Assembly (NCBI GenBank): GCA_902800215.1
Contig: CADCDS010000004.1
Coordinates: forward strand, 36,185-100,184
Reading direction: 5' to 3'
DNA length: 64,000 nucleotides
Source of the DNA: an uncultured Bacteroidales bacterium
Lineage (GTDB): Bacteria > Bacteroidota > Bacteroidia > Bacteroidales > Paludibacteraceae
Shown here: in pieces, positions 1 through 64,000 of the stretch
Position numbering within the stretch: the stretch's first letter is position 1
Layout of the letters: every line of letters starts with the position of its first letter
Translations under genes and position numbers: made by a program
Notes under the pieces: generated by a model
What the model saw: only the letters and a program-made list of their open reading frames with translations
Told to the model about the DNA's origin: nothing
Databases searched by the model: none

Positions 1-2544
1 GCTGCTCGTCAGCACATGAAAGACGGTGTGTCGAATGACTTCCTGGGTCTTTTCTTTGACGAGTATGAGTTAGGCGGTGGCCGTCTGGCTCCGCTGTTCA
101 CCGCTACGATGCGTGACAAGATTGATCCGGACATGGACAACAACGAGGTAAAACGCATCATCCGTAACGAAGTGGATGACGCGGTTGAGAACTCGTTCAA
201 CGTGCTTCGTACCCGTATCGACCGCTTCGGTGTTGTACAGCCGAACATCCAGAAGTTAGGTAACGGTCGTATCCTGATTGAGTTACCGGGTATCAAAGAG
301 CCGAAGCGCGTAGAGAAACTGCTGCAAGGTAGTGCAAACCTGGAGTTCTGGGATACTTACTATAGCCAGGAGCTGTTTAGCGACTTGCAGACTATCGAGA
401 GTAAGTTGGCTGAAGAAGAGCAGACCTTGGTTGGTTTGTTCTCTGACGGCGTTATTGGTAGAGACAAAACGCCGGTTATCGGTGTTGCTCATTATTCGGA
501 CACCGCACGTATCAACGCTATTCTGCAAAGTCACAAAGCAGACCTGCCGAGTTTGGCACATTTCTGCTGGGAAGTAAAAGCGATTGATGACCGCGGCATG
601 TATTTCCGTCTCATCGCGTTGAAACGTGAATCTACTCGTAAGGGTCCGAGATTGGAAGGCGACGTGATCACCGATGCACGTGCTGACTTCCAACAGAACG
701 GTCACGCCGAGGTATTGATGAAGATGAACGCTGCCGGTGCTCGCAAATGGGCTGAGATCACCAAGAAAGCATATGAAGATGGCCAGAAGAGCGTAGCTAT
801 CGTATTGGATGGCTTCGTATATAGTTTCCCGAACGTACAGAGTGAGATCACCGGCGGTAGCAGTTCTATTACCGGTCACTTCACGATGGACGAGGCAAAG
901 GACTTGGCGAACACGCTTAAGTCCGGTAAGATGCCGGCACCTGCCCGTATCATCCAATCGGATGTAGTAGGTCCGTCTCTGGGTCAAGAAGCTATCCGTG
1001 CCGGTTTGCTTTCCTTCCTGCTCGGTTTCATCCTGATTCTGGTTTACATGGTCTTCTACTATGGCTGGATCCCGGGTCTGATTGCAGACGCTGCATTGGT
1101 TTGCAACCTCTTCCTGTTGGTAGGTATCCTGGCTTCCTTCAACGCCGTACTGACCTTGCCGGGTATTGCCGGTATCGTGCTGACGATGGGTATGGCTGTG
1201 GATGCGAACGTGCTTATCTACGAGCGTATCCGTGAGGAGCTCCGTGGCGGCAAGGGTATGCGTAAAGCGGTTGAGGATGGTTTCAAGGGTGCCATCAGCG
1301 CCATCGTGGATGCGAACGTGACTTCGTTCCTGACCGGTGCCATCCTGGCTTACTTCGGTACAGGTCCTATCAAGGGCTTCGCTGTTACCTATATGATCGG
1401 TATCATCTCGTCCTTCTTGACGGCTGTGTTCATTACCCGTCTGTTGCTGGATGACTACTGCAAGCGTGAGAATGCGAAAGAGTTGAGCTTCACCACTCCG
1501 ATGATGAAGAACTTCCTGCAGAATATCCACTTCGACTTCGTGAAAGCACGCAAGTGGGCTTACTGCCTGTCGGGTGCACTTGTGATCTTCGCTATCTTGG
1601 GTCTTGAGCCGCACGTGTTCGGAAAACTGAACTTGGGTATTGATTTCTCCGGTGGTCGTAACTATGTGGTTCGTTTTGACAACGATCAGATTGAGACACA
1701 GAAAGTACGTGAGAACCTGAATGAGGTCTTCAAGGCAGATGCCAAAGTACGTGGCGAAGAGGAGTCCTTCTCGCTGAACGTAATCACCTTTGGTAACAAC
1801 GCCAACCAGGTACGTGTATCGACCAACTACCTCGTTAACGAGGATGATGTAGATGATCTGATTGACCAACTGCTGTATGACGGTTGCAAACCGTTCATGG
1901 CTGAGGAGGTTAGCTTCGATGACTTCAGTTCGTCGGAGAAGAACCCGGAGGTAGGTATCATGCAGAGCCAGAAGGTAGGTCCGTCTATTGCAGACGACAT
2001 CAAGACCAGTGCTATCTGGGCTATCTTTGCTGCGCTGATCGGTATCTTCATCTATATCTTGATCCGTTTCCGCAACTTCGCTTACTCCGTAGGTGCATTG
2101 GCAGCTTTGGCACACGATACCGTGATTATCCTGGGTCTGTATGCGATCCTTTGGAAGATCATGCCGTTCTCCATGGAGATCGACCAGGCATTTATCGCTG
2201 CTATCCTGACGGTTATCGGTTACTCTATCAACGATACCGTGGTCATCTTCGACCGTGTTCGTGAGTACAACAAGTTGTATCCGAAACGTGAGAAGAACGT
2301 GAACATCAACGATGCATTGAACAACACCTTGAGCCGTACGTTCTCGACCTCTATGAGTACGTTCGTGGTATTGTTGGCAATCTTCATCTTCGGTGGTGAG
2401 ACGATCCAAGGTTTCGTCTTCGCTCTCCTCATGGGTGTTATCGTTGGTACCTATTCGTCTCTGTTCATCGCTTCGCCGATTGCATACGATATCCAACGTG
2501 CGATTGCTAAGCGCAAAGAGAAAAAGGAAGCATTGAAGAAATAA
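1..2544 (+). CDS. secDF: SecDF fused protein-export membrane protein (5' partial)
   Basis: Accessory subunit of the Sec translocon that uses the proton gradient to pull exported proteins across the inner membrane. The reading frame is open to the first base, so the true N-terminus lies outside the window; about 847 codons are visible. The SecD half has its periplasmic domain, then a membrane block with the conserved segment GMAVDANVLIYERIREE. The SecF half follows on the same chain, with LGIDFSGG and the matching segment GYSINDTVVIFDRVREY. A SecD-SecF fusion is usual in Bacteroidota. The stop codon lies in the first unit of a heptamer repeat that leads into clpP, so the gene is probably co-transcribed with clpP and clpX. 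Confidence 0.97.
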   Translation, partial: AARQHMKDGVSNDFLGLFFDEYELGGGRLAPLFTATMRDKIDPDMDNNEVKRIIRNEVDDAVENSFNVLRTRIDRFGVVQPNIQKLGNGRILIELPGIKEPKRVEKLLQGSANLEFWDTYYSQELFSDLQTIESKLAEEEQTLVGLFSDGVIGRDKTPVIGVAHYSDTARINAILQSHKADLPSLAHFCWEVKAIDDRGMYFRLIALKRESTRKGPRLEGDVITDARADFQQNGHAEVLMKMNAAGARKWAEITKKAYEDGQKSVAIVLDGFVYSFPNVQSEITGGSSSITGHFTMDEAKDLANTLKSGKMPAPARIIQSDVVGPSLGQEAIRAGLLSFLLGFILILVYMVFYYGWIPGLIADAALVCNLFLLVGILASFNAVLTLPGIAGIVLTMGMAVDANVLIYERIREELRGGKGMRKAVEDGFKGAISAIVDANVTSFLTGAILAYFGTGPIKGFAVTYMIGIISSFLTAVFITRLLLDDYCKRENAKELSFTTPMMKNFLQNIHFDFVKARKWAYCLSGALVIFAILGLEPHVFGKLNLGIDFSGGRNYVVRFDNDQIETQKVRENLNEVFKADAKVRGEEESFSLNVITFGNNANQVRVSTNYLVNEDDVDDLIDQLLYDGCKPFMAEEVSFDDFSSSEKNPEVGIMQSQKVGPSIADDIKTSAIWAIFAALIGIFIYILIRFRNFAYSVGALAALAHDTVIILGLYAILWKIMPFSMEIDQAFIAAILTVIGYSINDTVVIFDRVREYNKLYPKREKNVNINDALNNTLSRTFSTSMSTFVVLLAIFIFGGETIQGFVFALLMGVIVGTYSSLFIASPIAYDIQRAIAKRKEKKEALKK

Positions 2545-2576
2545 TGGCTAAAGGCTAATGGCTAATGGCTAAAGTT
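2542..2576 (+). repeat. 7-bp-period repeat at the secDF/clpP junction
   Basis: Five consecutive heptamers: TAATGGC, TAAAGGC, TAATGGC, TAATGGC, TAAAGTT. The first supplies the secDF stop codon and the last abuts the ATG chosen for clpP at 2577. It is the clearest example of a repeat type found at many junctions in this window. Confidence 0.85.
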
Positions 2577-3260
2577 ATGCAAAACGATTTCTTAAAATAC
2601 GCTGTCTCGCAGGGTTTGAACTCCATGCATGTAGAGAACGTCATGTCTCGCAGCATGGATTCAACCCGTGCAAGCGGTTATATATCGCCCACTATCCTGG
2701 AGGAGCGTCAGTTGAACGTGACGCAGATGGATGTGTTCAGTCGCTTGATGATGGACCGTGTTATTTTCCTCGGTACCGAGGTGAATGATTACACAGCCAA
2801 CGTCATTCAGGCGCAGTTACTCTATCTGGACTCCGTGGATAGCGAACGCGATATCAACCTGTATCTGAATACACCGGGCGGTTCGGTGTATGCCGGTTTG
2901 GGAATATATGACACAATGCAGTTTGTTAAAGCACGTGTAGCTACGATCTGCACCGGTTTGGCTGCTTCGATGGGAGCGGTGTTACTGGTAGCCGGAGAGC
3001 AAGGAATGCGTGCCGCATTACCGCACAGCCGCGTCATGATTCACCAGCCTCTGGGAGGTATTCAAGGTCAGGCCAGCGATATTGAGATCACGGCCAAAGA
3101 GATTCTCAAACTCAAAGACGAACTCTATCAGATCATCTCCGACAAGTCCGGTAAGTCGATGGAACAAATCCGTCAGGATGCGGACCGTGACCACTGGATG
3201 ACCTCGCAGGAAGCGCTGGAATACGGAATGATCGACAAGGTATATACGCATAAAGAATAA
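2577..3260 (+). CDS. clpP: ATP-dependent Clp protease proteolytic subunit
   Basis: Serine protease that forms the tetradecameric barrel degrading proteins delivered by ClpX. The nucleophile is in GLAASMGA (Ser about 131) and the catalytic His in MIHQPLGG (about 156); the Asp is probably in the DRDHW segment near the C-terminus. Start choice: an upstream ATG at 2565 would add MAKV, but that codon lies inside the heptamer repeat. Starting at 2577 gives MQNDFLKYA, which matches the usual Bacteroidales ClpP N-terminus (M-x-x-F-x-K-Y). The length of 227 aa is normal for the family. The stop overlaps the clpX ATG by one base (TAATG), which suggests translational coupling. Confidence 0.96.
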
Positions 3261-4507
3261 TGGGGCGTAATACAGTAAATACGTGCAGTTTCTGTGGACG
3301 CACTATGCCGGAGATGTTCCAAGGCATGGAGCGCACCACGCTTATTTGCAGCGAGTGTATTGAGTCGGGCTATAAGATGCTTACCGCCAAACCCAAGAAA
3401 GTGGCTGCCAAAGCCGGTGAATTGAGTTTGGCTAACTTACCGACGCCGCAAGGCATCAAGGAGTTCTTGGACCAGTATGTGATTGGTCAGGACGATGCCA
3501 AGCGTTTTCTTTCTGTAGCAGTTTACAACCATTATAAGCGGGTGCTGCAAGAGATCTCGAACGATGACGTGGAGATTGAGAAGAGTAATATCCTGCTGGT
3601 GGGATCCACCGGAACGGGTAAGACTCTTCTGGCACGCACGATTGCCAAGATGCTGAAAGTGCCTTTCGCCATCGGTGATGCAACGGCACTGACGCAGGCA
3701 GGTTATGTAGGTGAAGACGTGGAGTCGCTGCTGGTTCGCCTGCTGCAAGATGCGGATTATGACGTGACCAAAGCGCAACGCGGTATCATCTTCATCGATG
3801 AGATCGACAAGATCGCCCGTAAGAGTGAGAACATGTCCATCACGCGTGACGTGAGCGGCGAAGGAGTACAACAGAGTCTGCTGAAGATGCTGGAGGGTTC
3901 GATTGTCAACGTACCGCCTCAGGGTGGACGGAAACATCCGGATCAGGAGTTGATACATATCGACACAAAGAATATCCTCTTTATCTGCGGTGGTGCTTTT
4001 GACGGTATCGAGCGTAAGATCTCCCAGCGTATGAATACGCAGACAGTGGGTTTTGCGGCACAAGAGAAAGCGGCACAGGTGGATAAGAACAATCTGCTGC
4101 AATATATCGCACCGCAAGATCTGAAGTCCTACGGTTTGATTCCGGAGATCATCGGTCGTCTGCCGGTTCTGACCTATCTGGAGCCGCTCAATAAAGAAGC
4201 ATTGCGTAATATCCTGACCGAGCCGAAGAACGCGCTTACTAAGCAGTACAAGAAACTGCTGGCGATGGATAACGTGACGCTTACCTTTGACGATGAAGCA
4301 CTGGATTATATCGTAGATAAAGCGATTGAGTACAAACTCGGTGCACGTGGATTGAGAGGACTGATGGAGACCGTGATGACCGATCTGATGTTTGAGTTAC
4401 CGAACCACAAGCATCTAGGTAAGACACAGGAGTTCCGGGTTACCAAACAGTTCACGGAACAGAAGTTAGGTCATCGGAAACTGATACAATTAAAAAACGC
4501 GGTTTGA
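3260..4507 (+). CDS. clpX: ATP-dependent Clp protease ATP-binding subunit ClpX
   Basis: AAA+ unfoldase that recognises tagged substrates and feeds them to ClpP. The N-terminal zinc-binding domain has Cys9, Cys12, Cys30 and Cys33. Then come Walker A GSTGTGKT (about 115-122), the pore loop GYVGE (about 148), Walker [10 protein letters not shown] (about 176-184), and the sensor-2 segment GARGLRG near 360. The length of 415 aa is standard. The gene begins on the last base of the clpP stop. A strong hairpin starts inside its final codons and ends the transcript. Confidence 0.97.
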
Positions 4508-4521
4508 GCCGCGTTTTTTTT
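4492..4521. terminator. Bidirectional intrinsic terminator after clpX
   Basis: Stem ACGCGG/CCGCGT (4497-4502 with 4509-4514), flanked by an A-run on the left and eight T on the right. It overlaps the clpX stop codon and lies between convergent clpX and the DUF4270 gene, so it can serve both. Confidence 0.85.
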
Positions 4522-4527
4522 GTGTTA

Positions 4528-5991
4528 TCAGAACCCGCTATAGACTAGTTCCAGTTCCATATCATTCTGTGCGGAACGGATCTTGGTAGCGGACATCGTT
4601 TGCTGTTGGCGTACCGACGAGACCGTCGTAGAGGAATAGGAAGTAACACTGGTCTCAATCGTAACCGGTACCAGCATCAGGTTTAGCACTTCCTCTTCTT
4701 CCGCCTCATTACGCAACTGGTTGCCTAAGAAATCGGACAGGTCATAGGTATAGTAATAGATGGCGTTTCCAGCCGTGTCCGTGCCTTGCGTCAGCGCACT
4801 CAACAGCGCACAGGTATCGGTAGGCAGTTCCCGGTTCTTAAAGAAGCGGTCCATGCTCTGTTCCTTGATAAGCAGCATATACGAAGCCGGTTGCAGCCAG
4901 TCATTGCGCGTGATCTCACTTTCCGAACCCGTGAACACATTCTCCACATTCACACGCACCTCGGCCTTGTTGATATACGGACGTTTGTAGAGATAAGCGA
5001 TGCTGTCATGGGCGTCATTCCATACCGAGTCATAGGTCAGATGACGGATGATGGTATCCGCAATCTGCGCCATCGGGAATTGCATACGCGTGTACACGCC
5101 TGCAGGCGCGATAATATAATTATAGGTGTCGGAATCCTGTTTCAGTTCTTCCACCAAAGCTTGCTTATCCTCGTAATAGAGATGATTAACCGTACGCACT
5201 TCCGAATTGGCGTAGAAGGCTTTCATATCATGCACCAAGGTGTCATTGCCCGGCGTCTTCTCGTATTCAAAATGATAAAAAACGCCCAATGCGATATCGG
5301 ATATGTTCAGCATCGTGGAGGAACCGAAAGAGGTCTCAATGAGCAAACCTTTGAATTGGTTATTGAAGGTCTCCTGGTCATCAAAAGACTGAATTGCCCA
5401 GAAATAGTCAGCAAACTCATCATTGACGCGCATGCGTAGCATGGGTGTATAGTTTCCGTTGCTGTCTTGCACCGAATCCAATTTTTCGGACGCCACCACA
5501 ATCCGGTGATTGGCCAGGATACTATGGGTATGGGAACAATAATCGTCGATATCCAGATCCGTAGGATACGTACCGGAATAGCGGAAGGTCTTTTTATCCA
5601 TCATATAGGCATCAATAGCCAAAGGCGAATAACCGTCTCCCGTCCAGCTGGCGTAATACATGAACAGACAAACGGAATCCAATCCGAGATTCTTGATATG
5701 CGATCCGGAAGGGTAACGATATCCCTCCGGACAGGCCAATTGCGTCAAGATAGAGGCACGCAGCACACCGAAATCCGTCTCTATCTCACCCAGCAAGAAA
5801 GAATCCGCCTGAGAGATGATCGCGCTGCAACTGTCTATGGCCGAACGGAAAGCAAACGTATCCGCCAGCACGATAATCTGATCTCCGGAATCCAGCACCG
5901 ATTCTCCGGTACTGGCTACATCGTCTTTACAGGCCGTGAAGGCCATGACGAAAGCAATGATACATCCTATAAACGCAAATCGTTTATTCAT
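4528..5991 (-). CDS. DUF4270-type outer-membrane lipoprotein
   Basis: Predicted lipoprotein of 487 aa. The start is set at the ATG that overlaps the upstream stop as ATGA; the frame extends 12 codons further, but only this start puts the signal peptide at the N-terminus. The signal sequence MNKRFAFIGCIIAFVMAF ends in the lipobox FTAC, followed by KDD. The body matches my memory of the DUF4270 family, which in Bacteroidales often sits beside a glycogen-synthase-like gene and panC, exactly as here. No enzymatic motif is visible and the function is unknown; a surface or periplasmic role is inferred from the lipobox. It is co-transcribed with the gene upstream and ends at a shared terminator. Confidence 0.8.
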   Translation of the reverse strand: MNKRFAFIGCIIAFVMAFTACKDDVASTGESVLDSGDQIIVLADTFAFRSAIDSCSAIISQADSFLLGEIETDFGVLRASILTQLACPEGYRYPSGSHIKNLGLDSVCLFMYYASWTGDGYSPLAIDAYMMDKKTFRYSGTYPTDLDIDDYCSHTHSILANHRIVVASEKLDSVQDSNGNYTPMLRMRVNDEFADYFWAIQSFDDQETFNNQFKGLLIETSFGSSTMLNISDIALGVFYHFEYEKTPGNDTLVHDMKAFYANSEVRTVNHLYYEDKQALVEELKQDSDTYNYIIAPAGVYTRMQFPMAQIADTIIRHLTYDSVWNDAHDSIAYLYKRPYINKAEVRVNVENVFTGSESEITRNDWLQPASYMLLIKEQSMDRFFKNRELPTDTCALLSALTQGTDTAGNAIYYYTYDLSDFLGNQLRNEAEEEEVLNLMLVPVTIETSVTSYSSTTVSSVRQQQTMSATKIRSAQNDMELELVYSGF

Positions 5992-6824
5992 TCTTCTTTC
6001 CCTAATAACGTTTGGAAGAAATCCCATTGACGTTTCGCCGCAGCAGCTACATCCTCTGTCTCCTCGTACGGCAAAACGGGTTTCCCCTTCGTCTCCGCAT
6101 AGTTTGCTACCCGTTGGTTCACCTTAGGCGACGCATATACCAACGCATCCGAATAATCCACCGCCAGACGCATCAACTCCTCATATCCGACCGGAAAATC
6201 GACGATGGAGCGCACGTCGGTTGTGGTGATACCATCGATACGCATTTTCTCCGAGAACTTCGTCGGAAAAGCTTTTTGATATTCGTTTTCGTCCAAAGAA
6301 AGGACGATTTTTGAGTTTGCAAAGAACGGTTCGTCAAAGAAGGCTTTCTTCAGATAGATCGGCGCCAGCGCACTCATCCAACCGGAACAAACGATGATAT
6401 CCGGCGTCCAACGGAGTTTCTTCACTGTCTCAATTACACCACGGGCATAGAAAATCACACGATCATCATTATCCGCATACTCCACTCCTGACGCATCGGT
6501 CAAACCTTTGCGACGGCCGAACAGATCATCGTTGTCAATAAAATAGATCTGGATACGCGCAGACTGGATGGAAGCCACCTTAATCAGCAAGGGATGATCC
6601 GAATCCTCAATGATCAGATTCATACCGGACAGGCGAATCACCTCGTGCAACTGGTTACGGCGCTCGTTGATCTCACCGAACTTAGGCATGAACGTACGAG
6701 TCTCAAAACCATGGCTCTGGAAGTACTCCGGAAGCTGACGGTTTAACAGACGAATTGGCGTCTCTTCTGCCAAATAAGGGTATATCTCCTGGGAGATAAA
6801 AAGGATTCGTTTCGGCTCTTTCAT
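5988..6824 (-). CDS. Glycogen/starch synthase N-terminal-domain (GT5-like) protein
   Basis: A 278-aa protein starting MKEPKRILFISQEIYPYLAE, which resembles the N-terminal ADP-glucose-binding domain of GT5 glycogen synthases. Further matches include DNDDRVIFYARGVIETVKKL and the segment around PDIIVCSGWMSAL. A full glycogen synthase is about 480 aa or longer; the second Rossmann domain is absent, so catalytic activity is doubtful. The start at 6824 is preferred because upstream codons would read through the promoter. It overlaps the DUF4270 gene by 4 nt (ATGA), so the two form an operon with its own promoter at 6848-6880. Short forms of this kind are common in Bacteroidales beside panC; their role is not known to me. 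Confidence 0.8.
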   Translation of the reverse strand: MKEPKRILFISQEIYPYLAEETPIRLLNRQLPEYFQSHGFETRTFMPKFGEINERRNQLHEVIRLSGMNLIIEDSDHPLLIKVASIQSARIQIYFIDNDDLFGRRKGLTDASGVEYADNDDRVIFYARGVIETVKKLRWTPDIIVCSGWMSALAPIYLKKAFFDEPFFANSKIVLSLDENEYQKAFPTKFSEKMRIDGITTTDVRSIVDFPVGYEELMRLAVDYSDALVYASPKVNQRVANYAETKGKPVLPYEETEDVAAAAKRQWDFFQTLLGKEE

Positions 6825-6847
6825 AAGCGTGTGAACATTTTTCCGCT

Positions 6848-6880
6848 GCAAAGTTACAAAAAAATTTTGACATATGCAAA
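6848..6880 (-). promoter_or_regulatory. Promoter of the GT5-like/DUF4270 operon
   Basis: On the minus strand: TTTG (6877-6880), 20 nt, TAACTTTGC (6848-6856). Its -33 box overlaps that of the divergent panC promoter in the near-palindrome TTTGACATATGCAAA. Confidence 0.75.
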
Positions 6881-6897
6881 AAAAAGTGTATCTTTGC
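6866..6897 (+). promoter_or_regulatory. Promoter of panC
   Basis: TTTG (6866-6869), 19 nt, TATCTTTGC (6889-6897), the Bacteroidetes -33/-7 pattern. The panC ATG is about 41 nt downstream of the -7 box. Confidence 0.75.
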
Positions 6898-6938
6898 ACG
6901 ATTTTTTGACAATAAGGACCAATTTATAGCACTTTTAT

Positions 6939-7799
6939 ATGCAAATTATTACTACCAAGAAGGAATTGCAAGCGATGGTAGAGGCTTGCAAAGCAACAGG
7001 AAAAACCATCGGTTTGGTACCTACTATGGGTGCCTTGCATGAAGGTCACGCCAGTCTGGTGAAACGCGCAGTGAACGAGAACAACGTGTGCTTCGTTTCG
7101 GTTTTTGTCAATCCTACCCAGTTTAACAACAAAGAGGACCTGGCCAAGTACCCTCGTAACATCCAACGCGATGCGGAGTTATTGGAAACCATCGGTGCAG
7201 ACTTTGTCTTCGCACCCACACCGGAAGAGATGTATTCGGAAGAGGAGATGAACACCACCTTCGATTTTGACTTCGCCGGTTTGGACAAAGTGATGGAAGG
7301 CAAGATGCGTCCCGGTCATTTCAACGGTGTTGTGCAGGTGGTAAGTCGTCTCTTCTACCTCGTGCAACCAGACAAGGCTTATTTCGGAGAGAAGGACTTC
7401 CAACAGTTGGCGATCATCCACCATATGGTAGAGCACAGCAGTATGGCCGGCACGTTCGGAAACCTGCAGATCATCGACTGTCCTATCGTACGTGAAGCAT
7501 CCGGTTTGGCACTCAGCAGCCGTAACGAACGGCTTTCCGAAGCGGAGAAAAAGACCGCGTTGGCTATCTCTAAAACGCTTTTTGCTTCGTTGGAATGGGC
7601 AAAAGAGGAAGGTGCGACTGTTGCGGATGTTCAACAGCGTGTCATTGACTCGATCAATGCGATAGAAGGATTGGAAGTGGAGTATTACGAGATCGTGGAT
7701 CAGACCAGTCTGCTACCTACAGACACCTTTGATCACGCCATCGGTTGCGTCACCGTCTATTGCGGACCGGTTCGGCTGATTGATAATATCAAGTACTAA
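6939..7799 (+). CDS. panC: Pantothenate synthetase
   Basis: Joins pantoate and beta-alanine using ATP to make pantothenate, the vitamin precursor of coenzyme A. The 286-aa length is typical. The ATP-binding HIGH-type motif is in PTMGALHEGHASLVKRA. Further family signatures are RPGHFNGVVQVVSRLF, KAYFGEKDFQQL and the C-terminal SSRNERLS loop. The start follows a clear promoter at 6866-6897. The stop begins a heptamer repeat that runs into pdxB, so the two cofactor-biosynthesis genes are likely co-transcribed. Confidence 0.97.
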   Translation: MQIITTKKELQAMVEACKATGKTIGLVPTMGALHEGHASLVKRAVNENNVCFVSVFVNPTQFNNKEDLAKYPRNIQRDAELLETIGADFVFAPTPEEMYSEEEMNTTFDFDFAGLDKVMEGKMRPGHFNGVVQVVSRLFYLVQPDKAYFGEKDFQQLAIIHHMVEHSSMAGTFGNLQIIDCPIVREASGLALSSRNERLSEAEKKTALAISKTLFASLEWAKEEGATVADVQQRVIDSINAIEGLEVEYYEIVDQTSLLPTDTFDHAIGCVTVYCGPVRLIDNIKY

Positions 7800-7824
7800 T
7801 GGCTAAAGGCTAATGGTTATAGTT
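7797..7824 (+). repeat. 7-bp-period repeat at the panC/pdxB junction
   Basis: TAATGGC, TAAAGGC, TAATGGT, TATAGTT. The first unit carries the panC stop and the third contains the pdxB ATG. The units are nearly the same as those at 2542-2576. Confidence 0.8.
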
Positions 7825-8763
7825 GTTGACCAACATATTCCTTTCATCGCTGAGGCTGTTCAACGGGAATGGCCTCAGGTCGATATTTTCCCGTTGAAAC
7901 CGGAAGAAATCGATGCTTCGGCGGTGAAAGATGCCGATGTGCTTATCGTACGGACACGTACGCGTGTGGATGCGTCTTTATTGGAAGGTTCGCAGGTACG
8001 TATGGTGTGTACAGCGACTATCGGATTCGATCATATCGATACGGCTTATTGCGAGACGCACGGTATCCGGTGGATGTCCTGTCCCGGATGCAATGCACAA
8101 GCCGTCTGCGACTATATCGAAGAAGCCTTAGAAGAAATCTCCAATATCCAATCTCCAATCTCCAATCCAATGACCATCGGCGTCATTGGTGTCGGTCATG
8201 TAGGTTCATTGGTTGCCAAGATGGCGGAACGCAAAGGATTGAAAGTGCTGCTCAACGATCCTCCGAAAGGGATGGGTGTCTCGTTAAAAGAGATCGCAGC
8301 GCAATGCGATATCATCACGTTTCACGTTCCGCTGGATCCCACTACTCATCACCTATGCGATGCGGAATTCTTGCTGCAATGCCGACCGGGTGCACTGATT
8401 ATCAATGCGGCACGTGGAGGTGTTGTGGATGAACAAGCGCTGCTGCAAAGCGGTCATCCGTTTGTCATAGATACTTGGGAGAATGAACCGCATATTGATG
8501 CGAATATGCTCCATCATGCCTTGTTGGCATCGATGCATATCGCCGGATATTCGTTGGAAGGGAAACGCAATGCTTCGCAGATGTGCCTTGATGCGGTAGC
8601 AGAGGAGTTTAACTTGCCGAAGATCAATCTGCAATCACCAAATACCAATGACCGATTATCAATCGGTGATTCATCACCGGGTTGGTTATCCCGCATTTTC
8701 GAACAACTCAAAGCCCATCCGGAACAATTTGAGCAGTTACGAAAAAACTACCCTCTAAGATAA
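7813..8763 (+). CDS. pdxB: 4-phosphoerythronate dehydrogenase
   Basis: NAD-dependent D-2-hydroxyacid dehydrogenase family enzyme that oxidises 4-phosphoerythronate in pyridoxal-phosphate synthesis. It opens MVIVVDQHIPFIAEAV, close to PdxB. The Rossmann motif is GVIGVGHVGS and the catalytic region includes INAARGGVVDE and a late His in SMHIAGYSLEGK. The 316 aa are slightly short for a PdxB with its C-terminal dimerisation domain. Two stretches are built of heptamer repeats: the linker before the NAD domain (8136-8163) and a segment near residues 272-287 (8626-8674). Neither shifts the frame. The ATG itself lies in the junction repeat after panC. Confidence 0.88.
   Translation: MVIVVDQHIPFIAEAVQREWPQVDIFPLKPEEIDASAVKDADVLIVRTRTRVDASLLEGSQVRMVCTATIGFDHIDTAYCETHGIRWMSCPGCNAQAVCDYIEEALEEISNIQSPISNPMTIGVIGVGHVGSLVAKMAERKGLKVLLNDPPKGMGVSLKEIAAQCDIITFHVPLDPTTHHLCDAEFLLQCRPGALIINAARGGVVDEQALLQSGHPFVIDTWENEPHIDANMLHHALLASMHIAGYSLEGKRNASQMCLDAVAEEFNLPKINLQSPNTNDRLSIGDSSPGWLSRIFEQLKAHPEQFEQLRKNYPLR
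8136..8163 (+). repeat. In-frame 7-bp-period repeat inside pdxB (first)
   Basis: AATCTCC, AATATCC, AATCTCC, AATCTCC, followed by a partial unit. It encodes ISNIQSPISNP, exactly between the substrate-binding half and the NAD-binding Rossmann domain, where PdxB normally has a linker. Confidence 0.8.
8626..8674 (+). repeat. In-frame degenerate 7-bp-period repeat inside pdxB (second)
   Basis: AATCTGC, AATCACC, AAATACC, AATGACC, GATTATC, AATCGGT, GATTCAT. It encodes a polar Ser/Asn-rich stretch before the last helix. Units are more diverged than in the first pdxB repeat. Confidence 0.6.
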
Positions 8764-8764
8764 C

Positions 8765-10357
8765 ATGAAAAAGTTACTTCTCTTATGGATTGGTTTGAGT
8801 ATGATGGTTTTGTCAAAAGCCGTCGTACCGAGTTTTGTTAACCCCATTTTGCCGTACGACTATTCGGATCCGGATGTATGCCGTATAGGGGATACGTATC
8901 TACTGACATCGTCTTCGTTCAATAACGTGCCGGGTTTGCAGATTTTGGCCTCAAAGGACTTAGTACATTGGGAGATTGTGGACGCAGCGATTCGGTATCA
9001 AGTGCCGGGTTACAAAGAAGGCGACAAGGTGGCGGGAAACTTTGTATGGGCGCCGGCGATACGGGAGCATGACGGTCAACTGTATATCTATTACGGAGAT
9101 CCCGATCGTGGTATCTATTGCATTAAAGCCGATATTTCCAAAGGGTTGGATTTTCCATTAGCTTGGGAAGCGCCGGTACTGGTATTGGAAGGAAAGGGAT
9201 ATATCGATCCTTGTCCGCTATGGGATGAGGATGGAAGGGTGTATCTGAGTCATGGAGTAGCAGGCAGTCGGTTGGGATTGAAAAGCGTACTGCTGATGGC
9301 AGAATTGAACAGTGACGGATTGAGTGTCAAAGTGCCGAGTCGGATTATTTTTGACGGTCATGAAGCGCATCCGACCAGTGAAGGTACAAAACTGTATAAA
9401 CGGAACGGCTATTACTACCTGATGCATCCGGCAGGAGGTGTTTCTACGGGATGGCAAGTCGTACAACGAGCAAAGAACATATACGGTCCATATGAGTTAA
9501 AGGTTACCATGGCGCAAGGTAGTACCAGTGTGAACGGTCCTCATCAGGGCGGGTGGGTAGAGACGCCGGAAGGAGAGAGTTGGTTTATTCATTTTCAGGA
9601 TGTAGGAGTAGCAGGACGAATTGTACACATGCAGCCTGTGAAATGGGTGAATGAATGGCCGGAGATGGGTTATAAAGGCGAACCGATAAAGACGTACGGA
9701 AAACCCAAGAAGGGAGAATGCAGTTGGAGCAATTTTGCGAGAAGGGATGAGTTTGAAAATGGGGAATTGGCTTTGGATTGGCAGTGGGCAGGCGGAAGAG
9801 TGAAACCGCAGTGGTATTTTTGCGATGCCGCGAAAGGAATCTTAAGATTGTATAGTGCGCCGAGAGAAGAGGACGACCGGATACCGAATATGTTGTTGCA
9901 GAAGATTCCATATGCAGCTTTTACCGCTACCGCACGTGTGCGTTTTGTTCCTAACAAAGATAAAAAGATGGAGGGAGCCGAGAGTGCCGGTTTGATTGTA
10001 AGCGGTAAGAAAGCATCTTTCAAACTGGAAGTCCCGATGACGGATGAATGGTACTATTTAAGATTGAAGATGACGGATAAGCAGAAAGGGCAGTTCTATG
10101 TATCAACAGACGGAAAGAATTGGTCGAAATCGGGGGAAGAATTTCAAGCTACTGAAGGTCACTGGATCGGTGCGCAAGTAGGTTTGTTCTGCAGCAGGGA
10201 TAACCGCAAGTTCAATGATTCCGGATGGATGGATGTGGATTGGTTTGAGATAAGTATAGACACAATCCTATCCTGCAAAGGGATGGGATTGTTTGTATTC
10301 GTAGATGAGGGAGTTGAATTTCCAAGCACGGGAAGTTTTATAGGTTTTGCCGTTTGA
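8765..10357 (+). CDS. Glycoside hydrolase family 43 protein
   Basis: Secreted five-bladed-propeller glycosidase, probably a beta-xylosidase or alpha-L-arabinofuranosidase acting on plant polysaccharide. A signal peptide (MKKLLLLWIGLSMMVLSKA) is followed by NPILPYDYSDPD with the likely catalytic base Asp35. The pKa-tuning Asp lies in YIDPCPLWDEDG (about 148) and the catalytic acid in HPTSEGTKLY (Glu about 206). After about residue 310 comes a beta-sandwich like the GH43 C-terminal domain. The family fold should finish near DVDWFEIS. The last 32 or so residues are read antisense through the end of the convergent 115-aa gene, so the original stop appears lost. Confidence 0.9.
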   Translation: MKKLLLLWIGLSMMVLSKAVVPSFVNPILPYDYSDPDVCRIGDTYLLTSSSFNNVPGLQILASKDLVHWEIVDAAIRYQVPGYKEGDKVAGNFVWAPAIREHDGQLYIYYGDPDRGIYCIKADISKGLDFPLAWEAPVLVLEGKGYIDPCPLWDEDGRVYLSHGVAGSRLGLKSVLLMAELNSDGLSVKVPSRIIFDGHEAHPTSEGTKLYKRNGYYYLMHPAGGVSTGWQVVQRAKNIYGPYELKVTMAQGSTSVNGPHQGGWVETPEGESWFIHFQDVGVAGRIVHMQPVKWVNEWPEMGYKGEPIKTYGKPKKGECSWSNFARRDEFENGELALDWQWAGGRVKPQWYFCDAAKGILRLYSAPREEDDRIPNMLLQKIPYAAFTATARVRFVPNKDKKMEGAESAGLIVSGKKASFKLEVPMTDEWYYLRLKMTDKQKGQFYVSTDGKNWSKSGEEFQATEGHWIGAQVGLFCSRDNRKFNDSGWMDVDWFEISIDTILSCKGMGLFVFVDEGVEFPSTGSFIGFAV

Positions 10358-10615
10358 TGCGATATGTTGAGCGGCTTCGAAATCGGCTTTCAGTTGGGAT
10401 TTGGCCTCAGGAGAGGTTAGGAGTTTGAGTTGAGAAGCGGCATAAGCAAAGGCAGCAGAGTTCCATTTCTGGCGTGGAGACTGATTTTGCTGATATGTTT
10501 CTTCGCGATCACGATAGAATTGTTTACCATTTCGCATGTAAAAATAGCCTCTATCGCGGCCGTAGAGTTTGCCGTGTACTTCATCGATGCCTGATGACGT
10601 GCTAATTTTTGCCAT
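10268..10615 (-). CDS. Unknown 115-aa protein
   Basis: I do not recognise the family. The protein starts MAKISTSSGIDEVHGKLYGR and is rich in Tyr, Arg, Gln and Ala with no signal peptide or membrane segment. The segment SPRQKWNSAAFAYAASQLK looks helical. It is supported as a real gene by its own canonical promoter (10771-10803) and a leader of about 150 nt. It is convergent with the GH43 gene and overlaps its 3' end by 90 bp. A DNA-associated or phage-derived role is possible from composition but is only a guess. Confidence 0.6.
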   Translation of the reverse strand: MAKISTSSGIDEVHGKLYGRDRGYFYMRNGKQFYRDREETYQQNQSPRQKWNSAAFAYAASQLKLLTSPEAKSQLKADFEAAQHIASNGKTYKTSRAWKFNSLIYEYKQSHPFAG

Positions 10616-10633
10616 AAAAAAGAGGTTTTTAAA

Positions 10634-10673
10634 ATGTATATTATATATAAATATATAATATAGTATTATACAT
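10634..10673. repeat. AT-rich inverted repeat in the leader of the 115-aa gene
   Basis: ATGTATA (10634-10640) faces TATACAT (10667-10673) around a pure A/T stretch. It lies just upstream of the start codon of the 115-aa gene and could form a weak hairpin in its mRNA. Confidence 0.4.
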
Positions 10674-10717
10674 AAATTTCGGCTTGTTTTTGGGTCGACA
10701 GAGGCCTGACATTGGCT

Positions 10718-10749
10718 TTGACTGTCGGTTGACCGTCGTTCGACTGTCG
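10718..10749. repeat. Three imperfect short direct repeats in the leader of the 115-aa gene
   Basis: TTGACTGTCGG, TTGACCGTCG and TTCGACTGTCG follow each other, between promoter and gene. They resemble tandem operator half-sites, but no regulator can be named. Confidence 0.4.
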
Positions 10750-10770
10750 TTCCGATTAGTTAAATCCGAT

Positions 10771-10803
10771 GCAAAGGTAGTGCTTTTTTTTGATATATGC
10801 AAA
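10771..10803 (-). promoter_or_regulatory. Promoter of the 115-aa gene
   Basis: Minus strand: TTTG (10800-10803), 20 nt, TACCTTTGC (10771-10779), with the extended -33 form TTTGCATATATC. Confidence 0.75.
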
Positions 10804-10841
10804 TTTTGAGGAAGAATTTGTCAAAAAAGATCAAAAATGAT

Positions 10842-10867
10842 TCAAAAAAGCGCACATGAATGTGCGC
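10842..10867 (-). terminator. Intrinsic terminator, minus strand
   Basis: Hairpin GCGCACA/TGTGCGC with a 4-nt loop (10850-10867), followed on the minus strand by six T. It is the second terminator met by transcription leaving the HNH region. Confidence 0.7.
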
Positions 10868-10952
10868 GCATAGACGCTATAGAAAAAAGAGAGCCCAGGA
10901 TATAATCTCTGGAAACGGACAAAGGTGGATAAGTGGGAGCCATGCGGATAAT

Positions 10953-10970
10953 GGCGACAATGATGTCGCC
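10953..10970. other. Perfect 7-bp hairpin
   Basis: GGCGACA-ATGA-TGTCGCC. There is no T-run on either side, so it is not a simple terminator. It is one of four hairpins in about 200 bp. Confidence 0.5.
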
Positions 10971-10979
10971 AAAATGCAC

Positions 10980-11015
10980 AAAAAAATCCCCCTACTCTAG
11001 AAAAGAGAGGGGGAT
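10980..11015 (-). terminator. Intrinsic terminator behind the surface-protein remnant
   Basis: Stem ATCCCCCT/AGGGGGAT (10986-10993 with 11008-11015) with an A-run on the left, which gives a T-run on the minus strand. It lies just past the remnant stop at 11031 and may be the terminator of the lost gene. Confidence 0.7.
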
Positions 11016-11021
11016 GGGGAT

Positions 11022-11040
11022 GTCCAAATGCTATTTGGAC
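11022..11040. other. Perfect 8-bp hairpin overlapping the remnant's end
   Basis: GTCCAAAT-GCT-ATTTGGAC. Its left-hand sequence on the minus strand includes the stop codon of the fragment at 11031-11152. Confidence 0.5.
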
Positions 11041-11152
11041 GTAATGGACGCTGATGATTTTACCTCTTGGCCGGTGAGAGTGTAGGTATGATCACCGCGG
11101 AAAATTATTGTTCGATTACTTTTATTTCATCTTCCCTTATGTTTTTCCACAT
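11031..11152 (-). pseudogene. Remnant of a surface-protein C-terminal motif
   Basis: On the minus strand, ATG at 11152 begins WKNIREDEIKVIEQ and then a stop. Shifting the frame by one base near 11107 continues as IIFRGDHTYTLTGQEVK and ends at TAG (11031). The joined text follows the C-terminal pattern of the two exported proteins here (61033-63306 and 42303-52268): K-x-I, a few residues, I-I, a basic or acidic turn, Tyr, then G-x-x-x-K. I infer that only the tail of a former surface protein survives, with a small deletion. The rest has been replaced by the HNH gene region. A real 15-aa ORF or chance similarity cannot be excluded. Confidence 0.4.
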
Positions 11153-11171
11153 TTATGTGTGAATGTGTGAA

Positions 11172-11948
11172 TTATTCTTCACTTATATATATCCTTTCTT
11201 CCGGCTCTGGCAACTCATGTTTGCATAGATAACTCAATACCGTCCCATCTGTTATATTCTTGTATATGTGCCGTTTAGCATCCTCTAATGAAGGAAATTT
11301 CTTCTTCCCTGAAATCTTATGCTCTTGTTCATGAAAACCACCATACTCCAATTGCACATAGTATTTGTAGAACAGATTGACATAACACCCATACGGCATT
11401 TCGACAATCATGATCTTATACTTTTCATAGTTCTCATAAATATAACAATTCTTCCGATGCTTCCATCTTGGTGAATCTACAAAACGCTGTAAACGCTCTT
11501 CCTCCAATTGCATATCTCGTTCCGCTATACTCGGATACTCGCTGTTCGTCAGTTTACATGCACAGTCGCATCCAACCGACAAGTATCCATCATAATCTGG
11601 ATGGAATAAATAGTGTTCATATCTCAGTTCTGTTCCGCATAACTCGCACACTCCATTCACTCCGCCTAAATCATCCACTCCTTCATACTTCCATCCGCTC
11701 TGTGGTATAGCGTCCGGTAATAGATTGTGCTCTCGTGCATGGCAACCTTTGCAAAGCGTAATCAAATCTTGCTGGTTATATTCCCATGGCTTCTTCCCCT
11801 GAATATATTTCTTATGATGAACCTGCAAGACCACATCCGGCTCCTTTCGCCCACACACTTGACAAGTTCCACCATCCAGTTCGATGATTTGCCTACAACG
11901 TTCCTTCCATGAAGGCTTCCGATATTGTTTAGCCTGTTGCTTGTTCAT
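11172..11948 (-). CDS. HNH endonuclease-type protein
   Basis: A 258-aa protein with an N-terminal HNH nuclease fold: CQVCG zinc knuckle at about residues 34-38, VHHKK with the catalytic His pair, and LITLCKGCHAREH completing the beta-beta-alpha metal site. A second cysteine cluster (CELCG and VGCDCACK) at about 100-130 suggests another zinc site. The C-terminal half is charged and unrecognised. HNH proteins of this size occur as solitary nucleases in mobile or defence contexts; no partner methylase or phage gene is nearby. It has its own promoter at 11972-12004, divergent from the next gene. Codons look more A/T-rich than those of the flanking housekeeping genes, which fits acquisition. Confidence 0.85.
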   Translation of the reverse strand: MNKQQAKQYRKPSWKERCRQIIELDGGTCQVCGRKEPDVVLQVHHKKYIQGKKPWEYNQQDLITLCKGCHAREHNLLPDAIPQSGWKYEGVDDLGGVNGVCELCGTELRYEHYLFHPDYDGYLSVGCDCACKLTNSEYPSIAERDMQLEEERLQRFVDSPRWKHRKNCYIYENYEKYKIMIVEMPYGCYVNLFYKYYVQLEYGGFHEQEHKISGKKKFPSLEDAKRHIYKNITDGTVLSYLCKHELPEPEERIYISEE

Positions 11949-11971
11949 GTCCTAATGAGCCAAAAATCGCT

Positions 11972-12004
11972 GCAAAATTACAAAATTTTTTCTACATACG
12001 CAAA
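11972..12004 (-). promoter_or_regulatory. Promoter of the HNH gene
   Basis: Minus strand: TTTG (12001-12004), 20 nt, TAATTTTGC (11972-11980), with extended -33 TTTGCGTATG. Confidence 0.75.
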
Positions 12005-12009
12005 TAAAA

Positions 12010-12042
12010 TTTGCTCATGTCAAAAAAATATAGTACCTTTGC
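12010..12042 (+). promoter_or_regulatory. Promoter of the exported 303-aa protein gene
   Basis: TTTG (12010-12013), 20 nt, TACCTTTGC (12034-12042). The ATG follows only 18 nt after the -7 box, so the leader is very short. Confidence 0.75.
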
Positions 12043-12060
12043 ACAAAAATTTCGATAGTT

Positions 12061-12972
12061 ATGAAAAAAATATCGTGGCTTATCTTGTTCGCGTTGATTG
12101 CATATACCACATATGCGCAAATTCCAACGTTTGAGGAGCCAAAGAAAGAGGATGTTATTTCTTTGGTATTTGACAGTACGCAAAATACTATTGAGGTTAG
12201 TACGAGTAAATATGACCCGTCTATTCAAGCTTTTGTAGGACAGGAATTATATCTAAAACCGTTAGAGGAAAGCAAGCGCAAAGAAGGTTATTTGAGCATA
12301 GTTACCATGGATTACAAACATCAAAGTCCTCCATATATGTATCGCTATGGTCAGTATGATCAAATAGCTGGTCAAACATTTAAGATAATTAGGATAGATT
12401 CTACTCTTACTCGATATAATGGTTATGTTTTTACGTTGCAAATGAAGGCAGACGAAACGATAATGTGCAAATACATTTATCATGGCACTGCTTGGGATTT
12501 TCCCTTTGTAACGATGTCCTATTATAATTATTTGTGCAGCAGAGTAGTAAACAACAAATTTGTAATAAGCAATTCTGTCTTGGTGAATAAAGAACAAGCA
12601 TCATCTGCTGAACCATGGGAAGCCACGAGTATTTCAATCAATAATGAAGGAAAATTGTTTGTGATCATTAAGCACAATGAAATCGACAACAAAGTCCTTT
12701 TAGATGACTTTGTAACTTATTCGGAATTAGAACAGAAAAGGAAAGCTATTTATGCAGAACAAGAATGGAACGATTTAGTTAAGCAATATGGTCTATCTAT
12801 GATGAAGATTGTTCTGGATGGAAAAATCAAAGTTGGCATGCCTGAAAAGTTAGTGAGATTTGCATTAGGTGCTCCAAATAAAATAAACACTTCTTCTTAC
12901 GGCTCTAATCAATGGTGCTATGATGGTATATATGTTTATATCAAGAATCACAAGGTAGAGTCTTGGAATTAA
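12061..12972 (+). CDS. Exported unknown protein with a BamE/SmpA-like C-terminus
   Basis: 303 aa with a clear signal peptide (MKKISWLILFALIAYTTYAQ). The central part is rich in beta-strand-forming residues and is unrecognised. The last 50 residues contain KVGMPEKLVRFALGAPNKIN followed by NQWCYDGIYVYIKNHKVESW. That layout (G-M, short helix, L-G-x-P, then W-x-Y strands) is like the SmpA/OmlA/BamE fold. This is a resemblance, not a firm assignment, and there is no lipobox. The gene is divergent from the HNH gene with its own promoter and ends before a bidirectional terminator. A/T-rich codons suggest it belongs to the same accessory island. Confidence 0.7.
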   Translation: MKKISWLILFALIAYTTYAQIPTFEEPKKEDVISLVFDSTQNTIEVSTSKYDPSIQAFVGQELYLKPLEESKRKEGYLSIVTMDYKHQSPPYMYRYGQYDQIAGQTFKIIRIDSTLTRYNGYVFTLQMKADETIMCKYIYHGTAWDFPFVTMSYYNYLCSRVVNNKFVISNSVLVNKEQASSAEPWEATSISINNEGKLFVIIKHNEIDNKVLLDDFVTYSELEQKRKAIYAEQEWNDLVKQYGLSMMKIVLDGKIKVGMPEKLVRFALGAPNKINTSSYGSNQWCYDGIYVYIKNHKVESWN

Positions 12973-13038
12973 CACTATTACTTTTCCAAGAAAGTTTCCA
13001 AAATGGAAATAGTCGATGATTGCTTATAGAATAGCATG

Positions 13039-13068
13039 AAAAAAGCCACTCGCACGAGTGACTTTTTC
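13039..13068. terminator. Bidirectional terminator between the 303-aa gene and tRNA-Met
   Basis: CACTC-GCAC-GAGTG core with A-run on the left and five T on the right. It serves the plus-strand gene and the minus-strand tRNA. Confidence 0.8.
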
Positions 13069-13070
13069 TG

Positions 13071-13144
13071 TAGCGGGACCCAGGATTGAACTGGGGACCT
13101 CATGATTATGAATCATGCGCTCTAACCAGCTGAGCTATCCCGCC
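13071..13144 (-). tRNA. tRNA-Met (CAT), probably elongator
   Basis: Minus-strand cloverleaf of 74 nt. The acceptor GGCGGGA pairs with TCCCGCT (one G-U), the D-arm contains GCTCAGCTGGTTAGAGC, and the T-arm reads CCCAG-TTCAATC-CTGGG. The anticodon stem CATGA/TCATG encloses loop TTCATAA with anticodon CAT. The anticodon stem lacks the three G-C pairs of an initiator. A lysidine-modified tRNA-Ile cannot be ruled out by sequence alone. No CCA is encoded. It has its own promoter at 13192-13224. Confidence 0.95.
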
Positions 13145-13191
13145 ATGTCCCGATTAAGGGGCCAATGAATGCCTTCGAGTCGAAAGCGGGT

Positions 13192-13224
13192 GCAAAGGTA
13201 CTACATTTTTTTGAATTGACCAAA
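13192..13224 (-). promoter_or_regulatory. Promoter of tRNA-Met
   Basis: Minus strand: TTTG (13221-13224), 20 nt, TACCTTTGC (13192-13200). Confidence 0.75.
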
Positions 13225-13259
13225 TTTTTTTGAAAAAAAATGCAATTTTTCTTAAATTA

Positions 13260-13292
13260 TTTGTATATGCCATTTTTTTTTTGTATCTTTGC
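13260..13292 (+). promoter_or_regulatory. Promoter of the SRPBCC-psd-deoC operon
   Basis: TTTG (13260-13263), 20 nt, TATCTTTGC (13284-13292). It is the only clear promoter before the run of plus-strand genes up to rfbB. Confidence 0.7.
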
Positions 13293-13314
13293 ACGCTAAT
13301 TAAAAGTTTTTAGT

Positions 13315-13746
13315 ATGGCAGAGTCTAAATACGAAAGTAAAATCAGTTCAGCCCCCTATTCGGCAGAGCAGATTTATCGGGTGATCAGTAACCTGCAGAA
13401 CATTGATCGGGTGAAGGATCTTATTCCGAAGGATAAGATTCAGGAGATGGAGGTGGAGCCGGACCGTATTCGCATCAAAACAGACGGGTTGGCACAAAAA
13501 ATATCCATCGTGGTGGTAGAAAGACTGGAGAATGATACGGTTAAGTTTGGTATCGAAGGTATTCCGATGGATGCCAATTTCTGGATTCAGTTGAAGGAAG
13601 TGGCGCCGAACGACACCCGTATCAAGTTAACGCTGAAAGCCGATATCCCGATGATGTTCAAGATGATGATCGGCGGTAAGTTACAAACCGGACTCGACCA
13701 GGCATCCGAGATGATGGCGAAGTTCCCCTACGGGAATTGGCAATAA
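13315..13746 (+). CDS. SRPBCC/START-like small protein
   Basis: 143 aa without signal peptide. The order helix (YSAEQIYRVISNLQNIDRV), antiparallel strands with alternating hydrophobics, then a long C-terminal helix ending MMAKFPYGNWQ matches the SRPBCC (polyketide-cyclase/START) fold. Members bind hydrophobic ligands or act as chaperones; the ligand here is unknown. It is the first gene after a strong promoter and is linked by a heptamer repeat to psd. A lipid-related role is possible by context only. Confidence 0.75.
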   Translation: MAESKYESKISSAPYSAEQIYRVISNLQNIDRVKDLIPKDKIQEMEVEPDRIRIKTDGLAQKISIVVVERLENDTVKFGIEGIPMDANFWIQLKEVAPNDTRIKLTLKADIPMMFKMMIGGKLQTGLDQASEMMAKFPYGNWQ

Positions 13747-13785
13747 ATGGCTAAAGGTTAAAGGTTATAGGTTAAAGGTAAAAGT
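13746..13785 (+). repeat. 7-bp-period repeat at the SRPBCC/psd junction
   Basis: AATGGCT, AAAGGTT, AAAGGTT, ATAGGTT, AAAGGTA, then AAAGT directly before the psd ATG. It starts on the last base of the upstream stop. The same unit set occurs before gcvH on the other strand (52846-52880). Confidence 0.85.
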
Positions 13786-14469
13786 ATGAAAAGACCGAGA
13801 ATACATAGAGAAGGCAGGAATCCGATCATCGGATTGGTGTTGCTTTTGTTTATTATTAACGTCGTGGTTTATATGTCCGTCTCATCGCACTGGGCATTAG
13901 CCGTTTCGTTAGCGATCACTTCGATTTTATTGGTGTTTGTCACCTATTTCTTCCGCAATCCTGTGCGCGTGTTGGAGATCGATGATCCTAATTTCGTCAT
14001 CGCGCCTGCTGATGGTCGTGTGGTAGTAATCGAACCGACGGAGGAGAACGAGTATTTCCATGAGAAGAAACTGCAGGTTTCCATCTTCATGTCGCCGTTT
14101 AACGTACACGCCAACTGGTATCCGATCGAGGGAACGATCTTAGAGTCGTCGCACCAGAAAGGCCGACACAAAGGAGCATGGCTGCCGAAATCCAGTACCG
14201 AGAACGAACGTTCGCTGGTGGTCATTGAAACGCCTTCGAAGATTCAGATTGCCGTTCGGCAAGTAGCCGGCGCCATGGCACGACGGATTGTGACCTATGC
14301 CAAGGTGGGCAAGCAATGTCACCGGAACACACACCTCGGATTTATCAAACTCGGTTCACGTGTCGATATGTACCTGCCGCTGAACACGGAGATGTTCGTC
14401 GATGTAGGTGACTCCGTTCGTGGAAACGAGACGATCATTGCTCGTCTCTCCGAAGAAAATGAAAATTGA
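13786..14469 (+). CDS. psd: Phosphatidylserine decarboxylase proenzyme
   Basis: Converts phosphatidylserine to phosphatidylethanolamine at the inner membrane. This is the short form (227 aa). Two membrane segments near the N-terminus (about 15-50) precede the catalytic domain with FFRNPVR, IAPADGRVVVIE and the FMSPFNVHANWYP motif. The self-cleavage site LGS in GFIKLGSRVD (about 188-190) would yield a beta chain and a pyruvoyl alpha chain. The stop lies within a heptamer run that leads to deoC. Confidence 0.95.
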   Translation: MKRPRIHREGRNPIIGLVLLLFIINVVVYMSVSSHWALAVSLAITSILLVFVTYFFRNPVRVLEIDDPNFVIAPADGRVVVIEPTEENEYFHEKKLQVSIFMSPFNVHANWYPIEGTILESSHQKGRHKGAWLPKSSTENERSLVVIETPSKIQIAVRQVAGAMARRIVTYAKVGKQCHRNTHLGFIKLGSRVDMYLPLNTEMFVDVGDSVRGNETIIARLSEENEN

Positions 14470-14482
14470 AAATTGAAGATTT
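14455..14482 (+). repeat. 7-bp-period repeat across the psd stop
   Basis: GAAAATG, AAAATTG, AAAATTG, AAGATTT. It covers the last psd codons, the stop and part of the gap to deoC. Confidence 0.7.
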
Positions 14483-14497
14483 TAAAACTATACAACC

Positions 14498-15376
14498 ATG
14501 AATTTTGAAGAATTATTTGCGCAGTACCCCTGCCCGTTTACCGATGAGCAAGTAAAAGCTCAAGTGGCTGACATCGAAGCGAAGCATTTCGCTGAAAACA
14601 ACAACGTAGAGGTGTGGAAAGAGTGTCTGCACCAGATCGACTATACGACGCTTAGTGCCGACGACACCATCGCTAAGGTGGAGAAGATGGCGAATGCGGT
14701 GAATAACTTCGAGAAAGATTTCCCGGGTATTCCGAACGTAGCTGCTATCTGCGTTTATCCTGCCATGGCAGAGTACGTACGTGCCGCACTCAAAGATCCG
14801 AAATTCAATATCGCTTGCGTCAGCGGTGGATTCCCTGCTTCGCAGACATTCCTCGAGGTCAAGGTGGCGGAAACAGCTATGGCTATCAAAGCCGGCGCTA
14901 CCGAGATAGACATCGTTCTCTCTGTAGGCAAGTTCCTCGAAGGGAATTATCAGGAGTGCTTCGACGAGATCAGCGAACTGAAAGCCGTTTGCGGCGACAA
15001 GCACCTCAAAGTGATCCTCGAGACCGGGCTGCTCAAGAGTGCTGAGAACATTTGGAAAGCATCGATCCTGAGTATGGCAGCCGGTTGCGATTTCATCAAG
15101 ACCTCTACCGGTAAGATCAGCGTGAACGCTACTCCGGAGGCTACTTTCATCATGTGCCACGCTATCAAGGCTTGGAAAGAGAAAGCAGGCATTAAGATGG
15201 GTTACAAACCGGCAGGTGGTGTATCGACAACCGAAGAGGCTGTACAGCACTTCACGCTTGTCAAAGAGATCCTGGGCGAAGAATGGCTCAATAATGAGTG
15301 GTTCCGCTTCGGTGCAAGCCGTCTGGCAAATAACTTACTTTCCTCTATCGTAGGACAAGAAACCAAATATTTCTAA
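14498..15376 (+). CDS. deoC: Deoxyribose-phosphate aldolase
   Basis: Cleaves 2-deoxyribose 5-phosphate to glyceraldehyde 3-phosphate and acetaldehyde in deoxynucleoside catabolism. TIM barrel of 292 aa. The Schiff-base lysine is in CDFIKTSTGK (about 201) and the proton-relay lysine in MGYKPAGGV (about 237). Early strands contain VAAICVYPAM and VSGGFPASQ. The length includes an N-terminal helix extension, as in the longer bacterial class. The stop overlaps the next ATG by one base (TAATG). Confidence 0.95.
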   Translation: MNFEELFAQYPCPFTDEQVKAQVADIEAKHFAENNNVEVWKECLHQIDYTTLSADDTIAKVEKMANAVNNFEKDFPGIPNVAAICVYPAMAEYVRAALKDPKFNIACVSGGFPASQTFLEVKVAETAMAIKAGATEIDIVLSVGKFLEGNYQECFDEISELKAVCGDKHLKVILETGLLKSAENIWKASILSMAAGCDFIKTSTGKISVNATPEATFIMCHAIKAWKEKAGIKMGYKPAGGVSTTEEAVQHFTLVKEILGEEWLNNEWFRFGASRLANNLLSSIVGQETKYF

Positions 15377-17685
15377 TGAATAAGATTCTATCCAAGAAAT
15401 TCTTTTCGGACAATGTAGCGGAGCTGATCGTTGAAGCTCCGCTCATTGCGCGTAGCCGTCGTGCCGGTCACTTCGTGATTATCCGTGTGGACGCTAACTC
15501 CGAACGTATCCCGTTGACCATCGCAGGGGCGGATATCGAAAAAGGTACGATCACGTTGGTGGTACAACAAGTAGGTGCCTCGACGCATAAACTGTTGGCG
15601 ATGAACCCGGGTGATTGTCTGCATGACATCGTGGGACCGCTCGGTCGCGCTACGCGTATCGAGAACTATGGTACCGTGGTATGTGCCTGCGGTGGTGTCG
15701 GTGCAGCGCCGATGCTGCCGATTGCCGAGGCACTCAAGAAAGCCGGCAACAAAGTCATCACAGTGCTGGCAGCTCGTAACAAAGACCTGCTCATCCTTCA
15801 GGATGAACTCGCCCAATGGTCCGACGAAGTGATCATCATGACCGATGACGGTTCGGCGGGTCAACAAGGTGTTGTCACCGTAGGTGTCGAGCAAGTGATC
15901 AACCGCGAGAAGGTGGACAAATGTATCACCATCGGTCCGGCGATCATGATGAAGTTCGTCGCTCTGACTACTGCCAAATACAATATCCCTACCGAGGCTT
16001 CGCTGAACACCATCATGGTGGACGGTACGGGTATGTGCGGTGCGTGTCGTGTAACGGTTCACGGTAAGACCAAATTCGTCTGCGTGGATGGTCCTGAGTT
16101 TGATGCCCATGGTGTTGACTGGAACGAAATGCTCAGCCGCATGAAAGCGTTCAAAGCGGAAGAAGCAGAAGCCCTGCGGGCTTATAATGAGCGCTCGCAA
16201 AGCGAGCTCAATGATGAAATGAGCGCGGCCAAGCCGCTCAATGATGTGCAAGTAGGCACCGTTGAGCCTTTTGAAGGCAAACCGAAAGACCGTGTAGCGA
16301 TACCTCGTGTGCAGATGCCGGAACTGCGTCCGGAAGTGCGCGTAAAGAGCCTGCACGAGGAAGTGAACCAAGGTCTGACTTTCGAACAAGCTATTACCGA
16401 GAGCCATCGTTGTCTGAATTGTAAGAACCCGACGTGTGTGCAAGGCTGTCCGGTGAACATCAACATTCCGGGATTCATCAAGACCCTGGAAACCGGCGAT
16501 ATCCTCGGAGCAGCTGCGGTCATCAAAGAGAGTTCGTCTCTACCGGCCGTCTGCGGTCGTGTATGTCCGCAAGAGAAGCAATGCGAGAGTCAGTGTATCC
16601 ATCTGAAGATGGGTCATCCGGCTGTTGCTATCGGTTACTTGGAGCGTTTCTGCGCGGATTATGCAAATGCGCAGCCTCAAATCTCAAATGTCAAATCTCA
16701 AATCTCAAATACCGCAATGAAAATTGCGGTGGTCGGTTCCGGTCCTGCGGGATTGACTTTTGCCGGTGATGCCGCCAAATACGGTTATGAAGTGCATGTT
16801 TTCGAAGCACTCCATGAGATAGGTGGTGTACTCAAATACGGTATTCCGGAGTTCCGTCTGCCGAATCGCATCGTGGATATCGAGATTGACGGTCTGCGTG
16901 CCTTGGGTGTACAGTTCCACACCGACACGATCGTTGGTAAGACGATTACGATTAAAGAACTGGAGGAACAAGGCTTCAAGGGTATCTTTGTCGGTTCCGG
17001 TGCCGGTTTACCGCGATTCATGAACATACCGGGAGAGAACCTCAACGGCGTCATGTCGTCGAATGAGTACCTGACCCGCGTCAACCTCATGGACGCTTCG
17101 AACCCTGCGACCGACACCCCGCTGCTCTACGGAAAGAACGTAGCGATCATCGGAGGTGGTAACACAGCCATGGATGCGGTACGTACCGCCAAACGCTTAG
17201 GCGCAGAACGTGCGATGATCATCTATCGCCGTTCAGAAGAGGAGATGCCGGCACGTGTGGAAGAGGTGCATCACGCCAAACAGGAAGGTATTGAGTTCAT
17301 GACGCTCCATAATCCGATTGAGTACCATGCAGACGAGAACGGCCGTGTTTGCGAAGCGGTGCTGCAAGTGATGGAACTCGGTGAACCGGATGAGTCGGGT
17401 CGCCGTAGTCCGGTGCCCGTAGAAGGTAAGACCGTGACTATCCCTGTGGATCTCGTCATCGTAGCAGTCGGTGTTTCGCCCAACCCGTTGATCCCATCGT
17501 CCGTCGAAGGCCTTGAGATAAGCAAGAAAGGTACGATTGTGGTGAACGAGGGTATGCAGTCTAACCTCCCGATGATCTTCGCCGGAGGCGATATCGTTCG
17601 TGGAGGTGCTACCGTCATTCTCGCTATGTCAGACGGCCGCAAAGCCGCAGCAGCAATGCATGAATACTTAAAGGCGAAAGGTTAA
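15376..17685 (+). CDS. Fused ferredoxin:NADP+ oxidoreductase/glutamate synthase small subunit-like flavoprotein (NfnAB or SudBA type)
   Basis: 769-aa fusion. Residues 1 to about 280 form an FAD/NAD-binding module with a [2Fe-2S] motif around GTGMCGACRV and a later Cys (dihydroorotate dehydrogenase B electron-transfer type). Residues from about 340 form a GltD-like module: CLNCKNPTCVQGCP and CGRVCPQEKQCESQC for Fe-S clusters, then Rossmann motifs GSGPAGL and GGGNTAMD. Separate proteins of this kind make up NfnAB transhydrogenase and sulfide dehydrogenase; the fusion occurs widely in Bacteroidota. I infer electron transfer between NAD(P)H and ferredoxin. A heptamer repeat (16680-16707) forms the linker before the second FAD domain, and another covers the stop. 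Confidence 0.85.
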   Translation: MNKILSKKFFSDNVAELIVEAPLIARSRRAGHFVIIRVDANSERIPLTIAGADIEKGTITLVVQQVGASTHKLLAMNPGDCLHDIVGPLGRATRIENYGTVVCACGGVGAAPMLPIAEALKKAGNKVITVLAARNKDLLILQDELAQWSDEVIIMTDDGSAGQQGVVTVGVEQVINREKVDKCITIGPAIMMKFVALTTAKYNIPTEASLNTIMVDGTGMCGACRVTVHGKTKFVCVDGPEFDAHGVDWNEMLSRMKAFKAEEAEALRAYNERSQSELNDEMSAAKPLNDVQVGTVEPFEGKPKDRVAIPRVQMPELRPEVRVKSLHEEVNQGLTFEQAITESHRCLNCKNPTCVQGCPVNINIPGFIKTLETGDILGAAAVIKESSSLPAVCGRVCPQEKQCESQCIHLKMGHPAVAIGYLERFCADYANAQPQISNVKSQISNTAMKIAVVGSGPAGLTFAGDAAKYGYEVHVFEALHEIGGVLKYGIPEFRLPNRIVDIEIDGLRALGVQFHTDTIVGKTITIKELEEQGFKGIFVGSGAGLPRFMNIPGENLNGVMSSNEYLTRVNLMDASNPATDTPLLYGKNVAIIGGGNTAMDAVRTAKRLGAERAMIIYRRSEEEMPARVEEVHHAKQEGIEFMTLHNPIEYHADENGRVCEAVLQVMELGEPDESGRRSPVPVEGKTVTIPVDLVIVAVGVSPNPLIPSSVEGLEISKKGTIVVNEGMQSNLPMIFAGGDIVRGGATVILAMSDGRKAAAAMHEYLKAKG
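16680..16707 (+). repeat. In-frame 7-bp-period repeat in the flavoprotein linker
   Basis: AATCTCA, AATGTCA, AATCTCA, AATCTCA. It encodes QISNVKSQISNT directly before MKIAVVGSGPAGL, at the border between the Fe-S domain and the FAD domain. Confidence 0.8.
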
Positions 17686-17697
17686 AGGCGAAAGGCG
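17670..17697 (+). repeat. 7-bp-period repeat across the flavoprotein stop
   Basis: AAAGGCG, AAAGGTT, AAAGGCG, AAAGGCG. It encodes the last residues (KAKG), includes the stop, and ends one base before the dacB ATG. Confidence 0.8.
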
Positions 17698-17698
17698 A

Positions 17699-19075
17699 AT
17701 GTTTTTAGCTGCCGTTATATTATCCTCGATTCTGACGTCTCATCCGATTACGGAGCAGGCGAATATGTCTGTGCTGGTTCAAAACCTGAACACGGGTGAA
17801 GTCATCGATAGTCAACGGGAGAACCATGTGGTTCCTCCGGCATCGGTGATGAAACTGCTGACGACAGGTGCGGCACTGGAGATGTATGGCGCGGATTATC
17901 AGTTTCCTACCACTATCGAATATAACGGTGTGATCCGTCATGACACTTTGTTTGGTAACTTATATGTCCGTGGAGGATGCGATCCTTCTTTGGGCAATAA
18001 GGGTCAGACCGGTTTCCTGTACCGTTGGGCCAAAGAGGTGAAAAATGCCGGTATTAAGGTGATTGAAGGCAGTGTGGTGGCAGACATGACGATGCTGGAT
18101 GCGGAAGCACAAAATCCGGCATGGTTATGTGAAGATGCAGGAAACTACTATGCACCCGGTATCTTTGCACTCAATTATTACGGGAACACGATGAACATCG
18201 TGCTCAAGAGCGGTGAACCGGGAACGGTGGCAACGATTATGAAAACCGAACCGAACGTAGAGGATCTGGTGTTTATCAACCGAATCCGTTGTGACCGGAT
18301 TCAATACGACGGTGCGTTTGTGAGTGGTATCCCCTACAGCCGGGAACGGTACTTGAACGGTGCGGTACCGTCTAACTTGGGTACGTTTGGTGTCAAAGGG
18401 GACTTACCGAATCCGGGATTGCTGTTAGTGCGCCATTTCACGAAGGTGCTGAATGAGTCCGGCATTTCCGTCCAACGGGAACCGACATATATCGCCGATT
18501 ATAATCCGATGACACCGCCACGTATCGCTATCTACACGCATTACTCGCCGAAGTTATCGGAATTGATCACCGAGACCAATGTCAACAGTAACAACCTGTA
18601 CGCGGAAAGTATCTTCCGTTTCTTGGGCACACGGTACATGTTACCCGGCACGATTCATAACAGTCAAGAGGTGGTGAAAGAGTTTTGGAAAAACAAAAAA
18701 GTGAGTGTCCAAAACGCCATCATCAAAGACGGTTGTGGTCTGGCGCCGCAAGATGCAATAAGTGCCAAGGCTTTAGTGGAATTACTAACCTACATGGCGC
18801 ACAGCAAGAACGCCGAAGTATGGAAGGCATCGTTGCCGATCAGCGGTCAGACCGGTACGCTAAAGAGTCTGTGTGTCGGTACGGCATTGGAAGGAAAGAT
18901 ACATGCCAAAAGCGGAACGATTGCCGGAACAAAGAACTTCGCCGGATATATCGATATGCCGAACGGAGATACCTGGGTGTTCGCTATCCTGATCAATTCT
19001 GCACCCGGAAAGGCGAAGAATATACAAACGGTGATACAAGAATACCTGCTAGATGTATATAAAAAGCACCAATAG
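17699..19075 (+). CDS. dacB: D-alanyl-D-alanine carboxypeptidase/endopeptidase (PBP4 type)
   Basis: Serine peptidase of family S13 that trims peptidoglycan side chains or cuts cross-links in the periplasm. A short signal sequence (MFLAAVILSSILTS) is present. The active Ser is in SVMK (about 50), the second motif is SNN in VNSNNLYAES, and the third is KSG in HAKSGTIAGTK (about 403). The 458-aa length fits the class with its extra inserted domains. The ATG comes just after a heptamer repeat. The 3' end overlaps birA by 23 nt. Confidence 0.92.
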   Translation: MFLAAVILSSILTSHPITEQANMSVLVQNLNTGEVIDSQRENHVVPPASVMKLLTTGAALEMYGADYQFPTTIEYNGVIRHDTLFGNLYVRGGCDPSLGNKGQTGFLYRWAKEVKNAGIKVIEGSVVADMTMLDAEAQNPAWLCEDAGNYYAPGIFALNYYGNTMNIVLKSGEPGTVATIMKTEPNVEDLVFINRIRCDRIQYDGAFVSGIPYSRERYLNGAVPSNLGTFGVKGDLPNPGLLLVRHFTKVLNESGISVQREPTYIADYNPMTPPRIAIYTHYSPKLSELITETNVNSNNLYAESIFRFLGTRYMLPGTIHNSQEVVKEFWKNKKVSVQNAIIKDGCGLAPQDAISAKALVELLTYMAHSKNAEVWKASLPISGQTGTLKSLCVGTALEGKIHAKSGTIAGTKNFAGYIDMPNGDTWVFAILINSAPGKAKNIQTVIQEYLLDVYKKHQ

Positions 19076-19733
19076 TACCAACTCCTTGATGAAGGAGATG
19101 CTGGCGAAAGGCGAATGGCCGGAAGGCGAGTGCTTCGTCTATGCGGGCTATCAGACAGCCGGTCGCGGTCAGACAGGAAACAGTTGGGAGAGCGAAGCGG
19201 ATAAGAACCTGATATGCTCGATCTTGTTACCACCGGACAAAGATCTGTATTTTCTCAATATAGCGGTTGGAGTGGCCATCCTGAGGGTGATCGGTGAAGA
19301 TTTTACCATCAAATGGCCGAATGACATCTACTATGGAGATAAGAAAGTAGCCGGTATATTAGTGGAAAATGCGATTTTAGGTAACGAGGTCAAGTACTCG
19401 ATCGCAGGTATCGGACTGAATGTGAACCAAACGATTTTTGTTTCCAATGCACCGAATCCAATCTCGCTGAAACAGATCACGGGAAAGGAATACGACATCG
19501 ATGCGTTAATGCAGAAAGTGTATGCCATGGTGCAAGAAACGCTTAATGAGGATGTATGGGAGGAGTATAAGAATCATCTCTATCGGCGAGACGGCTTTTG
19601 GAAATATGAAGACCAAAACGGCATTTTTGAAGCACGTATCATAGATGTGTTGCCGACCGGAGAAATCGTGTTATGCGACCGAAACGGTCAAAACCGTACA
19701 TATGGATTTAAACAAATAAAATATATTTTATGA
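19053..19733 (+). CDS. birA: Biotin--[acetyl-CoA-carboxylase] ligase
   Basis: Attaches biotin to carrier domains of carboxylases. Only the catalytic and C-terminal domains are present (226 aa) and there is no N-terminal DNA-binding domain, so it is not expected to act as a repressor. Signatures are GRGQTGNSWES (biotinyl-AMP loop) and KWPNDIYYGDKKVAGILVE with the catalytic Lys. The start overlaps the dacB end by 23 nt; no closer in-frame ATG precedes the conserved STNS segment. The end overlaps rfbB by 4 nt (ATGA). Positions 19103-19123 look heptamer-like but encode a region the family normally has. Confidence 0.93.
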   Translation: MYIKSTNSTNSLMKEMLAKGEWPEGECFVYAGYQTAGRGQTGNSWESEADKNLICSILLPPDKDLYFLNIAVGVAILRVIGEDFTIKWPNDIYYGDKKVAGILVENAILGNEVKYSIAGIGLNVNQTIFVSNAPNPISLKQITGKEYDIDALMQKVYAMVQETLNEDVWEEYKNHLYRRDGFWKYEDQNGIFEARIIDVLPTGEIVLCDRNGQNRTYGFKQIKYIL

Positions 19734-20863
19734 AATCGATCATTATCACCGGCGGTGCCGGATTTATCGGAAGTCATGTGGTTCGTTTGTTCGTGAACAA
19801 ATACCCGGAATACCGCATCATCAATGTGGATAAGCTGACGTATGCCGGAAACTTGGCTAATCTCAAAGATATTGAAGACAAACCCAACTATCGGTTCGTT
19901 CGTGCAGACATCTGCGATTTCGATACGATCTATGCGCTGATGCAGGAAGAGCATGTGACGGGTGTGATCCATCTGGCGGCAGAGAGTCATGTGGACCGTT
20001 CGATCAAAGATCCCTTCACTTTCGCACGCACCAACGTCATGGGAACGCTCAGTATGCTGCAAGCAGCTAAACTGTATTGGGAGAGTCTGCCGGAGAAATG
20101 GGAAGGCAAACGCTTCTATCATATCTCGACCGATGAGGTTTATGGCGCGCTTAAACTGACCCATCCGGAAGGTATCGAACCGCCGTTCACTACCATCGCT
20201 TCGTCTGCGGAGCATCATCTGGCTTATGGAGAAGATTTCTTCTATGAGACCACGAAGTACAATCCGCATTCCCCCTATTCGGCATCGAAAGCATCGTCTG
20301 ATCATTTCGTACGTGCCTTCCATGACACCTACGGTATGCCGACGATTGTCACTAATTGTTCCAATAACTACGGTCCTTACCAGTTCCCGGAGAAACTGAT
20401 TCCGCTCTTTATTAATAACATCCGTCATCGTAAACCGCTGCCGGTGTACGGCAAGGGAGAGAACGTACGCGATTGGCTGTTTGTGGAGGACCATGCACGG
20501 GCGATTGACCTTATCTTCCATAAAGGTACCGTTGCCGAAACGTATAACATCGGCGGTTTCAACGAATGGAAGAACATCGATATCATCAAGACGGTCATCA
20601 AGACGGTCGATCGATTGTTAGGTCGTCCGGAAGGTGCTGACCTGGACCTCATCACCTTTGTTACCGACCGTGCCGGACACGATATGCGTTATGCGATTGA
20701 TAGCACGAAGTTACAGCGTGAGTTAGGATGGGAACCGAGTCTGCAGTTCGAGGAAGGTATTGAACGCACCGTGAGATGGTATCTGGATAACCAAGAATGG
20801 CTGGATAATATCACTTCCGGTGAGTACGAGAAGTATTACGACGATATGTATAAGAACAGATAA
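19730..20863 (+). CDS. rfbB: dTDP-glucose 4,6-dehydratase
   Basis: Makes dTDP-4-keto-6-deoxyglucose, the precursor of dTDP-rhamnose and related sugars of surface polysaccharide. Extended SDR fold of 377 aa: nucleotide motif GGAGFIGS at the N-terminus, STDEVYG, and the YSASK catalytic Tyr/Lys pair. CSNNYGPYQFPEKLIP follows, typical of RmlB. The other rml genes are not in this window. It is translationally coupled to birA and ends at a strong terminator, closing the plus-strand run that starts at 13315. Confidence 0.95.
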   Translation: MKSIIITGGAGFIGSHVVRLFVNKYPEYRIINVDKLTYAGNLANLKDIEDKPNYRFVRADICDFDTIYALMQEEHVTGVIHLAAESHVDRSIKDPFTFARTNVMGTLSMLQAAKLYWESLPEKWEGKRFYHISTDEVYGALKLTHPEGIEPPFTTIASSAEHHLAYGEDFFYETTKYNPHSPYSASKASSDHFVRAFHDTYGMPTIVTNCSNNYGPYQFPEKLIPLFINNIRHRKPLPVYGKGENVRDWLFVEDHARAIDLIFHKGTVAETYNIGGFNEWKNIDIIKTVIKTVDRLLGRPEGADLDLITFVTDRAGHDMRYAIDSTKLQRELGWEPSLQFEEGIERTVRWYLDNQEWLDNITSGEYEKYYDDMYKNR

Positions 20864-20892
20864 AGAAAAGACGCCAAACGGCGTCTTTCTTT
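20864..20892. terminator. Bidirectional terminator between rfbB and the AraC gene
   Basis: AGACGCC-AAAC-GGCGTCT perfect stem (20869-20886). Convergent genes end on both sides. Confidence 0.85.
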
Positions 20893-21736
20893 ATGCATTG
20901 CGATAGGCTTTTGGTGTAACGCCTACATGCGATTTGAAGAAGCGATTGAAGAAGGCTACATTATCGAAACCAAGACTCAATGCGATTTCTTTGATCTGCA
21001 GGTTAGTGATCTTCAACTGAGACTTAGCATCGGTGATCAGTGCCTCTATGATGATATCGCCGGCTGTACGGTCTCCCACTGTCTTAATGGTCGAACAGAG
21101 GTGCGGTAAGGTCAGACGCATTGCCTCCGCATACTGGCTCACATGATGCCACTCGTGGTAATGCTTAAGCACCAACTGGCAGTAATCCTGGTATATCTCC
21201 GTCTTACGATCCAGCGGTTTAACAAGGTACTCATCCTGCTCATGGGCATACTTGGCGTAACTGACTTGCAGTAAATTGAAGATATGCACCATCTTCTCGC
21301 TATCTAACATCGTCGGCGTAGCATTGAGCGCTTTCACAACGGTATCGTACATCGAACAGATCACTTGTGCATGGTTTTCGCTGATCGTCAGTTTGGGCGA
21401 GTGTAACTGCAAAGCCGAAAGGGACATCTTGTTATTGACGGTATGCTTCTCCAAGAAAGAGCTACCGAACACGATCCAATACACCAGCGCATCGTCCGAA
21501 CACTCACGGATAAAGAGGAAACTGCCCGGTTCCAATAAAAGGATATCGTTTTGCTTAAACTCATAATCCGTCACGTTGATCGTAGCACGTGCCGTGCCAC
21601 GAACCAAGAATGCATACACACCGCATTTGATTTTACACGGATACCGACCGTACTCATTCATCAGTTTACCACTTGCGTCACCGATCATATAATCTCCGTA
21701 CGGACAGTCAACAATAGGAATATTATTCTCTTTCAT
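20891..21736 (-). CDS. AraC-family transcriptional regulator
   Basis: 281 aa. The N-terminal half is a cupin-like sensor domain (strands around residues 30-100, for example NDILLLEPGSFLFI). The C-terminal 100 residues form the double helix-turn-helix, ending IKEIALSLGFDNVAFFNRFF and a terminal VGVTPKAYRN. The ligand and targets are unknown; no metabolic cluster sits next to it. It is a single gene with its own promoter (21762-21794) and terminator. Confidence 0.93.
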   Translation of the reverse strand: MKENNIPIVDCPYGDYMIGDASGKLMNEYGRYPCKIKCGVYAFLVRGTARATINVTDYEFKQNDILLLEPGSFLFIRECSDDALVYWIVFGSSFLEKHTVNNKMSLSALQLHSPKLTISENHAQVICSMYDTVVKALNATPTMLDSEKMVHIFNLLQVSYAKYAHEQDEYLVKPLDRKTEIYQDYCQLVLKHYHEWHHVSQYAEAMRLTLPHLCSTIKTVGDRTAGDIIIEALITDAKSQLKITNLQIKEIALSLGFDNVAFFNRFFKSHVGVTPKAYRNA

Positions 21737-21761
21737 CTTAATAATTGTATCAAAATCGGGT

Positions 21762-21794
21762 GCAAAGGTACAACTTTTTTATGATATATGCAAA
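21762..21794 (-). promoter_or_regulatory. Promoter of the AraC-family gene
   Basis: Minus strand: TTTG (21791-21794), 20 nt, TACCTTTGC (21762-21770); extended -33 TTTGCATATATC. Confidence 0.75.
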
Positions 21795-21814
21795 TTTTCG
21801 TGCGTTTTTATGCA

Positions 21815-21847
21815 TAAAAAAAGAAGAACCTCATATGAGATTCCTCT
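21815..21847 (-). terminator. Terminator of rpsT
   Basis: Twelve-pair stem with two G-U pairs (21822-21833 with 21836-21847) and seven T on the minus strand. Confidence 0.8.
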
Positions 21848-21869
21848 TTTGACCTAAACTTGCGTATTA

Positions 21870-22124
21870 TTAAGCGAGTTTATTTACGAAACGAGCAAGT
21901 TTCGATTTGAGGTTACTTGCTTTGTTTACGTGAATGATGTGACGCTTAGCCAGTTTGTCGAGCATAGAACTAACTTTCGGCAGAGCAGCAGCTGCTGCTG
22001 CTTTGTCAGTAGTCTTGCGCAAGTCACGCACTGCATTACGTGCGGTTTTTGCATAATAATGATTGTGTGCTTTGCGCGCTGCCGTTTGGCGAATACGCTT
22101 CAAAGAGCTTTTATGATTTGCCAT
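21870..22124 (-). CDS. rpsT: 30S ribosomal protein S20
   Basis: Small-subunit protein that binds 16S rRNA early in assembly. 84 aa, basic and almost all helical, with [20 protein letters not shown] at the N-terminus and a Lys/Arg-rich pattern throughout. No promoter motif is visible in the 100 nt between it and the upstream tRNA-Glu, so it is probably transcribed from the tRNA promoter. A small hairpin (GTCCG/CGGAC near 22141-22155) lies in its leader and could mark processing or autoregulation; this is inference. Confidence 0.97.
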
Positions 22125-22224
22125 CTTTGTTTTTGTTTTTTGTCCGACTCGCGGACGGTTTTGTTACTGTTCCGCTGCCTTGAGAGGATTAGCTTTGGAA
22201 TGTTGACTTTAGGGAAGGTCTTTG

Positions 22225-22296
22225 TAGTGCCAAGGGGAATCGAACCCCTATTGCAAGAATGAAAATCTTGAGTACTAACCGTTATACGATGGCACC
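22225..22296 (-). tRNA. tRNA-Glu (TTC)
   Basis: Minus-strand cloverleaf of 72 nt: acceptor GGTGCCA with TGGCACT, D-arm with TATAACGGTTAGTA, anticodon stem CAAGA/TCTTG around loop TTTTCAT with anticodon TTC, T-arm AGGGG-TTCGATT-CCCCT. No CCA is encoded. It is the first element of a transcript that likely includes rpsT. Confidence 0.96.
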
Positions 22297-22314
22297 TTCG
22301 CGTCAAAAGCGGGT

Positions 22315-22347
22315 GCAAAAGTACTGCTTTTTTTTGACATACGCAAA
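22315..22347 (-). promoter_or_regulatory. Promoter of tRNA-Glu and rpsT
   Basis: Minus strand: TTTG (22344-22347), 20 nt, TACTTTTGC (22315-22323); extended -33 TTTGCGTATGTC. Confidence 0.75.
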
Positions 22348-22371
22348 TATTTTTGCATTTTTTTGCAAAAT

Positions 22372-23313
22372 TTATTGCATTTTGTTATATAAAGTGGCCA
22401 AATACTCCTGTTCCGGTTGTCCGGGAGTCGGAATTAACTCCGCTTTATCCAATATTCCGAGTGCGTTAAAATCCATGATAGTAGAGTATCCGGAACGGGC
22501 GATGATATGTTTTGCGCCCAAGAGTGCTGAAGTCAATTCCGAATCCGTCATATACGGCAGGATGGTGATATTTCCCCGTTTAATACGGGTGTTGGGGCGA
22601 TGCATAAGTCCTTGTACAATCAGTACCTGTTCTTCTGTTCCGGAATACCGTGCGATAATCTCTTTCTCCAATAAGGTGCGATGGGGTTCCAGGCCGGAGA
22701 GAACAGCGACGATATCAAATGGTGATTGGTGATTGGTGATTGGTGATTGTTTCTGAAAGCGGCTCAAAGGTCCGATATAATCCACTTTAGCAGTGGTGTG
22801 ACTTAATTGTCCGGCGAGACTCTTTTGCGGATCGGCATAATCGGGTACCCATACCTTATTATATCGCATGTATATGCGTGCGTGTATGCGTGAAGCAATA
22901 GGCTCTGCCCATTTCCAGCCACGAGGAAGCATAATGTGGAGTTGATGGGTGATATAGATGGATTCCGTTTTTTTGCTATATAATCCAAAGCGGTTATCGG
23001 AGATGACGCGATCGATGGATTCTTCGTTAAGAAGGGCTTTAAGCATTAGATGATCTTTCATCGACCACTTGATGAGTTTAGGCATTGCACGCAGGATAGC
23101 GAATACTTGCCGTGTACCTTTGCTATACTGGAGGTTAAGCGGTGCCAGATAGGTGTATCGCAGTTTCGGGAAATGTTTCCGAAGAAGCGTCAGACTCTCA
23201 CCATCTCCTCCGAGTATCACTTCATGTCCCTCATCCAACAGACGCTGAACGAGCGGTACACAACGACTCGCATGACCGAGTCCCCAGTTCAAAGGTGCAA
23301 CAAGAATCTTCAT
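22372..23313 (-). CDS. GT28/MurG-like glycosyltransferase
   Basis: 313-aa GT-B enzyme opening MKILVAPLNWGLGHASRCVP, the glycine-rich acceptor loop of the MurG/UDP-glucosyltransferase group. The C-terminal domain has the nucleotide-sugar region IARSGYSTIMDFNALG. The sugar and acceptor are unknown. The interdomain linker is made of four perfect heptamer units (22721-22748), encoding QSPITNHQSP. The C-terminus stops soon after QEYLATLYNKMQ, a little earlier than many relatives. The ATG overlaps the upstream radical SAM stop as ATGA. It lies directly upstream of the tRNA-Glu promoter. Confidence 0.85.
   Translation of the reverse strand: MKILVAPLNWGLGHASRCVPLVQRLLDEGHEVILGGDGESLTLLRKHFPKLRYTYLAPLNLQYSKGTRQVFAILRAMPKLIKWSMKDHLMLKALLNEESIDRVISDNRFGLYSKKTESIYITHQLHIMLPRGWKWAEPIASRIHARIYMRYNKVWVPDYADPQKSLAGQLSHTTAKVDYIGPLSRFQKQSPITNHQSPFDIVAVLSGLEPHRTLLEKEIIARYSGTEEQVLIVQGLMHRPNTRIKRGNITILPYMTDSELTSALLGAKHIIARSGYSTIMDFNALGILDKAELIPTPGQPEQEYLATLYNKMQ
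22721..22748 (-). repeat. In-frame 7-bp-period repeat in the GT28-like gene
   Basis: Four identical units, GGTGATT on the plus strand (AATCACC on the coding strand). They sit between the two Rossmann-like domains. It is the least diverged repeat of the set, suggesting recent expansion. Confidence 0.85.
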
Positions 23314-24065
23314 GCGCTTATGATGACGTCGTAGCCTTTGGCGATAAGCGGTGTAGCAATAATCTCCATCTCTTCACGGGATATCTTCTCCAGATTCTCT
23401 TCCGGTGTCTTGCGATCAATGACATAAATCATGATCTGTTTGGGATGAAGGATATCCACCGCTTGATACCAGGCTTTCAATTCTTCCGGAGTGGTATTAT
23501 CAATGATTTCACCGTTATGCGCACCCCGTAGGAAGCAGGTCTGTAGCGTAAAATCGCCTTCAAAGGCTTGCAACCAATCGATGATCGTTTGTACGGTCAA
23601 TTGTTCGTTCACCGGAAGATCAATGCGTCGCATCATGGTGTCCGTTCCAGCATCGAGTTTGAGAATCCGGTTATCGCATAACCACAATGCTTTCACCACA
23701 TCGGGGCGGCCCAATTGCGTAGAATTGGAGAGTACACTCACTTTTGCTTTCGGACAATATTGATCCCGTAGTGCACACGTATCTTCAATGATGCCTAAGA
23801 AATCCGGATGAAGAGTGGGTTCGCCGTTACCTGAGAAAGTAATAACATCCAAAGCATACTTCTCTTTCAGTTTTGCTTCTAATGCCGCTTTGACTTCTTC
23901 TCGAGTCGGTAACTTGGGATGCGAGACGGGTGTGTTCCAACCGCATTCGCAATAGACGCAGTTGAACGTACAGAGCTTATGATCCAACGGCATCAGTTCG
24001 ACACCCAAACTGGTACCTAAACGACGACTATGTATGGGCCCGTAGGCGATTTCTCCGAAAAGCAT
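23310..24065 (-). CDS. Radical SAM protein
   Basis: 251 aa. The 4Fe-4S/SAM motif is CTFNCVYCECG (Cys about 32, 36 and 39, the C-x3-C-x2-C pattern). FSGNGEPTLHPDF follows, a signature of a group of small radical SAM proteins related to wyosine- or activase-type enzymes. The opening AYGPIHSRRLGTSLGVELMP is also characteristic. The substrate is not known. It overlaps the downstream glycosyltransferase by 4 nt and begins just after dnaG. Confidence 0.88.
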   Translation of the reverse strand: MLFGEIAYGPIHSRRLGTSLGVELMPLDHKLCTFNCVYCECGWNTPVSHPKLPTREEVKAALEAKLKEKYALDVITFSGNGEPTLHPDFLGIIEDTCALRDQYCPKAKVSVLSNSTQLGRPDVVKALWLCDNRILKLDAGTDTMMRRIDLPVNEQLTVQTIIDWLQAFEGDFTLQTCFLRGAHNGEIIDNTTPEELKAWYQAVDILHPKQIMIYVIDRKTPEENLEKISREEMEIIATPLIAKGYDVIISA

Positions 24066-24066
24066 A

Positions 24067-25971
24067 TTACACGTTAATTACTCGATTCCCGAGTATCTTA
24101 CACAGTTCATTACGCATGGAAAGGAGTGCCGGCTGGTGCTTGAGTAACTCAAACTGGCGTGTGAGATCTCCATTCTCCTGCGCGGCCTTGAGGTTTTGTT
24201 CGAGGTCAGCAATCTGCATATTAACAACCGTCAGTTTGATCTCAAACAGCTGTCGCGTCACCACTTCTCCCAAACGTTTCTCCTCATCCGATTGCACGAA
24301 ACGGTATCTGTCAGCGATCATATCGACAGCGAGTGCACTCAGTTGCGGATCAGCATGGAACTTAAAGAATGTCTCCGCCTTGAAACCCGTATCTTTGAAG
24401 TGCTGTTTGAACTCATCGATGAGGGTTTGATAGATCGGTTGCGGGGGTTGTATCTCATCGTTCTCCAGCGAAGTGATGATTACTTCCCCTATGGTATAAA
24501 CAGATCCGTCCACGTTAATAGGCCGTTCTCCGTACCGCACGATGAGTTGCATGAGGTTGTAATAGTTCTGCTCCAAGGGTGTCTTGGGAGTAATCTGAAT
24601 AATCTGATTACTCGGAGAATTCGGAGTTTTCTGAGTGCTCTGCACTTTCTCTTTTCGCAATTTTAACACTTCTACGGTGAGTACTTTCTCCGACATATGC
24701 AAGCGTTCGGCGCAGTCTTTGATATACACCTGCCGCGTAATGATATCCGGGATGATAGCAATGGTGGCGGTGATATCTTTGATGAGTTCCGCACGCTTGT
24801 AAGGATCATCGCCTGCATCTTTGCTCAGCAGTTTGGTCTTAAACCGGATGAAGTCGGTCTTATGCTCCTCGATATAGCGAATGAACTCCGTCGAGTCATG
24901 ATTCTGCGCATAACTATCAGGATCTTCTCCATCGGGCAGTAACACCACCTTGACGTTGAAACCTGCTTCCAGGAACATATCGATACCGCGTAAGGCTGCA
25001 TGGATACCGGCAGCGTCACCGTCATAGAGCACGGTGATGTTCGATGTAAACCGTTTGATGAGCCAGATCTGCGGTTTGGTCAATGCCGTACCACCGCTGG
25101 CTACTACATTCTCGATACCGGACTGATGCATGGAGATTACATCCATTTGTCCTTCCACCAGATAGCACATATCGGCTCTTGAGATCGCCTGCTTGGCCTG
25201 GAAGAGACCATATAATTCATTCGTCTTGGAATAGATGACGGAATCCGGAGAGTTGACATATTTGCCTACGTTGTCCTTCTTCTTGAGGATACGTCCGGCA
25301 AAAGCCACGGGTTTACCGCTGACGGTGAAGATAGGAAACATGACGCGGTCCCGGAAACGGTCATAGATCCGACCGTCTTCACTTTTACCTACCACGCCGA
25401 CACCTATCTTGGTGTTCACATCATTGAGGATGAACTTCTCTTTAAACCCTTTCTTCTTGAGCGCCTGTGCCAAAGGACTTCCTTTCTCCGGGGAATATCC
25501 GAGTTGGAACTTACGGATGATATCGTCTCTCAGACCTCTTTCGCGGAAGTAACTCAGACCGATGGCTTGTCCTTCAGGCGTGTTCCATAACTGGTCCTGA
25601 AACCATTTATTAGCGAAGTCATTGACCACGAACATCGACTCCCGGTCATCCTGGCGTTGCTGTTCTTCCGCCGTCATCTCCCGTTCCGGCACCTCGATGT
25701 GGTATTTCTTGCCTAACAGTTTGAGTGCTTCTACGTAACTACATTGCTCAATCTCCATGATGAACCCGACGGCATTGCCGCTGACTCCGCAACCGAAACA
25801 CTTGTAGATACCTTTGGACGGACTGACGGTGAACGAACCTGTCTTCTCATTATGGAAAGGACAGAGTCCGATAAGGTTGGCACCCCGTTTACGGAGGGTC
25901 ACATAGTCTGCAACCACTTCTTCTATCTTAGCCGCAGCATGGATCTTATCGATTACATCACGTGGGATCAT
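24067..25971 (-). CDS. dnaG: DNA primase
   Basis: Makes RNA primers at the replication fork. 634 aa: an N-terminal CHC2 zinc ribbon (Cys37, His40, Cys58, Cys61), then the catalytic TOPRIM domain with LVEGQMDVIS and VLYDGDAAGIHA. A C-terminal helicase-binding domain follows. Near residues 447-465 the linker TPNSPSNQIIQITPKTP is encoded by 9-bp-period repeats, which places it between the RNA polymerase domain and the helicase-binding domain. The next gene upstream ends 3 nt before its ATG. Confidence 0.96.
   Translation of the reverse strand: MIPRDVIDKIHAAAKIEEVVADYVTLRKRGANLIGLCPFHNEKTGSFTVSPSKGIYKCFGCGVSGNAVGFIMEIEQCSYVEALKLLGKKYHIEVPEREMTAEEQQRQDDRESMFVVNDFANKWFQDQLWNTPEGQAIGLSYFRERGLRDDIIRKFQLGYSPEKGSPLAQALKKKGFKEKFILNDVNTKIGVGVVGKSEDGRIYDRFRDRVMFPIFTVSGKPVAFAGRILKKKDNVGKYVNSPDSVIYSKTNELYGLFQAKQAISRADMCYLVEGQMDVISMHQSGIENVVASGGTALTKPQIWLIKRFTSNITVLYDGDAAGIHAALRGIDMFLEAGFNVKVVLLPDGEDPDSYAQNHDSTEFIRYIEEHKTDFIRFKTKLLSKDAGDDPYKRAELIKDITATIAIIPDIITRQVYIKDCAERLHMSEKVLTVEVLKLRKEKVQSTQKTPNSPSNQIIQITPKTPLEQNYYNLMQLIVRYGERPINVDGSVYTIGEVIITSLENDEIQPPQPIYQTLIDEFKQHFKDTGFKAETFFKFHADPQLSALAVDMIADRYRFVQSDEEKRLGEVVTRQLFEIKLTVVNMQIADLEQNLKAAQENGDLTRQFELLKHQPALLSMRNELCKILGNRVINV
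24578..24632 (-). repeat. In-frame 9-bp-period repeat in dnaG
   Basis: On the coding strand units such as CTCCGAATT, CTCCGAGTA, ATCAGATTA and TTCAGATTA follow in register. It differs from the heptamers in period but has the same position type, an interdomain linker. Confidence 0.55.
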
Positions 25972-25974
25972 AGG

Positions 25975-26703
25975 TTAATCGGTATACCAGAGGTACATAC
26001 CCAGTTTTATCTCCCATTGGTCCAAACGGCCACGGGTATGGTTTCCGTTCGTGAAATCTGTATGCTTGTATGGGTTCACAATACCGAAGTCATATCCGCC
26101 TCGCAAGAAATAGCGTTGATACTGGAATCCGGCACCCAGGCCCCAGGTGACGTTAAAGCGTCTGAATGTCTGATCTGCATCAGCGGCATCATAGCCATTG
26201 AAATACCTGGGAACATAGTTCTCTCCTTCATACGTCTGGTAGTCATCTCGCATCTCAAATCCGAGTCCGCATTGGATGGTAGGACCGGTATAGAGGATGA
26301 GGTAGGTCTCTTTGGCAATCTCAAACTTATACTGCCAGTCCACGTACAATTCGAGTTGGTGGTAGGTGATGATTTGCCTATTTCTCGGGTACGGCATGCC
26401 GTAGTAGTTATTCCGGTCTTTTTTCCAACCGCTGTTATAGGCACCAAAGGTGTAGTTCAATCCGATAGAGGTACCGAATCCGGCAATAAAACTACCGTCA
26501 TACACCACTCCGACCTTAAAACCTTTCATCTTCACTACATTGCTAAGGGAGTCTTTGGCTGTAGAAGGGTTTGCCGGGTCATTAAGCCGCAAGATAGGCT
26601 GTGCCCAACCTACCTGCATACCGAATCCTTGTTTAGGCAGTTCTACAGCCCAAGCGCTAAGTGCTAAACAGGCTACTACAATCGTTACAAAAATCTTTTT
26701 CAT
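25975..26703 (-). CDS. Outer-membrane beta-barrel protein
   Basis: 242 aa with signal peptide MKKIFVTIVVACLALSAWA. The rest alternates hydrophobic and polar residues in strand-length segments, with aromatic girdles such as YHQLELYVDWQYKF, and ends on an aromatic-rich strand (WEIKLGMYLWYTD). These are marks of a small barrel. The start at 26703 is chosen because it begins the signal peptide; a codon three residues upstream lies in a heptamer repeat. It follows the OstA-like gene and precedes dnaG. The specific family is not recognised. Confidence 0.75.
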   Translation of the reverse strand: MKKIFVTIVVACLALSAWAVELPKQGFGMQVGWAQPILRLNDPANPSTAKDSLSNVVKMKGFKVGVVYDGSFIAGFGTSIGLNYTFGAYNSGWKKDRNNYYGMPYPRNRQIITYHQLELYVDWQYKFEIAKETYLILYTGPTIQCGLGFEMRDDYQTYEGENYVPRYFNGYDAADADQTFRRFNVTWGLGAGFQYQRYFLRGGYDFGIVNPYKHTDFTNGNHTRGRLDQWEIKLGMYLWYTD

Positions 26704-26738
26704 ATTTGTCATTTGTCTTTATTCCTTATTCATTTGTC
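26704..26738 (-). repeat. 7-bp-period repeat between the OstA-like and barrel genes
   Basis: On the coding strand: GACAAAT, GAATAAG, GAATAAA, GACAAAT, GACAAAT, then ATG. It contains the stop of the OstA-like gene and abuts the start of the barrel gene. Confidence 0.85.
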
Positions 26739-28282
26739 CTACGAAATACATCTTCGGGATCTGTCGGTCGTTTCTCTTCGGCCCAGAAGAAGAGTGCCAA
26801 GCGGTTCGCACCGGAAGGAATCTGATCCATCGGATAGAGTACGCCCGTTGTCTCGGACGTAAACCGCATATGATGAATCTCCTGATGCTCCACATACATC
26901 CGAATGAAACTACTCTCCGTAGTGTTCATCCCTACGTACTCTCCTTTCTCATCATCTTTAGGGTAAAAGATCGTCATGGCATTTCCGCTCATGTCAATGA
27001 TCTTCACTTCCCCGTCTTGGAAGTATGCCGTCGCCTCTTTTCCGCTCATCTGGTTAAACTCCGTACTATCCTGCATGACGCACAGCGCGTTTCCGTATCC
27101 AATGGCATGCTCGACCACACTATTCTTCATATAAACGACCATGCTGTCTGCGGACATCTGATGGTTCTGACTCCAGCACACCGGTTTTGCATAGAGATGC
27201 ATCGTGGAGTCCGATCCCAGATAGGCGAGTGAATCACAGGTCATCTGCATATCATCCCGATACACACGCACACCATAATGCGCACGAATGCGCTGGTAGG
27301 TGCTGTCCATGCGTGCGCTATCCGTAAAATGCAGTTCCTCGGTAAACAAGGTGTCTGCATGTATGTAGGCTATATGCGCCGTGTCGCTCCAATCAATCAG
27401 TAACGCACTGTCGGTAGCAAAGCCATGACTCTCTTCTTCCCATGCCTGGCCGTATTGTCCTTTGAGTGTCGCTTCCCGAGTGGAATCGACCATAGTCATA
27501 TGACCCAGGATCTCTCCAAAACCGATGGCTTTGTCATAATAGATCGTGTCACCTGTCATCGTTCGGCCATCAGCATGATGGATAACCGACTGATCGAGAA
27601 GCATAGACAACTCATTCTCCGTATTATACCATCCCCGAGAAGAACGGATATCCGTTTCTTTCTCATAGACGATATCTGTCGGACTGACGATATCCGCTAT
27701 TTTGGTTTCGGTATTATAGAGCAAGGTGTCACTTGTCAACACAAACTTATCGTTCACCAGTTTCACTTTCTTACTGAAGATGGCATTCTTCGTTTCCGGT
27801 CGGTAGTTCCCACGCACGGAAGTGAGGGTATTCAAGGTATCTTTTACTTCTCCGCCGGTAAAATAATACGCGACCCCCTTGGCCCGGTCATAATTGAGAC
27901 TATCCGTGGTGAGGATGGTAGGGTTTTCGTTCATGCGACCATGAATAAGTTTGACGTGTCTGCGTAATCTGGCCAACTTGGTATTCCCGTCATAATAGAG
28001 TTTATCTCCGAAGCCCTGTAAGGTATCTCCTTGTTCAAAACGCACATGTCCGAAAGCATCCAGCGAATTGGTCTCTTCATAAAAATAGGCACTGTCGCAG
28101 TACATCAACGCTTCCTCATGCCGGAAGATGACGTTGCCTTTGACGATCTGTGCATCCGCTATACGCGCCTGATCAAATTGCAAGTTATCGGCTTGCAGCA
28201 AGTACACCATTGTTTGACTCTTTGCAGGAACAAAGAGCACAGAGCAAAGAATAAAGACTACTATGTACTTTAATGAATCCAT
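26726..28282 (-). CDS. OstA/LptA-domain protein
   Basis: 518 aa with signal peptide MDSLKYIVVFILCSVLFVPAKS. The body is a long series of beta-jellyroll repeats of the OstA/LptA type, with repeating phrases such as YYDGNTKLARLRRHVKL and SDTLLYNTETKIADI. Related proteins bridge the periplasm and carry lipopolysaccharide to the outer membrane. In Bacteroidales this long OstA-like form lies with SurA-like chaperones, as here. I infer a role in LPS transport or outer-membrane assembly. It overlaps the upstream SurA-like gene by 13 nt. Confidence 0.85.
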   Translation of the reverse strand: MDSLKYIVVFILCSVLFVPAKSQTMVYLLQADNLQFDQARIADAQIVKGNVIFRHEEALMYCDSAYFYEETNSLDAFGHVRFEQGDTLQGFGDKLYYDGNTKLARLRRHVKLIHGRMNENPTILTTDSLNYDRAKGVAYYFTGGEVKDTLNTLTSVRGNYRPETKNAIFSKKVKLVNDKFVLTSDTLLYNTETKIADIVSPTDIVYEKETDIRSSRGWYNTENELSMLLDQSVIHHADGRTMTGDTIYYDKAIGFGEILGHMTMVDSTREATLKGQYGQAWEEESHGFATDSALLIDWSDTAHIAYIHADTLFTEELHFTDSARMDSTYQRIRAHYGVRVYRDDMQMTCDSLAYLGSDSTMHLYAKPVCWSQNHQMSADSMVVYMKNSVVEHAIGYGNALCVMQDSTEFNQMSGKEATAYFQDGEVKIIDMSGNAMTIFYPKDDEKGEYVGMNTTESSFIRMYVEHQEIHHMRFTSETTGVLYPMDQIPSGANRLALFFWAEEKRPTDPEDVFRRTNE

Positions 28283-29607
28283 CCGGGATATTCGAAGTCA
28301 CATCCTTGCCATTCAGGATCAATCTGGATATAGGTTGTTTTCTGTTTCTTAAGAATCCAATCGTGGATTAACTCTTCTCCTAACTTAGCTTCCAACATGG
28401 ACTTGATGGCCTGGAAATCATCGGTGAGGTTGGCGCGGTGGATGTCCGTTTTCTTCTTCACTTTTACAATCGCGCACACTTCCCGGTTCTTGGTCTGATC
28501 CATCATGACGAAGGGTTGGGATATCTCTCCTTCTTTGAGGCTATAGATCTGTTTGGCTATCTCGGGTGCCAGATCCTGGTACTCAAAACGACTGCTACCG
28601 GTGTTCGGATTGATCATCAGTCCGGCATTCATCACGGTGTTCTTGTCCTGGGAAAACCGGATGACTGCTTGTTCAAACTGCAGACTATCCACTAATATCT
28701 GCTGGCGAATACTATCGAGTTTTTGGATGGCATTCACTTTATCCGTCGCACTGATACGGGGACGCAAGAGGATGTGACGACAGTTGATACGCTCTCCTTT
28801 TTTCTCAATCAGCTGGATGATATGATAGCCGTATTCTGTCTGCACGATCCGGCTGACGCGCTTGGGGTCACTGAGGTTAAAAGCTACATCGGCAAATTCA
28901 GTAACAAGTTGTCCTCTACCTACGAAACCCAGTTCACCACCCCGTTTGGCACTCTCGGTATCTTCCGAATAGAGTCGCGCCAGCATGCTAAAATCGGCGC
29001 TACCGCTCTGCACACGATCGGTAAATTCACGTAGGCGCTGTTTGACGCGCTCAATCTCCTCGATCGGTACCGGCGGTTCAAAACTGAGGATCTGCACTTC
29101 CACCTGTGCCGGCATCATCGGCAGGGAATCCAAAGAAAGGGAGTTATAATAACGCCGGATATCTGCCGGTGTCGGTTTGATGTCGGAAGTCAGTTTCTGT
29201 TGCATTTGTTGGATGATCATCTGATTCCGCACCGAGGTCATCATCTCTTCCCGAATCTCCGAACTGGTCTTCCGGAAATACTCCTCCATCTTCTCTTTGC
29301 TACCGATCTGGTTGATGTAGTAGTTAAGACGCATGTCCACTTGATGGCTTACGGAGGACTCATTGGCTTCGATAGAATCCAGTACCGCCTGATGCAAGAA
29401 CAGTTTCTGAATCGCCAACTGCTCCGGGATGAAACAATACGGATCCCCCGGTATCGACTGTCCTTCGTATTGCGCACGAAGACGCTCTTCTTCCACTTCA
29501 CTTCGAAGAATGGCCTCATCGCCCACCACCCAGATCACTTCATCAATCACCTGCGCCCGGGTCATCAGACTGATGGCCAGTAAAAATAATATGCTATATC
29601 GTTTCAT
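28270..29607 (-). CDS. SurA-like periplasmic peptidyl-prolyl isomerase/chaperone
   Basis: 445 aa with a signal peptide (MKRYSILFLLAISLMTRAQ). The N-terminal helical SurA domain starts IDEVIWVVGDEAILRSEVEE. The first parvulin domain contains LYSEDTESAKRGGELGFVGRG and YGYHIIQLIEKK. A second, more diverged parvulin domain starts CRHILLRPRI. This is the domain order of SurA, which escorts barrel proteins to the BAM complex. Together with its two neighbours it forms an outer-membrane biogenesis operon. Confidence 0.92.
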   Translation of the reverse strand: MKRYSILFLLAISLMTRAQVIDEVIWVVGDEAILRSEVEEERLRAQYEGQSIPGDPYCFIPEQLAIQKLFLHQAVLDSIEANESSVSHQVDMRLNYYINQIGSKEKMEEYFRKTSSEIREEMMTSVRNQMIIQQMQQKLTSDIKPTPADIRRYYNSLSLDSLPMMPAQVEVQILSFEPPVPIEEIERVKQRLREFTDRVQSGSADFSMLARLYSEDTESAKRGGELGFVGRGQLVTEFADVAFNLSDPKRVSRIVQTEYGYHIIQLIEKKGERINCRHILLRPRISATDKVNAIQKLDSIRQQILVDSLQFEQAVIRFSQDKNTVMNAGLMINPNTGSSRFEYQDLAPEIAKQIYSLKEGEISQPFVMMDQTKNREVCAIVKVKKKTDIHRANLTDDFQAIKSMLEAKLGEELIHDWILKKQKTTYIQIDPEWQGCDFEYPGWIH

Positions 29608-29612
29608 AATTC

Positions 29613-30455
29613 CTAATAAAAAATAACCTCCCCCCGCTGTAGGGCTTCTTCATAGATGCGGTCACGCTCTTTCTGCAAGAACTCCACCTGCCTTTCGCTC
29701 AGGACGATTTTCTCAATCTCAGCCCGTGCCAGTTCGACTGGCATAGGTGTACCACGCAGTTGTTTTTCCGTTACTTGGATGATATAGGTCTTGAGCGAAT
29801 CGGACACTTCTATTTGGTTCTTGGTCTTTAACATGTTCTCCAAGGCATCATGCTCCACCGGCATTTTGCTGATCACATCCGTGGTGGTCATCCATTTATC
29901 GGTGAATAAATCATAACCGTTCGCAATCTGATAGGCGTATTTCTCAATCTCATCCAAGGATTCGTCACGCATCCATTTGCGCAGTTTGGCGATGTTCGGT
30001 GCATCTTTGGGAACGACCACGAGCATACCTTTGACCACGCTCTCGTTTAACAAGAACCGATCGGGCATCTGGTCATATATCTGTTGCACCGTTGTATCCA
30101 TGACGTTTTTCGGCATCCGGTGATTGATCAGATATTCCTCATATGCGTGCGCGTACAAAGTGCGGCGATAGTCCTCTACCATCTGTTCCAATTCATCTCC
30201 GGCGATACCCGTCATACCTTCTTTCACGGCATCATAGATCAAGATATCTTTTGCCCACTGGGTAATATATTGTTGTGCCACCCGGGCACTATCCTCACTG
30301 TTCAAACCTACGGTTAACGCATCCAGCGTTGATTGATACAGATAATGGCCGTGCAGTTCCACTGCGGCACCGGACTGCTGTTTCTTCTCCAGCGCCTGAC
30401 ATCCGCCAAGCAAGAAGGCGGTCAAAAAAAGCCCAATTATTGTTTCTTTTTTCAT
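29613..30455 (-). CDS. PPIase-like lipoprotein of the SurA operon
   Basis: 280-aa lipoprotein. The signal sequence MKKETIIGLFLTAFLLGGCQ has a GGC lipobox with Cys19. The remainder is mainly helical (for example DAVKEGMTGIAGDELEQMVE) and resembles the N-terminal chaperone part of SurA/PrsA proteins without a clear parvulin active site. The start at 30455 is used because further upstream codons would translate the promoter itself. It is the first gene of the minus-strand operon that continues with the SurA-like, OstA-like and barrel genes. Confidence 0.8.
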   Translation of the reverse strand: MKKETIIGLFLTAFLLGGCQALEKKQQSGAAVELHGHYLYQSTLDALTVGLNSEDSARVAQQYITQWAKDILIYDAVKEGMTGIAGDELEQMVEDYRRTLYAHAYEEYLINHRMPKNVMDTTVQQIYDQMPDRFLLNESVVKGMLVVVPKDAPNIAKLRKWMRDESLDEIEKYAYQIANGYDLFTDKWMTTTDVISKMPVEHDALENMLKTKNQIEVSDSLKTYIIQVTEKQLRGTPMPVELARAEIEKIVLSERQVEFLQKERDRIYEEALQRGEVIFY

Positions 30456-30463
30456 AATCGGGC

Positions 30464-30496
30464 GCAAAGGTACGAAAAAATTTGCACATATGCAAA
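30464..30496 (-). promoter_or_regulatory. Promoter of the outer-membrane assembly operon
   Basis: Minus strand: TTTG (30493-30496), 20 nt, TACCTTTGC (30464-30472). It shares the palindrome TTTGCACATATGCAAA with the aroB promoter. Confidence 0.78.
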
Positions 30497-30513
30497 AATT
30501 TTTGTAATTTTGC
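30481..30513 (+). promoter_or_regulatory. Promoter of aroB
   Basis: TTTG (30481-30484), 20 nt, TAATTTTGC (30505-30513). The aroB ATG follows after only 7 nt, leaving almost no leader. Confidence 0.75.
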
Positions 30514-30520
30514 ACGCAAA

Positions 30521-31522
30521 ATGGAGTTAGAAGTTCTAAATAAGTACGAAAAAGGGCAAATTTGTGTTCTTGCGGATAAGAAACTTATCCGCCATCCTGA
30601 ATGGTTGGCCTCTACGAAGCTGCATGATTATCCAGTGATGTGGATTGAAGTGAGCGAGAGCGGCAAATCGCTGGAAACGGTGTCTAAAATATGGGACTTT
30701 CTCTTTGAACATGGTATCACCCGGCGAGGTCTGTTGATCTGTATCGGAGGTGGTATCTTGACCGATTTGGGCGGTTTTGCCGCTGCCACTTATAAGCGCG
30801 GTATTGATTATATCAATATCCCCACTACGCTATTGGCGATGATAGATGCTTCCACCGGAGGGAAAACAGGCATTAACTACCGGGGATTGAAGAACAGCAT
30901 CGGTACTTTTGCACCACCGGTGGCCGTACCTATTGATCCTTCCTGGTTAAGCACCTTACCGGCAGAACAGTTTCTCAGTGGTTTTGGCGAAATGCTGAAA
31001 ACGGGCCTGCTTGACGAGCAGCTGTGGTCTCAACTGCTGCAATACGACTTAGAAACGATGCCGACGAAGGGTCTGAATGAACTGATCGAGCAATGTTTGG
31101 CCATTAAGGCACGCATTGTTCAAGAAGATCCGCAGGAAACCGGTACACGCAAAGTGCTCAATCTCGGTCATACTTTTGGTCACGCCATCGAAGAGATCAG
31201 TTTTCAGCAGACAGCGATCCATCACGGTTATGCTGTGGTTTATGGCCTGATTGCAGAACTATATCTGAGTGTGGTCAAACTCGGATGTAACAAAGAACCC
31301 TTGCAACAGTTGACACAGATCATGCTGCATGATTACGGCAAACCGCAATGCAAGTGTTCCGACGTGCAGACTTTGGTGAAGTTGATGCAGCAAGACAAGA
31401 AAAACGAGCATGCAGGTCAGATCAATTGTACCCTGCTGCAAGCGGTAGGTAAGCCGGTTATCAACCAGGAGATTACGGAACAAGAAGCCGTGGAAGCATG
31501 GGAGTATCTGTTCTCGTTATAA
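30521..31522 (+). CDS. aroB: 3-dehydroquinate synthase
   Basis: Second enzyme of the shikimate pathway (aromatic amino acid synthesis), NAD- and metal-dependent. The start at 30521 (MELEVLNKYEKGQ) is chosen because longer versions would cover the promoter. Signatures include IGGGILTDLGGFAAATYKRG, PTTLLAMIDASTGGKTGIN, GFGEMLKTGL, and the zinc ligands in NLGHTFGHAIE with HHGYAV. At 333 aa it is slightly shorter than the usual 350-360 aa. ychF follows 27 nt downstream with no promoter motif between. Confidence 0.95.
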   Translation: MELEVLNKYEKGQICVLADKKLIRHPEWLASTKLHDYPVMWIEVSESGKSLETVSKIWDFLFEHGITRRGLLICIGGGILTDLGGFAAATYKRGIDYINIPTTLLAMIDASTGGKTGINYRGLKNSIGTFAPPVAVPIDPSWLSTLPAEQFLSGFGEMLKTGLLDEQLWSQLLQYDLETMPTKGLNELIEQCLAIKARIVQEDPQETGTRKVLNLGHTFGHAIEEISFQQTAIHHGYAVVYGLIAELYLSVVKLGCNKEPLQQLTQIMLHDYGKPQCKCSDVQTLVKLMQQDKKNEHAGQINCTLLQAVGKPVINQEITEQEAVEAWEYLFSL

Positions 31523-31549
31523 AAGAAACGAATAAATAAAAAGATAGAA

Positions 31550-32656
31550 ATGAGTTTACAATGTGGAATCGTAGGGTTACCGAATGTAGGAAAGAGTACC
31601 CTATTCAATTGTTTAAGTAACGCCAAAGCACAGAGTGCGAATTTCCCGTTCTGCACCATTGAACCGAACGTAGGTGTGATCACGGTGCCGGACGAGCGGT
31701 TGATTAAACTGGGTGAGATCTGTAAACCCGAACGCGGTGTGATTCCCACGACGGTGGAGATCGTAGATATTGCCGGTTTGGTAAAGGGAGCCAGCAAAGG
31801 TGAAGGTTTGGGAAACAAGTTCCTTGCCAATATCCGTGAGACGGATGCCATCATTCATGTGTTACGTTGTTTCGATGACGAGAATGTGGTGCATGTGGAC
31901 GGAAGTGTTAACCCGGTTCGTGACAAGGAAATCATCGATGCGGAGTTGCAATTAAAAGATCTGGAGACCGTAGAGAGTCGTATACAGAAATGCGAGAAAG
32001 CAGCGAAAGCAGGTGGTGACAAGAACGCCAAATTGCAACTGGAAGTGCTGGTGAAATACCAAGAAGCTTTATCGCAAGGTAAGAATGCCCGTACCGTTGA
32101 GTTGGAGAATAAAGATCAGGAATTGGCCGCCAAGGATCTGTTTTTGCTGACCAACAAACCGGTTATGTACGTTTGTAATGTGGATGAGGGTGCTGCCGTC
32201 ACCGGTAACGCCTATGTAGAGCAGGTGAAAGAAGCGGTGAAAGATGAGGATGCGCAGGTGTTGGTGTTGGCAGCGAAGATCGAGAGTGAGATTGCTGAGT
32301 TAGAGACCTATGAAGAGCGGCAGATGTTCCTGGAAGAGATCGGTTTGCAAGAGTCGGGTGTGAACCGTTTGATTAAGGCAGCTTACGCGCTGTTGAATCT
32401 CCGTACCTTCCTGACGGCAGGTAGCGACGAAGTACGAGCATGGACGTTCAAGGCAGGTTATAAAGCACCGCAATGTGCCGGCGTGATCCATACAGATTTC
32501 GAACGCGGATTCATCCGTGCGGAGGTGATTAAGTACGAAGATTTTGTGACCTTAGGCGGTGAAGCCCAATGCCGCGCAGCCGGTAAACTGGCGACAGAAG
32601 GAAAAGACTATTTAGTACAAGACGGAGATATCATGCATTTCTTGTTTAACGTATGA
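31550..32656 (+). CDS. ychF: Ribosome-binding ATPase YchF
   Basis: Obg-related P-loop NTPase that prefers ATP and binds ribosomes. 368 aa. The P-loop is GLPNVGKSTLFN (about 9-20), then the DIAGLVKGASKGEGLGNKFL switch region. NVDE stands in place of the GTP-specific NKxD, as is typical for YchF. The C-terminal TGS-like domain ends EGKDYLVQDGDIMHFLFNV, the family's standard ending. The stop overlaps the exchanger start by 4 nt (ATGA). Confidence 0.96.
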   Translation: MSLQCGIVGLPNVGKSTLFNCLSNAKAQSANFPFCTIEPNVGVITVPDERLIKLGEICKPERGVIPTTVEIVDIAGLVKGASKGEGLGNKFLANIRETDAIIHVLRCFDDENVVHVDGSVNPVRDKEIIDAELQLKDLETVESRIQKCEKAAKAGGDKNAKLQLEVLVKYQEALSQGKNARTVELENKDQELAAKDLFLLTNKPVMYVCNVDEGAAVTGNAYVEQVKEAVKDEDAQVLVLAAKIESEIAELETYEERQMFLEEIGLQESGVNRLIKAAYALLNLRTFLTAGSDEVRAWTFKAGYKAPQCAGVIHTDFERGFIRAEVIKYEDFVTLGGEAQCRAAGKLATEGKDYLVQDGDIMHFLFNV

Positions 32657-33639
32657 TTGAGGATTTATTAGCGAACGGTATATGGGTGGCGATAATTTTT
32701 ATTATCGTCGGTTTTGTGGCACTGGTGAAAGGTGCGGATTGTTTGGTAGACGGTGCATCGTCTATTGCCAAACGATTTGGCATCAGTGACCTGGTGATCG
32801 GTTTGACCGTAGTGGCTTTCGGCACCTCGATGCCGGAGTTTGTGGTAAATATGGTTTCGGTAGGAGAAGGCTCCACCGATTTGGCGATCACCAATATATT
32901 GGGTTCCAACATCATCAACACCTTGGTGATCTTAGGTGTGACGGCCTTGATTTTTCCGATTGCATCGCAGAAACACAGTCGTAACTTCGATATCCCTATG
33001 TCTATTTTTGCGGGTATTTTCGTCTTAGGAGCTATCCTGATTCATGCGCCATTTTTGAGCAGTGCAGACGGAGGTATCGGTCGTTTGGGCGGAATTTTAT
33101 TACTGCTGTTTTTCATCTATTTCCTGTATGAGACTTTCCGTCATGCCAAGGATCATCCAGATGAAGCAGAAACGGTAAAGACGATGTCCACCGGTAAAGC
33201 GATTCTGTTTTTACTGCTGGGTTTTGCCGGATTGGTGATTGGTGGTGAGTTGATTGTAAAGAGTGCGGTAGATATTGCATCCCGTTGCGGTGTCAGCCAA
33301 GCGATCATCGGTTTGACGGTAGTGGCATTAGGCACTTCGTTACCGGAATTAGCCACTTCTATCATTGCTGCTTACAAGCACAACAGCGATATCGCGTTGG
33401 GTAATGTGATCGGTTCAAATATCTTCAATGTGTTCTTTGTGTTAGGCACGAGTGCTACCATTCGGCCGTTACCGACCTATGATGGTATCGCATTGGATGC
33501 GTGCGTAGCTGCGCTGGGAAGTATCGTAGTATGGATAGCCGTAAAGACAGACAAAGGGCATAAGATCAACCGCTGGGCAGGCGCTGTGTTATTGCTGATT
33601 TACGGAGGGTATCTGACTTACAGATTATTGAACGTATAA
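32653..33639 (+). CDS. Calcium/sodium antiporter (CaCA family)
   Basis: Inner-membrane exchanger of 328 aa with about ten hydrophobic segments. The two alpha-repeats with inverted topology are visible: GLTVVAFGTSMPEFVVN and GLTVVALGTSLPELATS, each followed by an N-rich ion-binding turn (NILGSNIINT and NVIGSNIFNV). The length matches the YrbG-type K+-independent bacterial form. It is coupled to ychF. Its 3' end overlaps the convergent glycosyltransferase gene by 22 nt. Confidence 0.93.
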   Translation: MIEDLLANGIWVAIIFIIVGFVALVKGADCLVDGASSIAKRFGISDLVIGLTVVAFGTSMPEFVVNMVSVGEGSTDLAITNILGSNIINTLVILGVTALIFPIASQKHSRNFDIPMSIFAGIFVLGAILIHAPFLSSADGGIGRLGGILLLLFFIYFLYETFRHAKDHPDEAETVKTMSTGKAILFLLLGFAGLVIGGELIVKSAVDIASRCGVSQAIIGLTVVALGTSLPELATSIIAAYKHNSDIALGNVIGSNIFNVFFVLGTSATIRPLPTYDGIALDACVAALGSIVVWIAVKTDKGHKINRWAGAVLLLIYGGYLTYRLLNV

Positions 33640-34409
33640 CGTTCAGAATCAAAGATCCATCCCCATTTATTGAAATAGCGACACATGTTTTGGATATGAA
33701 TCCGAAGCATGTGTTTGTTTGTATAGGACGCTTTGGCGTGAGCATGGACTATTGTCCATTGCGGATAGTAGAGAGTCAAGTAGTTCCGATGGATAGTACG
33801 TGTAAGATCGATGTCTTCCGGATACATGAAATAACGGTCATCGAAGAGTCCGCCTTCAACGACTGCTTTGGTGCGCAGAAACATAAAACAACCACTGAGG
33901 TATGGTGCATTAATGGGTCGGTTGAGGTCCAAATCGCGTAACTCATATTTCTTATTACGACGTTTCATCAAGAAGGAAGGTAAGAAACGGCGACCGAAGA
34001 CATCCAGCGGTGAAGGTAAGCGTTTAGCCAGATACTGTTGTGTGCCATCGGGGTTAAGCACTTTAGGCATCATTTGTCCTACTAAGGGATTCAGTAACAT
34101 CCAGTCATGCATGGCATCGATATCTTCCGCTTTGACTCGTATATCGCTGTTCATCACCAGATGGAAGGGAATCTTTTGGTATGCACTTTCCCGTAAGGCG
34201 ATGTTATGTGCTTTGCCATAACCAAGGTTGGTTCCATTGAAGAGATAGCGCACTTTCTCCGATTTCATCGGGAAATTAGCATACTTCTGCTCACTATTAT
34301 CCAAGAGATATATCTTCCGAAGGTTTTTGACCTTCAGCAACTCTTCCAGCAGGGGGAAGAGTTCCTCTTCCCATTTCGGATGATATAGCACGATAGATAT
34401 ATTGAGCAT
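33618..34409 (-). CDS. Family 2 glycosyltransferase (rhamnosyltransferase-like)
   Basis: 263 aa, GT-A fold. MLNISIVLYHPKWEEE opens the nucleotide-binding strand and NGTNLGYGKAHNIAL is the rhamnosyltransferase-type loop. The acidic motif is VMNSDIRV, with a later YMYPEDIDLTRTIH. It is the last gene of a seven-gene minus-strand polysaccharide operon. The donor sugar is unknown; rhamnose is suggested by family and by the rfbB gene at 19730, but that is inference. Confidence 0.88.
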   Translation of the reverse strand: MLNISIVLYHPKWEEELFPLLEELLKVKNLRKIYLLDNSEQKYANFPMKSEKVRYLFNGTNLGYGKAHNIALRESAYQKIPFHLVMNSDIRVKAEDIDAMHDWMLLNPLVGQMMPKVLNPDGTQQYLAKRLPSPLDVFGRRFLPSFLMKRRNKKYELRDLDLNRPINAPYLSGCFMFLRTKAVVEGGLFDDRYFMYPEDIDLTRTIHRNYLTLYYPQWTIVHAHAKASYTNKHMLRIHIQNMCRYFNKWGWIFDSERYTFNNL

Positions 34410-34412
34410 ACC

Positions 34413-35159
34413 TTAGGATTTGCGGAGGAATTGTTTCACTTTCCGCAGTTGTTTGAGTGCCACAGTCAGATATCCTGCTCCGACATGGTTCTTTTTTAGG
34501 ACGATGTAGTCTTCTTGGGTCTTGGATAAACGTGCACGGGTGTTTTTGTTACTTGCCCCCCCCGTCTCCATTGACACTAACACTTCGGGGATATAATGCG
34601 ATTTAAAACCAGCCGTAAAGATACGAAGCACCATGTCATAGTCTGCAGAGATACGGAACCATTCATCGTATTTGCCGACTTGTCCATAGACCTCACGTCG
34701 CACATAAACTGTAGGATGCGGCGGCATCCAACCGTATTTGAGGGCACGAGGATGGAAAGCATTACTCTTCCAACGGCGCACTACTTTTCCTTCATGACAA
34801 TACTGCAGATCCCCATAGACTACATCTATGTGATCGTCAGCGAATGCAGTAGCGATTTTCCCGATGGAATCGGGGGAATAGAACACATCATCGGAGTGCA
34901 GAAAGCCGATTACATCACCGTTGGCTATAGCGATACCTTTGTTGAGGGCATTGTAGATACCCTCATCGGGTTCCGATATCCATCGCACGTTCTTATGTGC
35001 AGCAGCATAGGATTCGATGATTTGCCGTGTTCCGTCAGTAGAAGCACCGTCCACAATGAGGTGTTCGATATCTTTGTACGTTTGACTTTGTACACTCTCT
35101 AATGCACGTCGAATGGTCTTGGCACTATTGAAAGTGATTGTTATAATTGATATTTTCAT
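34413..35159 (-). CDS. Family 2 glycosyltransferase (WcaA-like) with a G8 tract
   Basis: 248 aa, GT-A fold: MKISIITITFNSAKTIRRAL, then VDGASTDGT, GIYNALNKGI and HSDDVFYSP (the DXD-type metal motif). The C-terminal quarter contains SMETGGASNKN encoded by eight consecutive G (34556-34563 on the plus strand as C). A one-base slip there would truncate the protein near residue 200. It is the sixth gene of the operon. Confidence 0.9.
   Translation of the reverse strand: MKISIITITFNSAKTIRRALESVQSQTYKDIEHLIVDGASTDGTRQIIESYAAAHKNVRWISEPDEGIYNALNKGIAIANGDVIGFLHSDDVFYSPDSIGKIATAFADDHIDVVYGDLQYCHEGKVVRRWKSNAFHPRALKYGWMPPHPTVYVRREVYGQVGKYDEWFRISADYDMVLRIFTAGFKSHYIPEVLVSMETGGASNKNTRARLSKTQEDYIVLKKNHVGAGYLTVALKQLRKVKQFLRKS
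34556..34563 (-). repeat. G8 homopolymer in a glycosyltransferase gene
   Basis: Eight C on the plus strand, G8 in the coding direction, in frame as ACG GGG GGG GCA. Such runs in surface-polysaccharide genes are classic sites of slipped-strand phase variation. Confidence 0.6.
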
Positions 35160-35166
35160 GATCCTT

Positions 35167-35703
35167 TTATTTCTTCTTTAATGCCGGATTTCCTTGATAC
35201 ACACCGTCCTTCAAACAGTCTTTGGTGGCTACAGAACCGGTTGTTAACATACTACCTTCTTCCATCTTCACGCCCGGACAAACGATCGCTTTGGCTCCTA
35301 TCCACACACTATCTTCCAAGATGATCGATTCTACCTTCAGGTCAAAGGTTTCCTTGGAAAAATCGTGATTCCCGCATAACAACATAGCTCCCTGACTAAT
35401 ACAACAGTTATTACCTATTGTGACTTGAGCAAGGTTATCAATCCACACATTCTCGCCAATCCAAGTATTCTCACCAACGGAAAGAAGCCATGGGTATTTG
35501 ATGTTGACGCACGGTTTAATGACTACACTTTTGCCCACTTTTGCGCCATAACAACGGAGCAAAGCACGTTTGAACCCATAGGAAAAGACACAAGAACTCT
35601 TGAAGAATAACGCATTTGTAATATACCACATAACCTGCACGAAAGCGTTACGACCGGGCTGATAGCCTGCATTGGTGTATTTCGATAAATCATGCTTACT
35701 CAT
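35167..35703 (-). CDS. WcaF-like colanic-acid-type acetyltransferase
   Basis: 178-aa left-handed beta-helix acetyltransferase, acting on an exopolysaccharide sugar with acetyl-CoA. The hexapeptide repeat pattern runs through about residues 60-165 (for example ENTWIGENVWIDNLAQVTIG and SVWIGAKAIVCPGVKM). The catalytic His is in CGNHDFS. The N-terminus (LSKYTNAGYQPGRN) matches the WcaF group. It overlaps the upstream glycosyltransferase by 8 nt. Confidence 0.9.
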   Translation of the reverse strand: MSKHDLSKYTNAGYQPGRNAFVQVMWYITNALFFKSSCVFSYGFKRALLRCYGAKVGKSVVIKPCVNIKYPWLLSVGENTWIGENVWIDNLAQVTIGNNCCISQGAMLLCGNHDFSKETFDLKVESIILEDSVWIGAKAIVCPGVKMEEGSMLTTGSVATKDCLKDGVYQGNPALKKK

Positions 35704-36829
35704 AGATAAAAGAGGGTTTATTTTGTTTAGTTACTATCCAATGATATAATTCTGACATTTGTTGTGCAACGGCCTTATCGGAAAACCGTTCGGTTACCAA
35801 TTGTTGTCCGATTCTTCCCATTTCATCGAGATTTTTCAAGTTCATCGTAATTATTTCTCGCATGACGGAAGCCATATTTTCCGGTGTCGGTTTTTGCCAC
35901 CAGCCGCATCCCTTCTCGTTGAGTAGTCTCCAAGGAGTCCCTGTTCCGGCAAAAACGGGTGTTCCGGCACGGAGTGCCTCAGTAACAATCATTCCGAAGT
36001 TTTCAAAATCACTTGGAACAAACAAGGCATGTATCGCAGCCAACTGCCGCTCTTTCTCTTCCCCTTCCACAAAACCCAAGAAACGGATATTTGGCATTTC
36101 TGCTGCACGTTCACGCAGGGATTTTTCATAGTCGGGGTCTCCGCTACCCATAATCAATAATTCGCATTGCTCTTTTTCTTTGTCGGAAAGCAAAGTCATT
36201 GCTTCCATCAGTCTTTCCACGTGTTTACGAGGATGAAGACGCCCCAGGTATCCGAAGGTAAGCTTATTCGTTTTGGGAACACTCTCCGTAACTAAAGCCT
36301 CCGGAACGGGATTTCCGATGACAGCGATAGGATTCGTATAACCTAACGCACGAATGACATTCATCTCTTCTTCGCATGTAACATGGATACATGACGCGCT
36401 ACGAATATCACGATCGAACATCGCTGTATGCAGCAATCGTTTCTGCCACTTGGATTGATCCAGAGCCTGCGGATACAGCATTCCATGGGGTGTCAGCACA
36501 AAAGGTTTTCCTTTTTGTCGGGCCACTACGGCTGTTATATGGTTGCAATAACGCCAAAGTCCATTGGTATGAAAAATATCTGCATCTGATTGTTGCAAGG
36601 CTTTTCGTAAGTTAGCCGACACTCCGAATCTTGTTTTCTCGTCGTTCTTAACGGTGTTGATCCATTCTTCTCCATGCCCCATCAAAGGTTGATAAGGAAG
36701 CGTAACCAACATCTCAGCCTGCACGTCTTTAAGTTTATTCAACGCTGCCAATAAGTCATAAGTACACGTAGCCGTACCGCCGGTAGTGGCAGTAAATGCA
36801 TGAATGGTATGTACGACACGTATGCTCAT
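35696..36829 (-). CDS. Family 4 glycosyltransferase
   Basis: 377-aa GT-B enzyme. MSIRVVHTIHAFTATTGGTA is the acceptor-side opening. The C-terminal half has FGYLGRLHPRKHVERLMEAM and the retaining signature FVPSDFENFGMIVTEALRAG, with Glu residues spaced as in the EX7E motif. The start is placed at the ATG that overlaps the preceding stop as ATGA. It is the fourth gene of the operon. Donor and acceptor are unknown. Confidence 0.9.
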   Translation of the reverse strand: MSIRVVHTIHAFTATTGGTATCTYDLLAALNKLKDVQAEMLVTLPYQPLMGHGEEWINTVKNDEKTRFGVSANLRKALQQSDADIFHTNGLWRYCNHITAVVARQKGKPFVLTPHGMLYPQALDQSKWQKRLLHTAMFDRDIRSASCIHVTCEEEMNVIRALGYTNPIAVIGNPVPEALVTESVPKTNKLTFGYLGRLHPRKHVERLMEAMTLLSDKEKEQCELLIMGSGDPDYEKSLRERAAEMPNIRFLGFVEGEEKERQLAAIHALFVPSDFENFGMIVTEALRAGTPVFAGTGTPWRLLNEKGCGWWQKPTPENMASVMREIITMNLKNLDEMGRIGQQLVTERFSDKAVAQQMSELYHWIVTKQNKPSFIYE

Positions 36830-37968
36830 CTTTCGATTACTTGGATCCACTGAGGCATGATTTGTTTTTCACTATAGGTCTGTTGCGCATAAGTTTGTGC
36901 TTTCTGCGCCCGTTCGGCAGCTTCGTCGGAATGGGTGATGACGTATTCTATCTGTTTGGAAAGAGCCGAAATATTGCCGTTGGCAACAAGCCATCCTCTA
37001 TCATTGGTCAATAAAGCGGCCGGTCCATTGGGACAGTCAAAAGCAATGGATGGAGTGCCGCACCACATAGCTTCGATAAGGGCTAAAGGCAAACCTTCAT
37101 AACGGGATGAGAGCACAAAGAGAGAAGCCTGCGCATATTCATTGATTACCTCATTCGTTCGTCCGAGGAGTGCCACCCGTTTCAGTTTCAATGTCTTCAC
37201 CAATGCTTCCAATTCCTCTCGTTTCGGACCTTCCCCTACGATTCGAAGGGCCCATTCGGGATGGTTTTCCTCGATGGGTTTCCATGCCTGCAGTAATAAG
37301 TCAAAACCTTTCTGTTCGTGTAAACGGCCAACCGCTAAAAGGACATTTTTCTTCGATTTCATCGGGATTTTTTGTCCGTCCAGACTGCAGATATTGGGAA
37401 TGACCGTTACGTTGGTACAACCCGCTCTCTTCCAATCGTTCTTGTCCGCTTCTGTCAGCACGACGAGTTGTTCGAGGGGTTTGACAGCACGTACCAACTG
37501 CCATGTGCGGATGCGCCCTAAAAGGGACCATATGAAGTTCTTATGATTTGCTTCCAACAACTGTTGCCGCTGGTCTTTGGCAAAATGCAGTTCAGCGACC
37601 GTGCGGCAGGGTAAGGTGCGTAAGAAAGCTATCTCTTTTCCGCAAAGGGAGATACAAAGGTCGATAGCATGCTCGTTGATATAGCGCGTGAGTGCACGTT
37701 TGTACATGCGCATGCGCCGCATGTGTCCCCACCATTTGGAGAGGAGCGGTTTACGATAATCTGCATTGAAGTCAATATTCAACGGTACGATCTGTACTCG
37801 TGGATCCAATGGGAAATAGGTATCGTTCATCCCTTGCGGTGTCGGTTCAGTAGTGATGATGGTGAAGGAATGCGAGGTATGGGCGCAGAGCCAGTTCACT
37901 TTCTGGGTCAGTACCCGTTCCATACCTCCGGAGTTATAGAGATGAGGGATGCAATAGAGGATGTTCAT
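36826..37968 (-). CDS. Family 4 glycosyltransferase
   Basis: 380-aa GT-B enzyme beginning MNILYCIPHLYNSGGMERVL, a typical GT4 start. LLAVGRLHEQKGFDLLLQAW and LFVLSSRYEGLPLALIEAMW (the EX7E motif) follow, then CPNGPAALL as in GalNAc-transferase-like members. The start at 37968 is supported by its ATGA overlap with the polymerase gene. It is the third gene of the operon. Confidence 0.92.
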   Translation of the reverse strand: MNILYCIPHLYNSGGMERVLTQKVNWLCAHTSHSFTIITTEPTPQGMNDTYFPLDPRVQIVPLNIDFNADYRKPLLSKWWGHMRRMRMYKRALTRYINEHAIDLCISLCGKEIAFLRTLPCRTVAELHFAKDQRQQLLEANHKNFIWSLLGRIRTWQLVRAVKPLEQLVVLTEADKNDWKRAGCTNVTVIPNICSLDGQKIPMKSKKNVLLAVGRLHEQKGFDLLLQAWKPIEENHPEWALRIVGEGPKREELEALVKTLKLKRVALLGRTNEVINEYAQASLFVLSSRYEGLPLALIEAMWCGTPSIAFDCPNGPAALLTNDRGWLVANGNISALSKQIEYVITHSDEAAERAQKAQTYAQQTYSEKQIMPQWIQVIER

Positions 37969-39365
37969 GCTTGGTCCTCCTTCTTTTTGCCGAGGCGGTT
38001 TAACCAATGTACGATCTGCGTCTGATGGCTTGTGATACCCATGACGATTGCCAACAAGATCAGGCTCCATACGACGGTACGCGGATCAAAGAGTAAGGGC
38101 GCACGGGGATAGATAAGGGCATGACTAACCAAGAGGAAGTACATGAGATACCAATAGACGCTATCCTTGGCACGATAAAAACTCTCTTTGACCCACAGAC
38201 CGATAAGGAACATCGCGATGGCAGTACCGATGGCACCAAAGGAGCGATAAGCTTCACCTACCATGTTCGTTCCCGTTCCCCAAGAAGAGTCAGGTCCCAT
38301 GAAGAGATAGGTAGGTAAGTCACCACCATGGAGCATCTCGTGCGGCAGTTCGGAATGGGAGATGATGACGTTGGCTAATCCGGGAATAGGGGAAGAGATA
38401 TCGAGTGCCATGCCTTGAAACCAAGTGGGGTCATTCTCCTGCGCAAAACCGTAGAGACGGAAGAGGTTGACATCGTTCACTATCAGGTCTTCATAGATAT
38501 CCCAGAAACTATTCAGTTTGGTATGCGCCAGTTTTTCCTCCCATGCGCCGGTGTCTACACCTTCTGTACGCAGGGTCATGACGAGGAAAAGGATGACAGA
38601 GCCTAAACCGATGACCAGCGTCACCTGCCACCATTTGAGGTGATAGACATACATGCTGAAACCGACCACCAAGATGAGTGCCAGACTGATTGCCATCTGA
38701 CGACTTCCAGTGGACAATAGCAGGAGGAGGAAGGAGAGAATGACAAGGGTATAGAACCACCATTTCTGTTTCGGAATCCGGAAGAGGAAGATGGCCATGA
38801 AGAAGCATCCAATGGTAAAGATATTATTGAAATAGCTGTAGATACCCACTTCCCGGAGGTTGGATCCTTCGGCATAGACACTTTGCAAAGCAGCCAAACC
38901 GCCGGTGAGGACAAACAATATCCATGCACCGATGGTGATGCCGAAGAACCAGATATACTGCCGCATGGAAATGGTAAAAGTGGGTTCCGATGGTTCTTCA
39001 CGTTTAAGTCGAAAGAGCCGTGTGGCACCTAATAGATACCATGCATAGCCGAAGTAGGCGAGTGCGGTAGCACGGGTGACGTGATCGTCATTGAAGGCAA
39101 AACTGAAGAAGGACCAATATTGCCGTTCTTCGAAGGGCGCATAGAAGACGGGATAGACGAAGTTCACAAGGAAGAACGAGAGGGCGAAGAAGAACTCAAA
39201 TCCCAACCAGTTCTTGCGTTTGTTGGTGAGGAAATAGAGTGCATTCTGCGCAATGAAGACCCACATGAGTGCCTGGCAATAGGTATAGTCATAGTGCTCG
39301 GGTGCCTGGATAAAAAGCACCGTTGCGGCAATGGCAAAGGCTATGTTCAGGAGGTAGGTCAGCAT
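37965..39365 (-). CDS. Wzy-like O-antigen/capsule repeat-unit polymerase
   Basis: 466-aa membrane protein with about 11-12 hydrophobic segments and a large loop around residues 270-370. There is no conserved catalytic motif, as usual for polymerases, but topology, length and position among glycosyltransferases fit Wzy/oligosaccharide-repeat polymerase. The phrase FMGPDSSWGTGTNMVGEAYR in the large loop resembles the oligosaccharide repeat unit polymerase group. It begins 7 nt inside the end of the upstream glycosyltransferase. No flippase (Wzx) is in the window. Confidence 0.82.
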   Translation of the reverse strand: MLTYLLNIAFAIAATVLFIQAPEHYDYTYCQALMWVFIAQNALYFLTNKRKNWLGFEFFFALSFFLVNFVYPVFYAPFEERQYWSFFSFAFNDDHVTRATALAYFGYAWYLLGATRLFRLKREEPSEPTFTISMRQYIWFFGITIGAWILFVLTGGLAALQSVYAEGSNLREVGIYSYFNNIFTIGCFFMAIFLFRIPKQKWWFYTLVILSFLLLLLSTGSRQMAISLALILVVGFSMYVYHLKWWQVTLVIGLGSVILFLVMTLRTEGVDTGAWEEKLAHTKLNSFWDIYEDLIVNDVNLFRLYGFAQENDPTWFQGMALDISSPIPGLANVIISHSELPHEMLHGGDLPTYLFMGPDSSWGTGTNMVGEAYRSFGAIGTAIAMFLIGLWVKESFYRAKDSVYWYLMYFLLVSHALIYPRAPLLFDPRTVVWSLILLAIVMGITSHQTQIVHWLNRLGKKKEDQA

Positions 39366-40267
39366 TTCTCGATGGCTCTATGGAGCAGATAAAACAGATA
39401 GGATAACCGTCCAAATTCGGGTTCAGTCGCCCAAGCAGCCAAGGCATTGGCGCGTCCGTCGTCTGAGACGGAGGGGCGATGCATAGCTTTCCAATGGTAA
39501 CCGCAGATGACGTTTTTCTCATTGTTCGTAAGCGACAAGAGCGGTGCGATCAGTTGGTAGATCGTATGATCCTGCACAATATTCAGGCCCTTGTATTCAG
39601 CACCGCCTGACACTTTATGTTCATGCTGGCGGAAGTGATTAAGCGTTTGAGCGACGTAGGCGACACGACCTTGCAGTGCCAGTTGAATCCAGAAAAGACG
39701 ATCACCGCTGGCGGTAAGTTGTTGAATCTGATACCAATCGACAGCAGGTAGCATCTCCCGTCTAAAGAGGACCGCAGAAGCATTACAAATGGTGTTATAA
39801 CCCAAGAGATATTGCTTGATAAAATCGGCACCAGCCATCGAAAAGTCCCGTTTCCATCGAGAATCCTGGTTACGAGGGATGGGATTTCCTTCGCTATCCA
39901 TCCATTGGCTGTTACAAAAGGCCAGTACGGCATCTTTCTGTTCGAGCTCCTGCACTAACCGTGTGAGCAGAGAGGGTTCGGCTACATCGTCACTTTCGGC
40001 AATCCAGATATAATCCCCGGTCGCTTGTTGGATACCGCGTTGCCACTGCACAAAAGTGTTGCCGGAGTTGGTCTCATTGACGATGAGGGCCTTCACTTGG
40101 GGATGGTTCGTATAGTGTTGGAGCAGTTCAACGCTGTTGTCCGTAGAAGCATCATCCAAGAGGATCACCTCAAAATCGGGATAATCCTGCGCCAGGATAC
40201 TGTCCATGCGTTGTTTAAGATAGGGCGCATGGTTAAAATTGGGCATTATGACACTTACTTTTGGCAT
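39359..40267 (-). CDS. Family 2 glycosyltransferase, first gene of the polysaccharide operon
   Basis: 302 aa, GT-A fold: MPKVSVIMPNFNHAPYLKQR, then LDDASTDNS, and AESDDVAEPSLL holding the metal-binding Asp pair. The start at 40267 is preferred; earlier in-frame ATGs at 40288 and 40300 lie at or before the expected transcription start. It heads the seven-gene operon from a canonical promoter at 40297-40329. Confidence 0.9.
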   Translation of the reverse strand: MPKVSVIMPNFNHAPYLKQRMDSILAQDYPDFEVILLDDASTDNSVELLQHYTNHPQVKALIVNETNSGNTFVQWQRGIQQATGDYIWIAESDDVAEPSLLTRLVQELEQKDAVLAFCNSQWMDSEGNPIPRNQDSRWKRDFSMAGADFIKQYLLGYNTICNASAVLFRREMLPAVDWYQIQQLTASGDRLFWIQLALQGRVAYVAQTLNHFRQHEHKVSGGAEYKGLNIVQDHTIYQLIAPLLSLTNNEKNVICGYHWKAMHRPSVSDDGRANALAAWATEPEFGRLSYLFYLLHRAIEKC

Positions 40268-40296
40268 GGTTTCACTTGCTGCACACATAAAAGTGT

Positions 40297-40329
40297 GCAA
40301 AGGTACAAAAAATATTTGGAATACGCAAA
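40297..40329 (-). promoter_or_regulatory. Promoter of the polysaccharide operon
   Basis: Minus strand: TTTG (40326-40329), 20 nt, TACCTTTGC (40297-40305); extended -33 TTTGCGTATTCC. Confidence 0.78.
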
Positions 40330-40343
40330 TTTTGCATGAGATA

Positions 40344-40376
40344 TTTGCATATATGCAAGAATTTTTGTAATTTTGC
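40344..40376 (+). promoter_or_regulatory. Promoter of the acyltransferase gene
   Basis: TTTG (40344-40347), 20 nt, TAATTTTGC (40368-40376), inside the palindromic context TTTGCATATATGCAA. It is back-to-back with the polysaccharide operon promoter. Confidence 0.78.
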
Positions 40377-40404
40377 AGCCAATTTTAAGAGAGAAGGAGT
40401 AAAG

Positions 40405-41517
40405 ATGCCTACGAAAGAGCGAAACAGGTCGATAGATATATTACGTTCGGTGGCGATCGTGTTGGTCGTTATCGGTCATTCGTTTCCGATACCGGGATGC
40501 GAATGGTGGCAGACACATTTCAGTGCCGGAAGTTACCGTATGGCGTTGTTCTTATTTATCAGCGGCTATCTGTTTAAAGACATCGAATGGTCAAATTTCC
40601 CCGGTTTCATCGGGAGAAAAACGAAGAATTTGGTGGTACCGTTGATCGGTTGGAACATCGTGTATGCAGGTATAGTGAGTCTGATTAATCTGCGTCATCC
40701 CGTTGAATATTTGCCCCCCACAGCGCAGGTATGGAACGTACACGATTTATTTGTAGAACCGTTTATCACGGGTCACCAGTATTTACTGAACTTAGCGACG
40801 TGGTTTGTAGGATTGCTGTATATAGCTATTCTTCTTTACGGTATTATTCATATAATCAGTAAACGCCTGCCTGCATGGGCGATGCTGATCGCGTATGCGT
40901 TGATAGCGGCAGCCGGCTTATATTGCAATTCGTTGGGTTTACCGGGGAAAGGATGGTTAGTAGCGGAACGGGTGATGTTAGCGCTTTTCTATATTCAGTT
41001 AGGCCGTTGTTTTCGCATCTACATCGAACCGCTGTTGCAAGCGAAACATCTATGGTGGATGTGCCTTGTGCTGTTAGGGGCCTGGTGTGCGGTGGTCTAT
41101 GGTACAAGTAGGTATTACCTATGGGCCTTTATGAATTTCAGCGGTTGTATTATCCGTCCTTTGGCGGCAGGTACGTTAGGCTGTTTGTTCTGGATGGTAG
41201 CCTGCAAGCAGATAGCAGAATGGGTGCCGAAGAACCGAATTGAGACGGCAATCGGTAACGGTACGTGGTCGATTATGACGAACCATTTGCTGGTACGTTT
41301 TGTATTCTGCTGGATGTTCGTACATTTCTTCGGAGATGACTTAATGCGCGAAGCGTTCAGTCGAGACATCTGGTTCTTCCCTCGTAGTGAGGCGTTTTTG
41401 TCGGGTTATACCTTGTTATACCTGCTTGCGATCACGTTAGAAGTGGCGTTGCCGGTGGTATGGCAGATATACTTTGATAAGTTTAAGGAACGAGTGAGAG
41501 GTTTGGTAAAGCGATAA
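40405..41517 (+). CDS. Acyltransferase family 3 membrane protein
   Basis: 370-aa protein with about ten hydrophobic segments. The N-terminal signature RSIDILRSVAIVLVVIGHS (catalytic His in VIGHS) is that of acyltransferase 3 enzymes, which acetylate or succinylate surface sugars. The start at 40405 is preceded by a purine-rich stretch (GAGAAGGAG); upstream codons would translate the promoter. It is divergent from the polysaccharide operon and may modify that polymer, which is inferred from position. It ends at a strong terminator shared with rpsP. Confidence 0.9.
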   Translation: MPTKERNRSIDILRSVAIVLVVIGHSFPIPGCEWWQTHFSAGSYRMALFLFISGYLFKDIEWSNFPGFIGRKTKNLVVPLIGWNIVYAGIVSLINLRHPVEYLPPTAQVWNVHDLFVEPFITGHQYLLNLATWFVGLLYIAILLYGIIHIISKRLPAWAMLIAYALIAAAGLYCNSLGLPGKGWLVAERVMLALFYIQLGRCFRIYIEPLLQAKHLWWMCLVLLGAWCAVVYGTSRYYLWAFMNFSGCIIRPLAAGTLGCLFWMVACKQIAEWVPKNRIETAIGNGTWSIMTNHLLVRFVFCWMFVHFFGDDLMREAFSRDIWFFPRSEAFLSGYTLLYLLAITLEVALPVVWQIYFDKFKERVRGLVKR

Positions 41518-41551
41518 AAAAAGTCCGGAATAAACCGGACTTCTTTTTTTG
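41516..41551. terminator. Bidirectional terminator between the acyltransferase gene and rpsP
   Basis: AGTCCGG-AATAAA-CCGGACT (41522-41541), with A-run on the left and T-run on the right. Confidence 0.87.
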
Positions 41552-41565
41552 ATAGCATCAGTGGC

Positions 41566-42129
41566 TTAAGCCTCAGCTTCCTCAGCAGGAGCTTCACCGT
41601 TTGCTTCAGCCTCAGCGGCAGCTGCTTCTTGAGCAGCTTCCTGCGCAGCAGCAGCGAGTTCAGCAGCAGCGGCAGCACGTTTCTCTGCGATAGCAGCAGC
41701 TTTTGCCTTGTTGGTCTCCACCTCTTGAGCGAGGAGCGCCTTAGCAGCCGCTACTTTCTTGTCAGCTTCAGCCTGGCTGATCTTACCATTCTTTGCATCT
41801 TTTTGTGCTTTCCAAGCGTCGAAACGCTTTTGAGCTTCTTCAGCGCTGAAAGCGCCTTTGGCTACACCGCCGTTGAGGTGCTTCATCAGGAGCACACCCT
41901 CGTTGGAGAGGATGGTACGTACGGTGTCTGTCGGCTGCGCACCTACGCCTACCCAGTACAATGCACGCTCAAAGTTGAGAATAACTGCTGCAGGGTTGGT
42001 GTTGGGGTTGAACGAACCGAGACGTTCGATAATTTTGCCGTCACGCGGCGAGCGGCTGTCAGCTACTACGATGTGGTAGAAAGCGTAGTCTTTGTGACCA
42101 TGACGAGCCAAACGAATCTTTGTTGCCAT
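41566..42129 (-). CDS. rpsP: 30S ribosomal protein S16 with Ala/Glu-rich tail
   Basis: 187 aa. The first 80 or so residues are S16 ([20 protein letters not shown], then GSFNPNTNP and [17 protein letters not shown]). A helical tail of about 100 residues ends in Ala/Glu repeats ([20 protein letters not shown]). Long tails of this composition are usual for S16 in Bacteroidales and are probably flexible. The start at 42129 is the [14 protein letters not shown], not one further upstream. A promoter and leader hairpin precede it. Confidence 0.96.
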
Positions 42130-42198
42130 TAGTTTTTTTTGTTTTATGGGCTGCGGATTACGCGAATCCATGCCCGGTTAATAAATCAGTATTTATAT

Positions 42199-42217
42199 CC
42201 CATTTTCACGAAATGGG
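42199..42217 (-). promoter_or_regulatory. Hairpin at the 5' end of the rpsP mRNA
   Basis: CCCATTT/AAATGGG with a 5-nt loop, 3-21 nt past the -7 box, so it would form the very start of the transcript. It may stabilise the mRNA or bind S16; both are inference. Confidence 0.45.
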
Positions 42218-42219
42218 CT

Positions 42220-42252
42220 GCAAAGGTACTGCTTTTTTTTGAAACTACCAAA
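42220..42252 (-). promoter_or_regulatory. Promoter of rpsP
   Basis: Minus strand: TTTG (42249-42252), 20 nt, TACCTTTGC (42220-42228). Confidence 0.77.
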
Positions 42253-42302
42253 TTTTTAAGCATTTTTTTGCAGTTTTTGTCCCATTTCGTTACTTTCTCG
42301 GG

Positions 42303-45300
42303 TTACTTAGTCGGGTCAGCGACCTTCATACCGGAGGCGTTATACCATTCATCATCGAGGATGATGTAGAGTTGGTCACGGTAGATGAGTTTGCGTGCAC
42401 CCGGCGTCGAAGCATCGACGTTGTCGATCGCCTGGTTGTTGGTGATCGTCAGTTTATGGATGAGGATATTCGGGCACATGCCTTCAATTCCATCCACATA
42501 GACGGTGTCGATATAAGTTCCCACCGGTGTACCTTCGTCATAGAAGATCGGTTCCTGACCTGCCGCATAGGGATGCTCGAGACTCACATAGGTGAACGGC
42601 AGTTGTTTGCGTTCGATGACGGTAGAGTCACGGAAGGTCATCACTTTCGCCTTACTATTGGTAATGACGAGTGTGAGGATACTATCACAACCGATGGAAG
42701 AGGTAAGGGTGTCGCGGTAGATACCGGCACGGTTGTATTCCTTATCCTGCCAGGTGATGGTTGTACCGGCGCAGAGTTCTACTTCGGTATCCTCACCGTA
42801 GCGACGCTCTTTGACGTAGAGATAGAGAGTAACGATACTATCGCATCCGTGCTCTACGGTATGGAGTTTACGACGGTAGGTACCGGTACGGTCTTTGGCC
42901 AGGAAGTCATAACCGGTGTAAGTCTCACCTTCGCAGATGGTGTCTGCGAAGAAGGTCTCCTGCGCCGGGAATATCTCGATCTCGAGTTGTTGAACGCTGT
43001 CGCGTTTACCGGCTTGAGCGTCAGCATCGGATACGTAATAGCAAGTCGGGTACGCATGGATACCGGGCTTGGTATCTTCACCGGAGAGGTAGATATCGCC
43101 CACTTGAATATCCTCATATTGGCAAGCGGAAGCATAGTCTACGGTCTTTTCGAAGTATGCCAGACGGAAGTTATCCACATGAACAGCGATACCGGTGTTG
43201 GACGTGGTCTTCGCTTCACGATAGAGACCGATTCGGATGTTCTTACCAGCATAAGAAGCCAAGCTGTAACGGACGGTCATACCCGTTGCCGGGATGTCAC
43301 GCAGTTGCTCACCACTGACGTTGGTGTTCTGCCATTTGGAGAGGATGTTGTTACTCTTCCATGTTTTACCGCCATCTTCGGAAACGATGATCATGAAGTA
43401 ATAGTCATCCTTCATATCGTTCTCGGTAACGGCGTTGTTAGTAACCGCGTGTGCGGTGTTACAAGCGGTAAGCGCCAGATCCATGGAGAAATGGACGCTA
43501 TCCTCTTCCGGCAGGTAGAATATCGGCGATATCATCCAGTGGTAGTCACCGGAGTAACCGATAGCCTGGTAATGCGAGCCGGCGAGACCGTAACCGTTAG
43601 CGGTGCGTGTGAAGCTCCAGCTGTCGAGACCGGAAGCGACAACACCGGTGGTATCGATGACGTTGTCGGCGTGTGCCTTACTGAAGGTCCATTCGTTAGC
43701 GCTGACCGCAGCGTCAAACGGTTCGTAGAAATACGGACTACGAGAGGTCTTGAAGGTTGCTTTCTGCGAGAAGCTGCTTTCACCCCATCTCTCACCGCAG
43801 AGTGCCTGAACACGCCATACGTAGTTCGTGAGCGGTTGCAGTCCTTCTACCTTGCAGGTGTTCGAACGCACTTCCTCGTTGAAGACGAAGGCATCTTCAT
43901 CTGCAAAGTACGGATCGGTGGACACCTGAAGCAGATAACTGCCGGCGGAGTCAATGCCGTTCCAGTGCAGCATAGCGTGGAAGGTACCGATCTGGATGGC
44001 TTCGAGATCCGTCGGGTCTTTACATTCCTGACGATGTTCAAAGGAGATGTTATCAATCCAAACATAGTCACCGCTTTTCTGTGAACCACCACCTTTGGCC
44101 TGGAACGAGGTCATAAGTGCGACGTACGGTCCGGTAGCGCCAGCCAGTTCCACTTTCATCTGCTGATAGAGCCGGTTGTTCGCTTCGGTAGCCTTATCGA
44201 CGATCGAGAGAGTGCCATCATAGGTGACGGTGTCGATAGGCACGAAGGTGGTAGCATCGGTCGGATCGGTCATGGTACCTACGATAATGGACTTGGAATA
44301 AGTCGAACCGGTGTAGGATGTGATGACCGAGTCATTGGTTGCCGATACATAAGCCGGACGCATCCAGAACATCACCTGGAGGGTATCATACGTGTTGATA
44401 TCCATTGCCGGCGTAGCGATATACGGCTGGTACGAGATACGCGAACTGTAGGATGCACGCATCGGCACGGCGTTGCTTCCTTCGAAACTGTACGCATAAT
44501 CCTTGGTGTTGGACTGGTTATACGGATCATAGGTAGCGGATTTCCACTCATTCTGGATGGCGTCACCATAGGTCCAGCAAAGCGTCTGTTTATAGTTAGT
44601 CTGACCGTCGATGAATTTCCATCCTTCGATATCCTCGAATCCGCAGGTATAATCGGCTGAGTTGGCGACACAGTCGGTGTAGAATCCTACGGTCTTGGTA
44701 GCCGGCGAGTCATTCGTTCCGTCGGTCTGGTAAACATACCACTCATACATCGCCGCCGGAGTGAGGTTGGTCAGGTCGCAATGGGTACCGCTGACGGTAT
44801 CACGGAAGACTTCCTGTCCTTGACCGTTGAGAAGAACCACTACCGACTCTACATTAGGACGGCGCACGTTCCAGTCGAGTGCAGCGGTAGTCGCTGTGAT
44901 GTCGGAAGTGTGTGCGTTGGTGGGTTTAAAGAGTGTGTTTCCGATCGGCTTGACAGCGAGGTTGTCCACGAAGAACAGACCCGGTGCCGGTTGGAAGAGC
45001 ACGATATACTCACCCTGAACGCTATCCAGCGGCAACTGCATCAACTCCCAGTAGTCTAAACCGGCCGGATCATCGTTGACATTATTGTTGGTCGTCAATT
45101 GGGTATTCGAATAATGGAGCGTATCGATGATGTGGAGGGTGTTCCAATCCATCGGGTCAGAAAGAGAACCGACAACCATCGACTGGCTGTACGCACTGCC
45201 AAGGTAGGTAGCATCTACGATTCGACCACGAGCCGAAGCGGTGGTGTAGGTATCGTCGTAGTTGGTGAAGCAACGACCGTAGAACTCAATCATCATCGTG

Positions 45301-48300
45301 TCGAGACGGCAGTTGAGTTTCGGCAGCACGATATAGGCGTTATAGTTAGCGTCGGTCGTGTGTACACGCAGGGCATTGCTTCCGTTGAGACCTGCTTCCT
45401 GATGACGACTGCCGCTGTAAGCGGTCATAGCACCGGATGTCTCGTATCCATTGCGTTGGATGAGCCATTGGTAACCATTGACGGCGTGCATGTACGAGAT
45501 ACCGGTCTGGAAGCACGAGGGCTTGAGGTACAAGGAGTCATGTGCATCACCGGCCAGGACATCGTTCGGTTCGTACTCATCGGAGTTATCGAAATCCCAT
45601 ACGAAAGCCTGGTTCTCGTCCGGTTCGATCGCTTCACAGAGCGTACGGAAGGACAGTTTATCCGACTTGCGGTAGTACTGCGCTGCGGAAGGCGCATCGG
45701 CCAATTCGAGCGTAGCGATATACGTGGTGTTCGGATCGAGGTTCTCCACAAGTTGCGAAGTTACACCGCTCAAGTTCGGATACTGTGCCACCTGTGTACC
45801 GTTGGCTGTAGTGATCTTCAAATTCCACTTCTTACCTACGTTATACCATTCTACCAGCGCCGTGGTACCATCTGCCACCACTTTCTTCAACGCCACCAAA
45901 CTGAAGTCTTTCGGAGCATCCAGTTTCACCTCATCGAAATAGAGATAAGCGGTGTCAGCCGGTTGTTTGGGCAGGTAGAGCACGATCTGTTTATCGGCTA
46001 TCGTTGCCGAGTCAAGATCCAAAGCAATCTTGGTGAAGAGCATGTTGTTCGATGCCTTGGTGGTTGCTTTGGTACCCGGATTCAGTTTATCCATACGGAC
46101 GGTAGCCAGAGTCTGATAAGTATCAAAGGACTGGTCTTTATCCACCGTACCGATCTCAAAGACGGCATTGAAGATGTTCTTCGGCAACTTGGTGGTTGCG
46201 TCGATAGCACTCTGACGAACCTGGAACTCAAACGAACGGTCTTGCGCTTTTCCGACCGACGGGAAGATGACATATTCGCCGTAGATACCGTTATCGGAAT
46301 ACATGAGCATAGCGCCGTCTCCTTCACGGGAATAGAGATCGGTGGTAGAACTGAGCAAGCTGTACGGATAGTACATCATGGACTCAATCGTCTGACTGTC
46401 GTCTGCACGACCGGTGATCAAGGCCGGGTGGATGAAGTAGTTATCGCTTTGCGAGTACTGGCTGCGTTGCCAGAGTTCGCCGTTCTTTTCAAATCCGAAA
46501 TGATAACTGTCTTCATAATAGAAGCGGGTAGTTACCTTCAACGGGTTACGTGTCCAAGCGCTGACCTCGTTTTCTCCACATACCGTGCGTGCGAAGATAT
46601 AATAGGAAGTAGCCGGATCAAGATTATCGATCTGCACATAGGTGGTATCCAGATCGATCTTATCCATCTGCTCAAGGTAGTTTGCCAAAGCAGCTGCACC
46701 GAGTGTCGAATAGATCGATTCGGGGATGACAGCCATTTGCCATTGCGAATCTTGCTTGCTGGCCGGCGTCAAACCTACCTCTACGGAATTCGCAGTAGCA
46801 CCAATGGATTTGAGTTTCGGCGAGTTACAGGTAGCCAGATACTCCAGCGCGATATTATCTACGTAGATATCACTGGAGGAAGTCAATCCCATCGCGGAAT
46901 AGAAACCGGAGGTAAAGGCAATATTATTATACGGCAGATCGTAATCAGCCAACTCTATCGTATGATGCGTGAACGAGGTCTCCTGACCGGGGAAGGAAGC
47001 AATCAGCACAAACGTAGTCGGGTCCGCCGGATCCGCCATCGTGCCGACATACAAGGTTCCCCTATAGGAAGAACTCCAAGCGCTGACATCGAACGAGAGG
47101 GCAGCGTTGTACAGATCACCGTCGATAGCAGGCATTACCATCCAGGAGTTATTCGAACTGGTGGTATATAACTCAACAGCTTTCGTACCAGTCGAGCTGG
47201 TCACGCTCAACTGCGGATACGTCGTGCTGTTCGAACTATAGAAAGTCCAGCATCCCGGCGACGCATAACCCGTGTTATACGCCTCGAAATCCTCATAGAA
47301 CGGTATCGGAGCACCGTTCTTGGTAGGACAGGTCGTGCGGATAGCGGCATAGGTAACGGAGATAGCGGTACTATCGCCATCCTCACAGATACCTTGGGCG
47401 TACGCATAATAGGTAGAAGCGGCATGCAAACCGGTGATGAGCACTTCATCCGAGTGGTCCACAATCGTATCCAAGAGATACTTGTAGTTCGGTTTATCGG
47501 CATCAAGCAAAGCTTTGTCAGCCAACAGGAGACGATAAGTATCCTGATAGCCTTTCCAGCTCACTTTCGCTGCATCCTCACCGACGCTGTCCACCGAGAA
47601 GGAAGAGATAGCACGGCAATGCGGGATCAGTTCCACGGAGATCTCCGAGATATAGGCGTAGTTAGTGACACCGAAGTCGCTGATGAACATGATGTTCGTA
47701 CCCAGGTCACCCATATAGTCTCCTTCATAACTCTCAAATCCTACGCTGTACGGATCCCAACTGGTTCTACTCAAGTTCAGCGTATCCATCGGCACGAAGG
47801 TGTTCAGGTCCGACGGGTCGGTGATGACACCGACGATGATCTGGTTGTTGTACGAACTGCTGTTGTAACTGCGTCCCCAGAAGTTGACCTGATACTTACT
47901 GATCGAATCCACATCCAGGGTAGGCATGACCGCATACGCACCGATGTTCTGGGTAGTAGTACCGGATACATAATCGTAGAACTTCAGGTAGTTGTTTCCG
48001 TTATGCTTCGTAGAAGCGTTGTCTTCGATATACGGGATATAACTGTTGGACACATCTTCCGTCTTACTACCCTTGATCCAGCACGGCATCTCACCGTTGC
48101 TACCGATAGTAAAGCCTTCTTCCTCCGAGAAGGTGATCACACCCATCGTCTCAGGCACCATGGCCTCACAAGGCGTAACGAAATAGGATGACTTCCATTG
48201 CGATATCACACTGTCTTCGCATAGCGAAGCCGCATAGATATAATAACGTGTCTGACCTTGCAGGCCGTTTACCTTAACCGATGCCCGGTCTGTGGTGTCA

Positions 48301-51300
48301 TGGGCGATGATCCAGTTAGTCTGAACGGCCGTCTCATTATTCAGATGACTTTCGGTCAGCGAATGGTTGGTTACCCACAGGATCCACTGGTCACCGGCGG
48401 TCAGACCACTGCTGACACGCACGCTGCGAGTCGTCAGTTCGGAGATGCTGGTCTTAGGCATCGGACAAGCCATGGAGATGATCGATACATCATCCAGATA
48501 TACCCAGTCGCTCTTACCCTTACGACCACGCCAAGCGATGTACTTAGCCGTTGGCGGAATGAGCGCTTTGTAGTCACTGAGGTCAAACGATCTCGTTTGC
48601 AAAGCAGCAGAAGAACCTTCACCCTTCACCGAGTCAAGCGCTACGAAGGTATTCAAGTCATCCGGATCGGTCATCACGCCGAGAACACAGTACTCGCTGG
48701 ATGTCGAAGCACCGGACGAGAAGGTTACCATCACCTTGTACAAGGAGTCAATGAGGATCTCCGGCGAAGCCGCCCAAGCGGTGTTGGAAGACTGGTAGAG
48801 ATAAAGGATCTGAGATCCGCCATGAGAAGTGACATACGGAAGTCTGCCATAGGAAGAACTGTTTCCTACGGTCCAGCAACCCGGTACTGCCCCCTCCGAA
48901 TAGGACTCGAAGGTCTCTTTGTTGGCCTTGGCCGGATCCAGGAGTTCACAGGTCGTTTTAGCCGACGTACCGGCCCAGATGCTATCGGCGCACAAGGTCT
49001 GCACGTAGATATAATACATCTTCGACGATTCTAAATCCTCGATATGAATATTCTTACCGGTGATAGTGGTATCCAGCACGTCATACGAAGAATTATACGT
49101 ACCGTTCTTCACAGCTGAAACAGCAGCATTCTGGTTCAGCACCTTCACTCTCCACTGGTCATTGTTGGAAACACCGCTCCAGGTCAAATCGATCGAATGC
49201 GGCGCCAGATTGATCTGCTTGAAGTCATACGCATCGATACAGGACGGGTCTTTCAACTCCACATTATCGATGAGCACGTCGCTGTTCATCTGCAGCGTAC
49301 CGATACCGGAGGTGATGGCGAGGTTACCATACGCCAACTCGTAGTTCGACAAGATGACGCGTACTTTCTTAACATCCGAACCGGTAACCTTCACCGTGTC
49401 AAACGGCACAAAAGTAGTCTGGTTACTGATATCCTCCATCGTTCCGATATACACTACACCGCTGGCAGAAGAGGACGTGGAATAGTTACGTACATCAAAG
49501 GTCAGCAACTGATCCGTGAGCGTACCTTCCACCGTCGGCAGGATAGCCATGGAACGGTGGGTAGTTCCGGACGAATAGAGTTCCAGCCACTTGTTATTGG
49601 AAGTGGAATAGATCTTCGGATAATCGACACCGACGTAGTCTTTGAGTTGCCAGCAACCGGCATCGGTGCTTCCTGAACTATACGCTTCAAAGGTCTCCTT
49701 CCACGGGAACACTTTCTCTTCACACGGTGTGCTGAAAGCCACTTCGGTCCACCAGTCCTGATCACAGGTAGCACGGACATACATGTAGTAATTGGTATGC
49801 TCGGCCAGACCGCCGATACCAAACTGAGGTTGCGACTGAGAGTCATCCGGCCAGGTCAGGGTATCACCCAGCACAAAGCCCGGCATCGTCGTCATCTGCT
49901 CAAAGCTCTTTTGTACACGGTCCGACTCTTTCCACGCTACACGAGAGATGAATAACTCCCACTCATCGGACAATTCCGACGACTCCCATGTAACCGTGAT
50001 CGAATCGGGTTCGATAGACAACAACTCGATATTCGTCGGCGGTACACATTCAGACAATTCCTCCACCGTCAGATTATCGATGTAGTTATTGGTGAACTTA
50101 CTCATGTTCATCACATCGGCCCAAACGATAGCAATCACGCCTTCCGGACCGCTGTAGTTCTCGAAATTAGCGTAACAACGGGTGTAACCGGTGGTGTTCA
50201 ATTGGAAATCCGCCACCGGAATGAAGGTGTTTATATCCATCGGGTTGGACATCACACCCACTGTCGCATGCGCCTGGTCATAAGTCTGGTAACCGCTCAA
50301 GTAGAACTTGACCTGGGTGTTACTCAGATCCTCCACCATCGGAAGGGTGATCCAACCGTCCTTACCCCCCATCATACTCATCGACAGACAGCCGGAACCT
50401 ACATAACTCTTTGCCGAGTTATTCTCGATAGCAGGGTAGTTACCGCTGTTACCGAAGACACCTATACCGGTTGCATAGGACTTGGTACCGATCTGATAAG
50501 TAGGCGTGTTGAGCGCTTCAAAGTCATACGAATAAGGGATCGCACGTTGTGCTGCTACCGTCACAAACGGATAGCGGTATGACCATTCCTGACCTTCCGC
50601 CTGCACATAGACATAATACGGTCTGTTCCAACTGTGATCTGCCTCCAAGGCCTCACATACGTAACTGTTTCCGCTCACCGTAGTCTGATCCACGATAGCC
50701 GAAGCAGCCGGGTTATTGGGGTTCACCTCCGCATTGGTAACCAACACGTTATAAGAAGCCGCATTGCCTTTCCACTCAATGGTAGCATAGGTATCACGCG
50801 GATTAACGGAGATCTCCGTCACCTTATTGACCTCTTTGCGATACTCCACCGTGAGGTTATCGATATAGAACAGGTTATCCCGGTCAAAATCGCTGACAAA
50901 GGCCAAGAAGACACCGTTACCCTGGTAACTGCCGAGGTCCACGATATTCTCCACGAACGACATGTTTCCCCAAACGGTCACCGTATCAACCGGCGTGAAG
51001 GTGGTGATATCGTCCGGATCATCCATCACACCCACCATCAGGCTGCGACCGAACTTACGGCCGGTGTTGGTATAGACGGTGCTCCAGAAATGCACCTGGC
51101 ATTGATTGATCTTGAAATCATCATTCGTAGTATCCGCCAATGCCGGTGTAGCTACATAAGCATAGCGGTCTGCCGGGATAACTTCCGTAAGCGACGTAAA
51201 GTCTCCACCGGAGAAGATCAACGCAGCCGTAGTATCGGGTGAATAGTTGGCACGCGCCTTACCGCTGGTGGTTGAGTTAACGAACGGATTCGTCTTACCG

Positions 51301-52268
51301 GTGTTACTGCCCCAACTCCATTCGGGATCACGGCGCACGCCGGAAGCGTAGTTGAACTTCTCCGTAAACGGAACCTGCTTCGCTACACGAACACGGAAAC
51401 CGAACGGACCGTCCTTGGATGCTTCGCTGCTCCATGCACTGTTCTCATCCTCACAGATAGAACGGACATACGCCAGATAGAACTCACCGGCCTCAAGCGT
51501 CAGGTCATAATTGTTCACCTCACCGCTTACAAGGCCATGGAATGCAATCTTTTCCGGCGTTAAGATCTCCACCTCTGCAATCATCTCCGGCTCAATGGTA
51601 TCACGAGCAACGATCACCTCGAAGTTATCCGCATCGAAACTGGCCGACCAAGCGAGGTTCACTTTTCCTGCCCCCTTGTTGGTTACCATCAGGTCATACG
51701 GGATGGTACACTCCGGAGCGGATTGCAACTTAATCTCATCCAGCACGATACCGTGACCCAGGTTATCCGTTCCTTCGAAAGCGATCTGATAAGTCTGTCC
51801 CACTTCCGGTAACACGATCTTAACGCGCTGCCAAGAGGACACAGAGGTGCTATACTCCGCCAGTTGCTTCCATTCCGCACGCGAACCGGTACGGTACATC
51901 ACACGCAGTGTATCACAATCTGCACCCCATTTCGGGTTCGCATACCAGAACGTCAATTCCGGCATATACACTTTGTTCGGACGAAGGTCCATTACTTTAC
52001 TTACCAAACGGGTCTTGTACCCTAATGTCTCACTGGACGGGTTACGCAGAAAGGCACGATGTGTACCTTCGTGCACCGAAGACGGATATGCAAGATTATC
52101 TTCCTCTCCTTCCACAGCCCAAGCCATCTCGCCATACACATACTCCTGCGTCCACACATCCTCCTGAATACCGTTCTCAAAACCCTCATCGATAACCACC
52201 GTACGGGCGTTGAGACTCATTGCCGTAGCCATCACAGCTACCATCAACATGAGTAAATGTTTCTTCAT
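42303..52268 (-). CDS. Giant exported surface protein of alternating choice-of-anchor-J/MAM-like and fibronectin-III-like domains
   Basis: 3321 aa with signal peptide MKKHLLMLMVAVMATAMSLNA. About eleven modules of some 290 residues follow, each pairing a jellyroll (choice-of-anchor-J/MAM-like, openings such as PFYEDFEAYNTGYASPGCW and FPWKETFEAYSSGSTDAGCW) with an FN3-like domain (such as PHSIDLTWSGVSNNDQWRV). Two modules near the C-terminus carry ICEGETYTGYDF and LCAGTTITW, each closing with HGCDSIVTL or IGCDSILTL, common in Bacteroidota surface proteins. The last 40 residues hold RKLIYRDQLYIILDDEWYN, a motif shared with the 757-aa protein at 61033. It is probably an adhesin or sugar-binding protein; no catalytic site is seen. 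It has its own promoter and is not an operon with gcvH. Confidence 0.85.
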   Translation of the reverse strand: MKKHLLMLMVAVMATAMSLNARTVVIDEGFENGIQEDVWTQEYVYGEMAWAVEGEEDNLAYPSSVHEGTHRAFLRNPSSETLGYKTRLVSKVMDLRPNKVYMPELTFWYANPKWGADCDTLRVMYRTGSRAEWKQLAEYSTSVSSWQRVKIVLPEVGQTYQIAFEGTDNLGHGIVLDEIKLQSAPECTIPYDLMVTNKGAGKVNLAWSASFDADNFEVIVARDTIEPEMIAEVEILTPEKIAFHGLVSGEVNNYDLTLEAGEFYLAYVRSICEDENSAWSSEASKDGPFGFRVRVAKQVPFTEKFNYASGVRRDPEWSWGSNTGKTNPFVNSTTSGKARANYSPDTTAALIFSGGDFTSLTEVIPADRYAYVATPALADTTNDDFKINQCQVHFWSTVYTNTGRKFGRSLMVGVMDDPDDITTFTPVDTVTVWGNMSFVENIVDLGSYQGNGVFLAFVSDFDRDNLFYIDNLTVEYRKEVNKVTEISVNPRDTYATIEWKGNAASYNVLVTNAEVNPNNPAASAIVDQTTVSGNSYVCEALEADHSWNRPYYVYVQAEGQEWSYRYPFVTVAAQRAIPYSYDFEALNTPTYQIGTKSYATGIGVFGNSGNYPAIENNSAKSYVGSGCLSMSMMGGKDGWITLPMVEDLSNTQVKFYLSGYQTYDQAHATVGVMSNPMDINTFIPVADFQLNTTGYTRCYANFENYSGPEGVIAIVWADVMNMSKFTNNYIDNLTVEELSECVPPTNIELLSIEPDSITVTWESSELSDEWELFISRVAWKESDRVQKSFEQMTTMPGFVLGDTLTWPDDSQSQPQFGIGGLAEHTNYYMYVRATCDQDWWTEVAFSTPCEEKVFPWKETFEAYSSGSTDAGCWQLKDYVGVDYPKIYSTSNNKWLELYSSGTTHRSMAILPTVEGTLTDQLLTFDVRNYSTSSSASGVVYIGTMEDISNQTTFVPFDTVKVTGSDVKKVRVILSNYELAYGNLAITSGIGTLQMNSDVLIDNVELKDPSCIDAYDFKQINLAPHSIDLTWSGVSNNDQWRVKVLNQNAAVSAVKNGTYNSSYDVLDTTITGKNIHIEDLESSKMYYIYVQTLCADSIWAGTSAKTTCELLDPAKANKETFESYSEGAVPGCWTVGNSSSYGRLPYVTSHGGSQILYLYQSSNTAWAASPEILIDSLYKVMVTFSSGASTSSEYCVLGVMTDPDDLNTFVALDSVKGEGSSAALQTRSFDLSDYKALIPPTAKYIAWRGRKGKSDWVYLDDVSIISMACPMPKTSISELTTRSVRVSSGLTAGDQWILWVTNHSLTESHLNNETAVQTNWIIAHDTTDRASVKVNGLQGQTRYYIYAASLCEDSVISQWKSSYFVTPCEAMVPETMGVITFSEEEGFTIGSNGEMPCWIKGSKTEDVSNSYIPYIEDNASTKHNGNNYLKFYDYVSGTTTQNIGAYAVMPTLDVDSISKYQVNFWGRSYNSSSYNNQIIVGVITDPSDLNTFVPMDTLNLSRTSWDPYSVGFESYEGDYMGDLGTNIMFISDFGVTNYAYISEISVELIPHCRAISSFSVDSVGEDAAKVSWKGYQDTYRLLLADKALLDADKPNYKYLLDTIVDHSDEVLITGLHAASTYYAYAQGICEDGDSTAISVTYAAIRTTCPTKNGAPIPFYEDFEAYNTGYASPGCWTFYSSNSTTYPQLSVTSSTGTKAVELYTTSSNNSWMVMPAIDGDLYNAALSFDVSAWSSSYRGTLYVGTMADPADPTTFVLIASFPGQETSFTHHTIELADYDLPYNNIAFTSGFYSAMGLTSSSDIYVDNIALEYLATCNSPKLKSIGATANSVEVGLTPASKQDSQWQMAVIPESIYSTLGAAALANYLEQMDKIDLDTTYVQIDNLDPATSYYIFARTVCGENEVSAWTRNPLKVTTRFYYEDSYHFGFEKNGELWQRSQYSQSDNYFIHPALITGRADDSQTIESMMYYPYSLLSSTTDLYSREGDGAMLMYSDNGIYGEYVIFPSVGKAQDRSFEFQVRQSAIDATTKLPKNIFNAVFEIGTVDKDQSFDTYQTLATVRMDKLNPGTKATTKASNNMLFTKIALDLDSATIADKQIVLYLPKQPADTAYLYFDEVKLDAPKDFSLVALKKVVADGTTALVEWYNVGKKWNLKITTANGTQVAQYPNLSGVTSQLVENLDPNTTYIATLELADAPSAAQYYRKSDKLSFRTLCEAIEPDENQAFVWDFDNSDEYEPNDVLAGDAHDSLYLKPSCFQTGISYMHAVNGYQWLIQRNGYETSGAMTAYSGSRHQEAGLNGSNALRVHTTDANYNAYIVLPKLNCRLDTMMIEFYGRCFTNYDDTYTTASARGRIVDATYLGSAYSQSMVVGSLSDPMDWNTLHIIDTLHYSNTQLTTNNNVNDDPAGLDYWELMQLPLDSVQGEYIVLFQPAPGLFFVDNLAVKPIGNTLFKPTNAHTSDITATTAALDWNVRRPNVESVVVLLNGQGQEVFRDTVSGTHCDLTNLTPAAMYEWYVYQTDGTNDSPATKTVGFYTDCVANSADYTCGFEDIEGWKFIDGQTNYKQTLCWTYGDAIQNEWKSATYDPYNQSNTKDYAYSFEGSNAVPMRASYSSRISYQPYIATPAMDINTYDTLQVMFWMRPAYVSATNDSVITSYTGSTYSKSIIVGTMTDPTDATTFVPIDTVTYDGTLSIVDKATEANNRLYQQMKVELAGATGPYVALMTSFQAKGGGSQKSGDYVWIDNISFEHRQECKDPTDLEAIQIGTFHAMLHWNGIDSAGSYLLQVSTDPYFADEDAFVFNEEVRSNTCKVEGLQPLTNYVWRVQALCGERWGESSFSQKATFKTSRSPYFYEPFDAAVSANEWTFSKAHADNVIDTTGVVASGLDSWSFTRTANGYGLAGSHYQAIGYSGDYHWMISPIFYLPEEDSVHFSMDLALTACNTAHAVTNNAVTENDMKDDYYFMIIVSEDGGKTWKSNNILSKWQNTNVSGEQLRDIPATGMTVRYSLASYAGKNIRIGLYREAKTTSNTGIAVHVDNFRLAYFEKTVDYASACQYEDIQVGDIYLSGEDTKPGIHAYPTCYYVSDADAQAGKRDSVQQLEIEIFPAQETFFADTICEGETYTGYDFLAKDRTGTYRRKLHTVEHGCDSIVTLYLYVKERRYGEDTEVELCAGTTITWQDKEYNRAGIYRDTLTSSIGCDSILTLVITNSKAKVMTFRDSTVIERKQLPFTYVSLEHPYAAGQEPIFYDEGTPVGTYIDTVYVDGIEGMCPNILIHKLTITNNQAIDNVDASTPGARKLIYRDQLYIILDDEWYNASGMKVADPTK

Positions 52269-52327
52269 ACTTTATTTATTTTAGTACTAAAAATAATTAT
52301 TTGCCTTATTATAAACAAAATAAGTGC

Positions 52328-52360
52328 GCAAAATTACATAAATTTTTCCATATTAGCAAC
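52328..52360 (-). promoter_or_regulatory. Promoter of the 3321-aa protein gene
   Basis: Minus strand: GTTG (52357-52360) as a variant -33, 20 nt, TAATTTTGC (52328-52336). The leader is about 50 nt. Confidence 0.65.
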
Positions 52361-52413
52361 ATTTTGTCCAAAAAAAATGTATTTTTTGTGTATTTTGCAA
52401 AGTGTATTTTACA

Positions 52414-52445
52414 CAAAAAAGTGACCCGTTGAGGTCACTTTTTGC
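52414..52445 (-). terminator. Terminator of gcvH
   Basis: AGTGACC-CGTTGA-GGTCACT (52420-52439), followed on the minus strand by a T-run. Confidence 0.82.
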
Positions 52446-52462
52446 GTTATGTAGGGATGTTA

Positions 52463-52837
52463 TCAGAGACTTGCTTCGTAAGCCGCAGCATCCATCAGGG
52501 CATCCAGTTCAGCTGCATCTTTGACAGCAATACGGATGATCCATCCTTCACCGTACGGATCGTTGTTCACCAACTCCGGTTGCGCATCCAGCGCACCGTT
52601 GATCTCCAGCACCTCACCGGTTACCGGCATGTTCAGATCGCTCACGGTCTTCACAGCCTCGATTGAACCGAACACTTCACCTTGACCTACGGTCTCGCCG
52701 AGTGTAGGAACATCCACAAAGACGATCTCACCCAACTCTGACTGTGCGTAATCGGTAATACCGACAAACGCCTCATCACCCTCTACACGAATCCATTCGT
52801 GCTCGCTTGTATAGCGAATATCTCCAGGAAAATTCAT
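52463..52837 (-). CDS. gcvH: Glycine cleavage system H protein
   Basis: Lipoyl carrier that shuttles the aminomethyl group among the P, T and L proteins of glycine cleavage. 124 aa, typical length. The lipoylated lysine is Lys63 in [14 protein letters not shown], and the N-terminus [20 protein letters not shown] is standard. The other gcv genes are not in the window. It follows the SUMF1-type lipoprotein across a heptamer repeat and is probably co-transcribed with it. Confidence 0.97.
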
Positions 52838-52845
52838 ATCTGTAA

Positions 52846-52880
52846 ACTTTTAACTTTAACCTTTAACCTATAACCTTTCG
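52846..52880 (-). repeat. 7-bp-period repeat before gcvH
   Basis: On the plus strand: ACTTTTA, ACTTTAA, CCTTTAA, CCTATAA, CCTTTCG. In the gcvH direction the units read AAAGG-type, as before psd at 13746-13785. Confidence 0.8.
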
Positions 52881-52883
52881 CCG

Positions 52884-54491
52884 TTATTTAACCGGTGTAC
52901 CGGGGATCTGGTTACCCAGCGACGACATTGCGCAACGGAAACCGATCTTGGACGAAGCCTTGTCCTGCTCCAGGTAACGACGGGTGGACGGGTTGAGCCA
53001 GTAGATACGGTCTGCCCAGGAACCACCTTTGTACACACGCGTGTTCTTGGTGATACGCGGTGCCAGCACGTTGGTTAACTCATCCTTATATTCCACCAGA
53101 TTCGACATACCCGTGGTATCCATCGGCAGCGGATAGTCGGTCTTGAACTGGCTGGCTACATCACCGTCGCGTACATCACGCTTATCATCCGAACTACCCC
53201 ACTCCAACTTAACGCGACCGAGAGAGTCGATTTCGAACTTACCGTTCTCATCCAGTTTCGGATGGCTGAAGATATTACCACGGAAGGAGTTGTACTCGCT
53301 TGCCTCTTGGAAGGTCGTCTCACGGAACACATCCATTACCCACTCGTTCACGTTTCCGGCCATGTTATACAAACCGAAATCGTTCGGAGCAAACTCATCT
53401 ACCGGGTTGGTGATCACGTGACGGTCGTTCAACGCACCGCTCACACCCATCATGTCGCCTCGGCCACGAACAAAGTTCGCCTGCAACTGACCCAGGTTTT
53501 TCTTCGTCATATCACGGGGATGATAACCGCTCCACGGATAGATCTTACCCTCGATCGTCAAACCGTCTTCACCGGCAACCGGTGCATAGGCAGCAAACTC
53601 AAACTCAGCCTCCGTCGGCAGACGGTAACCGGTTACAAAGATACCATCACCAATGGTCACTTTGCGGTCTACGCCATAACTGTCTTTTCTCGGCTTACGA
53701 CCTACTTCAGGAACATAACTATCATCGATCAGATACTTATCGGTATTAAACACGAACTTGTCGCGAATCCACTCGAAGGACACACGGTACAGCGTCACCG
53801 TCTGCTCCGGATCCTCGTCACTCGGACGCTCGAAGGGCGTCAGTTCATAACCCGGATTTTCCGTTACCCAGTCTTCCACTTCGTCCTCTTCGAACTCACG
53901 GTTCAGGATCTCATAATCCGGCAAACGCATAGCACCGCAACGGATCAGCGCCAACTCGTTCACACGGTCGGTACGCCATTGGCAGTAATCCATCGCCTGC
54001 TCCCACGTAACACCTACGATCGGGTAGAAGGAGAAAGCAGGGTGCTCAAAGTAATTATCCTCATACGGATCGTTGTAGGCCAAATCTTCGCGCCATACTT
54101 TATGATCCGGACGCGCTGCATCCACCAGCTCCGGAGCTACTTTACCGTACACGAAATCCATCCAGTGCAGGTACTCGTTCCAGTTCAGGTTCGTCACCTC
54201 GTACTTATCCATATAGAACGAGTTCACCGTTACGGTACGCGTCTCGTTGTTACGCGGCGCTGTGAGGAACTCATCTTTCTCACCTACGGTAAACGAACCA
54301 CCCTGAATAGCTACCATTCCGGGAGGATTCACATTACCAACACCCTCTTGCGCCTCAAAATTGGTCGTCTTCTGATCGAAATAATTCCAACCTGTGGTAT
54401 TACTTACACGGGTGTTCAACTCGCGTTGTTGGCACGATGCCGCTACCATCGCTACGCTAACAATAAACAGATACTTACATACGTTTTTCAT
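52884..54491 (-). CDS. SUMF1/FGE-fold lipoprotein, GldJ/GldK (PorK)-like
   Basis: 535-aa lipoprotein: signal peptide with lipobox AASC (Cys20), then a formylglycine-generating-enzyme-like fold. Visible FGE marks are IQGGSFTVG, SFYMDKYEVTNLNWNEYL, GYRLPTEAEFEFAAYAP, NMAGNVNEWVMD, and the closing KGGSWADRIYWLNPSTRRYL with GFRCAMS. Lipoproteins of this type (GldJ, GldK/PorK) belong to gliding and type IX secretion machinery in Bacteroidota. The active-site cysteines of true FGE are not evident. The partners PorL, PorM and PorN are not adjacent, which favours GldJ over PorK; this remains an inference. Confidence 0.82.
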   Translation of the reverse strand: MKNVCKYLFIVSVAMVAASCQQRELNTRVSNTTGWNYFDQKTTNFEAQEGVGNVNPPGMVAIQGGSFTVGEKDEFLTAPRNNETRTVTVNSFYMDKYEVTNLNWNEYLHWMDFVYGKVAPELVDAARPDHKVWREDLAYNDPYEDNYFEHPAFSFYPIVGVTWEQAMDYCQWRTDRVNELALIRCGAMRLPDYEILNREFEEDEVEDWVTENPGYELTPFERPSDEDPEQTVTLYRVSFEWIRDKFVFNTDKYLIDDSYVPEVGRKPRKDSYGVDRKVTIGDGIFVTGYRLPTEAEFEFAAYAPVAGEDGLTIEGKIYPWSGYHPRDMTKKNLGQLQANFVRGRGDMMGVSGALNDRHVITNPVDEFAPNDFGLYNMAGNVNEWVMDVFRETTFQEASEYNSFRGNIFSHPKLDENGKFEIDSLGRVKLEWGSSDDKRDVRDGDVASQFKTDYPLPMDTTGMSNLVEYKDELTNVLAPRITKNTRVYKGGSWADRIYWLNPSTRRYLEQDKASSKIGFRCAMSSLGNQIPGTPVK

Positions 54492-54558
54492 AACTATATC
54501 TTATGTATTATTCTTTCGATTTTTGGATATACAATCTCAAATTTACATATTTCAGCCT

Positions 54559-54591
54559 GCAAAAGTACAACTTTTTTCGCACATACGCAAA
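54559..54591 (-). promoter_or_regulatory. Promoter of the SUMF1-type lipoprotein and gcvH
   Basis: Minus strand: TTTG (54588-54591), 20 nt, TACTTTTGC (54559-54567); extended -33 TTTGCGTATGTG. Confidence 0.77.
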
Positions 54592-54606
54592 TTTTTGTTA
54601 CTTTTT

Positions 54607-54639
54607 TTTGCATATTTGCAGTTTTTTTTGTAATTTTGC
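54607..54639 (+). promoter_or_regulatory. Promoter of folP and cdaA
   Basis: TTTG (54607-54610), 20 nt, TAATTTTGC (54631-54639). The GTG start of folP is only 3 nt downstream, so the mRNA may be leaderless. Confidence 0.75.
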
Positions 54640-54642
54640 AGC

Positions 54643-55359
54643 GTGAAAGTGCAAATTATGGCAATTGGAAACGTGACGCCGGACAGTTTTTACCCTGCAT
54701 CACGGCTATCGGACGAACAGGCAATCAGCACCTGGGCGAAGGATGCGCTGGCACAAGGAGCGACGATCCTGGACATCGGTGGCTGCTCCACCCGTCCCGG
54801 CAGTGTTCCGGCTTCCGAAGAGGAAGAATGGCAACGGCTCGAACCTGCCTTGCGGATTCTTCGTTCCCAACTGCCGGATGCACAACTTTCCATCGACACG
54901 TTCCGTCCGGAGATTGCCCGTCGGGCACTGGAAACGTTCGGCCCCATGATCATCAACGATATCTCCGGCGGTTGCGAAGCGATGTATCAGGTCGTTCGTG
55001 CGCACAAAGTGCCGTACATATGGACCTTACGGGGACAACTGGATTTACCGGAACAGCATCCGGAAATGAAGGACATCGATCTGATCTTAGACCCCGGCTT
55101 CGGATTCATCGGCAGCACGGAAGCGGATTATGTCTGCATGCGGCAGATGGAGCAGTTGAAACGGTTTAACCGTCCGATCCTGGTGGGAGTCAGCCGTAAG
55201 TCGATGGTGTGGAGACCCTTAGGCCAGACACCGGACAACTGCTTATGCGGCACACAAGTACTGCAGTTATATGCCTTGCAACACGGTGCCACCATCCTAC
55301 GCACGCATGACGTACGCGCAACGCGCGATACAATAGAATTGTATAATAGATTAGTATAA
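54643..55359 (+). CDS. folP: Dihydropteroate synthase
   Basis: Condenses p-aminobenzoate with the pterin pyrophosphate in folate synthesis; the sulfonamide target. 238-aa TIM barrel. The first signature is MAIGNVTPDSFYPASR, with Ala in place of the usual Gly of MGILNVTPDSF. The second is ATILDIGGCSTRPGS, and then FINDISGG-type NDISGGCEAM. The GTG at 54643 gives MKVQIMAIG, keeping the first beta-strand; the later ATG at 54658 would cut it. A pterin-loop Lys is in GVSRKSMVWRPLGQ. cdaA starts 11 nt after the stop. Confidence 0.93.
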   Translation: MKVQIMAIGNVTPDSFYPASRLSDEQAISTWAKDALAQGATILDIGGCSTRPGSVPASEEEEWQRLEPALRILRSQLPDAQLSIDTFRPEIARRALETFGPMIINDISGGCEAMYQVVRAHKVPYIWTLRGQLDLPEQHPEMKDIDLILDPGFGFIGSTEADYVCMRQMEQLKRFNRPILVGVSRKSMVWRPLGQTPDNCLCGTQVLQLYALQHGATILRTHDVRATRDTIELYNRLV

Positions 55360-55370
55360 TAGATAACAAC

Positions 55371-56150
55371 ATGCATATTTTTTCTTTTTCTTTCGGATTC
55401 AAGGATGTGATCGATATCCTGCTGGTCACCATCATCCTGTTTGAGACCTACCGCTTGCTGCGCAAGAGCGGTGTCGCTAACCTGTTCTGGGGTATTCTGG
55501 CGTTTATCGTGGTATGGTTCGTCGTGGTGTTCGGTTTCCAGTTGGAACTAACCGGTGCCCTCTTCGACCGTATCATCTCCGTAGGGGCGATTGCGCTAAT
55601 CGTCATCTTCCAGGAAGAGATCCGTTCGTTCTTCTACCGCCTCGGAGCCCGTTTCTCCTCCATGCAACTACTGCGCAGAGGAAATGGACAGGAAGATACG
55701 GCTTCCCGTCAACAGGTGCTGGAGATCATCCAGGCCTGCCGCCATATGGCGTCCACCAAGACCGGTGCCCTCATCGTGCTGTCCGGAGCGGAGAACCTGA
55801 AAGAATACACGGAGACCGGTGAACGGCTGGATGCCATCGTGTCGGCTCGACTGATCGAGAACATCTTCTTCAAAAACACCCCCTTGCATGACGGCGCACT
55901 CATCATCCGGGACGGAAAAATGATTGCTGCAGCCTGCATACTGCCCGTCAGCAAAGACCAGAGTATTCCGCAGCATTACGGTCTCCGCCACCGTGCTGCC
56001 TTGGGATTAGCAGAAAAATCCGATGCCACGTGTATCGTGGTATCGGAAGAGACCGGCCGTATCTCCGTAGCCGAAGACGGGGCGATAAGAGAAGTGAAAG
56101 AAGACGATTTATTCCTCGTACTTCACGCCTCCTCGACTGCGACCGACTGA
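55371..56150 (+). CDS. cdaA: Diadenylate cyclase CdaA
   Basis: Makes cyclic di-AMP from two ATP at the inner membrane. 259 aa with three N-terminal membrane helices (about 10-75) and a DisA_N catalytic domain. The DGA motif is in TPLHDGALII and the RHR motif in YGLRHRAALGLAE. A folP-cdaA pairing is common in Bacteroidota. The 3' end overlaps the convergent barrel gene by 42 nt. Confidence 0.95.
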   Translation: MHIFSFSFGFKDVIDILLVTIILFETYRLLRKSGVANLFWGILAFIVVWFVVVFGFQLELTGALFDRIISVGAIALIVIFQEEIRSFFYRLGARFSSMQLLRRGNGQEDTASRQQVLEIIQACRHMASTKTGALIVLSGAENLKEYTETGERLDAIVSARLIENIFFKNTPLHDGALIIRDGKMIAAACILPVSKDQSIPQHYGLRHRAALGLAEKSDATCIVVSEETGRISVAEDGAIREVKEDDLFLVLHASSTATD

Positions 56151-57143
56151 TGAACCGTACGCATCTTGACAGATCACGCACTTCTTGTCTTCCGGCAACT
56201 GGAAGAGAACAGTGAATTTAATTCCCACCATCAGGTTATTAACCGCTTTCGCAAACGGAACGGTACTGCCATCGGCATTGATCTTAGCCGTGGACATGAT
56301 GTCGTTCACCTGCAGGTTATCCACCATCGAGGTGGTCTGATAGACATAACTCGGTGAACTGGGATTGGTGTCATAGATATCCGGCGCCGTGAAACCTGCT
56401 TTGGTCTCATTCGAATGCAGATCCGTCACACCGTAGTCGATGAATCCGGCCAAACGGCACTCGATCGTACGTTTCGGCACGTCGTAACCGCTGGCTTCCG
56501 TCACTATGCCCAGACGACCACCTACCTCCAGACTCAGGTTCACATCCAGCTTCAGACTCGTCTTCGCCGAACCGTTTAACTTCGCATCATTGAAGAACTG
56601 GTAATCCGGCATGTTCCGCAACTCCGGGATGTCGGCATAACGACCATAAGTCGTGATATCCGCTGAGGTATAAGCCTTGGTGAAGATCGCTGTGTTGATC
56701 TTCGCGCCGGCCATCATATAGAAACGGTGATAATGGAAACCTAACAAGATCGGCACCTGAATAGACACGTTCTTATACTGGTCATGGCGGTTCTTCACCT
56801 CATACACATAATCAAAACGGTCGCCCTGGAGGTCCAACTGGTTGAACAACTCCACGGTCATGTCGCTGCTCTGCGCATACGAGGTCATACCTCCCCATGC
56901 ACCGACACCTACATCAAACAAAAAACGCGCCGGGTGATAGGCCTTACCCGCCTGCAACTCGTACAAAAAACCGGCACCACCGGCTACACCCAGACTCGGA
57001 CGATAGTCACTTTCAACCGGACGCAACGTCCATTCTCCAACGAAGCCGTATGCGCCTACATAGTTGTTCACTTTTGCCTGAATAGCACCGCTAAAGAGCA
57101 CTGCAATTAGCAAAACCAAATATGTTTGATGTTTTTTCACCGA
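56109..57143 (-). CDS. Outer-membrane beta-barrel protein
   Basis: Barrel protein of about 344 aa. The frame extends to an ATG at 57194, but that version adds 17 residues before the signal peptide and would translate the metG promoter. I therefore choose the GTG at 57143, giving MKKHQTYLVLLIAVLFSGAI and a normal signal sequence. The mature part alternates hydrophobic and polar residues in strands such as NVSIQVPILLGFHYHRFYMM and SLKLDVNLSLEVGGRLGIV. It ends with a Cys-containing KKCVICQDAYG tail. The family is not identified. Start uncertainty is moderate. Confidence 0.72.
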   Translation of the reverse strand, partial: SVKKHQTYLVLLIAVLFSGAIQAKVNNYVGAYGFVGEWTLRPVESDYRPSLGVAGGAGFLYELQAGKAYHPARFLFDVGVGAWGGMTSYAQSSDMTVELFNQLDLQGDRFDYVYEVKNRHDQYKNVSIQVPILLGFHYHRFYMMAGAKINTAIFTKAYTSADITTYGRYADIPELRNMPDYQFFNDAKLNGSAKTSLKLDVNLSLEVGGRLGIVTEASGYDVPKRTIECRLAGFIDYGVTDLHSNETKAGFTAPDIYDTNPSSPSYVYQTTSMVDNLQVNDIMSTAKINADGSTVPFAKAVNNLMVGIKFTVLFQLPEDKKCVICQDAYGSSVGRSRGGVKYEE

Positions 57144-57147
57144 ATTA

Positions 57148-57180
57148 TTTGTATTTTTCAAAAAATTGTTGTACCTTTGC
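57148..57180 (+). promoter_or_regulatory. Promoter of metG
   Basis: TTTG (57148-57151), 20 nt, TACCTTTGC (57172-57180). The leader to the metG ATG is about 105 nt and AT-rich. Confidence 0.75.
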
Positions 57181-57212
57181 ACCCGTTTTTGCAAAGTAAC
57201 ACAAAATCCGCT

Positions 57213-57245
57213 GCAAAAGTACTAAAAAAAAACAACATACGCAAG
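57213..57245 (-). promoter_or_regulatory. Promoter of the barrel protein gene
   Basis: Minus strand: CTTG (57242-57245), 20 nt, TACTTTTGC (57213-57221). It fires across the metG promoter region, so the two transcripts should overlap at their 5' ends. Confidence 0.65.
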
Positions 57246-57291
57246 AAAAATATAATTTTTTTTTACAAATTAGTAAAAATTTACACAAAAT

Positions 57292-59367
57292 ATGGCATTT
57301 AATCGCACTTTAATTACAGCAGCACTGCCTTATGCCAACGGTCCGGTGCATATCGGCCACCTGGCAGGAGTGTATGTTCCGGCGGACATCTACGCCCGCT
57401 ATCTGCGTCTGAAGGGACAAGAGGTAATGTTCGTTTGCGGAAGTGACGAACACGGTGTACCGGTGACTATCCGGGCACGCAAAGAAGGCATCACTACCCA
57501 GCAGGTGGTAGATCGCTATCATGAGTTGATCAAACGTTCGTTTGCGGATTTCGGCGTGTCGTTCGATATCTATTCGCGCACCACATCGCCGATCCATCAC
57601 CAGTTTGCAGCGGATTATTTCCGTAAGATGTACGATGCCGGTCAGTTTGTAGAAGAGACCTCCGAGCAGTTCTATGATCCGCAGACCGGTCACTTCCTCA
57701 CCGACCGTAACATCCGCGGTGAGTGTCCCCGCTGTCACTCTCTCGGCGCGTACGGTGACCAATGTGAGAAATGCGGCGCTACCCTCTCTCCGGATGAACT
57801 GATCAATCCCTACAATGCCGAGACCGGTAACGCGCTGGCGAAGAAAGAGACCAAGCACTGGTACTTGCCGCTCGATCAATACCAGGCATGGCTCGAAGAC
57901 TGGATCCTCAATCACCATAAAGAATGGCGCTCCAACGTCTATGGACAGTGCAAGTCCTGGCTCGACGGCGGTCTCAAACCCCGTGCCGTCACACGTGACC
58001 TCGACTGGGGTATACCTGTTCCGGTAGAAGGTGCCGAAGGCAAAGTGCTCTATGTATGGTTCGACGCACCGATCGGATATATCTCCAACACGCAGGAACT
58101 GTGTCAGGCGCAACCGGAGAAATTCGGAAACTGGGAGAAATGGTGGAAACAGGAAGATACAAGAATGATCCATTTCATCGGAAAAGATAACATCGTCTTC
58201 CACTGCATCGTCTTCCCCGCTATGCTTAAGGCACAGGGATACAACCTGCCGGATAACGTGCCGTCGAACGAGTTCCTCAACCTCGAAGGCGATAAGATTT
58301 CCACCTCCCGTAACTGGGCGGTATGGTTGAACGAGTACCTCGATGACTTCCCCGGTAAACAGGACGTCCTCCGCTATGTGCTCACCGCCAACGCACCCGA
58401 GACCAAGGATAATGACTTCACATGGGCGGATTTCCAGGCACGTAACAACAACGAACTCGTTGCTATCTACGGTAACTTCGTTAACCGTGCGCTCGTGCTC
58501 ACGAATAAATATTTTGAATCACGCGTACCTGCGTGCGGAGAACTGACCGACTACGATAAGGCCACTATCGAGGAGTTCAAGAACGTCAAAGCTACCCTCG
58601 AAGATCTGCTCAATAACTTCCGTTTCCGCGATGCACAGAAAGAAGCGATGAACCTCGCACGTATCGGAAACAAGTACCTGGCGGATACCGAACCTTGGAA
58701 ACTCGCTAAGACCGATATGAACCGTACGGCTACGGTCCTGCACATTGCTTTGCAGATCGCGGCTAACTTATCGATTGCCTTTGAGCCTTTCCTGCCGTTC
58801 TCGTCGGAGAAACTGCGTAACATGCTTCGTCTGGATGCATCGTTCGGATGGGAAGATCTCGGTCGTATCGATATGCTTAAAGAAGGTCAACAGCTCGGTG
58901 AAGTAAGTCTCCTCTTCGAGAAGATCGAAGATGCGGCTATCCAGGCACAACTCGACCGTCTGGAACGTATCAAAGCCGAGAACGAAGCCGCAGCACAAGC
59001 GGAAGCACTCAAGAACTGGCGACCGGAACCGGTCAAAGAACCCACTACCATCGATGAGTTCGACAAAACCGATATCCGGGTAGCTACGGTACTCGAATGC
59101 ACCAACGTCAAGAAATCCGACCGTCTGCTGCAGTTCAAACTGGATGACGGCATGGGTGGACGCACCATCCTTAGCGGTATCGCACAATCCTATCCCGATC
59201 CGTCGGTACTCGTTGGCAAACAGGTGCTCTTCATCGCTAACTTCCCGCCGCGCAAGATGATGGGTATTGAGTCGCAAGGTATGATCCTCTCTGCCGTCAA
59301 CGCCGATGGCAAACTGGTTGTCACCACCGTCTCCGCTCCCGTCCACAACGGCTGCCAGGTAGGATAA
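57292..59367 (+). CDS. metG: Methionine--tRNA ligase
   Basis: Charges tRNA-Met. 691 aa: HIGH-type motif [14 protein letters not shown], a zinc knuckle [18 protein letters not shown], the KMSKS-equivalent KISTSRNW (about 330), and an anticodon-binding helical domain. A C-terminal OB-fold tRNA-binding/dimerisation domain begins [19 protein letters not shown]. The final codons (VHNGCQVG), stop and terminator are duplicated 1.3 kb downstream, beyond an ATPase gene. Its upstream promoter overlaps that of the divergent barrel gene. Confidence 0.97.
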
Positions 59368-59416
59368 GAGAAACCAAACACAAAAAGAAAAACGCATCTT
59401 CGGGTGCGTTTTTTTG
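59341..59416 (+). repeat. First copy of the metG-tail direct repeat
   Basis: Covers the last eight codons and stop of metG, the spacer, and the terminator. It matches 60641-60717 with about four differences, including one inserted base. Confidence 0.88.
59388..59416 (+). terminator. Terminator of metG
   Basis: ACGCATC-TTCG-GGTGCGT stem with a stable UUCG-type loop and seven T. Confidence 0.88.
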
Positions 59417-59424
59417 TACTATCT

Positions 59425-59457
59425 CTTGCATATGTCAATTATTTTTTGTACCTTTGC
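59425..59457 (+). promoter_or_regulatory. Promoter of the ATPase gene
   Basis: CTTG (59425-59428), 20 nt, TACCTTTGC (59449-59457), with extended CTTGCATATGTC. Confidence 0.72.
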
Positions 59458-59485
59458 AGGCGTAATTGAATAAGCGTAATGAATT

Positions 59486-60604
59486 ATGAATCCATTTAAC
59501 TACATTTCTATCGCTCAAGGTGATAACTTTTTCGACCGTGTGGAAGAGACAAAACGTATTGTGGAGACGCTGCAAGGCGGCAACAATCTGGTGCTATTGG
59601 CGCCTCGCAGATATGGCAAAACCTCGCTCGTCTTTCGTGCTATAGAGCAATTGGAGCAGATAGGTATCAGTTGTGTCTATTTTGATCTGATGCCAGTCTA
59701 TTCGTTGGAGTCCTTTGCTGAGTTATACTTACAGGCGCTCTATACTAAGTTGTCGAGCAAAGAACGCCTTATCCAGTTAATCGCGGCTTTGAAAAGTATT
59801 CGGCCAAAAATGACCTTTGACGCATTCGGAAAACCGGAATTTGGTATTGAGTTCGTCGAGCCAAAGGTAAGCATAGCGACGATTGCTCAATTGCTTGAAT
59901 TGCCGGAAAAGATAGCGCAAGACGGCAAGCGGTTAGTAGTAGTAATGGACGAATTTCAAGAAATACGAAAGCTTCATAAGTTTGGTCTGGAAGCCTTGCT
60001 GCGCAGTAAGATTCAACTGCAACACCATGCCAACTATCTGTTCTTAGGCAGTAAGACACATATTATGCAAGATATGTTCATGGACAAGAACAAACCATTT
60101 TATAATTCGGCTATGACGCTGCAGATCAGTACACTTCCTGAACGCGAAACTATTGATTTTATAACTTCTCGTTTTGCAGCTTCATCTATTCAAATATCAG
60201 AACAACAGTGCCGGTACATCTTGTCGCGCGTAGAGAATATTCCTTATTATATACAGCTATTGTGCGCAGAGATATGGCAATATATGATGCCGGATCTGCA
60301 TGAAGTAACCAACGAGATTATTGACACCTGTTTTACCCGTGTAGTAGAACTAAAAAGCGATTATTATTTCGAACGGACAGATCGCTTGTCTGCACTCCAG
60401 AAACGGTTGTTAGTGGCGCTTACCAAATCCGGACAAAATATCTATTCAGCAGACTATATTTTGCGAAACCAATTAGTTGGAGCATCCTCTCTGCAAAAAG
60501 CGGTTGCTGTGCTACTTGACGAGGGTGTTATTGATAAAAGCGGAAATACATACTCCTTCTGTAACCCGTTCTACAAACAGTATATTATCAATTACGCCTC
60601 GTAG
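59486..60604 (+). CDS. AAA-family ATPase (ATPase_2-like)
   Basis: 372 aa. Walker A variant APRRYGKTSL (39-48) and Walker B LVVVMDEFQE (about 152-161), in the arrangement of the archaeal-type ATPase_2 group of STAND-like P-loop proteins. A sensor-like LFLGSKTHIMQDMF and a C-terminal winged-helix-like region (SALQKRLLVALTKSGQNIYS) follow. Such genes are mobile, multi-copy and of unknown role; some are linked to defence or cell signalling. Here it is a solitary cassette between two copies of the metG tail, with its own promoter. No integrase or partner gene is adjacent. Confidence 0.85.
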   Translation: MNPFNYISIAQGDNFFDRVEETKRIVETLQGGNNLVLLAPRRYGKTSLVFRAIEQLEQIGISCVYFDLMPVYSLESFAELYLQALYTKLSSKERLIQLIAALKSIRPKMTFDAFGKPEFGIEFVEPKVSIATIAQLLELPEKIAQDGKRLVVVMDEFQEIRKLHKFGLEALLRSKIQLQHHANYLFLGSKTHIMQDMFMDKNKPFYNSAMTLQISTLPERETIDFITSRFAASSIQISEQQCRYILSRVENIPYYIQLLCAEIWQYMMPDLHEVTNEIIDTCFTRVVELKSDYYFERTDRLSALQKRLLVALTKSGQNIYSADYILRNQLVGASSLQKAVAVLLDEGVIDKSGNTYSFCNPFYKQYIINYAS

Positions 60605-60640
60605 CGTAACGCCTATGGGCGTAATTTCCGTTTATCCTTC

Positions 60641-60717
60641 GTCCACAACGGTTGCCAGGTAGGATAAGAAAAACCAAACATAAAAAGAAAAACGCATCTT
60701 CGAGGTGCGTTTTTTTA
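60641..60717 (+). repeat. Second copy of the metG-tail direct repeat
   Basis: Repeats the metG C-terminal codons (VHNGCQVG and stop, now without the rest of the gene), the spacer and the terminator hairpin. Homology fades just left of 60641. Confidence 0.88.
60688..60717 (+). terminator. Terminator of the ATPase gene (copy of the metG terminator)
   Basis: Same hairpin as 59388-59416 with one extra A in the loop side and seven T. Confidence 0.85.
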
Positions 60718-60740
60718 CATTTATGTGTAAAAATTGACAC

Positions 60741-60794
60741 CCTAAAAAGGTAGTTTGCGTAAAAAAATGACCTAAAAAGGGTAGTCTGCGTAAA
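60741..60794. repeat. Two 23-24-bp direct repeats
   Basis: Units at 60741-60763 and 60771-60794, sharing CCTAAAAAGG and TGCGTAAA, 30 bp apart and just upstream of a promoter. They may be regulator-binding sites. Confidence 0.55.
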
Positions 60795-60809
60795 TTTCTG
60801 CATGTACGT

Positions 60810-60842
60810 GTTGCGTATGTGCAGATTTTTTTATAATTTTGC
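60810..60842 (+). promoter_or_regulatory. Promoter of the 757-aa protein gene
   Basis: GTTG (60810-60813), 20 nt, TAATTTTGC (60834-60842), extended GTTGCGTATGTG. The leader would be about 185 nt. Confidence 0.68.
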
Positions 60843-60860
60843 TCGATTTTTTTACGAACC

Positions 60861-60962
60861 ATGCAAAGATGTAATTCAATATTGAATTTTACCCCCCCCC
60901 ATACGAATGGCGGCTTAATGGGCATAAGACATAATTCGCAACGCATAAGCGGTGCTCACTGA
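60861..60962 (+). CDS. Possible upstream ORF with a C9 tract
   Basis: 33-codon ORF (MQRCNSILNF, then TPPHTNGG) in the leader of the 757-aa gene. Its Pro codons are a run of nine C (60892-60900). A slip of one base would end it at a different stop. A small hairpin (CTCAC/GTGAG near 60955-60970) overlaps its stop. Whether it is translated is unknown; the surrounding 428-bp gap (60605-61032) otherwise holds the metG-tail copy, the direct repeats and the promoter. Confidence 0.3.
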   Translation: MQRCNSILNFTPPHTNGGLMGIRHNSQRISGAH

Positions 60963-61032
60963 TTGTGAGTGCTGCTTATATTATTATGGAACTAATCAAA
61001 CTAACCATATTGTTTAACTAAAATCAAAATTT

Positions 61033-63306
61033 ATGAGAAAAAAATTATTTACATTTCTTCTCGCCCTCACAGCCAGCATAGGGATGATGTGGGCAGAGAC
61101 GGTAGTGGTTATCAACAAAAGTGAATTCACATCTTCCGGAGTTACGAAGGAGGGAGTGACTTTGGCTCTGTCGAACGGAAGTATGACTTCTAGCGACATA
61201 GTGGCAATGAATGGTTCTTTCGAATTCTCAACATCGCTTGGGAAATTTACCGGTATTACCATCGTCACAGACGCTAATATTATGGAAATTTATGAAGGCG
61301 CATTTACCAGTGCCGGTTGGCCTACAGGTGATAACTTGGGAACATCAGCAGTTTGGACAGGTGAGTCCGAAACAGTTCTTATCAGTTGTATGGTTGCCGG
61401 TATGGATAATATAACAATTACCTGCACAATTGAACCGACTCCGGCTTCTTCGGTGACGGCAGCAAGATTTGTTTATAACTACGACTGTCAGCGTAATCCG
61501 TCTTTCCCTAAAGTAAATAATCCATGCAATCTTTCCGGATTCAAAGATCCATACGAAGGATATAAAGGATACAGAAATGGAAATGTTGCTGTCGGTCCTT
61601 GGAAATTAGAGTTCGTAGCATACTATACTCCTTCCAATAACTATGATTGCGCTTCACAGGTCAATTCTGCAGCCTATCAGTACTACTCGGATTTGAGTTA
61701 CGAAGAAAGGGAGGCGAAAAAATTGGAGATGCCTATTTTCCGTCTCTGGCAATATAATTTGACAGCAAGAGAGTTCCAGCCCGCAGCGTATGGTCTCGTT
61801 TGTGCATATGCAGGAGAAGCCAATGCACAGGATCATGCAGCTTTGTTTGTCTCTTCCAATGGTATGGGTTGCTTCCTTTCGGGACATCAACACACGTCCA
61901 GTTTCGCCCTTACTTGCGAAAATGACCTGACTACAGGTTTGGCAGCCTTGGTGGATGCTGCTTCTGCTCCTAGCGATCCGTATTATGATGTTGTATGGCC
62001 GGTTATCGTATCCATTGATGCTATCGGATCTGTAGAACTGTCTGAGCATTGCAAATATTATATTGAAGGTTCGCGCGCTGCGTACGACGCTTTGACTGAT
62101 GAGCAGAAAGCGCAAGTCACCAATTATAGTACGCTGACCAATGCTGAAACACAATGGGCAGCTTTGGTCGCTGCAGCACAGCCTTATGCTGACGCAGTAA
62201 TCGATTTAATTAACGCGATCCCGAATCCGGTTGTTTATACACAGGATTGCCAGGATAAGATTGATGCAGCGCAGGATGCATATGATGCATTGACCGATGG
62301 TCAGAAAATATTGGTGTCCAATTATGAGACGCTGAAGAATGCTCCGTCCGATTTTATCAATGCCGCTCCGTATGTGCATATTCTCTTTAAAGCAAATGGC
62401 AATGAAAAGAAGGTTGAGAATGTTACACTCCCGCGTGAGTTCACAGAAGAAGAGATGAAAACAATGCTTAAAGAACTATACGGTGTTGAAGGAGATTACG
62501 ATATGTATGCTTATTCTAATTCTAATGCCGATGCTGTGAATATTATTCCCTACGAAAAGTGGACAATTTCTCCTTTTATGGGAAAGGTTAATGTTAATGG
62601 TAATATGGATAAGTATGACCCAGAAACAGGTTACCAATGGATTGATTTCAGCCTCGAAATCTCTTTAGAGCTTCCGCCATTTGGTTCGGCTCCAGCTTCG
62701 GCGGATGAGCAAGTACCGACGAATGCAGATCCGGAGAACCCGAGCTATCACTACTCGACCTTCTTCCACAGCACGCAGAACTACAAGCTCACCAACGATG
62801 GTACGCAAGCCTTTATCGCTGACCTGAGCGGCAGCGACCTCGTGCTGACGAAGATCGCAGAGGGCACACAAGTCATTCCGGCTAATACGGCAGTCATCTT
62901 CCGTAAATCCGGTTCGGCAGATCCTGTTGTCCTCACCCCGACGGAAGAGAACGGCGTAAGTGTTAATCCGGACGACAACAGCCTCAAAGGTGTGGATGCA
63001 GTTACTACGCTGGAGAGCCTGAGCATCGCACAAGAGAACTGCTACGTACTGAGTGGTACGAACGAGTATGGTGTCGGTTTCTATCAGATCAACAGCACTT
63101 CCCTCAAAGCACATAAGGCTTATGTCATCTACAGCGGTAACGCTGCTCCGCGTCGTATGCGCTTCGTCTTCAACCAAGAGCAGGTGGTAACCGGCATTGA
63201 TAACGCAAACGCAGATACCAAGGCCGAGAAACGCATCGAGAACGGACAACTCATCATCATCAAGAATGGCGTACGCTACAATGTACAAGGACAGTTGATC
63301 AAATAA
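61033..63306 (+). CDS. Exported surface protein with FIVAR-like helical repeats and the shared C-terminal motif
   Basis: 757 aa with signal peptide MRKKLFTFLLALTASIGMMWA. The N-terminal third is beta-rich and unrecognised. Around residues 335-450 two copies of a three-helix unit occur, each with AYDALTDxQK followed by V-x-NY-x-TL (YDALTDEQKAQVTNYSTL and YDALTDGQKILVSNYETL), as in FIVAR-type bacterial surface repeats. A further beta-rich region lies before the end. The last residues include KRIENGQLIIIKNGVRYN and GQLIK, the same pattern as the 3321-aa protein. A heptamer repeat after the stop leads into a 41-aa microprotein gene. The role is probably adhesive or structural. Confidence 0.82.
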   Translation: MRKKLFTFLLALTASIGMMWAETVVVINKSEFTSSGVTKEGVTLALSNGSMTSSDIVAMNGSFEFSTSLGKFTGITIVTDANIMEIYEGAFTSAGWPTGDNLGTSAVWTGESETVLISCMVAGMDNITITCTIEPTPASSVTAARFVYNYDCQRNPSFPKVNNPCNLSGFKDPYEGYKGYRNGNVAVGPWKLEFVAYYTPSNNYDCASQVNSAAYQYYSDLSYEEREAKKLEMPIFRLWQYNLTAREFQPAAYGLVCAYAGEANAQDHAALFVSSNGMGCFLSGHQHTSSFALTCENDLTTGLAALVDAASAPSDPYYDVVWPVIVSIDAIGSVELSEHCKYYIEGSRAAYDALTDEQKAQVTNYSTLTNAETQWAALVAAAQPYADAVIDLINAIPNPVVYTQDCQDKIDAAQDAYDALTDGQKILVSNYETLKNAPSDFINAAPYVHILFKANGNEKKVENVTLPREFTEEEMKTMLKELYGVEGDYDMYAYSNSNADAVNIIPYEKWTISPFMGKVNVNGNMDKYDPETGYQWIDFSLEISLELPPFGSAPASADEQVPTNADPENPSYHYSTFFHSTQNYKLTNDGTQAFIADLSGSDLVLTKIAEGTQVIPANTAVIFRKSGSADPVVLTPTEENGVSVNPDDNSLKGVDAVTTLESLSIAQENCYVLSGTNEYGVGFYQINSTSLKAHKAYVIYSGNAAPRRMRFVFNQEQVVTGIDNANADTKAEKRIENGQLIIIKNGVRYNVQGQLIK

Positions 63307-63346
63307 ATTTGATATTTGATATTTGAAATTTAAAATTTGAGATTTT
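63307..63346 (+). repeat. 7-bp-period repeat between the 757-aa gene and the microprotein
   Basis: ATTTGAT, ATTTGAT, ATTTGAA, ATTTAAA, ATTTGAG, ATTTT, then ATG. It begins directly after the upstream stop and ends directly before the next start. Confidence 0.85.
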
Positions 63347-63472
63347 ATGAAAAAGAACTATATCAATCCCTCTGTGCAGGTAGCACAATTCGCCCCGATG
63401 TCTCTCATGCAGGCTGCCAGCCCGGCGGCTACCAACATGAATATCGTTGAGATCCCCGGCGAACAGTGGTAA
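63347..63472 (+). CDS. 41-aa microprotein of the MKKxYxxP type
   Basis: Starts MKKNYINPSVQVAQFAPMSL and ends MNIVEIPGEQW. Short proteins opening MKK-x-Y-x-x-P with a hydrophobic V-x-V core and a Met-x-Ala-Ser segment are frequent in Bacteroidales genomes and often follow surface-protein genes. Their function is unknown to me. The start follows a heptamer repeat directly and a terminator lies 40 nt after the stop, so it is transcribed with the 757-aa gene. Confidence 0.7.
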   Translation: MKKNYINPSVQVAQFAPMSLMQAASPAATNMNIVEIPGEQW

Positions 63473-63477
63473 ATGAC

Positions 63478-63512
63478 GTTGGCTATTAGCTGTTAGCTAT
63501 TGGCTGTTAGCA
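63478..63512 (+). repeat. 7-bp-period repeat after the microprotein
   Basis: GTTGGCT, ATTAGCT, GTTAGCT, ATTGGCT, GTTAGCA. Unlike the others it sits between a stop and a terminator rather than before a start codon. Confidence 0.8.
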
Positions 63513-63543
63513 GAAAAAAGTGCTCCTCGTGGGCACTTTTTTC
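63513..63543 (+). terminator. Terminator of the 757-aa/microprotein unit
   Basis: AGTGCTC/GGGCACT stem with a 5-nt loop and six T. Confidence 0.82.
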
Positions 63544-63616
63544 GTGCAAATCCTTGTGTATTTCAAATTGGAATGTACTTCGACCTACTACCCTAAAGGG
63601 ACCCTTCGAAGTTACG

Positions 63617-63634
63617 TTCGCACAGTCGTGCGAA
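63617..63634. other. Perfect 7-bp hairpin in the intergenic gap
   Basis: TTCGCAC-AGTC-GTGCGAA without T-run. The 354-bp gap 63473-63826 holds this, the repeat and terminator above, a duplicated CAAATCCTTGTGTATT segment (about 63546 and 63683), a promoter and the 33-bp repeats; no further gene is seen. Confidence 0.45.
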
Positions 63635-63688
63635 TAACAAGTCTTTCCCGCTAAAAATCTAAATAAATTTAATTTTTATCGTCAAATC

Positions 63689-63721
63689 CTTGTGTATTCC
63701 AAATATTTGTAGTAATTTTGC
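63689..63721 (+). promoter_or_regulatory. Promoter of the right-edge ATPase gene
   Basis: CTTG (63689-63692), 20 nt, TAATTTTGC (63713-63721). The transcript would start just before the 33-bp repeats. Confidence 0.65.
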
Positions 63722-63732
63722 AGCGGATTTTA

Positions 63733-63812
63733 GAAAAACGGACAAAATGCATCATAAACGTGTTGGAAAAACGGACAAAATGCATCATAAACATGTTGGA
63801 AAAACGGACAAA
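63733..63812 (+). repeat. 33-bp tandem repeat, 2.4 copies
   Basis: Units start at 63733, 63766 and 63799 (partial), nearly identical (one G/A change), with no spacers. Each holds an ATG; an ORF from 63748 reads MHHKRVGKTDK then MHHKHVGKTDK and ends at about 63858. It lies in the mRNA leader of the ATPase gene. Confidence 0.85.
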
Positions 63813-63826
63813 TACAGGATTTGCTT

Positions 63827-64000
63827 ATGCTTAATCGACACATTGACAGTATTATAGTACGTCATTATGCGACCACCAACAAGGCCTTGTTACTTACCGG
63901 CGCTCGTCAGACAGGTAAAACGTACGCTATCCGTCGGTATGCGAAGCAGGCCGGACTGCAATTGGTGGAGATGAACTTTGTGCTGCAACCGGAGACGCAA
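63827..64000 (+). CDS. ATP-binding protein, AAA_14/DUF4143-like (3' partial)
   Basis: 58 codons visible before the window ends. MLNRHIDSIIVRHY leads to the P-loop LLLTGARQTGKTYAI (about 21-35), the Walker A form of the AAA_14 group, which normally continues into a DUF4143 nuclease-like domain of about 400 aa in total. The start at 63827 is the first ATG in frame. It is unlike the ATPase at 59486 in Walker A sequence. It is a typical multi-copy accessory gene of Bacteroidota; the function is uncertain. Confidence 0.8.
   Translation, partial: MLNRHIDSIIVRHYATTNKALLLTGARQTGKTYAIRRYAKQAGLQLVEMNFVLQPETQ

What the first reader, a model, noticed from the sequence alone, without database searches (positions are those of the whole stretch)
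2542..63512. Heptamer repeats of changing sequence at eight gene junctions
At 2542, 7797, 13746, 14455, 17670, 26704, 52846 and 63307 (and after the stop at 63478) short runs keep an exact 7-bp period. The unit differs by locus (TAATGGC, AAAGGTT, AAAATTG, GACAAAT, ATTTGAT, GCTGTTA types). Most begin at or inside one gene's stop codon and end at or within a base or two of the next start codon. A constant period with changing sequence is not what an ordinary dispersed repeat family gives. It suggests a local amplifying process, or a spacing function between stop and start such as translational coupling. I know of no named element that fits.
Basis: partly seen in the sequence, partly recalled or inferred. 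Interest (0 to 1): 0.82.

Follow-up and report, generated by a model that had tools for sequence, protein, structure and literature searches.

The report
Fast-changing seven-base repeat arrays
Short repeats with a fixed seven-base step, but changing letters, fill gaps between genes and loops inside proteins of one uncultured bacterial genus, and at the same spot a close relative often carries a completely different repeat.

Summary
In 860 kb of the host assembly (uncultured Bacteroidales) lag-7 tandem runs number 132, against 0 in one Markov simulation and 0-26 at other lags from 2 to 13. The window alone has 8, simulated 0. Three of the nine listed loci (7797, 26704, 63478) are weak on their own.

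The junction-only picture is incomplete. 73 of 132 arrays lie inside ORFs, three of them in the window, several in interdomain linkers of housekeeping proteins.

Against the closest congener found (about 95% DNA identity), 12 of 35 mapped arrays are replaced in place by an unrelated heptamer array; arrays appear at 7 of 142 array-free junctions and 6 of 839 random sites. Coding length changes keep frame in 10 of 11. Other genera of the order have none in 356 kb sampled.

A spacing function is not supported. Best reading: heptameric simple-sequence arrays, changed by 7-nt slippage and copied between loci, turning over at tolerant sites. They resemble known heptamer repeats (Xanthomonas, Nostoc, Beggiatoaceae) but invade coding linkers. 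New variant of a known kind.

The parts
2542..2572 (+). Junction array, unit TAATGGC/TAAAGGC, from the stop of the SecDF gene to the ClpP-like start
   Evidence: TRF; lag-7 score 16; G139 ortholog differs by one base; Pfam
7796..7813 (+). Weak junction array between the pantoate ligase gene and the next gene
   Evidence: lag-7 score 7, not significant alone; Pfam
8136..8171 (+). Coding array, unit AATCTCC, just before the NAD-binding domain of a 2-hydroxyacid dehydrogenase (peptide SNIQSPISN); not present in congener G138
13752..13784 (+). Junction array, unit AAAGGTT, before the phosphatidylserine decarboxylase gene
   Evidence: 4 of 18 congener junctions carry a lag-7 run of score 8 or more
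14455..14481 (+). Junction array, unit AAAATTG, overlapping the end of the decarboxylase gene
   Evidence: 6 of 19 congener junctions carry a lag-7 run
16664..16710 (+). Coding array, unit CTCAAAT, in the linker between Fer4_20 and Pyr_redox_2 domains of a 769-aa flavoprotein
   Evidence: 11 of 30 genomes (G000 included) have a lag-7 array here, with differing units
17668..17699 (+). Junction array, unit AAAGGCG/AAAGGTT, overlapping the C-terminus of the 769-aa gene and ending at the next ATG
   Evidence: of 18 congener junctions 5 carry a lag-7 run and 7 overlap instead
22720..22749 (-). Coding array, unit TGGTGAT (perfect), inside the minus-strand gene 22372-23313 (peptide QSPITNHQSP)
26704..26717 (-). 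Weak junction array (ATTTGTC) upstream of a minus-strand gene; in G139 the site holds a TACTTTC array
   Evidence: lag-7 score 7
52845..52878 (-). Junction array, unit AAAGGTT on the coding strand
63305..63345 (+). Junction array, unit ATTTGAT; the same junction in relatives holds TAAATGG, AATTGAT, TGAAAAT, TAATGTG or no array
63478..63511 (+). Degenerate array, unit GTTAGCT/ATTAGCT, after a short reading frame ending near 63472
   Evidence: TRF score 40; ungapped lag-7 score 6

Best explanation
These are heptameric simple-sequence arrays that turn over quickly at tolerated positions: junctions inside operons, interdomain linkers, probable signal peptides and C-terminal tails. Shown by sequence: they change locally in steps of seven bases, and a border unit can become the new repeat unit; imperfect arrays are shared between unrelated loci of one genome; and at the same site a close relative often carries an unrelated unit. 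Inferred: slipped-strand synthesis during replication or repair makes the steps, and recombination or template switching between loci does the copying. Selection then keeps only what the site tolerates: in-frame and stop-free inside proteins, almost anything at intra-operon junctions. No spacing or coupling function is needed.
For: Period 7 dominates in G000, G139 and 20 congener stretches (132, 95 and 43 arrays), with 0 in 356 kb of other genera. 12 of 35 mapped arrays are replaced by an unrelated heptamer array with 88-99% flank identity, against any lag-7 array at 7 of 142 array-free junctions and 6 of 839 random sites. Whole-unit changes: of four junction arrays with similar unit and changed length, three differ by 28, 28 and 7 nt, one by 27. 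Border unit taken over: (AAAAATG)4 in G000 against (AAAAATG)3(AAAGGTG)4 in G139. Local seed: AAGAGAT before an ATG in G000 against an AAGACAT-type array before the same ATG in G139. Mismatch grows with distance inside arrays of 32 nt or more: 8.1, 10.7, 12.2 and 13.9% at lags 7, 14, 21 and 28 (finding arrays by lag 7 favours a low first value). Copying: imperfect 21-mers shared between arrays, 60 against null mean 13 (max 27) in G000 and 38 against 5 (max 16) in G139. 53 of 73 coding arrays are stop-free in all three sense frames, against 11 of 54 junction arrays (one frame is free by definition in an ORF). 10 of 11 coding length changes are multiples of 3.
Against: No enzyme or donor structure was found: no PF00078 reverse transcriptase hit in G000, two partial Y1-transposase hits just over the cut-off, MutS present. 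Sharing of imperfect 24- and 28-mers in G000 (19 and 4) does not exceed the largest null (19 and 11), and the strong excess in G139 at 28 (18 against 0) rests on about four locus pairs, one of them most of it. Three features are not predicted by simple slippage: array lengths peak at about 32 nt with few above 35, junction arrays are G-rich on the sense strand in 41 of 54, and distinct units share more positional information than shuffled ones. The excess at array sites could also reflect scarcity of permissive sites. 14 of the 35 mapped arrays are identical, substituted or similar in G139, so turnover is not universal.
Confidence: 0.62

Rival explanations
1. The arrays are functional spacers or low-structure leaders between stop and start codons, tuning translational coupling or initiation.
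For: Strong enrichment between co-directional genes, ends within a few bases of stops and starts, and a sense-strand G over C bias at junctions, 41 of 54.
Against: 73 of 132 arrays lie inside ORFs. At the junction of window genes 19053-19733 and 19730-20863, 13 of 18 congeners overlap by 1-4 nt and 5 have gaps of 31-85 nt, three of these with a lag-7 run, so tight coupling is broken rather than tuned.
Confidence: 0.12
2. The arrays are mobile micro-elements moved as cassettes by a dedicated system (transposase, reverse transcriptase or integrase).
For: Same units at many loci of one genome (AATCTCC in 23 of 132 arrays; random expectation for the top unit 2.7, at most 5), length mode near 32 nt, a 41-nt irregular composite at two junctions of G126, restriction to one genus in the sample. 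One empty-site pair (C4:30313) shows a possible 7-8-nt near-duplication beside the insert (my reading, not tested).
Against: No PF00078 hit in G000. Y1_Tnp hits are strong (up to 153 bits) in outgroups and at most 35 bits in this genus; G000 has two of 24 bits covering 50 of 121 positions. No constant flank was seen in the pairs aligned. Integrases were not searched.
Confidence: 0.16
3. Replacement is import of diverged alleles by homologous recombination, the arrays being old polymorphisms.
For: Linker alleles look mosaic between species: G085 joins a 5' part like G006 to a 3' part like G000. Some arrays are near-identical between congeners of about 89% protein identity (G000 and G138).
Against: In several pairs flanks of 95-99% identity run to within a few bases of the replaced block; in others one flank is also diverged. 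Recombination moves alleles but does not create the diversity or the 7-nt period.
Confidence: 0.1

Closest known systems
GGGAATC heptamer repeats of Xanthomonas and GGGGA(C/T)T of Nostoc (PMC4692102; passages seen)
   Same: Period 7, fixed and variable columns in the unit, four units most common, mostly intergenic between aligned genes, length and sequence variation between two close relatives.
   Different: That study follows one unit family, 89-93% intergenic in Xanthomonas. Here 56 unit classes in 132 arrays, 73 of 132 in ORFs; 0 of 270 arrays hold two adjacent copies of those units.
TAACTGA repeats of Beggiatoaceae, some Cyanobacteria and Bacteroidetes, Paludibacter among them (PMC4679880; abstract, introduction and section 10 read)
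   Same: Heptamers, many just upstream of start codons; indels in 7-nt steps between Cyanothece strains; mixed heptamers in Microcystis and Elizabethkingia; in Gramella and Aequorivita, arrays where a close relative has none.
   Different: One unit followed; TAACTGA pairs occur in 0 of 270 arrays here. Swap for an unrelated array at the same site is not described in what I read.
P6b loop of the Nostoc tRNA-Leu intron (PMC4476775; passages seen)
   Same: One site holding one of two different degenerate heptamer classes, with repeated replacement of one by the other.
   Different: A single locus with a structured RNA stem; here many loci. Two adjacent copies of the class I motif TDNGATT do occur in 20 of 270 arrays here, class II in 0 (no chance level computed).
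Long simple sequence repeats of prokaryotes (Mrazek 2007; paper not held; known through)
   Same: Heptamers as the most abundant class in most genomes studied; polymerase-slippage explanation.
   Different: Could not be read, so whether it treats same-site replacement is unknown to me.
Rickettsia palindromic elements (recalled; one review seen only in a search listing)
   Same: Short repeats tolerated in frame inside ORFs (recalled).
   Different: Longer palindromes (recalled); here short tandem arrays of many units.

Membership tests
Heptameric long simple-sequence repeats | Tandem unit of 7 nt repeated beyond chance | tested here: met
   132 arrays against 0 in one simulation; window 8 against 0 in 30 shuffles
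Heptameric long simple-sequence repeats | Copy number varies between relatives in whole units | tested here: met
   Differences of 28, 28 and 7 nt at three of four junctions of similar unit; the fourth differs by 27
Heptameric long simple-sequence repeats | Fast slippage within a population | not testable with these tools
   One assembly per species is held
Xanthomonas/Nostoc G-rich heptamers | Unit GGGAATC or GGGGA(C/T)T | tested here: not met
   0 of 270 arrays (132, 95 and 43) hold two adjacent copies
TAACTGA repeats | Unit TAACTGA | tested here: not met
   0 of 270 arrays hold two adjacent copies
REP/RAYT elements | Y1 (TnpA-REP) transposase in the genome | tested here: inconclusive
   G000 has two partial hits of 24 bits (cut-off 23) in 378- and 399-aa frames, covering positions 37-88 of 121
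Arrays made by a reverse transcriptase | RVT_1 reverse transcriptase in the genome | tested here: not met
   0 hits in G000, which is 85% complete; 14 of 61 genus genomes positive
Phase-variable contingency loci | Unit change switches a gene off by frameshift | tested here: inconclusive
   10 of 11 coding length differences between species keep frame; within-strain variation not testable

The most novel reading that the evidence does not exclude
A lineage-specific, letter-blind process locked to a 7-nt register repeatedly erases and rewrites short arrays of about 32 nt at the same genomic sites and copies arrays between sites, so that gene junctions and protein linkers of one genus are continuously rewritten while the period is kept.
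Probability: 0.22. Interest if true: 0.86.

Novelty: new variant of a known kind. Interest (0 to 1): 0.6.

Why it matters
Why heptamers dominate bacterial simple-sequence repeats is an open question. A genus with more than 150 species held here, arrays in 14 of 20 sampled stretches, and same-site replacement at about 5% divergence is a natural system for finding the cause. It also shows housekeeping proteins (an MtaB, a PcrA-like helicase, a flavoprotein) changing peptide linkers by taking up repeats of the same kind as lie between genes.

Tried and rejected
Spacing or coupling function: rejected as the general explanation because arrays lie in ORFs and orthologous junctions vary from overlap to tens of bases. 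Dispersed repeat of one family: rejected, 56 unit classes in 132 arrays. Pure independent local seeding: not enough, because one unit recurs in 23 arrays where the top count expected is 2.7 and irregular composites are shared between loci. Mismatch-repair loss: MutS_V hits in 40 of 41 genomes, G000 included. Reverse transcriptase; Y1 transposase: inconclusive for G000. Species-specific unit bursts are suggestive only: AATCTCC 23 of 132 against 8 of 95, p 0.08; AACCCGT 12 against 2, p 0.05; ACGGCTG 0 against 8, p 0.0008, but at least three of those 8 sit in one locus (L191) and the tests are uncorrected. Literature: three term sets joining heptamer or 7-bp repeats with Bacteroidetes or Bacteroidales found no paper in the open-licence library, yet PMC4679880, found, does report TAACTGA repeats in five Bacteroidetes including Paludibacter. 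Mrazek 2007 is not held. Gene calls outside the window come from my own crude ORF caller.
Full report
WHAT WAS CHECKED. The window lies in contig C4 of a 1.96 Mb, 30-contig assembly (85% complete). Named relatives are uncultured Bacteroidales MAGs, one titled Paludibacteraceae from goat reticulum. Tandem Repeats Finder confirms the 7-base arrays at most of the listed places. Six of nine reach a lag-7 score of 9 or more; 7797, 26704 and 63478 are at a level that chance gives a few times per 64 kb. I also took 40 further stretches, in all 860,184 b. There lag 7 gives 132 arrays, lag 8 gives 26, lag 14 (harmonic) 92, and lags 2-6, 9-13 and 15 at most 13; one order-2 Markov simulation gave none.

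WHERE THEY ARE. With my own ORF caller (668 genes; starts refined), 73 of 132 arrays lie inside ORFs, 54 between co-directional genes (some overlapping gene ends), 2 divergent, 2 convergent and 1 with one neighbour only. Per base, co-directional intergenic DNA is about ten times richer than coding or divergent DNA (54 in 51 kb; 73 in about 765 kb; 2 in 22 kb). Coding arrays encode seven-residue peptide repeats such as SNLQSPI and PVTRNPS. I scanned 10 array-bearing proteins outside the window with Pfam and NCBIfam (they hold 16 of the 73 coding arrays, placed). Some arrays fall between domains: LigA array at residues 401-411 between OB fold (332-401) and zinc finger (418-443); MtaB array at 184-194 between UPF0004 (75-169) and radical SAM (220-399); PcrA-like helicase array at 692-701 between UvrD_C (to 635) and tudor (709). 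Others lie inside a domain match: DapA 182-188, RibD 64-74 and 178-187, PcrA-like 75-83 and 351-360, two of three in a RluA-family protein. So 'linker' holds for part of them; the rest may be surface loops, which I did not test. In the window the 769-aa flavoprotein (NfnAB-like by domain order, a recalled label) has its array between Fer4_20 (327-433) and Pyr_redox_2 (448-754).

SAME SITE, DIFFERENT LETTERS. In that linker 11 of 30 genomes (G000 included) carry a lag-7 array, with units such as CTCAAAT, AGCCATC, AATCGTC, ATCGTAC, AGCCAAA and CAAATCA; the others have 11-mers, palindromic bits or plain linkers. At the 63307 junction 7 of 11 testable sequences (window included) carry arrays of five unit types and four have none; three further relatives end before the junction. 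I followed eight junctions of the window through 20 congener stretches; lag-7 runs of score 8 or more occur in 4 of 18, 6 of 19, 1 of 17, 5 of 18, 1 of 18, 3 of 18, 0 of 6 and 0 of 6, in map order from 13746 with the two minus-strand junctions last; in most of the other cases the genes overlap or have short gaps.

CLOSE COMPARISON. G139 is the closest congener found in the 150 searched (96-98% protein identity; 94.6% DNA identity over 85 kb of first alignments). Of 131 G000 arrays with flanks, 35 could be mapped in the fetched part of G139: 12 replaced by an unrelated heptamer array, 6 by other sequence (some visibly degenerate heptamers), 3 absent, 5 with a similar unit but changed length or phase, 6 with substitutions only, 3 identical. 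In reverse, 35 of 94: 9 replaced, 7 other, 7 absent, 7 substitutions only, 3 identical, 2 similar. Sites were placed by 150-b flanks with 88% identity or more, extrapolated over unaligned ends, so a few placements near diverged flanks are uncertain. Random 32-mers stay at least 85% identical in 96% of 426 mapped cases; array-free junctions of 10-100 nt in 77% of 43, with 16% below 60% identity, so junctions are variable even without arrays. A lag-7 array appears in G139 at 7 of 142 array-free co-directional junctions and 6 of 839 random array-free sites, against 12 of 35 replaced; separately, non-coding array sites 4 of 16 (p 0.015) and coding 8 of 19. The G139 stretches were fetched by contig number, except C29, which holds the SecDF gene, and the locus L062 with the 769-aa gene, which was included because of its array site.

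HOW IT CHANGES. Direct views of 7-nt dynamics: a 28-base (four-unit) difference in one array (C7/L133); a border unit that became the main new unit (C5/L186); an array built on the seven bases before a start codon (L193). Inside arrays mismatch rises with distance, as expected if units are copied from neighbours. Against purely local origin: the top unit recurs in 23 of 132 arrays where random units give 2.7; imperfect composites are shared between loci above a position-randomised null, clearly at 21 bases, less so at longer lengths in G000; 53 identical bases occur at two G139 loci (L133 and L186); 41 bases are identical at two junctions of G126. So both local stepping and copying between loci take place; what does the copying is unknown. 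Length keeps frame in 10 of 11 coding changes; the exception lies near a protein N-terminus where the start may differ.

TAXON RANGE. Congeners: 43 arrays in 398 kb from 20 species, with none in 6 of the 20 stretches. Other genera of the order, including one of the same family: 0 in 356 kb from 17 genomes, one stretch of 1,258 b having no G or C and probably masked. The commonest unit as a 19-base pattern is found in 10 of 61 genomes of the genus and 2 of 80 of the order, G000 counted in both; the second in 11 of 61.

WHAT IS UNEXPLAINED. Array length peaks near 32 nt. Junction arrays are G-rich on the sense strand in 41 of 54. Sixty-eight distinct units share more positional information than shuffled ones, possibly because they descend from few founders. 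Lag 8 is a smaller second class with its own units.

VERDICT. Ordinary in kind, a heptameric simple-sequence repeat system like those of Xanthomonas, Nostoc and Beggiatoaceae, but unusual in the share inside protein-coding genes and in same-site replacement by unrelated units. The mechanism is inferred, not shown.

Noticed in passing
G000 contigs, e.g. C1:5292-5327, C1:187225-187257, C3:37062-37108: A second class of tandem arrays with period 8 (units like GTTAAACT, CGTCATGA, AAACTAGG), 26 in 860 kb, with little overlap with the heptamers.
   Followed up: partly
L145 (G126), junctions matching window 13746 and 15376: Two insertions of about 148 nt at different junctions share 41 identical bases and have TTGACGA arms followed by inverted TCGTCAA arms, like a fold-back element.
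   Followed up: partly
G000 C3:48870, C7:30578, C6:16764: Hydrophobic N-terminal segments, probably signal peptides, are encoded by heptamer arrays.
   Followed up: no
window 16186-16246: A 30-base tandem pair rich in GCGAGC/GCTCGC in the same flavoprotein gene; several congeners split into two matches around residues 272-303, suggesting a second variable linker.
   Followed up: no
linkers and junctions of G006, G102, G032; G000 C7:30486-30533: An 11-base family (GGTCTAACAGC, AGACCGCTGCG) occupies the same kinds of sites as the heptamers.
   Followed up: no
window 63733-63812: A 33-base unit repeated 2.4 times at 97% matches.
   Followed up: no
window 42303-52268: One minus-strand reading frame of 3321 aa.
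   Followed up: no
L207 (G000 C19:62377-62465): The longest heptamer array seen here, 89 nt of mostly ATTGGAR units, just after a stop codon and before a terminator-like hairpin.
   Followed up: no
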